Assembly: GCA_021199305.1 (NCBI GenBank)
Contig: JAJQIH010000030.1
Span: forward strand, 1-33,829
DNA length: 33,829 nt
Direction: 5' to 3'
From: Ruminococcus sp.
GTDB taxonomy: Bacteria; Bacillota; Clostridia; Oscillospirales; Ruminococcaceae
Shown piece after piece: positions 1-33,829 of the stretch. The number at the start of each line of letters is the position of its first letter. Within the stretch, counting starts at the first letter, position 1. The translations under genes were made by a program, and so were the position numbers. Below the pieces are notes generated by a model. The model made no database searches and was not told where the DNA came from. It was given only the letters and a program-made list of their open reading frames with translations.

Positions 1-83
1 AGCTTGCTATATATTTTTTTGGAGTTAGTGTAAACTATCATTGACAAGTGGACACAAAATCTTAAAGCGACGCTCTTTTGCCC

Positions 84-119
84 TTTTCAAATTTTGAAAA
101 ATGTGGTATACTATATACT
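84..119 (+). promoter_or_regulatory. Putative promoter and operator of the aldo/keto reductase gene
   Basis: A TATACT -10 box (107-112) lies 17 bp after a weak -35 box TTTTCA (84-89). The -35 box sits inside a perfect 8-bp inverted repeat, TTTTCAAATTTTGAAAA (84-100, one centre base), which could be a repressor operator. A second TATACT at 114-119 overlaps the same run. A consensus TTGACA at 41-46 has no good -10 partner at 16-18 bp. No regulator can be assigned. Confidence 0.45.
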
Positions 120-175
120 GTATGTGAATTTGCTTGTGATAAGGGGTAACAAGCTCAGAAAGGAATTGAGAATCG

Positions 176-1153
176 ATGAAAACATATAAGCTTAAAAACA
201 AGAACTATGAGATAGATATGCCGTCGCTTTGCTTTGGTACGGCGGATTTTGATAACATCAACCTGCAGGAGGATTATTTTTCCCGCCTTGACGAATACGT
301 TCGCTGCGGAGGAAACTGTATAGACACAGCGCGTGTTTATTGCTCGTTTGTTGAAAACGGTGCTGACGTATCAGAAACGGTAATAGGAAACTGGTTAGCC
401 GAGCGTCAGAACAGAGAGAATATGATAATTGCGACAAAGGGCGGACACCCACCGTTTGATGATATGAGCAGTTCAAGACTTACGAAAGAGGACTTGGATT
501 ACGATTTGCAAAGAAGTCTTGAGTGCCTGAACACCGACTACATTGATATTTACTTTTTACACAGAGATGATAAAAGCATTCCTGTTGAGGAAATTATGCC
601 GATACTTAATGAGTATGTAATTCAGGGAAAGGTACACTTTCTCGGTGCTTCAAACTGGAGTGCGCAGAGAATCGAAGAGGCTAATAAGTATGCGCTGAAG
701 GCAGGACTTGAGCCGTTTCGGATAAGTCAGATAAACTACAGCCTTGCCCACACAAGCGCCGATATGTTTGAGGACCCAACGCTTGAGTGTATGGATTTGA
801 ATCAATATATCTGGTACAGAGATAATAAGTTCCCGCTGATGGCGTTTTCGCCGCAAGCGAAGGGATTCTTTACAAGAATTGCCGAAGGTTCAAGCGTTAA
901 GAATATAACAGAGGGAAGATTTGTTTCAACGGCAAATTTAGCAAGGCTTTCAAGGGTAAAGCAGTATTGTGAAACTACAGGACTTTCTCCGGCAGTTGTA
1001 ACGCTAGGCTATTTAAACAGTCAGGATTTTCCAGTTACCAGCGTTTTCACAGCGGCTAATCTTGAACACATAAAAGAGGATATGACAGCTCAGGACTTGA
1101 AGTTCGACTACAAGACGATTGCGTTTCTCGAAAACGCAGGAGGGATAATTTAG
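176..1153 (+). CDS. Aldo/keto reductase family protein
   Basis: A 325-residue (beta/alpha)8-barrel NAD(P)H-dependent oxidoreductase that would reduce aldehydes or ketones in the cytoplasm. The family's catalytic tetrad can be placed: Asp50 and Tyr55 in CIDTARVY, Lys88 in IIATKGG, and His129 in YFLHRDD. The length is normal for the family. The start is supported by an AAAGGA ribosome site about 10 nt upstream. The physiological substrate cannot be read from sequence. The next gene begins 31 bp downstream with no terminator between, so the two may be co-transcribed, though their functions look unrelated. Confidence 0.9.
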   Translation: MKTYKLKNKNYEIDMPSLCFGTADFDNINLQEDYFSRLDEYVRCGGNCIDTARVYCSFVENGADVSETVIGNWLAERQNRENMIIATKGGHPPFDDMSSSRLTKEDLDYDLQRSLECLNTDYIDIYFLHRDDKSIPVEEIMPILNEYVIQGKVHFLGASNWSAQRIEEANKYALKAGLEPFRISQINYSLAHTSADMFEDPTLECMDLNQYIWYRDNKFPLMAFSPQAKGFFTRIAEGSSVKNITEGRFVSTANLARLSRVKQYCETTGLSPAVVTLGYLNSQDFPVTSVFTAANLEHIKEDMTAQDLKFDYKTIAFLENAGGII

Positions 1154-1184
1154 AGGGGAACCCTTTCAAATTGCGAGGAATAAA

Positions 1185-2231
1185 ATGGCAAAGAATAAAA
1201 ATGAAGTTACGATTCGTTCGTCAGCGGCGGAATATCTGACTTATGTAGCGTCGGTTGGCGAGAGCAGCGACAGCATTGAAATGCGCTACGAGGACGAAAA
1301 TATCTGGCTGACGCAGAAAATGATGGCAACGCTTTACGGTGTGGATGTTCGCACAATAAACGAACATATAAAGAAAATATACGAAGATAGCGAATTGCAG
1401 GAAGAATCAACTATCCGGAATTTCCGGATAGTTCAGACTGAGGGTTCCCGTCAGGTTACCCGTGACACAAAGCATTATAATTTGCAAATGATTATTGCTG
1501 TTGGCTTCAAGGTAAACAACGAACGTGCCGTTCAATTTCGCAAGTGGGCGAACAATATAGTTGAGCAGTATACAATAAAAGGCTGGGCAATGGACGATGA
1601 GCGACTTAAAAGCGGCGGCTCGGTTCTTACCACAGAGTATTTTGATAGATTGCTCGAACAAATACGGGAAATTCGCCTGTCGGAGCGAAGGTTTTATCAG
1701 AAAGTAACAGACATATATGCTACCTCGCTGGATTATGACCGCACAGCAAAAACGACAAAGCAGTTCTTTGCGAAAGTGCAGAATAAAATGCACTATGCCG
1801 TACATGGACATACTGCTGCGGAGCTTATTTATGAGCGAGCAGACGCAAACAAGGAACACATGGGACTTACTACATGGGCTGCTACACCAAACGGTAAAAT
1901 TGTAAAGAGCGATGTGAGTATAGCAAAGAATTATCTTAGCGAAGAAGAAATGCGCTCGCTCGAACGTATCGTGTCTGCATATCTTGATCTTGCGGAAGAC
2001 AGAGCGCAGCGCCATATACCAATGACAATGGAGGACTGGTCAAAGCGTCTGGATTTATTTTTAATGGCGGACGACAGAGAAGTCCTGCAGGATTCAGGAA
2101 AAATTACAGCTGAGATTGCGGCAGCCAAAGCAGAAACAGAATTTGAGAAGTACAGAATAGTTCAGGATAAACTATTTATGTCAGATTTTGATAAGTATCT
2201 GCTGGAACTGGAAAAAACAAAAAGTGATTAG
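1185..2231 (+). CDS. rhuM: RhuM family protein
   Basis: A 348-residue cytoplasmic protein of the RhuM family, named after a Salmonella pathogenicity-island gene; its molecular function is not established. Family hallmarks are an N-terminal DNA-binding-like segment (WLTQKMMATLYGVDVRTINEH, residues about 45-66), then the conserved stretch around TIRNFRIVQTEGSR, and later SERRFYQKV and LTTWAA-type blocks. Length is typical. The start follows a GAGGA ribosome site. Such genes are patchily distributed in gut bacteria and often sit in accessory regions, so horizontal gain is plausible. A 25-bp perfect palindrome lies inside the conserved block (see the repeat entry). Family membership is confident; role is not. 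Confidence 0.85.
   Translation: MAKNKNEVTIRSSAAEYLTYVASVGESSDSIEMRYEDENIWLTQKMMATLYGVDVRTINEHIKKIYEDSELQEESTIRNFRIVQTEGSRQVTRDTKHYNLQMIIAVGFKVNNERAVQFRKWANNIVEQYTIKGWAMDDERLKSGGSVLTTEYFDRLLEQIREIRLSERRFYQKVTDIYATSLDYDRTAKTTKQFFAKVQNKMHYAVHGHTAAELIYERADANKEHMGLTTWAATPNGKIVKSDVSIAKNYLSEEEMRSLERIVSAYLDLAEDRAQRHIPMTMEDWSKRLDLFLMADDREVLQDSGKITAEIAAAKAETEFEKYRIVQDKLFMSDFDKYLLELEKTKSD
1409..1433. repeat. Perfect 25-bp palindrome inside rhuM
   Basis: Twelve-base arms, AACTATCCGGAA and TTCCGGATAGTT, flank one central T. It encodes the conserved TIRNFRIV segment, so the symmetry may partly follow from protein conservation, but every synonymous position also fits the palindrome. It could fold as an mRNA hairpin or bind a dimeric regulator. 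Confidence 0.8.
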
Positions 2232-2233
2232 CG

Positions 2234-2250
2234 AACCCCAATCGGTTTTT
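2234..2250 (+). terminator. Weak candidate terminator after rhuM
   Basis: A short AACC/GGTT stem with a six-base loop is followed by a T run just after the rhuM stop codon. The stem is only 4 bp, so this is a weak call. A strong promoter begins 14 bp downstream, which makes a transcription boundary here reasonable. Confidence 0.3.
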
Positions 2251-2263
2251 ACAAAGATTTTTC

Positions 2264-2292
2264 TTGACATTTAATAAATGAAGCGTTAAAAT
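2264..2292 (+). promoter_or_regulatory. Promoter of mgtE and its leader
   Basis: TTGACA (2264-2269), a 17-bp spacer and TAAAAT (2287-2292) form a near-consensus sigma-A promoter. Transcription would start near 2299, giving a leader of about 220 nt before mgtE. Confidence 0.8.
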
Positions 2293-2298
2293 TTCTAA

Positions 2299-2522
2299 TA
2301 GGAAAAAATCATAAAGGAGTTGAGATAAGTGGACGGTTATGTCGAAAATAACAGTATTGAACCCCGAGGGAGTATAGGCAAGACATTTCTGTCCGAACTG
2401 TCTTAGCTTACATTTTCAAAGGGTATCTGTTTGTGTTTTTCAGATGGCGTTTTTGTGCCCGAATAAGGCTTTGAAATTCGCCGCTGAATGAAATTTGCTA
2501 TTGCAACAAGGAGGATACGCCG
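2299..2522 (+). promoter_or_regulatory. Structured mgtE 5' leader, possible cis-regulator
   Basis: This leader carries a short translatable ORF (2329-2406) and alternative RNA pairings. The segment AAGACA (2380-2385) can pair with TGTCTT (2399-2404); its last four bases GACA can instead pair with TGTC at 2390-2393, and the two foldings exclude each other. Downstream, TTTCAAAG (2414-2421) pairs with CTTTGAAA (2469-2476), enclosing ATCTG/CAGAT. This suggests control of the Mg transporter by leader-peptide translation. I cannot match it to the M-box consensus. The GGGAGTA at 2368-2374 is faintly like the yybP-ykoY (Mn) motif but not enough to call it. Confidence 0.45.
2329..2406 (+). CDS. Putative 25-residue leader peptide upstream of mgtE
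   Basis: A GTG start sits 9 nt after an AAAGGAG ribosome site and opens 25 codons ending in TAG. The peptide begins MDGYVENNSIEPRGS and ends FLSELS. Its last third overlaps the alternative hairpins of the leader, the arrangement expected of a sensing uORF. Known Mg-sensing leader peptides in enteric bacteria (MgtL) use acidic and proline residues that destabilise ribosomes at low Mg; the acidic residues and the EP pair here are compatible, but that link is inference. It could instead be a chance ORF in a riboswitch. Confidence 0.45.
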   Translation: MDGYVENNSIEPRGSIGKTFLSELS

Positions 2523-3908
2523 ATGGAAAGGAATGAACTAAAGGAGCAGGAGCTGTTGGATCAGGCTCTTAGCTTTATCGAGAACAAGCAATACACCTTG
2601 CTCAAAAATTACCTTGCAGACCAGAATCCTGCCGATATTGCGGCGATTATGGAAGAGGTCGAGGACAAGGATATACCAATTATTTTCAGAATATTGCCAA
2701 AGGACGAGGCGGCGGAAACCTTTTCTTATATGGAAAGCGAAACCCAGAGAAAGCTGATAGTTGCCTTTTCCGATAAGGAATTGCGAGAGGTTTTAGACGA
2801 CCTGTACCTTGACGATACCGTCGATATGATTGAGGAAATGCCTGCTAATGTAGTGGCAAAAATTCTGAGAAATACCGACATTCAGACGAGAAAGAATATC
2901 AACGAGCTTTTAAAATATCCTGACGACAGCGCAGGAAGTCTTATGACGATAGAGTACGTCTACTTTAATCGTGATATGACTATATCAGAAGCGCTTGACA
3001 GAATACGTTCTGTCGGAGTTGTCAAGGAAACAATCTATACCTGCTATGTAACTCAAAACAGAAAGCTTGTCGGCGTTGTAAGCGTTTTGCAGCTTTTAAC
3101 TGCCGACCCTCAGACGAAAATTGAGGAAATAATGGACTCAAACGTCATCTATGTACATACTGATGACGACCAGGAGTACGTAGCAAAGCAGATTCAGAAG
3201 TACGACTTTTTAGCTCTCCCTGTTGTCGACAAGGAGGACAGACTTGTCGGAATTATCACAGTTGACGACGTTATCGACGTTATCCATGAGGAGCTGACCG
3301 AGGACGTTTCAAAAATGGCTGGTATTACGCCAAATGAAAATTCCTACTTTAACACGTCGGTTTTTCAGCACGCAAAGAGCCGTATCGGCTGGCTTTTGTT
3401 TCTGATGCTTTCCGCAACCCTTACAGGAATGGTTATCAATCATTATGAGCATTTGCTGGTTACCGTGCCGCTTTTGTATTCGTTCGTTCCAATGCTTACA
3501 GGAACCGGCGGAAACAGCGGAAGTCAGGCGGCAACGCTTATAATCCGTGGACTTTCTATGGACGAAATCCAGTTAAAGGACATATTCAAGGTAATGTTCA
3601 AGGAGTTTCGTATAGCGCTTTTGGTTTCAAGCGTGTTAGCTGTCGTAAACGGAGCAAGAATCGCCATAGTTTATTGGAACAACGATCAGGGAGTAAACTC
3701 AATATTACTCGGACTCGCAATTGCTATCTCAATAGTTTTTGTAATAGTTCTGGCAAAGACTGTCGGCTGCGTTTTGCCAATGATTGCAAAGAAAATTCAC
3801 TTAGACCCTGCTATTATGGCGGCACCCCTTATTTCAACTATCGTCGATGCCTGCGCAGTTTTAATCTACTGTAATGTTTGTATCATAATGTTCGACAATC
3901 TTTTGTAG
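2523..3908 (+). CDS. mgtE: Magnesium transporter MgtE
   Basis: A 461-residue homodimeric Mg2+ channel of the cytoplasmic membrane, gated by intracellular Mg2+. Domain order is the standard one: helical MgtE N domain (about residues 30-130), paired CBS domains (about 137-255) that sense Mg2+, a connecting helix, and a C-terminal block of five membrane helices (about 286-460). The family signature GTGGNSGSQAA lies in the second membrane helix region. The start follows a full GGAGG site. The gene has its own promoter, leader and terminator, so it is a single-gene unit probably regulated through the leader. Confidence 0.95.
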   Translation: MERNELKEQELLDQALSFIENKQYTLLKNYLADQNPADIAAIMEEVEDKDIPIIFRILPKDEAAETFSYMESETQRKLIVAFSDKELREVLDDLYLDDTVDMIEEMPANVVAKILRNTDIQTRKNINELLKYPDDSAGSLMTIEYVYFNRDMTISEALDRIRSVGVVKETIYTCYVTQNRKLVGVVSVLQLLTADPQTKIEEIMDSNVIYVHTDDDQEYVAKQIQKYDFLALPVVDKEDRLVGIITVDDVIDVIHEELTEDVSKMAGITPNENSYFNTSVFQHAKSRIGWLLFLMLSATLTGMVINHYEHLLVTVPLLYSFVPMLTGTGGNSGSQAATLIIRGLSMDEIQLKDIFKVMFKEFRIALLVSSVLAVVNGARIAIVYWNNDQGVNSILLGLAIAISIVFVIVLAKTVGCVLPMIAKKIHLDPAIMAAPLISTIVDACAVLIYCNVCIIMFDNLL

Positions 3909-3924
3909 AATATTTGTTAAATAT

Positions 3925-3956
3925 ATCTCCTGCACGTAAGTGTGGGAGATTTTTTG
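3925..3956 (+). terminator. Rho-independent terminator after mgtE
   Basis: An 11-bp stem (ATCTCCTGCAC / GTGTGGGAGAT with two G-U pairs), GTAA tetraloop and a run of six T residues (3950-3955) form a convincing intrinsic terminator 17 bp after the mgtE stop. Confidence 0.85.
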
Positions 3957-4014
3957 TACTCTTTTTTAATCTTCGGCTATCTATTTTCCACCCGCCAGCA
4001 GCGTGCAGTTCTCT

Positions 4015-4038
4015 TGTTTGCCAAACAGCACTTATAAA
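4015..4038 (+). promoter_or_regulatory. Candidate operator and -10 box of the galactoside operon
   Basis: TGTTTGCCAAACA (4015-4027) is a perfect 6-bp inverted repeat around one base, directly upstream of a TATAAA -10-like box (4033-4038). No good -35 box is seen, which would fit an activator-dependent or weak promoter. No regulator gene is adjacent on this strand. Confidence 0.35.
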
Positions 4039-4113
4039 AATTTCAGCTCTCAATAGTAGAATCTTCAAGTTTTGGGGCATACTAACCTCATAGAAGTTTT
4101 GGAGGGCGATAAA

Positions 4114-5487
4114 ATGAAACAGAAGCTGAGTTTAGCTGCAAAGCTTTGCTTTGGAATCGGAGCATTCGGAAAGGACGCCGTGTACGCTATTGTGGGTACA
4201 TATTTAATGATGTATCTGACAGATTACAGAAGCGTCGCACCAGCGTTTGTCGGAATTTTATTTATGGTAGCCAGAGTCTGGGACGCATTTAACGACCCTT
4301 TTATGGGAATGGTAGTAGACAACACTCATACACGCTTTGGGAAATTTCGCCCGTGGATTATTATTGGAACTGTTTTAAACGCAATAATTCTGGCACTTTT
4401 GTTTTCAAACGTCAATATCGAGGGCAGAGGGTATCTGATATGGTGTTCGGTGTTTTATATTCTCTGGGGAATGACCTACACTATTATGGATATTCCATAT
4501 TGGTCGATGGTGCCGTCTTTGACAGACGACGAAAACGAAAGAAATCAGATTGCAGCTATTCCAAGAATTTTTGCAAGCTTTGCGTGGCTGATTGTAAATT
4601 CTTCAGGACTTGTCCTTGCCACAAGATTGGGCAATGGTGATGGTGTAAAAGGCTTTTCGGTTCTTGCAATGATAATTTCAGCGATTTTTATTCTTTCGTC
4701 AATTATAACCTGTATCGCCTGTAAGGAAAAAATCGCAATCAAGAAGGCTGAGAAAACCTCCATTCGTGGTATGGGAAGAGTGCTTTTGAAAAACGATATG
4801 GTAAAGGTGATTTTAGCTATTGCTCTGCTTTTTAACGTCGCCTATCAGCTTTCAAACAGCTTTGCTTTATACTATTTTAAATATGTCGCCGAACGAACCT
4901 TTGAAACTGACACAAGCGGAGTGCTGTATCCTGTTTACGCTACTGTTGCCGGCTTTGCACAAATGGCTTCAATGGCGGTCCTGCCGACCATTTCGCAAAA
5001 AATTGGCAGGAAGGTGTCCTTCTTTCTGGCGAGCTTTTGCCCCGTATTTGGCTTTGTCTTGCTTTGGATTTTGGGATACGCCGCACCAACAAGTATTATC
5101 GGAGTTGGCGTGTGTAGCGCAATTGTAAATATAGGTATAGGCTTTATGCTGGTGTTTGTGACAGTTATTCTCTCTGAGGTAGTGGACTATGGAGAGTATA
5201 AGCTGGGTACAAGAAACGAAAGTATTTTATTTTCAATGCAGACGTTTGTGGTTAAGTTTGCAGGAGCGTTCAGCGGATTTTTAAGCGGAGTAGGACTTAC
5301 CCTTATAGGCTATGTTGAAAATAGCGAGCAAACACCTGGTACTGAAAACGGAATGAGAGTTATTATGTTTTTGATTCCGTCAATTTTATCGGCACTTTGT
5401 TTTTTGATTTACGCTAAGTGGTACAAGCTGACGCCAGCCTATTATAAAAAGGTAAGGGAAGAAATTCAGGCAAGGCGAAAGGTTTAG
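4114..5487 (+). CDS. GPH-family sugar:cation symporter (MelB-like)
   Basis: A 457-residue, twelve-helix transporter of the glycoside-pentoside-hexuronide family in the cytoplasmic membrane, importing a glycoside with Na+ or H+. The diagnostic motif is near the N-terminus: DAFNDPFMGMVVDN followed by TRFGKFRPW (Asp57, Asp61, Asp69, Arg74, Arg79). The start was set at 4114 because GGAGGG ends 7 nt upstream; a longer frame from 4072 lacks a ribosome site and adds a non-membrane tail. The beta-galactosidase gene starts 15 bp downstream, so a galactoside such as lactose or a plant or host galacto-oligosaccharide is the likely cargo (inference). Confidence 0.9.
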   Translation: MKQKLSLAAKLCFGIGAFGKDAVYAIVGTYLMMYLTDYRSVAPAFVGILFMVARVWDAFNDPFMGMVVDNTHTRFGKFRPWIIIGTVLNAIILALLFSNVNIEGRGYLIWCSVFYILWGMTYTIMDIPYWSMVPSLTDDENERNQIAAIPRIFASFAWLIVNSSGLVLATRLGNGDGVKGFSVLAMIISAIFILSSIITCIACKEKIAIKKAEKTSIRGMGRVLLKNDMVKVILAIALLFNVAYQLSNSFALYYFKYVAERTFETDTSGVLYPVYATVAGFAQMASMAVLPTISQKIGRKVSFFLASFCPVFGFVLLWILGYAAPTSIIGVGVCSAIVNIGIGFMLVFVTVILSEVVDYGEYKLGTRNESILFSMQTFVVKFAGAFSGFLSGVGLTLIGYVENSEQTPGTENGMRVIMFLIPSILSALCFLIYAKWYKLTPAYYKKVREEIQARRKV

Positions 5488-5502
5488 AAAGGAAATTGGT
5501 TT

Positions 5503-7515
5503 ATGTATCTGGGAGTGGATTATTATCCTGAGCAATGGGGAGAAAATATGCTTGACGAGGACATGGACAGAATCGTAGAGCTTGGCTGTAATACCATCAG
5601 GATAGCGGAATTTTCGTGGCATTTAATGGAAAAGAGGGAAGGAGAGTTTGACTTCTCCTTTTTTGACAGGGTTATAGAGCAGGCAAAAGAGCGAGGTCTT
5701 TTTGTTATAATGGGAACGCCTACTGCGACAATTCCTGCGTGGTTAGCTTACAAACACCCTGAGATTTTATCGGAATTTGAAAACGGCAAAAAGAGAACCT
5801 TTGGCGGCAGACACAACTACTGTTTTTCAAGCGACTGCCTGTATGAATATTCAGAGAAAATTGTTCGCGCGTTAGTTTCTCATTACAAGGACGAGAGAGC
5901 AATTATCGCCTGGCAGATAGATAACGAAATAGGACACGAGGGAAGCGATATTTGCTTTTGCGAAAACTGCCACCGTAAATTTCAAAGCTTTTTGAAGGAG
6001 AAGTTCGGCGGTGATATTGAAAGACTGAACTACACTTACGGCACTACCTTCTGGTCGCAGGAGTATAACAGCTTCGATGAAATACCACTGCCGTCGGAAA
6101 CGATAACTACTCATAATCCTGCGCTTCGGCTTGACTGGGAGAGATTCAGAAGCCGCCTTATAGTTGACTTTATAGCTTTTCAGGCAAGGCTTATAAGAGA
6201 GATTTCACCGGACGCTGTTTTGATGCACGACTTTCCGGGCGGTGGGCTTACAAAGCACGTCGACTATTCAAAGGTGGCAAAGCTTATCGACAAGCCAGGG
6301 TACAACAACTATCCCGTCTGGGGAGGACAAAAGGCACCGCTTAAGCCGCACGAGATAGCCTTCGGACTCGATTATATAAGGGGATTAAAGGGCGAAAACT
6401 TCTGGATAACGGAAGCGATAATAGGAGCGCAGGGACACGACGTTACAGGCTACTTACCAAGACCCAATCAGGCGAAAATGTGGTCGTATCAGGCTATGGC
6501 GCACGGCGGCGAAGCGCTTCTATACTTCCGATTCAGAGAAGCGACAAAAGGAGCTGAGCAGTTTTGCTACGGAGTAATTGATGCTGATAATGTGCTAAGA
6601 CGAAAGTTTTACGAGGTTCAAAGCTTCTTTAGCGATATAGCTTTATATGAAAGCGCTCTGTCGTCTGAAATTCAAAACGAGGTAGCGATTGTTTACGATT
6701 ACGATTCCTTAGCGTCCTTTCGCATCCAGCGGCAAAGTGTGCTTTCAGACGTTCCACAGCAAATGACAAGGCTTTACAAGCTATTTTACGACCTGAATGT
6801 CGGGGTTGATATAATTCCTGAGGGCAGGGATTTTTCGGACAAAAAAATAGTTGTTCTGCCACAGCTTATAATCACAAAGCCTGACATGGAACAACGTGTG
6901 AAAAATTTTGTTTATAACGGCGGTATAGTAATCTTTACTTACCGCTCGGCTGTCAAGGATGAAAACAACAACCTGTTTTTCGGAAAAACAATTCCCGTAA
7001 ACTACACCGAGCTTTTGGGTATAACGGTCGAGGAAACTGAAAGCTTGCAGGACGAGGAGTGCTTTGAGGTTGCAGGCAGCGGCGAATTTGACGGAGTTTT
7101 TGGCAAGGGCGGGATCTTCAGAGATATGATAAAACCAATTGACGCTGAGGTTTTATTTCGTTACGGTGACAGGTTTTCAATAAGAAACTTTGACCCGTCA
7201 ATCAACGCTTCAGTGGCGGGGGAACATCCTGCTCTTAGTTATAAAGAGTTTGCGGCTGTAACGAAAAAGAAAAGCGGAAAAGGCCAGGCCTACTATATAG
7301 GCTGTGGTCTGACCGAGCAAGTATTAAAGCAAATTGTAAATTCCGTTTTGGAGAAAGCTAAGATAAAACCGCTAATCTCACCCGATGGCGTTGAAGTTGT
7401 AAATCGTCGTTCAGACAAGCAAAGCATTACAATTTATATAAACCACAATAATTTCGCCGCCAGGGTAAACGGAATTAACCTCGCCCCTTTTGAGTGTAAA
7501 GTAGTGGAGGAGTGA
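5503..7515 (+). CDS. GH42 beta-galactosidase
   Basis: A 670-residue cytoplasmic retaining beta-galactosidase of glycoside hydrolase family 42. The N-terminal TIM barrel begins YYPEQWGE; the acid/base is Glu142 in WQIDNEIG and the nucleophile Glu304 in WITEAIIG. Cys112, Cys151, Cys153 and Cys156 (CFCENC) match the four-cysteine zinc site known in the Thermus GH42 enzyme. A beta-galactosidase trimerisation domain and a small beta domain follow, giving the family's usual length. No signal peptide, so it acts on galactosides imported by the upstream symporter. It has an AAAGGAAAT ribosome site in the 15-bp gap. Confidence 0.95.
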   Translation: MYLGVDYYPEQWGENMLDEDMDRIVELGCNTIRIAEFSWHLMEKREGEFDFSFFDRVIEQAKERGLFVIMGTPTATIPAWLAYKHPEILSEFENGKKRTFGGRHNYCFSSDCLYEYSEKIVRALVSHYKDERAIIAWQIDNEIGHEGSDICFCENCHRKFQSFLKEKFGGDIERLNYTYGTTFWSQEYNSFDEIPLPSETITTHNPALRLDWERFRSRLIVDFIAFQARLIREISPDAVLMHDFPGGGLTKHVDYSKVAKLIDKPGYNNYPVWGGQKAPLKPHEIAFGLDYIRGLKGENFWITEAIIGAQGHDVTGYLPRPNQAKMWSYQAMAHGGEALLYFRFREATKGAEQFCYGVIDADNVLRRKFYEVQSFFSDIALYESALSSEIQNEVAIVYDYDSLASFRIQRQSVLSDVPQQMTRLYKLFYDLNVGVDIIPEGRDFSDKKIVVLPQLIITKPDMEQRVKNFVYNGGIVIFTYRSAVKDENNNLFFGKTIPVNYTELLGITVEETESLQDEECFEVAGSGEFDGVFGKGGIFRDMIKPIDAEVLFRYGDRFSIRNFDPSINASVAGEHPALSYKEFAAVTKKKSGKGQAYYIGCGLTEQVLKQIVNSVLEKAKIKPLISPDGVEVVNRRSDKQSITIYINHNNFAARVNGINLAPFECKVVEE

Positions 7516-7532
7516 GGGGAGTTTCAGTATAT

Positions 7533-7560
7533 GGGCAAGCTTTTACAGCTTGTCCTTTTT
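7533..7560 (+). terminator. Terminator of the galactoside operon, overlapping the XRE gene end
   Basis: GGGCAAGC (7533-7540) pairs with GCTTGTCC (7548-7555) around a 7-base loop, followed by TTTTT. The hairpin also encodes the last residues and stop codon of the convergent XRE gene. On the minus strand no T run follows, so it should terminate only rightward transcription. Confidence 0.8.
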
Positions 7561-7905
7561 GCTTTGCTTTACCTGTTCCCGAAGCATTACCATTTCGGCG
7601 TATTGCTTGACTTCGTTATACATTTCGTCGGTAACGTTTTGCGTTTGTCCAAAGAGGGCTTGCTTTGCAATATCATCGACATTCGAGCCTTCCAGTATCA
7701 CGGGAATGTCGGTTTCGCCGGTCAAATAAGATACAGATACTCCGAGAAATTTCGCAATCTGGGGGAGATACTTTTTGTAAGCTTCATTTCTCCCCGACTT
7801 CCATTCGGAAACGGCGTTTTTGCTGATATTGAGGTAGCTCGCCAACGCCTTTTGTGAAAGATTCTGAGCCTTCAGCTCCATTAAAATCTTATCTAGTGTA
7901 CACAT
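7543..7905 (-). CDS. XRE-family helix-turn-helix transcriptional regulator
   Basis: A 120-residue DNA-binding protein. The N-terminal Cro/CI-type HTH_3 domain is clear (SQKALASYLNISKNAVSEWK, then LPQIAKFLGVSVSYLTGE); the C-terminal 50 residues are a helical, probably dimerising tail without an effector-domain signature. The start is placed at the second Met (7905), because GAGGT stands 9 nt upstream of it, whereas the first Met (7920) has no ribosome site. It is divergent from the T7SS cluster, and an 18-bp element repeated near both genes makes it a candidate repressor of that cluster and of itself (inference). GTGTACAC at 7896-7903 is another possible contact site. Confidence 0.85.
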   Translation of the reverse strand: MCTLDKILMELKAQNLSQKALASYLNISKNAVSEWKSGRNEAYKKYLPQIAKFLGVSVSYLTGETDIPVILEGSNVDDIAKQALFGQTQNVTDEMYNEVKQYAEMVMLREQVKQSKKDKL

Positions 7906-7974
7906 AAAAATTGACCTCATATTTGTGACAAATACACAAAAACTTTTTACATCAATGATTAAAAATGACGAAAT

Positions 7975-7992
7975 TTCGGCTTTTGTGTACTT
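7975..7992 (-). promoter_or_regulatory. 18-bp paired element, copy 1 (candidate XRE operator)
   Basis: Read on the minus strand it is AAGTACACAAAAGCCGAA, 16/18 identical to the copy at 8367-8384. It lies 70 bp upstream of the XRE start and 5 bp before the -35 box of the forward promoter at 7998. Confidence 0.55.
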
Positions 7993-7997
7993 TTATG

Positions 7998-8026
7998 TTG
8001 ACAATTCGTATTACGTGTGCTACTAT
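7998..8026 (+). promoter_or_regulatory. Strong forward promoter, distal to the T7SS cluster
   Basis: TTGACA (7998-8003), 17-bp spacer, and an extended -10 TGCTACTAT (TG at 8018-8019, TACTAT 8021-8026). Transcription would begin near 8033, about 435 nt before the first WXG100 gene. Either it gives the cluster a long leader or it makes a separate small RNA. Confidence 0.6.
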
Positions 8027-8070
8027 TACAGTAGGCAAATCTGCGGAATACGATGTTCAATAACAAAAGT

Positions 8071-8098
8071 TACCTTTGAAATGGCAGTTTCAAAGGTA
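8071..8098 (+). repeat. Perfect 11-bp inverted repeat in the leader
   Basis: TACCTTTGAAA (8071-8081) and TTTCAAAGGTA (8088-8098) enclose TGGCAG. As RNA this is a stable hairpin about 40 nt after the predicted start at 8033. No T run follows, so it is not an intrinsic terminator; an RNA structural element or an operator are both possible. Confidence 0.75.
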
Positions 8099-8361
8099 GT
8101 AGACAGTGTGTGGTATAACTGCTTTGCTTTAATTCATTGTACACGTTTTCGTATTTTTTGTCAATACAACGGCGGGTTAATGATTAGAATGCTGTATAAA
8201 CTATGTGCAATTGTATTTTTATAATATCTGTTTTGCCACTTTCGTCAATAGTTTAGCAAACATATTAGCTTTATACGCATTCTTTAGCCTGCCAATGTAG
8301 TAAATTACACCTGACCGTGAATTTTGCCGTTCGTCAGCTTTTTGTGCATTTTATCAGGAAA

Positions 8362-8391
8362 TTTCCAAGTACACAAAATGCGAAGTATACT
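8362..8391 (+). promoter_or_regulatory. Proximal T7SS promoter
   Basis: Weak -35 TTTCCA (8362-8367), 18-bp spacer, and TATACT (8386-8391). The spacer is filled by copy 2 of the paired element, so binding there would block RNA polymerase. GTATACTATATA here is identical to the -10 region upstream of the reductase gene (106-117). Confidence 0.5.
8367..8384 (+). promoter_or_regulatory. 18-bp paired element, copy 2 (candidate XRE operator)
   Basis: AAGTACACAAAATGCGAA occupies the spacer of the proximal T7SS promoter, the classic place for a repressor. The first 12 bases are identical to copy 1 near the XRE gene. Confidence 0.55.
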
Positions 8392-8468
8392 ATATATAAG
8401 GTAAATAAGCGGCGGGTGAGGGATAGATTGTTTTTTAGAAACCTAATTGTTTATCCGGAGGTGATTAT

Positions 8469-8777
8469 ATGGCAGGTAATGGAGTGCTGGTAACAGATTT
8501 TAATGTTCTTAATTCTGTTCTTGCAAATCTTCAGGAAAAGCTCAGTTCGGCTGGTGAGGATTATATCGGGCTTGTATCTGATGTAGAAATGATTAACAGC
8601 TCCTGGTCTGGTGAAGCACACGACATATTTATGGATACTCTGAATGTTGATGTTGCGGAAGTAAAGAAAATTATTGATGAGCTTCAATGCTATGTAGATG
8701 ATTTTAAATTTGCGGTTAAAGAGTATATGACAACAGAAGAAGAGGTCGGTAATATGGTATCCTCTTTGAATTTTTAA
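8469..8777 (+). CDS. WXG100 family T7SS protein (EsxA-like)
   Basis: A 102-residue helical-hairpin protein of the ESAT-6/WXG100 family, expected to dimerise and be exported by the EssC-type ATPase encoded downstream. The turn motif is Trp46-Ser47-Gly48 in SSWSGEA, at the usual position between two amphipathic helices. A YxxxE secretion-signal motif (Tyr86-Glu90) follows in the C-terminal helix, as known for T7SS substrates. There is no signal peptide. The ribosome site GGAGGTGAT is nearly perfect, suggesting high expression. It is the first gene of the cluster, 15 bp before a second WXG100 gene. Confidence 0.9.
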   Translation: MAGNGVLVTDFNVLNSVLANLQEKLSSAGEDYIGLVSDVEMINSSWSGEAHDIFMDTLNVDVAEVKKIIDELQCYVDDFKFAVKEYMTTEEEVGNMVSSLNF

Positions 8778-8792
8778 GCGGGAGGAATATTT

Positions 8793-9206
8793 ATGAGTTC
8801 AATTAAGACGATGCAAGCAAATTTCCTGACCGGTTCGGACGATCCGGGTTCTTTCCAGAATACATCAATAGAAAATTCTATTATGAATAATTTAACCGGC
8901 ACAGTTAGAGTGTCAGCAGATGAACTTCTTGAAGCATCTGGAAATGTGATCACACGTGCTGCAAGAATTGAGGAATCGCTTCTGGCGTTGATAAGCTGCG
9001 CTGAAAGCACAAATGATATCTGGCAAGGGACATCAGCTGACGAGTTCAGAGCAAGGTGCTCGGCTTACCGTACACCTGTAAGTGAGCTTGCAGAGCATCT
9101 CAGAGAGGGTATGAACAGACTTGAGAAGATCACAGGGCTGTATAATCAGGCAGAATCGAGAATATCGGCCAAGAGCAACGACCTTCCGTCAGATGCAATA
9201 ACTTAA
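8793..9206 (+). CDS. WXG100-like T7SS protein with N-terminal extension
   Basis: A 137-residue relative of WXG100 proteins. The WXG turn is Trp77-Gln78-Gly79 (IWQGTSADEF), and YNQAE (Tyr117-Glu121) fits the YxxxE export motif. The helical hairpin starts near residue 38; the first 37 residues (rich in N, S, T and G) are an extension not usual in the family. The start is supported by GGGAGGAA and by 15-bp spacing from the preceding gene. A heterodimer with the 102-residue protein, like EsxA/EsxB pairs, is the natural inference. A different start further in would shorten it to normal size but has no good ribosome site. Confidence 0.85.
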   Translation: MSSIKTMQANFLTGSDDPGSFQNTSIENSIMNNLTGTVRVSADELLEASGNVITRAARIEESLLALISCAESTNDIWQGTSADEFRARCSAYRTPVSELAEHLREGMNRLEKITGLYNQAESRISAKSNDLPSDAIT

Positions 9207-9255
9207 AGCACAATATGTTGATTATGCAGTAAAGGCTGTATTTATCATAGTTAAG

Positions 9256-9339
9256 TTAAGACGAATAACAGATTTCGCTTAATTTATCCGGAAACAGTAA
9301 GGCTTCTTACTGAAAGCTTGAATGAGGCCTCTCATTCAA
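9256..9339 (+). promoter_or_regulatory. Three tandem RNA hairpins after the WXG100 pair
   Basis: Hairpin 1: TTAAG-a-CGAA (9256-9265) with TTCGCTTAA (9274-9282). Hairpin 2: CAGTAAG (9295-9301) with CTTACTG (9306-9312), loop of 4. Hairpin 3: TTGAATGAG (9318-9326) with CTCATTCAA (9331-9339), loop GCCT. None is followed by a T run. They could protect the 3' end of an abundant WXG100 transcript after processing and lower expression of the genes beyond. Confidence 0.7.
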
Positions 9340-9371
9340 AAGACATACTTTAATATAGGAGGACATTTAAC

Positions 9372-10910
9372 ATGGAAAAACGTAAGTTGGCAGCAAAAAT
9401 ACTATCCTGCGTATCTGCTGTTATGATTATGGCTGGAAGCGGAGCGGTTTCAACTTCAGCTGAAGAGGCAACAACCAACGAAGCTGTAAATGCTGCTACT
9501 GGTGGAATTATCGAAATAGAGGTTCGCTATAATACCACTGGTGAAAAAGGAAAGGGAACGCTTATTCAGACAGGAACGGGATTTCTCATCAATCAGAATA
9601 CATATCTCACCTGCTCTCACGTAATTGAAATCGACGACAGCACAATAGAGGTTCTTGAGAGCGAGTATAATGACGATTACGATCCGGATTACCTGGACAT
9701 CAACGTAATAGTTCGTGGAGATATTATTGAAGAGTCTACAGTAGTAGTAAACAGCGAGGATTATGACTATGCGGTTCTTACTGTTCCTGAAAATACATTC
9801 AATACAAGAACACCGCTTGTTTTAAGCAACTGCGAGAATGTCAAGCAAACTCAGGTGGTTTATGCTCTGGGATATCCATCGGTAGTTTCTTTCAATCAGA
9901 ACAATACAGATTATGCGCCGTTTGATACGGATGACGTAACAGTTTCCGATGGTAAAATTTCCAAGATTGACTACACATTTAACGATGGTATCACTATGGG
10001 ATTGTTTATACAGCATAGTGCAACAATCAGCGCGGGAAATTCGGGCGGACCGCTTGTAGATGAAAATGGATATGTAATCGGAATCAACAAGGGCGTCGTT
10101 GGCGAATACAAATATGCGTTGGAAATAGATCAGGTAATTGCAACTCTTGACGACAAGGGAATTGATTACGATACTCCTGACGACAGCACAACAACGACAG
10201 AAGAGTCAACGGACGAAGAGGTAACAGAGACTACTACTCTTCTGACAACTACCACACAGGCTGCAACTACAGAGGCTGCTACAACTAATGCCAACAACAC
10301 TGGTACAACCTCTGACAGCGACGATGGAGATAACAATTTCATTTTATTTGTTGCAATCTTTGGTGGAGCTGCAGTTATACTTATAGTTGTAATTATAATT
10401 CTTATCGTTAAGAGCGGTAAAAAATCCCCACAGCCTGTAGCTTCAGCACCAATGGCTATGCCAAAGACTGCTCCTCAGGCTACTCCGATAATGGTTGGCG
10501 GACAAAGACCGACTCCTCCGGTTCAGCCTCAAAGCTATCCTGAAACTGGTGCTGGCGAAACAACCCTCTTAGATGATGGCAGAGGAGAAACCTCGTTGCT
10601 AGGCGGCGGAATGCAGTCTGCCAGAGCTATGCTTATCCGTCGCAAGAACGGAACCAATATCCCGATTAAGGGTTCAGAGTTTATTATAGGTAAGCAGAGA
10701 AGCAGAGTTAACTATTGCATAAACAACAATGCAATCAGCCGTCAGCACGCTAAAATTTCAAACAATGGCGGAATCTTCTACATTACAGATATGGGCTCAA
10801 GCAACTATACTTATGTAAATGGAGAAGAAATTGCTCCAAACGTTCCTAAGCAAATTTCCAACGGCGACATTATCAAGCTTGCTGACGAGGAATTTGAGTT
10901 CAGAGGATAA
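9372..10910 (+). CDS. Membrane-anchored trypsin-like serine protease with cytoplasmic FHA domain
   Basis: A 512-residue multidomain protein. A signal peptide (residues 1-31) is followed by an extracellular chymotrypsin-fold protease with triad His83 (LTCSHVIE), Asp132 (DYDYAVL) and Ser224 (AGNSGGPL). A Thr-rich linker (about 272-313), a membrane helix (323-346) and a basic stop-transfer segment lead to a Pro-rich cytoplasmic linker holding ETTLL and ETSLL (396-410). A C-terminal FHA domain (about 418-510) keeps Gly440, Ser456-Arg457-His459 and Asn478, needed to bind phosphothreonine. No PDZ domain, so not a standard HtrA. The layout parallels the mycosins of mycobacterial T7SS, though those are subtilisins. 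The phosphatase gene starts 4 bp downstream. Confidence 0.9.
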   Translation: MEKRKLAAKILSCVSAVMIMAGSGAVSTSAEEATTNEAVNAATGGIIEIEVRYNTTGEKGKGTLIQTGTGFLINQNTYLTCSHVIEIDDSTIEVLESEYNDDYDPDYLDINVIVRGDIIEESTVVVNSEDYDYAVLTVPENTFNTRTPLVLSNCENVKQTQVVYALGYPSVVSFNQNNTDYAPFDTDDVTVSDGKISKIDYTFNDGITMGLFIQHSATISAGNSGGPLVDENGYVIGINKGVVGEYKYALEIDQVIATLDDKGIDYDTPDDSTTTTEESTDEEVTETTTLLTTTTQAATTEAATTNANNTGTTSDSDDGDNNFILFVAIFGGAAVILIVVIIILIVKSGKKSPQPVASAPMAMPKTAPQATPIMVGGQRPTPPVQPQSYPETGAGETTLLDDGRGETSLLGGGMQSARAMLIRRKNGTNIPIKGSEFIIGKQRSRVNYCINNNAISRQHAKISNNGGIFYITDMGSSNYTYVNGEEIAPNVPKQISNGDIIKLADEEFEFRG

Positions 10911-10914
10911 TATA

Positions 10915-11682
10915 ATGAATTTTATAACATCAGTGTATACCGATGTTGGAATCAAGAAAAAAACAAATCAGGATTCGGCGTTAGTTCTTGAAGCTGAGAC
11001 CGATTTCGGACAAGTGCTACTGGCTGTGATATGTGACGGCATGGGCGGCCTCGCAAAAGGCGAGGTCGCCAGTGCGGCACTTGTTAATGCTTTCAGGGAT
11101 TGGTTTAAAAACGAGTTGCCTGAATTGATTTGTGAGGAACTTGACCAGCAGGCGGTTTTTAATGCTTTTGGTAATATTGCATTTGATATGAATGCCAGAA
11201 TCGGTACTTATGGAATGAATATAGGCGTAAATTTGGGTACCACTGTAGCTGCAATGCTGATTATAAACGGCAGATATTACATTATGAATATCGGAGATTC
11301 TCGCGTTTATCGAATGACAGATACAATAGCTCAGCTCACAAAAGACCAGACATATGTTCAAAGAGAAATGGACCTTGGTAGAATGACTCCCGAAGAGGCT
11401 CAGGTGAGTCCGCAAAGAAATGTACTGCTGCAATGTATAGGTGCAAGCGATATTATCAAACCAGATTTCTATACTGCACCTGTAGGTTCAGGCGAATGCT
11501 TTTTGCTGTGTAGTGACGGCTTTCGTCATGTGATTACTTCGGAGGAATTATACTCAAGGATAAATCCTTTTGTGCTGAAGGATGAGAGAACGATGCTTGA
11601 ATCACTTAAGTATTTTACAGAATTAAACAAAAACAGACGCGAAACGGATAACATTACGGCTATTCTTATTCGTGCGGATTGA
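10915..11682 (+). CDS. PP2C-family serine/threonine protein phosphatase
   Basis: A 255-residue cytoplasmic, metal-dependent phosphatase of the bacterial PrpC/Stp type that would reverse phosphorylation by the kinases of this cluster. Metal-site motifs are all present: Asp20 in TNQDS, Asp41-Gly42 in CDGMGG, Asp128 in GDSRVY, Asp201 in SDGF and Asp245 in ETDNI. The start at 10915 lies 4 bp after the protease stop with an AGAGG site; an upstream extension to 10819 would overlap the FHA coding region and adds unrelated sequence. Phosphatase followed by kinase is the classic bacterial pairing. Confidence 0.92.
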   Translation: MNFITSVYTDVGIKKKTNQDSALVLEAETDFGQVLLAVICDGMGGLAKGEVASAALVNAFRDWFKNELPELICEELDQQAVFNAFGNIAFDMNARIGTYGMNIGVNLGTTVAAMLIINGRYYIMNIGDSRVYRMTDTIAQLTKDQTYVQREMDLGRMTPEEAQVSPQRNVLLQCIGASDIIKPDFYTAPVGSGECFLLCSDGFRHVITSEELYSRINPFVLKDERTMLESLKYFTELNKNRRETDNITAILIRAD

Positions 11683-11693
11683 GTGGATAAATT

Positions 11694-13472
11694 ATGCTTG
11701 AAATTGGTCAGCTTATAGACGGAAAATACAAAATATTAAATAAAATCGGTCAGGGCGGTATGAGCGTTGTTTATCTTGCTATGAACGAAAAGGCAAATAA
11801 ACAATGGGCAATCAAAGAGGTACGCAAGGACGGCACAAGGGACTTTAATGTGGTAAAGCAAGGCTTGGTCGCAGAAATAGATATGCTTAAAAAGCTGAGT
11901 CACCCTAATCTTCCGAGCATTATTGACGTTATAGACAGCGATGATACATTCCTCATAGTAATGGATTATATTGAGGGAAATCCGCTAGATAAACGTCTTA
12001 AGGAATTCGGAGCTCAGGATCAGGACGACGTTATTGAGTGGTCAAAGCAGCTTTGTGATGTTCTTGGATATCTACATTCGAGAAGACCGCCTATAATTTA
12101 CAGGGATATGAAACCGTCAAATGTTATGTTAAAGCCTGATGGTTCGGTAACCTTAATCGATTTTGGTACGGCGAGAGAGTTTAAGTACGGAAATGTTGAA
12201 GATACTACTTGCCTTGGAACAAGAGGTTATGCAGCACCTGAGCAGTTCGGCGGACATGGACAAACTGACGCCAGAACTGATATTTATAATCTGGGTGCTA
12301 CTATGTATCATCTGCTTACAGGACACAACCCCAGCACATATCCATATGAAATGTATCCTATAAGGCAGTTTAATCCGATGCTTTCGTCAGGCCTTGAAGA
12401 AATAGTTTTAAAATGCACGCAGGCAAATCCTGCTGAAAGGTATCAGTCTTGCGCAGAGCTTATGTATGCTCTTGAAAACTACCAGGAGCTGGATGTCGAA
12501 AATAAAAAGGTTCAAAGGTTTAAATGGAAGATTTTCCTCATCTCAGCAATTACCTGCGTTGTAATGGCGCTGGGAACAGTAGGCTTCAAGCTTCTGGAAA
12601 ATATGCAAACGGCAGATACATATGATTCTTATGTCAAGAATGCAGCAAGTCAGGAAACTATCGACGAGGCATTTCAATATTTTGAAAACGCAATAAACCT
12701 CCAGCCTGAAAACGCTCTTGCGTATAATAAAATGCTGGAGTATATCGCTGACGACGATGTATTTACTGCCGATGAGAGTACAAGGGTTATTAAGCTTACC
12801 GGCAACCTTGACGATTTCAGAAAAGGAAGTCCTGAGGAATACGCAGAGTTCTGCTACAATCTGGGAATTTATTACTATTTCTATTATGACTCCAACAACA
12901 ATGCAAACAGCTCGATTGAGGGTATGAAAAAATCAGCTACGTGGTTTGCAAATGCGGAGGATATCGAAGAGTTTATGAACAATTCTCAGGATGCAGAGCT
13001 TGTCAAGATTTTACACACTATGGCAAAAAATTCGTCTGGCGAGAAGTGGGGAGCGATAAATGAAAAGTCAGGCGATGTTGATGCCGACGCAAGCTATGCT
13101 GCTTACTGGAATGATATTGAGACAATAACAGATTATGATATTGCTGAGATGAAAAATGTAAGTGTGGCTTTGGCGATTTACAAAAATTTCGCAATTACTA
13201 TAAAGGGAGAAGCTTCCGAGTTTGCAAAGGTCAGCGGCCTTACAGAGTCTGATGTTTTGGACAGACTCAATACTATGGCGGCTTATGTGAACGAGGCAAA
13301 TTTAAATAAATATGAAAGCTACAATTACGAAGCTCATTCGTTGAAAATCAGCGAGCTTGAAGAACTGATTGAAGAAGCAAAAAGTGCAGTTTCTTTGGCT
13401 TATAACGCAAAAACGACTGAAACAGATTCAAGTGAGCAGGCATCGGTAGCAGGCGGGGAGGAGAATACATAA
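11694..13472 (+). CDS. Membrane Ser/Thr protein kinase 1 with extracellular helical domain
   Basis: A 592-residue Hanks-type kinase. The cytoplasmic kinase domain (about 10-265) has the glycine loop GQGGMSVVY (19-27), Lys41, Glu61, catalytic YRDMKPSN (Asp138), DFG (Asp156) and a PEQ in the APE position, so it should be active. One membrane helix (about 279-299) is followed by about 290 extracellular residues, mostly helical and TPR-like, with no PASTA repeats. This is the topology of EssB/YukC, the pseudokinase of Firmicutes T7SS. Likely targets are the TTLL-motif proteins and FHA partners nearby (inference). Its stop codon overlaps the next start by one base. Confidence 0.9.
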   Translation: MLEIGQLIDGKYKILNKIGQGGMSVVYLAMNEKANKQWAIKEVRKDGTRDFNVVKQGLVAEIDMLKKLSHPNLPSIIDVIDSDDTFLIVMDYIEGNPLDKRLKEFGAQDQDDVIEWSKQLCDVLGYLHSRRPPIIYRDMKPSNVMLKPDGSVTLIDFGTAREFKYGNVEDTTCLGTRGYAAPEQFGGHGQTDARTDIYNLGATMYHLLTGHNPSTYPYEMYPIRQFNPMLSSGLEEIVLKCTQANPAERYQSCAELMYALENYQELDVENKKVQRFKWKIFLISAITCVVMALGTVGFKLLENMQTADTYDSYVKNAASQETIDEAFQYFENAINLQPENALAYNKMLEYIADDDVFTADESTRVIKLTGNLDDFRKGSPEEYAEFCYNLGIYYYFYYDSNNNANSSIEGMKKSATWFANAEDIEEFMNNSQDAELVKILHTMAKNSSGEKWGAINEKSGDVDADASYAAYWNDIETITDYDIAEMKNVSVALAIYKNFAITIKGEASEFAKVSGLTESDVLDRLNTMAAYVNEANLNKYESYNYEAHSLKISELEELIEEAKSAVSLAYNAKTTETDSSEQASVAGGEENT

Positions 13473-14134
13473 TGAGTAGTGAAAATCTTATCTCTATTTA
13501 TCATACCGCCTTTATAGTCTGCCTGGCGTTTTGTATTCTTTTCTTTGTTTTATCAATAGTGATGTTTTTCGCTTTTGATATAAAGAGAATCTACGGGATT
13601 CTGACAGGAAGAGTCAGGAAAAAGACTATTGAAGAAATGACGCAGCAGACGGAACAAACTGGTCGATTGCTAAAAAACGCCAGGAAGGGTTCGCAGTCTG
13701 CATCGTTCTCGAACAAGCTTGATAAAATCAGGAACGACATTAACGCTCCGCCTGAAAGCAGTCACGTTGAACCGATAAGCACAGCATATAAACCTCCTGA
13801 GCCGGTTCCGTATCAGGACCCACAGCAGGATATGCAGACTACTTTGCTGGATATTGGCGCGGATCAGACAACACTTCTTGAAGAAAATACAGCGAAGGCT
13901 GATCTCGGGCAGGAAACAACCGATAGTCTTCCCAAAAATAGTGGAGAGAAGCCGCAGGAAAGTGCAAAGGATAAAGCCTTTACACCTGTTAACTTTGAAA
14001 TTGGCGAAGGCCACACAATGCAGCTCTCGTCAAATATGATAAAGGAAGCAAAGCCCAGAAACGTAAAGTTTGTTATTGTAAAGGAAAATCTCCTTACACA
14101 CACCGAGGAGAGAATTGATTTAAATCAGCAATAA
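13472..14134 (+). CDS. Single-pass membrane protein with TTLL motifs
   Basis: A 220-residue protein of no recognised family. An N-terminal membrane helix (about 13-36) leads to a cytoplasmic tail by the positive-inside rule (KR and RVRKK follow the helix). The tail is charged, proline-rich and probably disordered, and carries two copies of QTTLL (122-126 and 132-136), closely resembling ETTLL and ETSLL in the protease of this cluster. These look like threonine phosphosites for FHA binding (inference). The last 50 residues (from NFEIGEGH) may form a small beta structure. It overlaps the kinase 1 stop by 1 nt and has a GGGGAGGAG ribosome site. Confidence 0.75.
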   Translation: MSSENLISIYHTAFIVCLAFCILFFVLSIVMFFAFDIKRIYGILTGRVRKKTIEEMTQQTEQTGRLLKNARKGSQSASFSNKLDKIRNDINAPPESSHVEPISTAYKPPEPVPYQDPQQDMQTTLLDIGADQTTLLEENTAKADLGQETTDSLPKNSGEKPQESAKDKAFTPVNFEIGEGHTMQLSSNMIKEAKPRNVKFVIVKENLLTHTEERIDLNQQ

Positions 14135-14169
14135 ATTACCGGAATTTTTTAAGAAAGGGAGTAATTTTT

Positions 14170-17100
14170 ATGAGGAGTAGGATGAACAGTAATAGCAAAA
14201 AAGTTTTGTCGAAGATTATTGCATTCAGCGCAGCTTTAGCTATTGCGGTTACAATGTTAGGAGTTGATTTTTCGCAGTTTATTAACGCAGGCTTTTTGTC
14301 ATCAAAAGCTGCGGCTGAAGAACCAAGTGCAAGCTGCAATTATAGTGCGGGGGATACGGTTTCGGTGACGGTAACTCTAAAAGAAAGCACAACCGAAGCT
14401 TCTTCTGAATCCAGCACGACAACTACAACAACTACGACAACCACAACCACTACAACATCAGTAACCACAACGACAGCAGCTACAAAAACGTATACTGTTA
14501 GTATTGATGATGGCGATGCTGAGTATGTAAACTTTGGCAAAGATAGCGATGAGCCTATAACATCTAAAACAGTATCAGGGGATGCTGAAATAGAAGTTTG
14601 TGTCGTGGAAACAGATGTATGGTGTTTTGATGACAATGGTACTGAAATAACATCGACAACCCTAAATGTAGCAGATGATTTTACAAATAATGAAGCTACG
14701 CTAGTGTTAACTTTAAAAACGTACAACGTTTCTATTGGCAACGCTAAAGTGGAAACTCCACACACGGATAATAGTGATGTTGGCTATGTCCACTGGGGAG
14801 ATACTTTTGTTGTAACGCCTGAAACTGGATATTGTTTCTCGGACAAAACAACAGATGCAAAATCATTCGTTTATGGAACTGACACTATGCCATCAATGGA
14901 AGCCATTGAATATAAATTTGATTTTGTTGACGGTGCTGACAGTTACTTTAGTAGCTACAGCAAAAACTTCACAGTAGAAACAACTGATTCTCTCACGCTT
15001 ACTGTCGATAGCGATAAATACGAAATTGAGAGCGGCGTTTCAATTAACAAAAACACAAACGATTTATCGTATTCAAATGGTGTCTTTACTTATACTGGAA
15101 CAATAAGCGGAAATTTGGAAGTAAGCGTGGATGCTAATAGTGTTAAGTACAAAGTATCTGGTGCGTCTGAATTGGAAGAAATTGATGAGATAAAAGTCGA
15201 TTCTGATTATTACAAATCAGGTGAAACTGCTTCGTTTACTGTTAATTCAAAGAACGGTTATAAGAGCGTTACTGATACAGCTAGTATAAAATTTACAGAT
15301 TTAGAAGGAAACACAGTTAATATAAGTAGTTTAAGCTATGACGAGAACGAAGGAAAATTCAGCTTTACTATGCCTGCTGAGCCTATAATAATATCAGCAA
15401 GCACATCTCGAATTTCTCTATCAGATAACTGCGTTTCTGAATATGGTACCTTAAGTGGACTTAAATTTGTTAACAACACCGCTTCCTTTACAATCACACC
15501 AAATGGCGACGCTTATAGCGTAGCTAATGTTTCAGTGACATATGGAGATAACACGCCTGTAGATGATCTGAATTTAACGAATAATAATACTTCTGTTTCT
15601 TTCTATGTTAACGGCTTGCACGAAGACGTTACGGTTGCAGTTACTTATAATTTGACGTTGAAGATAAGTGCAACAGAAAATGGTAAAATTACTTTCAATA
15701 ACGTTGTAGAGGACATTGAAGGCAACAGCATTACTGCAAGCAGACCTGGTGATGGAACACAGAAAATAACGTTTACTGCTGCTACCGATAGCAATACCAA
15801 ATACCATATTAGCGAAGTAGAAGTTAGTGGAAAAGTAAACGGAGAAGATAAAACTGAAAAGGAAGACAACTTCACACGCGAAAGTGTTACTGAAACATAT
15901 ACTGTAGATGACCTGTTAGGATTTATATCTACGAATACGGATAGCGATTCTCTTAGTGACATTACAGTAAGTGTTACCTTTGCGATTAACGAATACAATA
16001 TAAGCACGGACAAAGTTGAAAATGGCAAAATAGAAATTAAAGATTCTCCTGTAAAATCTGGCGAGTCTTGCACAATCACCGCAACACCTGATAGCGGATA
16101 TTATGTATCTGAGCTTTACTATTATCCAAAAGATAACAGTAGTGCAAAAACGTATGTATATAATACAGCTGGAGACGTTGATGTTAAAAATGATGTAGCA
16201 ACGTTCAACTCAGACGGAAGTGTAACTTATGAATTAACATCTATCACATCCGACTACACATTTGTAGCTGAGTTTGAGGAAATTGAAGAAGACGATAATA
16301 TTACTGAAACTGTTACACAAACAGATGACGATACAAATCCTAATGTTATAGGCTCAGATAATAAATACACTATTAAATCTGGAACAAACTTTACGGTCAG
16401 CTTATCATATAGTGATATGGCTTACGTGAAAGATGTAACGGACTTTACTGAAAATAATACAGATAATAGTGCAGACGAGTCGTATAAATCATACACGGAG
16501 CCTTATGAGTATGAAAATATCACTTCTGATGTCGATTTAGTTTACTATGTTGTTGACAGCAATAAAGTTATTACGATGTGTACTGTTTCGATTAAGGTTG
16601 ACAATATAGCTCCTGCAGTAGAAGCTGATATTCCAACTGAATGGGATAATGATACAGAATTTACAGTTACTGTAAAGGATAAGCCAAACGCAAATGGCAT
16701 ATTCTCAGGCATTGAAAAGATCGAGTATAGTTTTGACAATGAAAACTGGGTATCGATTGAAGGTGCAAAAGAACAAGAGACACAATATGGTACGGTCAAG
16801 TTGAGTTCTGATTACGTATCTCAAGAAATCATTGCTACATTTAGTTTTACAAAAGATTACAATGGCGAGATCTACGTCAGAGCATATGATGATGTAGAAA
16901 ATTGTAACGAAAACTGTGAAAAGACTCTGGGCAAAGTTCAAAACGACGTAACCTCGCCGACGATAACAAAAGAAAGTGAAAACGAAGGCGGATATTTTAA
17001 TGATGATAAGCAAACATATTTCGTGAATACTACTCTTAATTTTAAGGCAAGTGATGCTCTCAAAGAAACCATAAAGGCAGATTCTGGATTGAATTATCTG

Positions 17101-20100
17101 GAATATTCAGAAAATGGACAAAATTGGAATACCGTAGAAATAAGCGAAAATAGTAGCGAAAATAGTATAGGTGGTGCTACATTTACAGCAAGTGTGGAAT
17201 CACCCGAAGTGTATAAAAACAATCTTGGTGATGATGTAAACTGTTCTAATGAATACCAGATTGTATTTACAGGAAATTATGAGGGCGAGATATACTTCAG
17301 GACTGTTGATAACGCAGGAAATACCTCGGTTGAAATTAGCTATACTATTTATAACTGTGATAGTACGCCTGAATTGTCAATAACAACGAACCAAAAAACG
17401 GCAGGGTCTTCAATTGATAGAGAAGGCGATGATAAGCTCGACGACGTTACGGTCAACGACAGCGGAACGGATAATAGCGGCTGGTTTAAAGACTATTCGT
17501 TTACAGTAACTGCTGCGGAAACCAATCATGGTCATAGTATGACATTAAGCTACTGCGTAGTAGAAGACAACAATGAAACACTTTTTGGATATAGTGATAA
17601 CGAAAACGACAAAGGCTGGAAAAATTTTGTTACCGAGAATCAAACAATATCTGATAGCAACGACAATGAAATTGCAAAAGTTACATTTAACGGCATAGTA
17701 GCAGGGGACAATATCAATTATTCATATTCTTATACTGTTGAGATGACAGGCGATTTCTGCGGAAATATTCTATTCAAGTGTGTTAATAATACAGTAAAGT
17801 TAGATTCGGAAAATACGTTAATTTCTCCAACTAGCACACTAGGTATACATATACAGTATGATGATACTGCTCCTACAGTAGAAGCTGATATTCCAGACGA
17901 ATGGGATAATGATACCGAATTTACAGTTACTGTAAAGGACAACCAGAGTGAAAATGGTGTAAACTCAGGAATTGAAAAGATTGAGTATAGCTTTGACAAT
18001 AAGACATGGACGCCGATTTCAAACACGGAACAAATTACAAAATATGGCACAGTCAAATTGAGTTCTGATTATGTATCTCAAGAAATCATTGCTACATTTA
18101 GCTTTACAAAAGATTACAATGGCAAAATTTACGTTAGAGCCTGTGACGCCGCAGGGAACTATAGCGATGACTATGACGCAAGTCTTGGCACAGTCTATAA
18201 CGACGTAACCAAGCCTATAGTAGAAGCTGAAATTCCAGAAAAATGGGATTATGATACAGAATTTACAGTTACTGTAAAGGACGACCAAAGCGAAACTGGC
18301 GTAAACTCAGGCATTGAAAAGATAGAGTATAGTTTTGATAACGAAAACTGGGTATCGATTGATAATGACACAAATGAGCATAAAACCGATTACGGTACCG
18401 TACAGCTTAATGCTAAAATGTACGGCTCGATAGATTCTACGAGTAAGTCTCAAAGTGTAAAAGTGACATTCAAATTCGATGCTGATTACAATGGCAAAAT
18501 CTACGTCAGAGCATACGACGATGCAGAAAATGTAAGCAGTAATACAATTAGTGGCATCGCTTATAACGACATAACCGCACCAACAGTAAGCGGAACTATT
18601 CCAACCGTATGGGATAATGATACAGAATTTACTGTTACTGCAACAGATAATGCAACCAACTCTGTTTATTCAGGAATCGAAACTATCGAGTACAAGCTTG
18701 ATAATTCAGATTGGATAACAATTAAAAATTCAACAAGCGCACAGCAGATAAATTACGATGGAAGAGTAATAGGTACCGTTAAGCTTGATATAGCCTATAA
18801 GAACAATGTTGATGAAAAGAATCAGCAGGTAACCGCTACATTTACCTTTACAGGAAATTACAATGGAGCATTTTATGTCAGAGCTAATGACGATGCAGAA
18901 AATGTAAGCAGTAATACAATTAGTGGCACCGTTTATAACGACATAACCAAGCCAACGCTTTCCGACACTATTGACGGTAAGTGGTCGAGCGACACAACAT
19001 TCACAGTTACTGCAACTGACAAAACAACCGATTCTGTTTACTCGGGAATCAAAACTATCGAGTACAAGCTTGATAATTCAGACTGGGTAAAAATTGACAA
19101 GGCTAATACAGCTTCTCAGGCTATAAATTACAACGGAAGTAAAATAGGAACCGTTACGCTTGATAAAGCCTATAATAACAATGTTGATGAAAAGAATCAG
19201 CAGGTAACCGCTACATTTAGCTTTACAGAAAATTACGACGGTAAAATTTACGTAAGAGCTTACGATGACGCTGAAAATCTAAGCGACGAAATTAGCGGAA
19301 CTATCAGAAATGACGTGACAAATCCACAGGTTACAAAGTTTGAGTTTTCAAACGCTACCTCGGAAGAAGGTATTGAAGGCAGCGCTTACGTTCAAGCTGA
19401 TTACGAGTACACAGATTATGGCTTCTTCTTCAAGACTGACACAACAGTAACAGTAACAGTTGAAGACGCAGGTTCGTCGTCAGGCTTTACAACAGTTTAC
19501 TTCTATATGATAAAGAAGGATTCTGACAGCATATATAAGAGCTACTCAAGCAGCAACTTTACTGTTGAATATGACGGAAACAACGCCGCTAAGACTACGG
19601 CAAAATTCACCGTTGAAGCAAACTTCAAGGGACAGATTTACGCCTACGTTGTAGACGGAGTAGGAAACGCATCGTTTGACATAAACAAAGAAAGCGTTAA
19701 GAATTGTGAGCATCCTGCTGACGCAACAGTAGTTGAGAGCAAATCACAGCACGATTCCACATATGAGCTTACAATTACAAGACCTACAACAACTCTTGCT
19801 GATTCAGACTCAACGCCGTTATACAACAGCGCACAGGATATTCAGTTTAAGGTAGGCGACAGCATTTCAGGTATCAGATATGTAAATTGGTATGTTGAAA
19901 ACCAGACAACAGGCGATATTACACAATCCGGCGAGCTGACGATTGGCTATAGCGGAACTTTCAGCGGAACTGATACAAGCTGGAGTGTGGACAGTAAGGA
20001 CAAGAATCTGATAACTGAAATTTCAAAAACAATTTCTGTAGGAGACAGCGATATTGAAAACTACAATAATATGTTAATTCATATCGACTTTACAGACCGC

Positions 20101-22074
20101 TCAGGAAATGTTTCCGAAGTTGAAGAGGTAATCAGCATTGATAAAACCACACCTCAGATTGATGTCGTATTTGATGCAGCTTCTACAACGTACAAGACCA
20201 ACGACGGAGTTGATCTTTACGATGCTGACAGAACAGCTGAGATAACCATTACAGAAAGAAACTTCGATCCTGAAAATACAGTAGTTATTGTTGACGGAAA
20301 CGTTCAGAACGTAAACTGGCAATATCACGCTGGAACAGCAGGCGGAAATGGCGACGATACTACATATACTGCAAGTGTAAGCTATGAAGAGGGCGATAAC
20401 CATTCTCTCGAAATAAGCACAACAGACCTTGCAGGAAATAAGGCGGTCGACTACGAGAGTGAGCTGTTCTCGATAGATACAACCGATCCGACGATTCAGA
20501 TTGACTTTTCGTGTCCTGATAATACAAATGAGTTGAACAACGGTTATTACAATGCAGACCGCATTGCAACTATCACAATTACAGATCACAATTTCAATGC
20601 CGGCGACGTTGATATTACTATGAAATCTTACGAATCAGACAATAACACAGTAGCCGAGAATCCAAAAGCTTCCGACTGGGTGGCAAGCTCAGCTAACAGT
20701 GACGTCCACACAGCTCAGATTGAATTTGATACCGACGGAAGATATTCGTTCACAGTAAATTATGTTGACCTGGCAGGTCATGAAGCTTCTGAGGCTGAAT
20801 CGGGAGAATTTGTTATTGATAAGGTTGCACCGACAGTTGACCTTCAGGATTCAGTTTCAAATGAAGTGGCTTACGGAAACGTAGAGCTTGCTCCTGTATT
20901 TATGATTTCCGACTACAACCTGTATTCTGAAGACGCTAAGGATTCAATGCTTTCAATTTCTTTTGAAAGAGTTGATGTAAACGGAAAGACGGATAAAAAC
21001 ACAAGCACGCCAAGCTATGAAAATTACATCGTTGCAAGCAATAACAATGGATATGTAAGTACGCATGAGCTTGATTACGCAAACTTTGATATTGATGACG
21101 AAAGTGTTGACGGTATCTACACTCTGTCGTATTCTGCAACAGACTTAGCAGGCAATACTTCATCAGATTCGATTACCTTCTCTGTAAACCGTTTTGGTTC
21201 AACTTATAGAATAGTAAACGAAGAAGCACAGCTGCTGATTGACAATTACAGCAACGGAATTTACGCAAATGCTGAAACAAAAATCCAGGTTGAGGAAATT
21301 AACGCAACAGAGATTGAAAACAGCAGCATAGCTGTAACAATGGACAACAGTGATGAAGTCAAGCTGACGGAAGGAAACGAATATACAGTTTCACAAAATC
21401 GTACAGTTGAAGATTCAACTACAGCAGCTGGAAAGGGCTGGTATTCTTACATCTATGACATATCAGCTGATAACTTCTCATCTGACGCACTTTACAATGT
21501 AATTCTTACATCTCAGGACGTAGCAGGAAACCTTGCTACCAACAGCACGCCTACGGCTGCTAAAAACAAGCTGCCGATAAGCTTTATTATCGACAAGACA
21601 GCTCCTGAAATTGTAATTTCAGGAATAGAAGACGGTGAGATGTCCAAGGAGTCGAATGTAACGCTTAACATTATTTGTTCGGACCTCCATCTGGCAGATA
21701 TCCACGACGAATCGCTTGACGAAGCTGATCTTGAGCTGGTACTTAACGGAAATACTATCTCCGTAGACGATACCGACACCGTTGAAATCAGCACAAACGA
21801 TTCTGACGACATAATTCTGAAGCTGAATGTATCTGCAACAGAGAGCAGCTCAAAGCAGGAGCTGAGCGTTCAGATTCGTGACTGCGCCGATAACTGGTCG
21901 GACGCAGAAACCGGCAGATTGAGCTTTACTCTATCGGCAACGTGGCTCGATTTGCTCTTGAGCAGTAAGCTCGGAATGGTTCTTTCTATTATTGCAATAA
22001 TTCTGATACTGGCTGCAGTAACCTGGTTTATATTCTTTATTAAGAGAAGAAAGAAGAAAGAACAGAAATCATGA
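14170..22074 (+). CDS. Giant Ig-repeat surface protein, membrane-anchored
   Basis: A 2634-residue exported protein, the largest gene here. A signal sequence (hydrophobic core about 14-30, cleavage probably near AAAEE at 47-51) is followed by a Thr tract (14 Thr at 83-96). Next come divergent InlB-B-type repeats, for example around residues 608-655 (ATPDSGYYVSEL). Then there are at least seven Ig-like units of 110-165 residues (about 815-1720) and further Ig-like domains with DLAGN or similar ends to about 2590. One membrane helix (2601-2624) and a basic tail end the protein; there is no LPXTG sortase signal. It should project far from the cell and could be an adhesin, a stalk, or an EsaA-like surface part of the secretion system (inference). 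Its stop overlaps the kinase 2 start by 4 nt. Confidence 0.85.
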   Translation: MRSRMNSNSKKVLSKIIAFSAALAIAVTMLGVDFSQFINAGFLSSKAAAEEPSASCNYSAGDTVSVTVTLKESTTEASSESSTTTTTTTTTTTTTTSVTTTTAATKTYTVSIDDGDAEYVNFGKDSDEPITSKTVSGDAEIEVCVVETDVWCFDDNGTEITSTTLNVADDFTNNEATLVLTLKTYNVSIGNAKVETPHTDNSDVGYVHWGDTFVVTPETGYCFSDKTTDAKSFVYGTDTMPSMEAIEYKFDFVDGADSYFSSYSKNFTVETTDSLTLTVDSDKYEIESGVSINKNTNDLSYSNGVFTYTGTISGNLEVSVDANSVKYKVSGASELEEIDEIKVDSDYYKSGETASFTVNSKNGYKSVTDTASIKFTDLEGNTVNISSLSYDENEGKFSFTMPAEPIIISASTSRISLSDNCVSEYGTLSGLKFVNNTASFTITPNGDAYSVANVSVTYGDNTPVDDLNLTNNNTSVSFYVNGLHEDVTVAVTYNLTLKISATENGKITFNNVVEDIEGNSITASRPGDGTQKITFTAATDSNTKYHISEVEVSGKVNGEDKTEKEDNFTRESVTETYTVDDLLGFISTNTDSDSLSDITVSVTFAINEYNISTDKVENGKIEIKDSPVKSGESCTITATPDSGYYVSELYYYPKDNSSAKTYVYNTAGDVDVKNDVATFNSDGSVTYELTSITSDYTFVAEFEEIEEDDNITETVTQTDDDTNPNVIGSDNKYTIKSGTNFTVSLSYSDMAYVKDVTDFTENNTDNSADESYKSYTEPYEYENITSDVDLVYYVVDSNKVITMCTVSIKVDNIAPAVEADIPTEWDNDTEFTVTVKDKPNANGIFSGIEKIEYSFDNENWVSIEGAKEQETQYGTVKLSSDYVSQEIIATFSFTKDYNGEIYVRAYDDVENCNENCEKTLGKVQNDVTSPTITKESENEGGYFNDDKQTYFVNTTLNFKASDALKETIKADSGLNYLEYSENGQNWNTVEISENSSENSIGGATFTASVESPEVYKNNLGDDVNCSNEYQIVFTGNYEGEIYFRTVDNAGNTSVEISYTIYNCDSTPELSITTNQKTAGSSIDREGDDKLDDVTVNDSGTDNSGWFKDYSFTVTAAETNHGHSMTLSYCVVEDNNETLFGYSDNENDKGWKNFVTENQTISDSNDNEIAKVTFNGIVAGDNINYSYSYTVEMTGDFCGNILFKCVNNTVKLDSENTLISPTSTLGIHIQYDDTAPTVEADIPDEWDNDTEFTVTVKDNQSENGVNSGIEKIEYSFDNKTWTPISNTEQITKYGTVKLSSDYVSQEIIATFSFTKDYNGKIYVRACDAAGNYSDDYDASLGTVYNDVTKPIVEAEIPEKWDYDTEFTVTVKDDQSETGVNSGIEKIEYSFDNENWVSIDNDTNEHKTDYGTVQLNAKMYGSIDSTSKSQSVKVTFKFDADYNGKIYVRAYDDAENVSSNTISGIAYNDITAPTVSGTIPTVWDNDTEFTVTATDNATNSVYSGIETIEYKLDNSDWITIKNSTSAQQINYDGRVIGTVKLDIAYKNNVDEKNQQVTATFTFTGNYNGAFYVRANDDAENVSSNTISGTVYNDITKPTLSDTIDGKWSSDTTFTVTATDKTTDSVYSGIKTIEYKLDNSDWVKIDKANTASQAINYNGSKIGTVTLDKAYNNNVDEKNQQVTATFSFTENYDGKIYVRAYDDAENLSDEISGTIRNDVTNPQVTKFEFSNATSEEGIEGSAYVQADYEYTDYGFFFKTDTTVTVTVEDAGSSSGFTTVYFYMIKKDSDSIYKSYSSSNFTVEYDGNNAAKTTAKFTVEANFKGQIYAYVVDGVGNASFDINKESVKNCEHPADATVVESKSQHDSTYELTITRPTTTLADSDSTPLYNSAQDIQFKVGDSISGIRYVNWYVENQTTGDITQSGELTIGYSGTFSGTDTSWSVDSKDKNLITEISKTISVGDSDIENYNNMLIHIDFTDRSGNVSEVEEVISIDKTTPQIDVVFDAASTTYKTNDGVDLYDADRTAEITITERNFDPENTVVIVDGNVQNVNWQYHAGTAGGNGDDTTYTASVSYEEGDNHSLEISTTDLAGNKAVDYESELFSIDTTDPTIQIDFSCPDNTNELNNGYYNADRIATITITDHNFNAGDVDITMKSYESDNNTVAENPKASDWVASSANSDVHTAQIEFDTDGRYSFTVNYVDLAGHEASEAESGEFVIDKVAPTVDLQDSVSNEVAYGNVELAPVFMISDYNLYSEDAKDSMLSISFERVDVNGKTDKNTSTPSYENYIVASNNNGYVSTHELDYANFDIDDESVDGIYTLSYSATDLAGNTSSDSITFSVNRFGSTYRIVNEEAQLLIDNYSNGIYANAETKIQVEEINATEIENSSIAVTMDNSDEVKLTEGNEYTVSQNRTVEDSTTAAGKGWYSYIYDISADNFSSDALYNVILTSQDVAGNLATNSTPTAAKNKLPISFIIDKTAPEIVISGIEDGEMSKESNVTLNIICSDLHLADIHDESLDEADLELVLNGNTISVDDTDTVEISTNDSDDIILKLNVSATESSSKQELSVQIRDCADNWSDAETGRLSFTLSATWLDLLLSSKLGMVLSIIAIILILAAVTWFIFFIKRRKKKEQKS
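14416..14457 (+). repeat. Threonine-codon (ACN) tract
   Basis: Fourteen consecutive Thr codons that mix ACA, ACC, ACG and ACT, so an imperfect triplet tract encoding a stiff, probably glycosylatable linker. A similar but broken Thr-rich linker is present in the protease gene (10184-10310). Confidence 0.85.
16617..19332 (+). repeat. Tandem Ig-like coding repeats
   Basis: Units begin near 16617, 16965, 17380, 17877, 18219, 18591 and 18960, mostly 340-375 bp with two longer divergent ones. Shared protein core: WDNDTEFTVT, then SGIEKIEYSFDN, then YNGKIYVRAYDDAEN. Units 1 and 4 share near-identical DNA over about 65 bp (16801-16866 versus 18058-18123), as do units 6 and 7 (around 18800-18842 and 19176-19218), which points to recent duplication or gene conversion. 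Confidence 0.8.
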
Positions 22075-23993
22075 CCGACAGTCAGGAAATAATCAATGGG
22101 ACGTATAGAATAATTTGTCCTATTGGAAAAGGCGGTACTGGAATAATCTACCTTGCGGAGCATCTTCACCTCCGCAAGAAGGTTGTTCTGAAAAAAATAA
22201 AAGCTTCGCTCATAGATTCGCCAGCTGTCAGGCAGGAAGCGGACATCCTGAAATCGCTTCATCATATGTATCTTCCGCAGGTATATGATTTTTTAGAGTA
22301 CGAAAACCAGATTTTTACTGTCATTGATTATATTGACGGCTGCGACCTTCAGCAGTATATTGACCAGAATATATTGCTTGACGAAGAAACACTCGTTAAA
22401 TGGATGATAGAGCTTTGCGATGCGCTTGACTATCTGCATTCGCACAATCCGCCTGTATATCATAATGACATAAAGCCGGCAAATATAATAGTAAATTCCG
22501 AGGGCGACATTTGCCTGATTGACTTTAACATTTCAACGGATGCGGCAGATGTAGTATATGGTTTTACAAAAGAATACGCATCGCCTGAGCAGTATTACTT
22601 AGCCTGTTCTGTTTTAAACGGCGAATATGAATACCTGCCAACTGTTACCGGGAGATCTGATTTGTATAGCATGGGTGCTTCGTTTTATAGTATAGCCAGT
22701 CGACAGCAGGTAAGCGTTTATTCTGTTATAAACGGAATGCAACCAAAACTCTCTCAGCTTGCGACAGGCTATAGCGAGGGCTTTTGTGAGATTATAGACA
22801 GGCTGATGAATACATCTGCTGAGTACAGGTTTCAAAGTGCGACCGAGCTAAAGAAAGCCTTGATTTCACTCAAAAAGCAGGACTCACGCTACAAAAGCTA
22901 TGTGTGTCTGAGAGTATGTTCATGGATACTCACAGGTTTAATAGCAGTCTCTGGAATATTGATGATTTATCATGGCAAAACGAGCTTGACAATAGAAGGA
23001 CTTGACGAAAGCTACAGCCTGCTTTGCGAGGCGTATGATACCCAGAATTATTCTGATACCATAGAGCTTGGTTCAGATATACTTGCTGACGATGACTGGA
23101 GCAGCATTGCAGATGACGATAAGAATGCAAATGTCAATTATATGATAGGTATGTCATATTACTACTCCGAAAATTATGTTGCAGCCGAAGAGTATCTTAT
23201 GCGTGCAATCGAGCTTGAAAGCAACTCAGAGTTACGGTGTAACTACGAGATGGATTTGGCTATTCTTTACGCCTATATGGACAGATTCTCAGAGGCTTCA
23301 GATATGCTCGCGCATTCCGAATCAGACGGACTTAACGCTTCACGAGTAAACCTTGTAAATGCACAAATCAGCTATTCGCAAGGGAATTACTCCAAAGCGA
23401 TAGATTTATATGATATTACAATTTCCGATGGGCAATCGGAGTTTTCTCAGGATACATACAATAGATTTTGTGAGCTTGCAGCTGATTCATATAAGGCGCT
23501 GAATGATTACAACTCAGCTATTGCTTTGTACGAACAAATATATTCAGGTACAAGCGGAACTATTGTGGGGAGGAAGCTTGCTTCGTCGTATATCCGTCAG
23601 GCAAACACAAAGACGATAGTCCATGAAATTACGGAGTATCTTGAAAAAGCTGCGGCGATTTACAATAGCATTATTTCTGAGGGAAATTATTCGGTCGAGG
23701 ATTACGTAAATCTGGGTAAGGTGTATAGAATTTGCGGAGATAAAGTCAGCGACAGCTATTATGAGCAATCAATTTCTGTGTTGGAAAGCGCAGCGGAGAA
23801 GTATCCGAACGATTATAGGGTGTATGTTCAGCTTGCAATTTCAAGCGACCGTAGCGGAAATACACAATCGGCTGTTTACTATTGTAATTTAGCTGATGAA
23901 AAGCTCAGCGAATCACAGCAATCAGAGCTTACCGACGCTGAAAAAAGCGATATGGCTCTTTTTAACGACCTCAAGAGTAAGCTGGAAATATAA
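22071..23993 (+). CDS. Membrane Ser/Thr kinase-like protein 2 (DFN variant) with TPR domain
   Basis: A 640-residue protein. The cytoplasmic kinase domain (about 10-268) has the glycine loop GKGGTGIIY (19-27), an ATP lysine (Lys41 or Lys42), HNDIKPAN with Asp133 and Asn138, and DFN (Asp151-Phe152-Asn153) where kinases have DFG; SPEQ replaces APE. Catalytic residues are present, so it may be active, but the DFN change could alter activation. A membrane helix (281-300) is followed by an extracellular array of TPR-like repeats (about 310-640). Topology again matches EssB/YukC. It is a paralogue of kinase 1, coupled through an ATGA overlap to the giant surface protein, so the two may act together. 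Confidence 0.88.
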   Translation: MTDSQEIINGTYRIICPIGKGGTGIIYLAEHLHLRKKVVLKKIKASLIDSPAVRQEADILKSLHHMYLPQVYDFLEYENQIFTVIDYIDGCDLQQYIDQNILLDEETLVKWMIELCDALDYLHSHNPPVYHNDIKPANIIVNSEGDICLIDFNISTDAADVVYGFTKEYASPEQYYLACSVLNGEYEYLPTVTGRSDLYSMGASFYSIASRQQVSVYSVINGMQPKLSQLATGYSEGFCEIIDRLMNTSAEYRFQSATELKKALISLKKQDSRYKSYVCLRVCSWILTGLIAVSGILMIYHGKTSLTIEGLDESYSLLCEAYDTQNYSDTIELGSDILADDDWSSIADDDKNANVNYMIGMSYYYSENYVAAEEYLMRAIELESNSELRCNYEMDLAILYAYMDRFSEASDMLAHSESDGLNASRVNLVNAQISYSQGNYSKAIDLYDITISDGQSEFSQDTYNRFCELAADSYKALNDYNSAIALYEQIYSGTSGTIVGRKLASSYIRQANTKTIVHEITEYLEKAAAIYNSIISEGNYSVEDYVNLGKVYRICGDKVSDSYYEQSISVLESAAEKYPNDYRVYVQLAISSDRSGNTQSAVYYCNLADEKLSESQQSELTDAEKSDMALFNDLKSKLEI

Positions 23994-24144
23994 CTAAAAG
24001 CCAGATAGTTCCCGCCTTACGCATTAGGCTTTGCATAACGCTGGGCGGTTCCACTTACTTTTTAAAACGGCGGTACAATCCGCCACTGAAACGTTGACTG
24101 ACGGGGCAAAGTCCCTTATTAAAGCAGGGGAGAGCTTGATTTAA
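23994..24144 (+). other. Intergenic stretch with GC-rich inverted repeats
   Basis: CCCGCC (24011-24016) can pair with GGGCGG (24043-24048), and GGCGG (24069-24073) with CCGCC (24080-24084) around TACAAT. CCCGCC could also pair with the second GGCGG, so alternative folds exist. No T run follows closely enough for an intrinsic terminator. Confidence 0.5.
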
Positions 24145-24246
24145 ATGAAATATATAGTAACAGGCGCAGCACTGATAGCTTTGGCAATAATTATATTTAT
24201 TGCTTCTCAGATATTGCTGAAGCGCTGGTTTAAAAGCTTTAAGTAA
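24145..24246 (+). CDS. 33-residue single-pass membrane peptide
   Basis: A short ORF, starting MKYIVTGAALIALAI and ending KRWFKSFK. It is one hydrophobic helix (about 3-25) with a basic, aromatic C-terminal end, predicted to stay in the cytoplasm. GGGGAG lies 12 nt upstream of the ATG, a little far but usable. It sits co-directionally between two cluster genes in a gap otherwise empty. Not a recognised family; it may be a small regulatory subunit of a neighbouring membrane protein. It could be a chance ORF. Confidence 0.5.
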   Translation: MKYIVTGAALIALAIIIFIASQILLKRWFKSFK

Positions 24247-24298
24247 AAAGCAGCACAACATTAACAAGAATTTAAATAATAACAGGGGAGAAGATATT

Positions 24299-24925
24299 AT
24301 GCAGAATTTTTGCACAAAATGCGGAGCAAGACTTGGCAGCAATGCTAAGTTTTGCACGAAATGCGGACATAAACAGGTCACTCAGCAACAGACCTCTCAG
24401 AGGCAGCAAGCGGTTTCACCTCAAGTTCAAAGAATGCAACCTGTAGTCAGAACAGCTCCGTATCAGACACCGCAAAATACTCGTCCGGCTCAACCACAAA
24501 ATGTTATGAATCTAAGAACCTATATAAATCAATATGCGCCGGACTCTATTCGCTTAAGGATTAAAATAGCAGCGATTATATCTTATGTGTTGGTTGGGCT
24601 AAACATAATGATGAATATAATTGTGTCGGCTGTATTTCAATTCCCGCTGGGAACAAGTTTTATCTTTTCAGTGATGATAGCTTTGGTTTTTCTTGGCTTA
24701 ACGCTGGGAATTCATATTGGTAGAAGTATGGTCTGTGCAATTTTGTATTTGGTTTTTGCTGCGATGGACTTGGTTATTGCTGAGTCATTGGTAGAGTATT
24801 ATGCTTATGTATCAGTTACCGTCTTTCTTGGCGGAGGATTGTGGGTCATATTTGGCATATTATATGTGTGCACATTCTACGACGTAAATAAGAAAAAGCG
24901 TGAGTTTATGAACAATCTTCTCTGA
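24299..24925 (+). CDS. Zinc-ribbon, four-helix membrane protein
   Basis: A 208-residue protein. The N-terminal zinc ribbon is defined by Cys5, Cys8, Cys19 and Cys22 (FCTKCG ... FCTKCG), facing the cytoplasm. A Gln/Pro-rich flexible linker (about 26-70) precedes four predicted membrane helices (about 88-112, 118-138, 142-164 and 168-192) and a lysine-rich tail. Proteins of this layout are common and uncharacterised in gut Firmicutes. A GGGGAGAAG ribosome site supports the start. Its place inside the cluster suggests a membrane accessory role, but the sequence gives no specific function. Confidence 0.75.
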   Translation: MQNFCTKCGARLGSNAKFCTKCGHKQVTQQQTSQRQQAVSPQVQRMQPVVRTAPYQTPQNTRPAQPQNVMNLRTYINQYAPDSIRLRIKIAAIISYVLVGLNIMMNIIVSAVFQFPLGTSFIFSVMIALVFLGLTLGIHIGRSMVCAILYLVFAAMDLVIAESLVEYYAYVSVTVFLGGGLWVIFGILYVCTFYDVNKKKREFMNNLL

Positions 24926-24980
24926 TTGCTTTTGCAGAGTTTTGTGTCAATATCATTCAAATAAGAAGGTGTAAAGCTTT

Positions 24981-26537
24981 ATGAATAAGAAAATGTATAC
25001 GATTTCAATTTTTGTAGCGGTGCTGTTGTTGCTGGGCTGTTTATGTACGATAGGAATATTTGTTATCAAGGGCAATTCCTCATCAAGTTACGAAAAGCAC
25101 ATTCAGGTTGCACAGCAATGCTTTGACAAAGCAGATTATGAAGGCGCAATAGAAGCATACGAAGAAGCAATAAACGATGACGATAAGAATGTTGAAGCTT
25201 ATGTGGGTATTGCCAAAACCTATCGGAGTATGAATGATATTCAGACGGCTATATCCTGGCTGACTACAGGATACGAGCTTACAGGTGACGCAACGCTTCA
25301 GGAAATGCTGAACGACTATACTAATTTGCTGGGACAGACCGACAGAATCGTTTATACAATCGGCGAGGTAGTCGAAAGCTCCGCTGATGTTACGTTAAAC
25401 ACAGATGTTCTCACAGCATTTTCAAATTATACATATGATGACTACAGCAGTTCGTTTTCATCGTCTGAAGGATTTGACAATACAGAAATCAGCTTTGACG
25501 GAATACCTGCTGTATTCAGCTTTGCTTCGTCCACGCCTGAGCTGACCGATAAACCTGTTTCAATTTCAATGACGTCCATATCGTATATTTTCAATGAATT
25601 TACGAAGGGAATAAGCTGCGACAGACTGAACGAACTTGGCCTGGAAAACATTTCATTCGGATATGATGAAACGCTGGGAATGTATCTCGTCACATTTGAT
25701 TGCGATGATTGCCACATTGAAATCGAAACTGATGAGGAAGGCAATATAGTAACAGACGAGCCGTATAATACTATAACATTTGCAGGCTCCACTTCATCGA
25801 CAGGCTTAAGCGACGACGATGATTCTGATTATCAGCCTGAAGAGGGTTATTGCCTGTTAAAGGGAACGGCTTATAACGAAATGGACGAGTCAACAGAAAA
25901 GGTTACTATTAAGATTTACAGCGGCAAAGAAGCTGACAAAAAGAATATTGTTTACGACGAGGATACCTCAAGTAATGGTAAATATCGGGCAGAGCTTGTT
26001 GCAGGCGAGTATTACATAGAGGTTTATCTGGACGACAACGTCGTTTATAGTACAGAGCACGAAATCAAAGAGGGTAAAACCTTAGACAAGCTTGATTTAC
26101 CATATGCGTATTCAAAGGAGTTTGACAGAGCGCTAAGAGAGGGAGAAATACTGATAACGCTTTCCTGGGATAATTCTGACGGAAACCTGGATCACAAGCT
26201 GACAGGTATTGACGGAAAAGGCAATAGTGTGGGTTGCTGGCACAGTGCGTATGATTCTGGAAATCATGAGCATTATTGGTCGGATGTACTTGTTATTTCC
26301 AGCGGACCAGAAGTTGACGGTGGTCCCGAAGAGGTTACTGTATATGATCTTGAAGGAACATATTATTACAGCGTGAATACACAATATGGAGAGGACTTAT
26401 CCGACTATGATAACGTTAAGGTCGAAGTGTATATAGCAGGTAGCAGTGGGTCTGTAGTTTTTAATATGCCTGAAAATATGACGGGAAGTACATGGAATGT
26501 CTTTGAATATGTAAACGGTGAAGTGAACGCTTTGTAG
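24981..26537 (+). CDS. Exported TPR protein with YfaP/DUF2135-like domain
   Basis: A 518-residue protein anchored by an N-terminal membrane helix (about 7-29), the rest extracellular. TPR repeats follow (about 34-110: AQQCFDKADYEGAIEAYEEA), then a region of unknown fold (130-270). Next is a small beta-sandwich resembling carboxypeptidase-regulatory or CNA-B domains (about 285-370), and a C-terminal domain (about 385-515) with LITLSWDNSDGNLDHKL and GPEEVTV. That last arrangement resembles YfaP/DUF2135 beta domains, in which WD-x-LD and GPE blocks recur. The extracellular TPR could contact the TPR part of kinase 2 (inference). Ribosome site AAGAAGGTG. Confidence 0.7.
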   Translation: MNKKMYTISIFVAVLLLLGCLCTIGIFVIKGNSSSSYEKHIQVAQQCFDKADYEGAIEAYEEAINDDDKNVEAYVGIAKTYRSMNDIQTAISWLTTGYELTGDATLQEMLNDYTNLLGQTDRIVYTIGEVVESSADVTLNTDVLTAFSNYTYDDYSSSFSSSEGFDNTEISFDGIPAVFSFASSTPELTDKPVSISMTSISYIFNEFTKGISCDRLNELGLENISFGYDETLGMYLVTFDCDDCHIEIETDEEGNIVTDEPYNTITFAGSTSSTGLSDDDDSDYQPEEGYCLLKGTAYNEMDESTEKVTIKIYSGKEADKKNIVYDEDTSSNGKYRAELVAGEYYIEVYLDDNVVYSTEHEIKEGKTLDKLDLPYAYSKEFDRALREGEILITLSWDNSDGNLDHKLTGIDGKGNSVGCWHSAYDSGNHEHYWSDVLVISSGPEVDGGPEEVTVYDLEGTYYYSVNTQYGEDLSDYDNVKVEVYIAGSSGSVVFNMPENMTGSTWNVFEYVNGEVNAL

Positions 26538-26568
26538 TTGCGTATTGTCTTTAAGTTGGTGATAGAAA

Positions 26569-27102
26569 ATGCTGCTGGAAATTTTAATAGTGCTGTTGGT
26601 GTGTGTAGTCGCTGCAGCAATTTTTCTGAATGTTAAACGTCTGCGCAAATCCGAGCGGATGATGTATCGTGCAGCTGGAAACATACTGAAAAATGAGTTT
26701 CTGAATTATTCGCTGCACAATCCGATGTTAAAAAGCAGCAGCAACAAAGAGCCCAGAATGAGAAAACCGATGCTGTATATAAAAACGGTTGGCACAAAGC
26801 CGTTGAAGGAATATGTTTTTGATCCGGAAACTGTCGTGAAAATTGGCAGAAGCCAGGAGCTTAACTCTATTGTACTCAACGAAGCCATTGTTTCTATAGA
26901 GCATTGTTTCATCTTTTTGTTGGGTGAAAATATAGTTTTGCGTGATTGCGCTTCTTCAAACGGTACGTTTATCCGCCGTGGATCCCATTCGTATATAGTT
27001 TCTCCCGGACAGCAAATTGTTCTGAAAAGCGGAGATGTTCTGAAGGTGGGATCGACTGCATTTAAAATCAAGATTTTTCTTTACGATATGACTTGGATGT
27101 AG
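26569..27102 (+). CDS. Membrane-anchored FHA-domain protein
   Basis: A 177-residue protein with an N-terminal membrane helix (about 2-21), a basic stretch (NVKRLRKSER) that places the rest in the cytoplasm, and a C-terminal FHA domain (about 68-170). FHA landmarks are Gly93-Arg94-Ser95 and SSNGT (129-133). The usual SRxH is SIEH (109-112), so the arginine at the second position of that motif is changed; the Ser and His are kept. It probably binds phosphothreonine on a cluster protein and recruits it to the membrane next to EssC, whose gene begins 25 bp downstream. Confidence 0.88.
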   Translation: MLLEILIVLLVCVVAAAIFLNVKRLRKSERMMYRAAGNILKNEFLNYSLHNPMLKSSSNKEPRMRKPMLYIKTVGTKPLKEYVFDPETVVKIGRSQELNSIVLNEAIVSIEHCFIFLLGENIVLRDCASSNGTFIRRGSHSYIVSPGQQIVLKSGDVLKVGSTAFKIKIFLYDMTWM

Positions 27103-27127
27103 AGGACAAAAGGAGGGGTAGATTCAG

Positions 27128-30100
27128 ATGATTATAATGATTTCCAGAACAGATGCACTGCAGGAATATTTACTGCCTCAGACTGACGGCTTGGATTTTT
27201 CAATAACGCTTGACAGTAAAAAGTTCAGCCTTTCAAAGGACGTTACTGTGATGCTTGAGGTTACAGGCGGACAATGGTTTGTCAAAGAATCATCTGATTA
27301 TACTCTTGAAAATTGCGGCGCAGGCTTTGAACGCAAGCCGTTTATCGGTGGCGACGTTTTACAATTCGTTACAAAAAATGGCGAACGATTCAAAGGCGTT
27401 GCGGTTGATGATGAAGAGCGCTTTGCTATTTATAAAAAATATAATATTGTCGGTCAACCGATGATAACTATAGGTGCGGATTCAAAGTGCGACATATCAT
27501 ATACGTTTATGAATTACGTTTCCAAAAGTCACGGAAGAATTGTTTTGGCAAGCGGGAATTGGATAGTTGAAGACACAAGCGTAAACGGAATCTTTGTAAA
27601 TAATGTCAGAATTAAGGGAAGCAAAAGGCTTGGCTTCGGTGATGAGATAAATATTTTTGGCTTGAGAATTGTATTCTTAGGTGAAATTATCGCTCTTGGA
27701 ACGCATTACGGCTCAATACTGGTAAAAAACATAAGGCAGCTGAAAAAGGAAAAGCAGGAGGAATTTCAAAGGCAGCAATACGTTGAACAAAAGAAAATGT
27801 TTCATCGTTCGCCCAGAAATATCCCTGTTATTTATAGCGATTCGATAAAAATTGAGCAGCCGCCTGAGCCTCAGATTACAAAAAAGCGTTCGCTCTTGAT
27901 GCAAATCGGTCCATCATTTACAATGGCTATACCAATGCTGCTCGGCTGCGGCCTTGCAATTTATAGCTCCCGACTAAGTGGAATCAGCTACGGAGCGTTT
28001 ATGTATACGGGAATGATTACTGCTGTCGGAGCAGCGGTATTCGGTTCCTTGTGGGCAATTATGAATATCCGTAATGAGAAGAAAGAGGAAATTGAGCTTG
28101 AAGACAAACGCATAGATGCTTACGGAAATTATCTTATAGAAATTTCCAAGGATTTAAGAGAAAAGTACGCTCACAATCGCCAGGCGATGCTTGAAATGTA
28201 TCCTTCTGCAGCTCAGTGCTGCGAATACACAAATAATTCTCCTGAGCTTTGGTGCAGAAACAGCAGTCATGATGATTTCCTGTTTTATCGTCTTGGACTT
28301 GGAAGCATTCCTTTTCAGATGAAGGTTTCCATGGAAGAAGAGAAGTTTACTGTAAACTCTGACTTTCTTAAAGAAAAGCCCAGACTTTTGCATGATGATT
28401 ATCAGATGCTTGAACAGGTGCCGGTTGGCATTGATTTTAAAGAAAATCAACTATTTGGAATTGTCGGAGGAAAAAACAAGGAAGGCGCAATGCCAATAAT
28501 GCGAAGCATTGTTGCACAGATTGCTGCCAATAACTGCTACACTGACGTCAAAATGATATTTGTATACGATGAAAGCCGCGTATCGGACAAGCGTCAGTGG
28601 GAGTCGATGAAATGGTTACCACACGTGTGGTCCGAAAACAGAAAGACGCGTTTTGTAGCTTCAGACATCAACGAGTGCAGGGATATATTTTATGAAATAT
28701 CTGCGGCTATTCGTCGCCGTACAGAGCTTTATGACAGCTCTCAGTCAGAATTTGTTTGCAAGCCGCAATACGTTATGTTTGTTTCAGATGCTGAGCTGCT
28801 TGAAAATCAGTTGCTTGCCAAGTATGTTTACAATCCAAAGCCTGAGTATGGCCTGGCAACATTTATCCTTACCGACAAGTATGAAAATCTTCCCAATGAA
28901 TGTGAATTTGTAATTGAAAATACTCATTCTTTTCAGGGCCTGGTACGTACAATGTCCTCAAGTAATGACAAAACTGAGATAGCGTTTGATAACGTTTCGC
29001 CTGAACAGCTTGTGGCATTTGCAAAAAACATTACCGATTTGCAGGTTCAGGAATTTGAAAGCGAAACTGAAATTCCATCAGATCTTGACTTTTTCGGGAT
29101 GTATGGCGTCGATTCAATCGAAGATTTCCACGTTCTGGAGCAATGGTATAAAAACCGTACATACAATTCTATGAAAGCTCTGATAGGAAAAAAGGCAGGC
29201 GGCGCAGACTGCTATCTTGATATACACGAAAAATTTCACGGACCTCACGGACTTGTTGCAGGAACCACAGGTTCCGGTAAGAGCGAGCTTTTACAAACGT
29301 ATATACTTTCTATTGCGATGAATTTCAGTCCTGACGATGTCAGATTTTTGATTATTGACTTTAAAGGCGGCGGAATGGCAAATCTTTTTGCTGACCTTCC
29401 TCATATGGCAGGCAGAATTACAAATCTTTCTGGCAATCAGATCCGGCGGGCAATGATCTCAATTAAAAGTGAAAATCGCCGCAGGCAGAGGATTTTCAGC
29501 GAGTATGGTGTTAATAATATAAATTTATATACCAGGCTGTATAAAAGCCGGGAAGCAAAAACTCCTGTACCGCATCTTATAATAATCATTGATGAATTTG
29601 CAGAGCTGAAAAAGGAAGAGCCTGATTTCATGCGGGAGTTAATCAGCGTTGCGCAGGTAGGCAGAAGCTTAGGTGTACATCTGATTCTTGCAACTCAGAA
29701 GCCGAGCGGAACTGTTGACGATAATATTCGGACAAATTCTAAATTCCATCTTTGCTTGCGGGTTCAGGACAGACAGGATAGTATGGATATGCTTCATAAG
29801 CCTGACGCTGCGTATATAACTCAGGCAGGAAGAAGCTATCTTCAGGTTGGAAACGACGAAATATACGAGCTGTTTCAATCCGGTTGGAGCGGCGCAATTT
29901 ATGATAATAATACGTCGGCGAACGAAACTGGTATTGCCAAAATGATTACCCTGACGGGAAAGACTGCTATAGTTGGCAGTCAGATCAAGATGAAGCAGAA
30001 AGAAAAAGAACGTGTTCGTTGGTATGACGCTATTATAAAGGCAACAGACTACATATACAGGCAGAGTGATTTTGAAAAGCCGATAGCAGAAATGTCTCCC

Positions 30101-32086
30101 ACACAGTTAAATGAACTGGCGGGTGCGGTTTCCGCTGTCCTTTCAGAGCAGTATGATTATGGAACGGCAGATGCAGATGTCCGTGCTGTTGAAAATTTCA
30201 TAAAGCTTATGTCTGAAAAAGAGTGTAAAAGTGGTGCTGAGGCGAATAATTATGTTCAGGAGGCATCAAACGCAGGCATTAAAATTCCTGAAATAAAGGA
30301 AAAGACTCAGCTTGAGGTGCTGGTAAAGTATCTTAAAAACCTGGCAATAGAAAATGGCTTTGCGAATGATATAAAGCTCTGGCTGCCGTTATTGCCTGAA
30401 AAATTACTGTATTCCGCTTTGGCAACAGAAGCCAAAGAAACTTTCAAGGACAATGAGTTTTCCCTGAATGCTGTTGTCGGAATGTACGATGATCCGGAGA
30501 ATCAGCTTCAGATGCCTGTGAAAATTGATTTTGCAACAAGCGGACATCTTGCACTATGCGGAACGGTAGTCAGTGGAAAAAGCACGTTTATGCAAACTCT
30601 GGTCTATGCTTTAGCAAAAGATTATACCCCTGATGCGTTAAATATTTACATACTTGATTTTTCAAATCGTATGCTTTCTTGTTTTGAAAGGCTACCGCAC
30701 ACGGGCGGAGTGATGTATGAGAACGATGCTGATAAGATTTCAAAGTTCTTTGCACTGATCGAAAAAATCATAACAGAGCGTCAGAGTGCGTTTGGTGGCG
30801 GAAACTATGGCCAGTTTGTCAGAGCTTATGGAAGAAAATATCCTGCCGTACTTGTCGTAATTGATAATTTTGCTAATTTCAGAGAAAAAACCAGTGGGGC
30901 TTACGATGCTGCTGTTTTAAGACTTGCCCGTGAAGGGGTAAGCTGCGGAGTGTATCTGGCTATATCGTCAGCAGGTTTTGGTATGAATGAGATTCCAACA
31001 CGAATTGCTGACAATATCAGAAATGTCGTCTGCCTGGAAATGGGAGATAAATATAAGTATATGGAAGTCCTGAGAACGGCTCATTTAAGCGTCTTTCCTG
31101 AAACTGATATCAAGGGTAGAGGACTTATAAAGGTTGATGAGCGAATTCTTGAATTTCAGACTGCTCTTGGCGTAGATGCTCCCGATGATTACAGTCGTTG
31201 TGAAAGGATTGGGAAATGGTCTGAAACGCTTCGGCAAAACTGGAAAGGAAAGCAAGCTGTTGCAGTTCCCTGTATTCCGAAAAATCCAAGCTATTCCGAT
31301 TTAAAGAAAACAAGCGGATTTGACAAAGCTTCACAAAGCGCTTGCTTGATACCGCTCGGCTACAATCAGACTGACGCTTCGTTAGAATGCATAGATTTAG
31401 AAAAAACGTATTGCTATGCTATATCCGGTAGAGAAAGAACAGGAAAAACCAACGCTTTGAGGATAATAATGCAAGGAGCAGCACAGAAAAACGGTAAGCT
31501 TTTTGTAATTGAATGCAGTACGAGCAAGCTAAGACATCAGGCAGATTTACTCGGTGCTGAGTATATTTCCAGTGAAGAGGGTATTTTTGCTTTTTTAAAT
31601 GAAATAAAGGAGCCTTTTGTTGAAAGAAACAGAAATAAGCACGAGCTTTTGAATTCTGGTATGACGGAAAGCGAAATCTTTGCTCAGATGCAGAAAAAAC
31701 AGCCATACTTTATCTTTATTGCTTCGCTCGAAGAGTTTCTGTCAATGACATATGAGCCATCAGAAAAGGTTGGTAAGATGAGCGGCTTTGTTGAAAATAT
31801 TTTTGACAAAGGTGCGCTGCACAACATCTATTTCTTTGCCGCAACAGATCCCGACAATTACAGTACCCTGGCAGCAAGACAGGCGTACAAGCAATTTGCA
31901 AAGTACAAGAAGGGAATACATCTGGGCGGATGCCTTGACAAGCAAAAATTGTTCTCTGTTACAAATATTCCATATACTGAGCAGCCGAAGGCTATGCCAA
32001 AGGGCGTAGCAATAACGCCGCTTGAATCTGACGAAAGCGTAGTTAAAAAAATAGTCATTCCACTTTTCGGGGGTGACGAAGAATGA
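27128..32086 (+). CDS. essC: EssC-like FHA-FtsK/SpoIIIE ATPase, T7SS motor
   Basis: A 1652-residue membrane ATPase that powers export of WXG100 substrates. N-terminal FHA-like beta domains occupy about 1-90 and 95-190 (the second has SKSH and SVNGIFVNN). Two membrane helices (about 258-312) are followed by a linker and three FtsK-type ATPase domains. D1 has Walker A GTTGSGKS (712-719) and Walker B LIIIIDEF (Asp822-Glu823), so it is intact. D2 has GTVVSGKS (1145-1152) but IDNF at Walker B (Asp1246-Asn1247). D3 has GRERTGKT (1434-1441) with the acidic site changed to ASLEE (1532-1536). Degenerate D2/D3 sites are usual in this family. The start follows AAAGGAGGGG. It overlaps the next gene by 4 nt. 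Confidence 0.95.
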   Translation: MIIMISRTDALQEYLLPQTDGLDFSITLDSKKFSLSKDVTVMLEVTGGQWFVKESSDYTLENCGAGFERKPFIGGDVLQFVTKNGERFKGVAVDDEERFAIYKKYNIVGQPMITIGADSKCDISYTFMNYVSKSHGRIVLASGNWIVEDTSVNGIFVNNVRIKGSKRLGFGDEINIFGLRIVFLGEIIALGTHYGSILVKNIRQLKKEKQEEFQRQQYVEQKKMFHRSPRNIPVIYSDSIKIEQPPEPQITKKRSLLMQIGPSFTMAIPMLLGCGLAIYSSRLSGISYGAFMYTGMITAVGAAVFGSLWAIMNIRNEKKEEIELEDKRIDAYGNYLIEISKDLREKYAHNRQAMLEMYPSAAQCCEYTNNSPELWCRNSSHDDFLFYRLGLGSIPFQMKVSMEEEKFTVNSDFLKEKPRLLHDDYQMLEQVPVGIDFKENQLFGIVGGKNKEGAMPIMRSIVAQIAANNCYTDVKMIFVYDESRVSDKRQWESMKWLPHVWSENRKTRFVASDINECRDIFYEISAAIRRRTELYDSSQSEFVCKPQYVMFVSDAELLENQLLAKYVYNPKPEYGLATFILTDKYENLPNECEFVIENTHSFQGLVRTMSSSNDKTEIAFDNVSPEQLVAFAKNITDLQVQEFESETEIPSDLDFFGMYGVDSIEDFHVLEQWYKNRTYNSMKALIGKKAGGADCYLDIHEKFHGPHGLVAGTTGSGKSELLQTYILSIAMNFSPDDVRFLIIDFKGGGMANLFADLPHMAGRITNLSGNQIRRAMISIKSENRRRQRIFSEYGVNNINLYTRLYKSREAKTPVPHLIIIIDEFAELKKEEPDFMRELISVAQVGRSLGVHLILATQKPSGTVDDNIRTNSKFHLCLRVQDRQDSMDMLHKPDAAYITQAGRSYLQVGNDEIYELFQSGWSGAIYDNNTSANETGIAKMITLTGKTAIVGSQIKMKQKEKERVRWYDAIIKATDYIYRQSDFEKPIAEMSPTQLNELAGAVSAVLSEQYDYGTADADVRAVENFIKLMSEKECKSGAEANNYVQEASNAGIKIPEIKEKTQLEVLVKYLKNLAIENGFANDIKLWLPLLPEKLLYSALATEAKETFKDNEFSLNAVVGMYDDPENQLQMPVKIDFATSGHLALCGTVVSGKSTFMQTLVYALAKDYTPDALNIYILDFSNRMLSCFERLPHTGGVMYENDADKISKFFALIEKIITERQSAFGGGNYGQFVRAYGRKYPAVLVVIDNFANFREKTSGAYDAAVLRLAREGVSCGVYLAISSAGFGMNEIPTRIADNIRNVVCLEMGDKYKYMEVLRTAHLSVFPETDIKGRGLIKVDERILEFQTALGVDAPDDYSRCERIGKWSETLRQNWKGKQAVAVPCIPKNPSYSDLKKTSGFDKASQSACLIPLGYNQTDASLECIDLEKTYCYAISGRERTGKTNALRIIMQGAAQKNGKLFVIECSTSKLRHQADLLGAEYISSEEGIFAFLNEIKEPFVERNRNKHELLNSGMTESEIFAQMQKKQPYFIFIASLEEFLSMTYEPSEKVGKMSGFVENIFDKGALHNIYFFAATDPDNYSTLAARQAYKQFAKYKKGIHLGGCLDKQKLFSVTNIPYTEQPKAMPKGVAITPLESDESVVKKIVIPLFGGDEE

Positions 32087-32796
32087 TTACTATGCTGATA
32101 TGTTCAACCAACGCAAGGGAACTGCAATTCATTCTGTCAAAATGCAAAAGGCAAGGAGAGCTTTGCAGCGATGAACGCTGGAATTATGTAACCTGCACGG
32201 ATGAAAATACATTGACAGAAGCTTTAAACAAATGCGAGTGCTATGATATAGCCTGTATAGATCTGACGCTGAAAAACGGACTTGAAACGGCTCAGCGCCT
32301 GCGACGGGTCAATCCAGCGGCGCATATAATGGTTATTGCCAACAAAAATATTTCGCCGCTTGAGTATGTGCGTCCCTCGGTCGTACCAGCAGGACTTATG
32401 TTAAGACCGCTGAACGGGAAGACGCTTGCCGAATCTCTGGAGGAGAATCTGTCAGCGTATTTAAAGAGCTTTTACGGGGATAATTCTGTCGCAAGCTTTG
32501 CCATAGACAACAAAGAGGGCAGACGGCTTATCCCATATACCCAGATAATGTATTTTGAGGCAAGAGAAAAAAAGATTTCTCTATTTACGTTGAACAGAGA
32601 ATACTCTTTTTATGACACTCTGGACAATCTCTCTGAAATGTTGCCTGACAACTTTATCCGTTGCCATCGTGGATTTATAGTAAACCGTGAGAAAATAAGC
32701 CAGATAATGCTTTCTCAGAATACGATAATACTTACAAACGGTGGAATGATACCAACTTCACGAACATATCGTGCTGTTGTTAAGGAGCTGAAATGA
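32083..32796 (+). CDS. LytTR-family DNA-binding regulator with degenerate receiver
   Basis: A 237-residue protein. The C-terminal LytTR DNA-binding domain (about 135-237) is clear: IPYTQIMYFEAREKKISLFT and FIRCHRGFIVNREKI. The N-terminal half resembles a response-regulator receiver with Asp60 (ACIDLTL) in the acceptor position, but the paired acidic residues after strand 1 are missing (ICSTN) and the conserved Lys-Pro is Arg108-Pro109. It may therefore not be phosphorylated in the usual way. No histidine kinase gene is nearby. Its coupled position after essC (ATGA overlap) suggests feedback control of the secretion locus (inference). Confidence 0.85.
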   Translation: MITMLICSTNARELQFILSKCKRQGELCSDERWNYVTCTDENTLTEALNKCECYDIACIDLTLKNGLETAQRLRRVNPAAHIMVIANKNISPLEYVRPSVVPAGLMLRPLNGKTLAESLEENLSAYLKSFYGDNSVASFAIDNKEGRRLIPYTQIMYFEAREKKISLFTLNREYSFYDTLDNLSEMLPDNFIRCHRGFIVNREKISQIMLSQNTIILTNGGMIPTSRTYRAVVKELK

Positions 32797-33479
32797 TGCA
32801 AGGAGAGGTAAACTGCGGGTATATATTTACCGCTGAGGAGCTGGCAACCATAATATACGGACTTGGCGGCGAAAGCTTTTGCGGGTTGCCTGTTGCAGAC
32901 GTAAAGCTTGACGTGGAAGAAGAATCCCGTGCAGTGAGAAGACTTATCAATAAGAATGTGCTTTATTGGGAAAACGAACGCTATGTGCTGGAAAGTAAAT
33001 TCCGCTGTGTGTTTGATGCAATGCTCAAGGGGGAAAGAAAGGTTACCATTACCTCCAAAAATTACCGTACAGTTGTATATGCTTGCTATGCGCTTGATGA
33101 CGGACTGGCAGTATGGAAGTTTTCGGCGATTCGTGCAAAAGACTGTACGTTGTATATCACTGACAAAGACAGCTTTGTTGAAATGCTGTGTTATGATGAT
33201 TTTTTGCCCCGTTTGCCTGAACATTATTCTTTGCTACCACAGGATTTTGATGAGAAATTCAGACAAGCTGTAGAACTTGTACGGCTTGGCAAGCAAAGCG
33301 GAGCGGGAATAAGAATAGTCCTGTGCGCACTTGCAAACGATGGAAACTTGCTTGTAGCATCAACTGGCGTATATGGCAGCGTTAAAACTGTCAGCAGCGA
33401 AGGAACGCTTGTCCATAGTAAATATATAGCGCAGGATTTTGAATGTGAGCTGAAAAACTTTTTGAGTCGGAAGGAATAG
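32793..33479 (+). CDS. Uncharacterised T7SS-cluster protein
   Basis: A 228-residue soluble protein with no signal peptide or membrane helix, and no family I can name. The N-terminus (FTAEELATIIYGLGGESFCGLP, then SRAVRRLINKNVLY and ERYVLES) looks like a helical or winged-helix-like start; the middle and C-terminal parts alternate beta and helix. A distant likeness to EspG, the WXG100/PE-PPE chaperone of mycobacterial T7SS, is suggested by the opening eLa..lyGL pattern and by its place in the cluster, but this is weak inference. It overlaps the LytTR gene by 4 nt; a second ATG directly follows the first and either could be used. A yukD-like gene follows after 4 bp. Confidence 0.7.
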   Translation: MMQGEVNCGYIFTAEELATIIYGLGGESFCGLPVADVKLDVEEESRAVRRLINKNVLYWENERYVLESKFRCVFDAMLKGERKVTITSKNYRTVVYACYALDDGLAVWKFSAIRAKDCTLYITDKDSFVEMLCYDDFLPRLPEHYSLLPQDFDEKFRQAVELVRLGKQSGAGIRIVLCALANDGNLLVASTGVYGSVKTVSSEGTLVHSKYIAQDFECELKNFLSRKE

Positions 33480-33483
33480 TATT

Positions 33484-33732
33484 ATGACTGAACTTGAGAT
33501 ATATGTAATGGCAGTAGGTGAGAAATTGAATTTTCAGCTTGACAGACGCACGCCGCTTAATCTGTTAGCGGACGAGATAGTAGCTATGGTGGGACAAAAG
33601 GAACGCTGTGAAATAAATATCGAAAATGAAACGTTGATTTTTTACAGCAAAAAAAGACATACGATTTTTAATGGAAAGAAAACGCTCGAAGAGCTTGATA
33701 TATCATCCGGGGAAACGCTTTACCTGATATGA
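33484..33732 (+). CDS. YukD/EsaB-like ubiquitin-fold protein
   Basis: An 82-residue cytoplasmic protein of the WXG100-cluster ubiquitin-like (YukD) family. The beta-grasp pattern is visible: strand ELEIYVMAVG, strand KLNFQLDRRTPLNLL with helix, and the ending KKTLEELDISSGETLYLI, which is typical of ubiquitin-like folds. The length matches YukD/EsaB, known accessory factors required for or modulating T7SS activity; there is no C-terminal Gly-Gly. Its presence beside EssC and WXG100 genes confirms the locus as a Firmicutes-type T7SS. The start follows AAGGAA, 4 bp after the preceding stop codon. Confidence 0.88.
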   Translation: MTELEIYVMAVGEKLNFQLDRRTPLNLLADEIVAMVGQKERCEINIENETLIFYSKKRHTIFNGKKTLEELDISSGETLYLI

Positions 33733-33829
33733 TTTCAAAACACAAACGTTGAAAAATGCAGTTTGTCGCATAAAAAACGCATTCCGTCAAATAAATTAAA
33801 AGTCTTCTGTAATTGTGATATTCTTTAGT

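Follow-up and report, generated by a model that had tools for sequence, protein, structure and literature searches.

The DNA analysed here (the window, one entire contig of 33,829 bases) carries, at positions 8469-33732, a type VII secretion system (T7SS) locus. It encodes EssC, a pair of WXG100 proteins, a YukD-like protein, two membrane kinases and a PP2C, and three of its proteins, EssC included, bear FHA domains (Table 1). The locus resembles the subtypes T7SSd, T7SSe and T7SSj. The reading that we favour, at slightly less than even confidence, is that of a clostridial T7SS of this kind where the EssB and EsaA of T7SSb have given way to an active phospho-signalling module that is anchored in the membrane and docks via T-x-[LV]-L motifs. 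The module would consist of the PP2C, kinase 1, a motif-bearing scaffold and an Ig-like giant, here joined to a membrane protein with a protease fold and an FHA domain. Kinase 1, and perhaps kinase 2, would sense through a TPR-type ectodomain and phosphorylate the first Thr of T-x-[LV]-L on the scaffold tail and on the protease linker. These phosphothreonines would then serve as docking sites for the FHA domains of the protease and the 177-aa protein, and perhaps for that of EssC, gathering the machine beneath the giant, and the PP2C would reverse the phosphorylation.

Gene content of the locus

All locus genes are co-directional, with overlaps of 1 nt at 13472 and of 4 nt at 22071, 32083 and 32793. 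The visible sequence ends with the contig, 97 nt after the end of the yukD-like gene. EssC is identified firmly (NCBIfam cut-off 778.4 bits), whereas the three small T7SS proteins are weaker, one of them passing its Pfam cut-off. Both an EssC/EccC-type ATPase and WXG100 proteins, one of the two just above the Pfam cut-off, are encoded at the locus, as is general for a T7SS. An earlier note on this DNA had described a T7SS with two WXG100 proteins, an EssC-like and a YukD-like protein, lying in one co-directional run with joints overlapping by 1-4 nt. It had also placed in this run two membrane kinases, a PP2C and FHA domains on the protease, the 177-aa protein and EssC. This description stands, and the kinases, the PP2C and the FHA domains all score above their Pfam cut-offs. 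The run also holds a 220-aa membrane protein, a zinc-ribbon protein, a 518-aa TPR protein, a LytTR regulator and a 228-aa protein, which had been left unnamed.

Table 1. Features of the T7SS locus, with window positions and supporting matches
Feature	Position	Strand	Evidence
WXG100-type protein 1 (102 aa)	8469..8777	+	PF06013 18 bits (below cut-off 27.3); TIGR03930 26 bits (below 44.85); WSG present
WXG100-type protein 2 (137 aa)	8793..9206	+	PF06013 27.6 bits (just above cut-off 27.3); TIGR03930 30.3 (below 44.85); WQG present
Protease-FHA protein (512 aa): trypsin-like domain (predicted outside), TM, motif linker, FHA domain (predicted inside)	9372..10910	+	Trypsin_2 7.7e-24; FHA 4.1e-17
T[TS]LL motif x2, protease-FHA linker residues 397 and 407 (T397, T407)	10560..10601	+	
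PP2C-type phosphatase (255 aa from likely start)	10915..11682	+	PP2C_2 39 bits; NF033484 3.3e-49
Membrane kinase 1 (PK1), TM, TPR-like helical ectodomain	11694..13472	+	Pkinase 162.6 bits; ectodomain profile
Small membrane scaffold (G220; 220 aa): N-terminal TM, low-complexity tail (predicted cytoplasmic), two T-x-L-L motifs	13472..14134	+	
TTLL motif x2, scaffold residues 123 and 133	13838..13879	+	
Giant Ig-like surface protein (2634 aa), signal-like N-terminus, C-terminal TM	14170..22074	+	Big_13, Flg_new_2 below cut-off
Membrane kinase 2 (PK2), TM, TPR ectodomain	22071..23993	+	Pkinase 112.7 bits; TPR matches
Zinc-ribbon membrane protein (208 aa)	24299..24925	+	PF13240 6.6e-08
TPR protein, one TM (518 aa; TPR518)	24981..26537	+	TPR_11 28.9 bits
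TM and FHA protein (177 aa; FHA177)	26569..27102	+	FHA 7e-12; canonical GR / SxxH / NGT residues
EssC-type FtsK/SpoIIIE ATPase (1652 aa), N-terminal FHA	27128..32086	+	TIGR03928 1085.7 bits; FHA 43.2 bits
LytTR response-regulator-like protein (237 aa)	32083..32796	+	PF04397 8.8e-24
228-aa protein, slot preceding yukD	32793..33479	+	
YukD-like protein (82 aa)	33484..33732	+	PF08817 21.1 bits (below cut-off 27)

The catalytic motifs of PK1 are intact (AIK / YRDMKPSN / LIDFG) and PK2 carries the variants HNDIKPAN and DFN. The two fall in separate clades of a kinase tree drawn without the G068_13294 and G196 rows. We have considered PK1 as a sequence homologue of EssB and rejected this, as its ectodomain profile finds TPR proteins of the PDB and no EssB among the best 60 of 64 matches (E up to 10). 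The PP2C reaches 167.5 bits against NF033484, under its cut-off of 230. Its mechanical ORF starts at 10819, but translation more probably begins at the Met at 10915, which directly follows the stop codon of the protease gene. The 92-nt overlap between the protease and PP2C genes is hence an artefact of the mechanical start codon and not a sign of translational coupling.

Among the remaining proteins, TPR518 has an equivalent position in the relatives G045 and STD2, and the profile of the zinc-ribbon protein matches only itself within the neighbourhood set. The 228-aa protein had zero Pfam or NCBIfam matches, and its comparison with same-slot proteins (phmmer and hhalign) gave no clear homology, so that an EspG-like chaperone was discarded as a candidate. 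The window contained zero RNA families at gathering score and zero tRNAs. A plasmid origin for this lineage was also rejected: a match to EssC at 1e-50 turns up in 23 of 72,556 plasmid records, and 0 of these extend over 80% of the protein.

Conservation beside essC and in Tad-pilus loci

The profiles of EssB (YukC, PF10140) and EsaA (TIGR03929, N-terminal model) each gave 0 matches across the window's own genome (G000), with positive B. subtilis controls, in agreement with the earlier remark that no separate homologue of either is visible. For EssA, the NCBIfam search of 10 of the 15 locus proteins returned a sole match of 13.6 bits, in the protease TM region (cut-off 32.45). The genome of STD2, one of the closest relatives, does encode an EsaA-like protein elsewhere (106.2 bits against a cut-off of 122).

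The earlier note had let its proposal depend on kinase, phosphatase and protease genes being conserved beside essC; for kinase and PP2C genes this is often so. A kinase lies within 15 kb of essC in at least 23 of 42 EssC loci (41 genomes; 1.75 expected at random) and a PP2C in 19 (1.48 expected). Both do so in at least 17 of the 42, against 0.07 expected, related loci not being independent; yet 19 of the 42 have no kinase at this distance among the kinase matches listed (down to E ~1e-17). These counts leave out G532 and G066; the genome sizes behind them are rounded, and the ends of EssC were lengthened on the basis of ORF calls.

The order protease - PP2C - PK1 - scaffold - giant - PK2 - TPR518 - FHA177 - EssC recurs in G045 and, across two contigs, in STD2, while L021 holds a decayed relic of it without kinase 1. 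In G455b, PP2C - kinase - scaffold immediately precedes EssC. The EssC tree comprised only relatives found in this analysis, with L021 (broken) and G070 left out; among named relatives, Ruminococcus and Lachnospiraceae come nearest. In four f52 genomes the kinase-PP2C-scaffold block stands apart from essC, and the protease-FHA gene stays beside EssC and not beside the kinase.

The block PP2C - kinase 1 - scaffold - giant was also found, in the same order, in Tad-pilus loci whose genomes have no close EssC. These Tad/Flp loci of Clostridia (G350, G365, and G168 up to its contig end) encode a DUF6382-FHA protein, PP2C, kinase, scaffold and giant. Close homology links their PP2C, kinase 1 and giant to those in the window (for the giant, 1.1e-101 in a Tad locus, from a small ORF set), and the scaffold belongs to the same family. 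In contrast to the window, a pilus machine replaces EssC, WXG100 and YukD, and the FHA protein is of the DUF6382-FHA and not of the protease-FHA type. In G235, a homologous block has neither EssC nor Tad genes in view. A reading of the kinase module as exclusive to T7SS was dropped, since the homologous block occurs in Tad loci.

The module may work on its own, given that the block lies away from essC in the four f52 genomes and that the Tad loci hold no EssC. These loci, together with G235, would suit an independent envelope-signalling or adhesion module that simply adjoins T7SS genes. We consider this quite unlikely, because the order with EssC is kept in the own genome and in G045 and partly in the L021 relic, because PP2C - kinase - scaffold directly precedes EssC in G455b, and because the motif-bearing protease-FHA protein follows EssC, not the kinase, in the four f52 genomes. 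The sharing of the kinase set with pilus loci suggests a reusable control unit. We tentatively propose, at a confidence clearly short of even, that PP2C, TPR-ectodomain kinase, phosphothreonine-array scaffold and giant form a portable phospho-docking module that is tied to no single machine and would recruit a Tad pilus or a T7SS through the available FHA partner (DUF6382-FHA, protease-FHA or the FHA of EssC).

Motif arrays, FHA domains and the protease-fold protein

The 13 fetched members of the scaffold family contain 37 T-x-[LVI]-[LI] motifs, spread over 12 of them (5000 shuffles: mean 3.46, maximum 12), and a stricter pattern gives 30 motifs in 11 members (shuffles: mean 0.73, maximum 5). 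In the protease-FHA linkers (11 proteins, 1006 residues) we have counted 16 T[TS][LV]L, with at least one in 10 proteins (2000 shuffles: mean 0.073, maximum 2) and none in RUI574b. The patterns were defined after viewing the window and were loosened once. The scaffold of the close relative G045 has zero motifs, which slightly lowers our confidence in the phospho-docking reading. Motif clusters were present in 13 of 747 ORFs of the neighbourhood set, versus 2 in one shuffled set, and outside the window in 0 of 575 ORFs of the own genome (691,514 bp, a 40% sample). This sample was a non-random draw: up to 20 kb from the start of each of 39 contigs, a further 20 kb from within C39 and 19 kb from C44, with C42 and C43 left out. 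Unlabelled ORFs under 150 aa in the window motif scan, and under 100 aa in the neighbourhood and own-genome scans, went uncounted.

FHA domains read the residue at position +3. Within the window the canonical GR is found only in FHA177: the FHA domain of EssC keeps SxxH and NG with the usual GR arginine changed to Ala (the STD2 counterpart has GR), and all protease FHA domains compared have Lys. In T7SSb, the FHA part of the ATPase is reported to bind the pseudokinase EssB/YukC (PMC9600267, seen in part).

Hydropathy predicts that the protease-FHA protein exposes its trypsin-like domain outside and its FHA domain to the cytoplasm. Alignment places the triad H83/D132/S224 in the window protein, while in the f52 proteins the catalytic Ser is replaced in 7/7 and the His in 5/7. 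The protein is encoded at essC loci from two EssC clades that lie far apart; it is catalytic in one of them and degenerate in the other. The mycosin MycP of ESX, which is subtilisin-like, offers a parallel as an external serine-protease fold that is a T7SS component. Here the fold is trypsin-like with a predicted cytoplasmic FHA tail, and we claim no homology to MycP. The protease activity of MycP1 has been reported as dispensable for secretion in the accessible part of PMC5082899, which fits what the degenerate f52 triads would suggest. The external fold is more likely a structural subunit, like mycosin in ESX, than a general processing enzyme.

Part of the motif data would also fit kinases that control transcription, with a signal passing through the LytTR regulator to switch the operon and the machine itself free of phospho-gating. 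A LytTR gene directly follows essC in the own genome and in RUI574, STD2, G068 and G045, and T[TS][LV]L occurs in the RUI574 LytTR protein and in a second one of G045. In addition, IreK-dependent T7SS transcription is cited in the portion of PMC11217815 at hand. The weight of this explanation is slightly raised by Lachnospiraceae NC2004, in which a LytTR protein of the EssC locus has an FHA match (2.1e-10; truncated by the contig stretch); the stretch viewed there also has a kinase, but not the kinase 1 block. However, the LytTR protein of the window has neither an FHA match nor the T[TS][LV]L motif, and it is membrane components that carry most of the motifs and FHA domains. We therefore regard transcriptional control as improbable.

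In favour of the phospho-docking reading we have counted the clustering of kinase and PP2C with essC, the shared gene order, the motif enrichment, the f52 triad loss, the protease-FHA protein in a second EssC clade and the T7SSb interaction of the ATPase FHA with EssB. Against it we have counted the motif-free G045 scaffold and RUI574b, the restriction of GR to FHA177, the EsaA-like protein of STD2, the 19 EssC loci with no listed kinase within 15 kb, the separation of the block from essC in four f52 genomes and in Tad loci, and the after-the-fact definition of the motif patterns.

Relation to described T7SS subtypes

The survey of Garrett, Higginson and Palmer (2024; PMC11217815, consulted in part, as for all statements on it here) reports kinases, phosphatases, FHA proteins and an Ig-like giant for T7SSc-j, and suggests control by phosphorylation. 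Hence, of the earlier idea of a new phosphorylation-gated T7SS, the novelty of the general system falls away; the gating itself, together with phosphorylation, docking and topology, is what we infer.

With T7SSe and T7SSd the locus shares an EssC with N-terminal FHA, a membrane kinase, a one-TM protein with unstructured tail and an Ig-like giant with signal peptide and C-terminal TM; with T7SSe it also shares the WXG100 pair, YukD and a PPM phosphatase. It could be an ordinary T7SSe-like locus, whose genes other than those for EssC, WXG100 and YukD are the counterparts of TseD, F, H, I, J and K, with differences that go no further than normal drift. The composition would fit components A, A2, B, C, D and F, one of H/K, and I. 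Two WXG100 proteins and a YukD-like TseB are present (one WXG100 and YukD under Pfam cut-offs), and TseD kinase and TseF PPM phosphatase are recognisable by domain and architecture. The giant matches TseI by architecture and sub-cut-off Ig matches, and there is one candidate protein (13472-14134) for TseH/TseK, which are one-TM with short unstructured tails. Of the phosphothreonine residues conserved in the FHA domain of T7SSe ATPases, the EssC of the window keeps SxxH and NG but has Ala for the Arg. However, T7SSe loci are said always to carry the DUF6382-FHA protein TseJ, and DUF6382 (PF19909) had 0 matches in the own genome. The window also adds the protease-FHA protein, a second kinase of a separate lineage, TPR518, the 177-aa FHA protein and LytTR, and the motif arrays and the Tad relation of the block do not appear in the available description of T7SSe/T7SSd. 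We consequently find this explanation unlikely.

T7SSj is similar in its kinase with a TPR ectodomain (TsjD; here PK2), its giant and its PPM phosphatase, but it has TsjJ, the named orthologue of the DUF6382-FHA TseJ, and the own genome shows no DUF6382. T7SSd belongs to Actinomycetota and is without a YukD-like protein; the present locus has such a gene, and relatives in Ruminococcus and Lachnospiraceae. T7SSb (S. aureus, B. subtilis; EsaA, EssA, EssB, EssC, YukD) also has an EssC with FHA, YukD and WXG100, and its EssB, a pseudokinase, resembles PK1 in topology, a likeness already stated for TscD (PMC11217815). It differs in having the EssB and EsaA that the own genome does not match, and the kinases here keep catalytic motifs.

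New in this work are the membrane protein with a trypsin-like domain (predicted external) and an FHA domain (predicted cytoplasmic) in essC loci of two EssC clades, the T-x-[LV]-L arrays that its linker shares with a family of small membrane proteins, and the PP2C - kinase 1 - motif protein - giant block in Tad-pilus loci. For these T7SS subtypes, the consulted text of the survey names no trypsin-like component, and it gives no mechanism for the kinases, FHA proteins and one-TM unstructured protein that it lists. With the motif arrays, this last protein would gain a concrete role, as a platform whose phosphothreonines FHA domains dock on. The protease-FHA protein, with a catalytic form in one clade and a degenerate form in another, stands as a parallel to mycosin. 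The same block in Tad loci links two unrelated envelope machines via shared signalling, and would explain why the giant surface protein and the kinase travel together. If the portable module is real, T7SS subtypes d, e and j would be T7SS cores that acquired it from pilus loci, or the reverse.

Organization and conservation of the T7SS locus

The window is one entire contig of a 1.74 Mb genome whose completeness is given as 99.96%, and its T7SS locus comprises fifteen genes, all in one direction (see table). The earlier note had described a T7SS with kinases, a phosphatase and FHA domains. This description was correct: all the genes that it named were found, along with five genes of the co-directional run that it had left unnamed. 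The EssC of the window scored far over the curated cut-off; one WXG100 match and the YukD match scored under theirs. Homology of the 228-aa protein with proteins of 250-270 aa in a similar slot of other loci was not demonstrable.

Features of the window and of two compared stretches
Stretch	Positions	Feature	Remarks
Window	1185-2231	RhuM-family protein (PF13310, 377.7 bits)	Upstream of the T7SS locus; flanked by aldo-keto reductase and MgtE genes
Window	7543-7920, minus strand	XRE-type helix-turn-helix regulator	Judged by eye; divergent to the T7SS operon, ~550 nt from the first WXG100 gene
Window	8469-33732, first part	Two WXG100-type proteins, trypsin/FHA membrane protein, PP2C, kinase 1	
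Window	8469-33732, middle	220-aa membrane protein (scaffold), 2634-aa giant, kinase 2, zinc-ribbon protein, 518-aa TPR protein	Scaffold at 13472-14134
Window	8469-33732, last part	177-aa FHA protein (FHA177), EssC, LytTR regulator, 228-aa protein, YukD-like protein	
Window	32793-33479	228-aa protein	Between LytTR and YukD; no match to any family
L021 (Ruminococcus sp. MAG)	5400-14200	Relic locus: protease and PP2C truncated, giant remnant, kinase 2 and EssC broken	No kinase 1
L022 (NC2004 EssC locus)	23922-24947	LytTR protein with C-terminal FHA match	Runs off the end of the stretch

Counting the source genome, 12 of 150 relatives had an EssC match at 1e-50, and 29 of 391 class genomes had one at 1e-100. 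Four of the seven EssC loci of named genomes were full-length relatives (three Lachnospiraceae, one Ruminococcus). We have then located kinases and PP2C genome-wide around 42 EssC loci, which represent 41 genomes, some of them close kin, and are thus not independent. A kinase lay within 15 kb of essC in 23 loci (1.75 expected at random placement), a PP2C in 19 (1.48 expected) and both in 17 (0.07 expected). Conservation of both genes beside essC in related genomes, on which the earlier note had staked its reading, was therefore well above random expectation. With no kinase within 15 kb in 19/42 loci, the link is common, not universal. The window itself was scored as lacking a near PP2C because the giant gene pushes it to 16.2 kb.

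An EssC tree of 42 rows, drawn from the relatives located here, was built by a quick method with SH-aLRT support; the window may or may not be a further T7SS subtype. The window fell within an eight-row clade (100), in a subclade with G045 and STD2 (99) whose genes are arranged as protease - PP2C - kinase 1 - scaffold - giant - kinase 2 - TPR - FHA - EssC, divided between two contigs in STD2. The L021 EssC, 71% identical to that of the window, lies inside a decayed copy of the same order, which suggests that the T7SS locus is dispensable and being lost there. Another EssC of the genus (G001:C6; L039, L040) belongs to another clade, near f52 (a protease-FHA family associated with a second, distant EssC clade), and has its own kinase, PP2C and DUF6382-like FHA proteins; the genus hence holds two kinds of T7SS.

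Protease-FHA proteins and threonine motif arrays

The protease-FHA protein of the window's subclade, encoded in the essC locus, combines a putatively external trypsin-like domain, a TM segment and a putatively cytoplasmic FHA domain. Its gene lies 16.2 kb from essC in the source genome, 14.0 kb in G045 and on a separate contig in STD2. Elsewhere in the EssC tree, the distance between f52 protease-FHA genes and essC is 0 to 5.1 kb in G525, G490, G175, G455 (C11) and G325, and G455 (C6) has two copies at 9.1 and 13.9 kb. Across the class sample, matches that extended over both regions came from the source genome, five f52 genomes with EssC, and G411, the sole such genome without a close EssC; the FHA domain of the G411 protein was not confirmed by an FHA profile. 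Trypsin-like membrane proteins clustered with PP2C, FHA proteins and kinases were also seen in L177 (G411) and L132 (G532), the latter with FHA on the protein; no EssC was found within either stretch, which represent a further protease-phosphosignalling cluster.

The His-Asp-Ser triad is complete in the proteins of the source genome, G045, STD2 and RUI574b. Among seven f52 proteins, Ser is replaced in all (by Cys in three) and His in five. The protease fold is thus conserved yet often dead, which points to a probable structural role. For comparison, MycP is reported to be essential for secretion although MycP1 can do without its protease activity (PMC5082899).

Between the TM and FHA segments, the protease proteins carry T-[TS]-[LV]-L motifs. 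Sixteen copies were counted in the linkers of 11 proteins (1006 residues), 10 of which had at least one copy and 5 of which had two or three; 2000 shuffles of these linkers averaged 0.073 copies and never exceeded 2. Proteins of the scaffold family (13 members in the fetched loci) carry a TM segment at the N-terminus, and their tail is of low complexity. T-x-[LVI]-[LI] occurred 37 times in 12/13 members (1 to 9 each; mean 3.46 and maximum 12 in 5000 shuffles), and a stricter pattern, also used for the cluster counts below, gave 30 motifs in 11/13 (mean 0.73, maximum 5); some of the tails behind the profile used to gather the members bear the motif themselves, a possible bias towards such members, and the motif patterns were devised after seeing the window and then widened once. 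The scaffold of G045, a close relative, has no motif.

Motif clusters were found in 13 of 747 ORFs across 45 neighbourhoods (2 in one shuffled set): six protease-FHA proteins, the L021 protease-FHA relic, four scaffolds and two proteins adjoining kinases. The latter two, from the G475 and G440 EssC loci (L079, L122), each have seven tandem repeats of the DDQTVLLN / DEGTVLLNN type, and that of G440 starts with a zinc-ribbon-like stretch. In a 691,514-bp portion of the source genome outside the window, none of 575 ORFs had a cluster. The constant positions are the first Thr and Leu/Ile at +3, the residue that FHA domains read, and the motif presumably resembles the phosphorylated ETTSVF motif of OdhI/GarA. 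Among the three FHA domains of the window, the canonical GR was present only in FHA177, with GA in EssC and GK in the protease.

The kinase 1 block beyond EssC loci

The class-sample search with the protease-FHA protein also reached G350, G168 and G365, which have no EssC match at 1e-100 but may encode a more distant T7SS ATPase. In these genomes PP2C - kinase 1 - scaffold come after a DUF6382-FHA protein (DUF6382 occurs in 126/391 class genomes), with two membrane-protein ORFs in between in G168 (L179). An Ig-like giant follows in G350 and in G365; the contig of G168 ends before this point. Co-directional Tad-pilus genes lie upstream of the block in G350 (L178, L182; TadZ, TadA-type ATPase, two T2SSF proteins, one below cut-off, Flp1-like pilin, TadE, TadG-like protein, prepilin peptidase) and G365 (L180, L183; TadA-type ATPase, TadE, prepilin peptidase). 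Single-sequence comparison of the window with G365 gave 2.3e-164 for kinase 1, 1.3e-72 for PP2C and 1.1e-101 for the giant, E-values that refer to a small set of fetched ORFs; the reversed giant sequence matched none of these.

In kinase-domain trees, kinase 1 copies from T7SS, Tad and free-standing blocks formed one clade of 13 (100/98), separate from kinase 2 and from the other PP2C-linked kinase of the source genome (on C39), which we take for PrkC. Kinase 2 grouped with kinases of the EssC loci of G068, G001, G193, G069, G090, G475 and G440 (100/99); its position beside G475 and G440 has lower support (99/89, then 90/89), and some of these branches are long. A kinase 1 ectodomain profile matched 10 of 391 class genomes, six with and four without an EssC match at 1e-100. 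Four f52 genomes have the PP2C - kinase - scaffold block away from essC, with the protease-FHA gene staying close to it. In G235, the block is accompanied by two FHA proteins and a giant, and neither EssC nor Tad genes were noticed. Together with scaffold and giant, PP2C and kinase 1 would thus make up a putative portable module. In open-licence PMC literature, only PMC11217815 was relevant to a T7SS-Tad link; its text mentions Tad neighbours for T7SSg and T7SSh, and apparently not for this block.

Published subtypes and a candidate docking mechanism

PMC11217815 defines T7SSc-j, many of which have kinases, PPM phosphatases and FHA proteins. The kinase is noted there to have a topology like that of EssB; an Ig-like giant that has a signal peptide and a TM segment at its C-terminus is described along with one-TM unstructured proteins, and phosphorylation control is already proposed, so that the main claim on the window is not new. 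The observation in the earlier note thus stands, and its interpretation, partly supported, was largely anticipated in print. In the same source, a DUF6382-FHA protein is present in all T7SSe loci, and T7SSj carries its orthologue by name; unlike these, the source genome gave no DUF6382 match, and the window was filed under neither. In the main text of PMC11217815, "trypsin" is absent and "protease" appears twice, both for mycosin.

No EssB or EsaA homologue had been seen in the window, and searches with the EssB (PF10140) and EsaA (TIGR03929) profiles extended this to the whole source genome, with no match and positive B. subtilis controls. Among 26 EssC-bearing genomes, EssB was matched in two (over cut-off in one) and EsaA in three (over cut-off in none). 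One of these three is the close relative STD2, where the match, of 106.2 bits (cut-off 122), lies on another contig. Absence is hence common in the clostridial sample and does not set the window apart.

The T7SSb ATPase binds the pseudokinase EssB through its FHA part (PMC9600267), whereas kinase 1 of the window has an EssB-like topology with intact GxGG, AIK, YRDMKPSN and DFG motifs (kinase 2: HNDIKPAN, DFN). The scaffold, with its phosphosite-like arrays, is encoded between kinase 1 and the giant. We propose that phosphothreonine-FHA docking would replace the fixed EssB-EssC contact and that PP2C would render it reversible. The giant might assume the envelope-spanning role proposed for TsdI, with the kinase 2, TPR, FHA177 and LytTR genes as a second, EssC-proximal part. 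The EssC FHA without Arg, the motif-free G045 scaffold and the occurrence of the block without EssC argue against this scheme. Control may take a transcriptional route through LytTR; one LytTR protein of the NC2004 EssC locus bears an FHA match.

The protease-FHA protein, the motif arrays and the putative portable module are three additions to a known kind of system, and the docking mechanism is testable. Since the block exists without EssC, it may serve other machines besides the T7SS.
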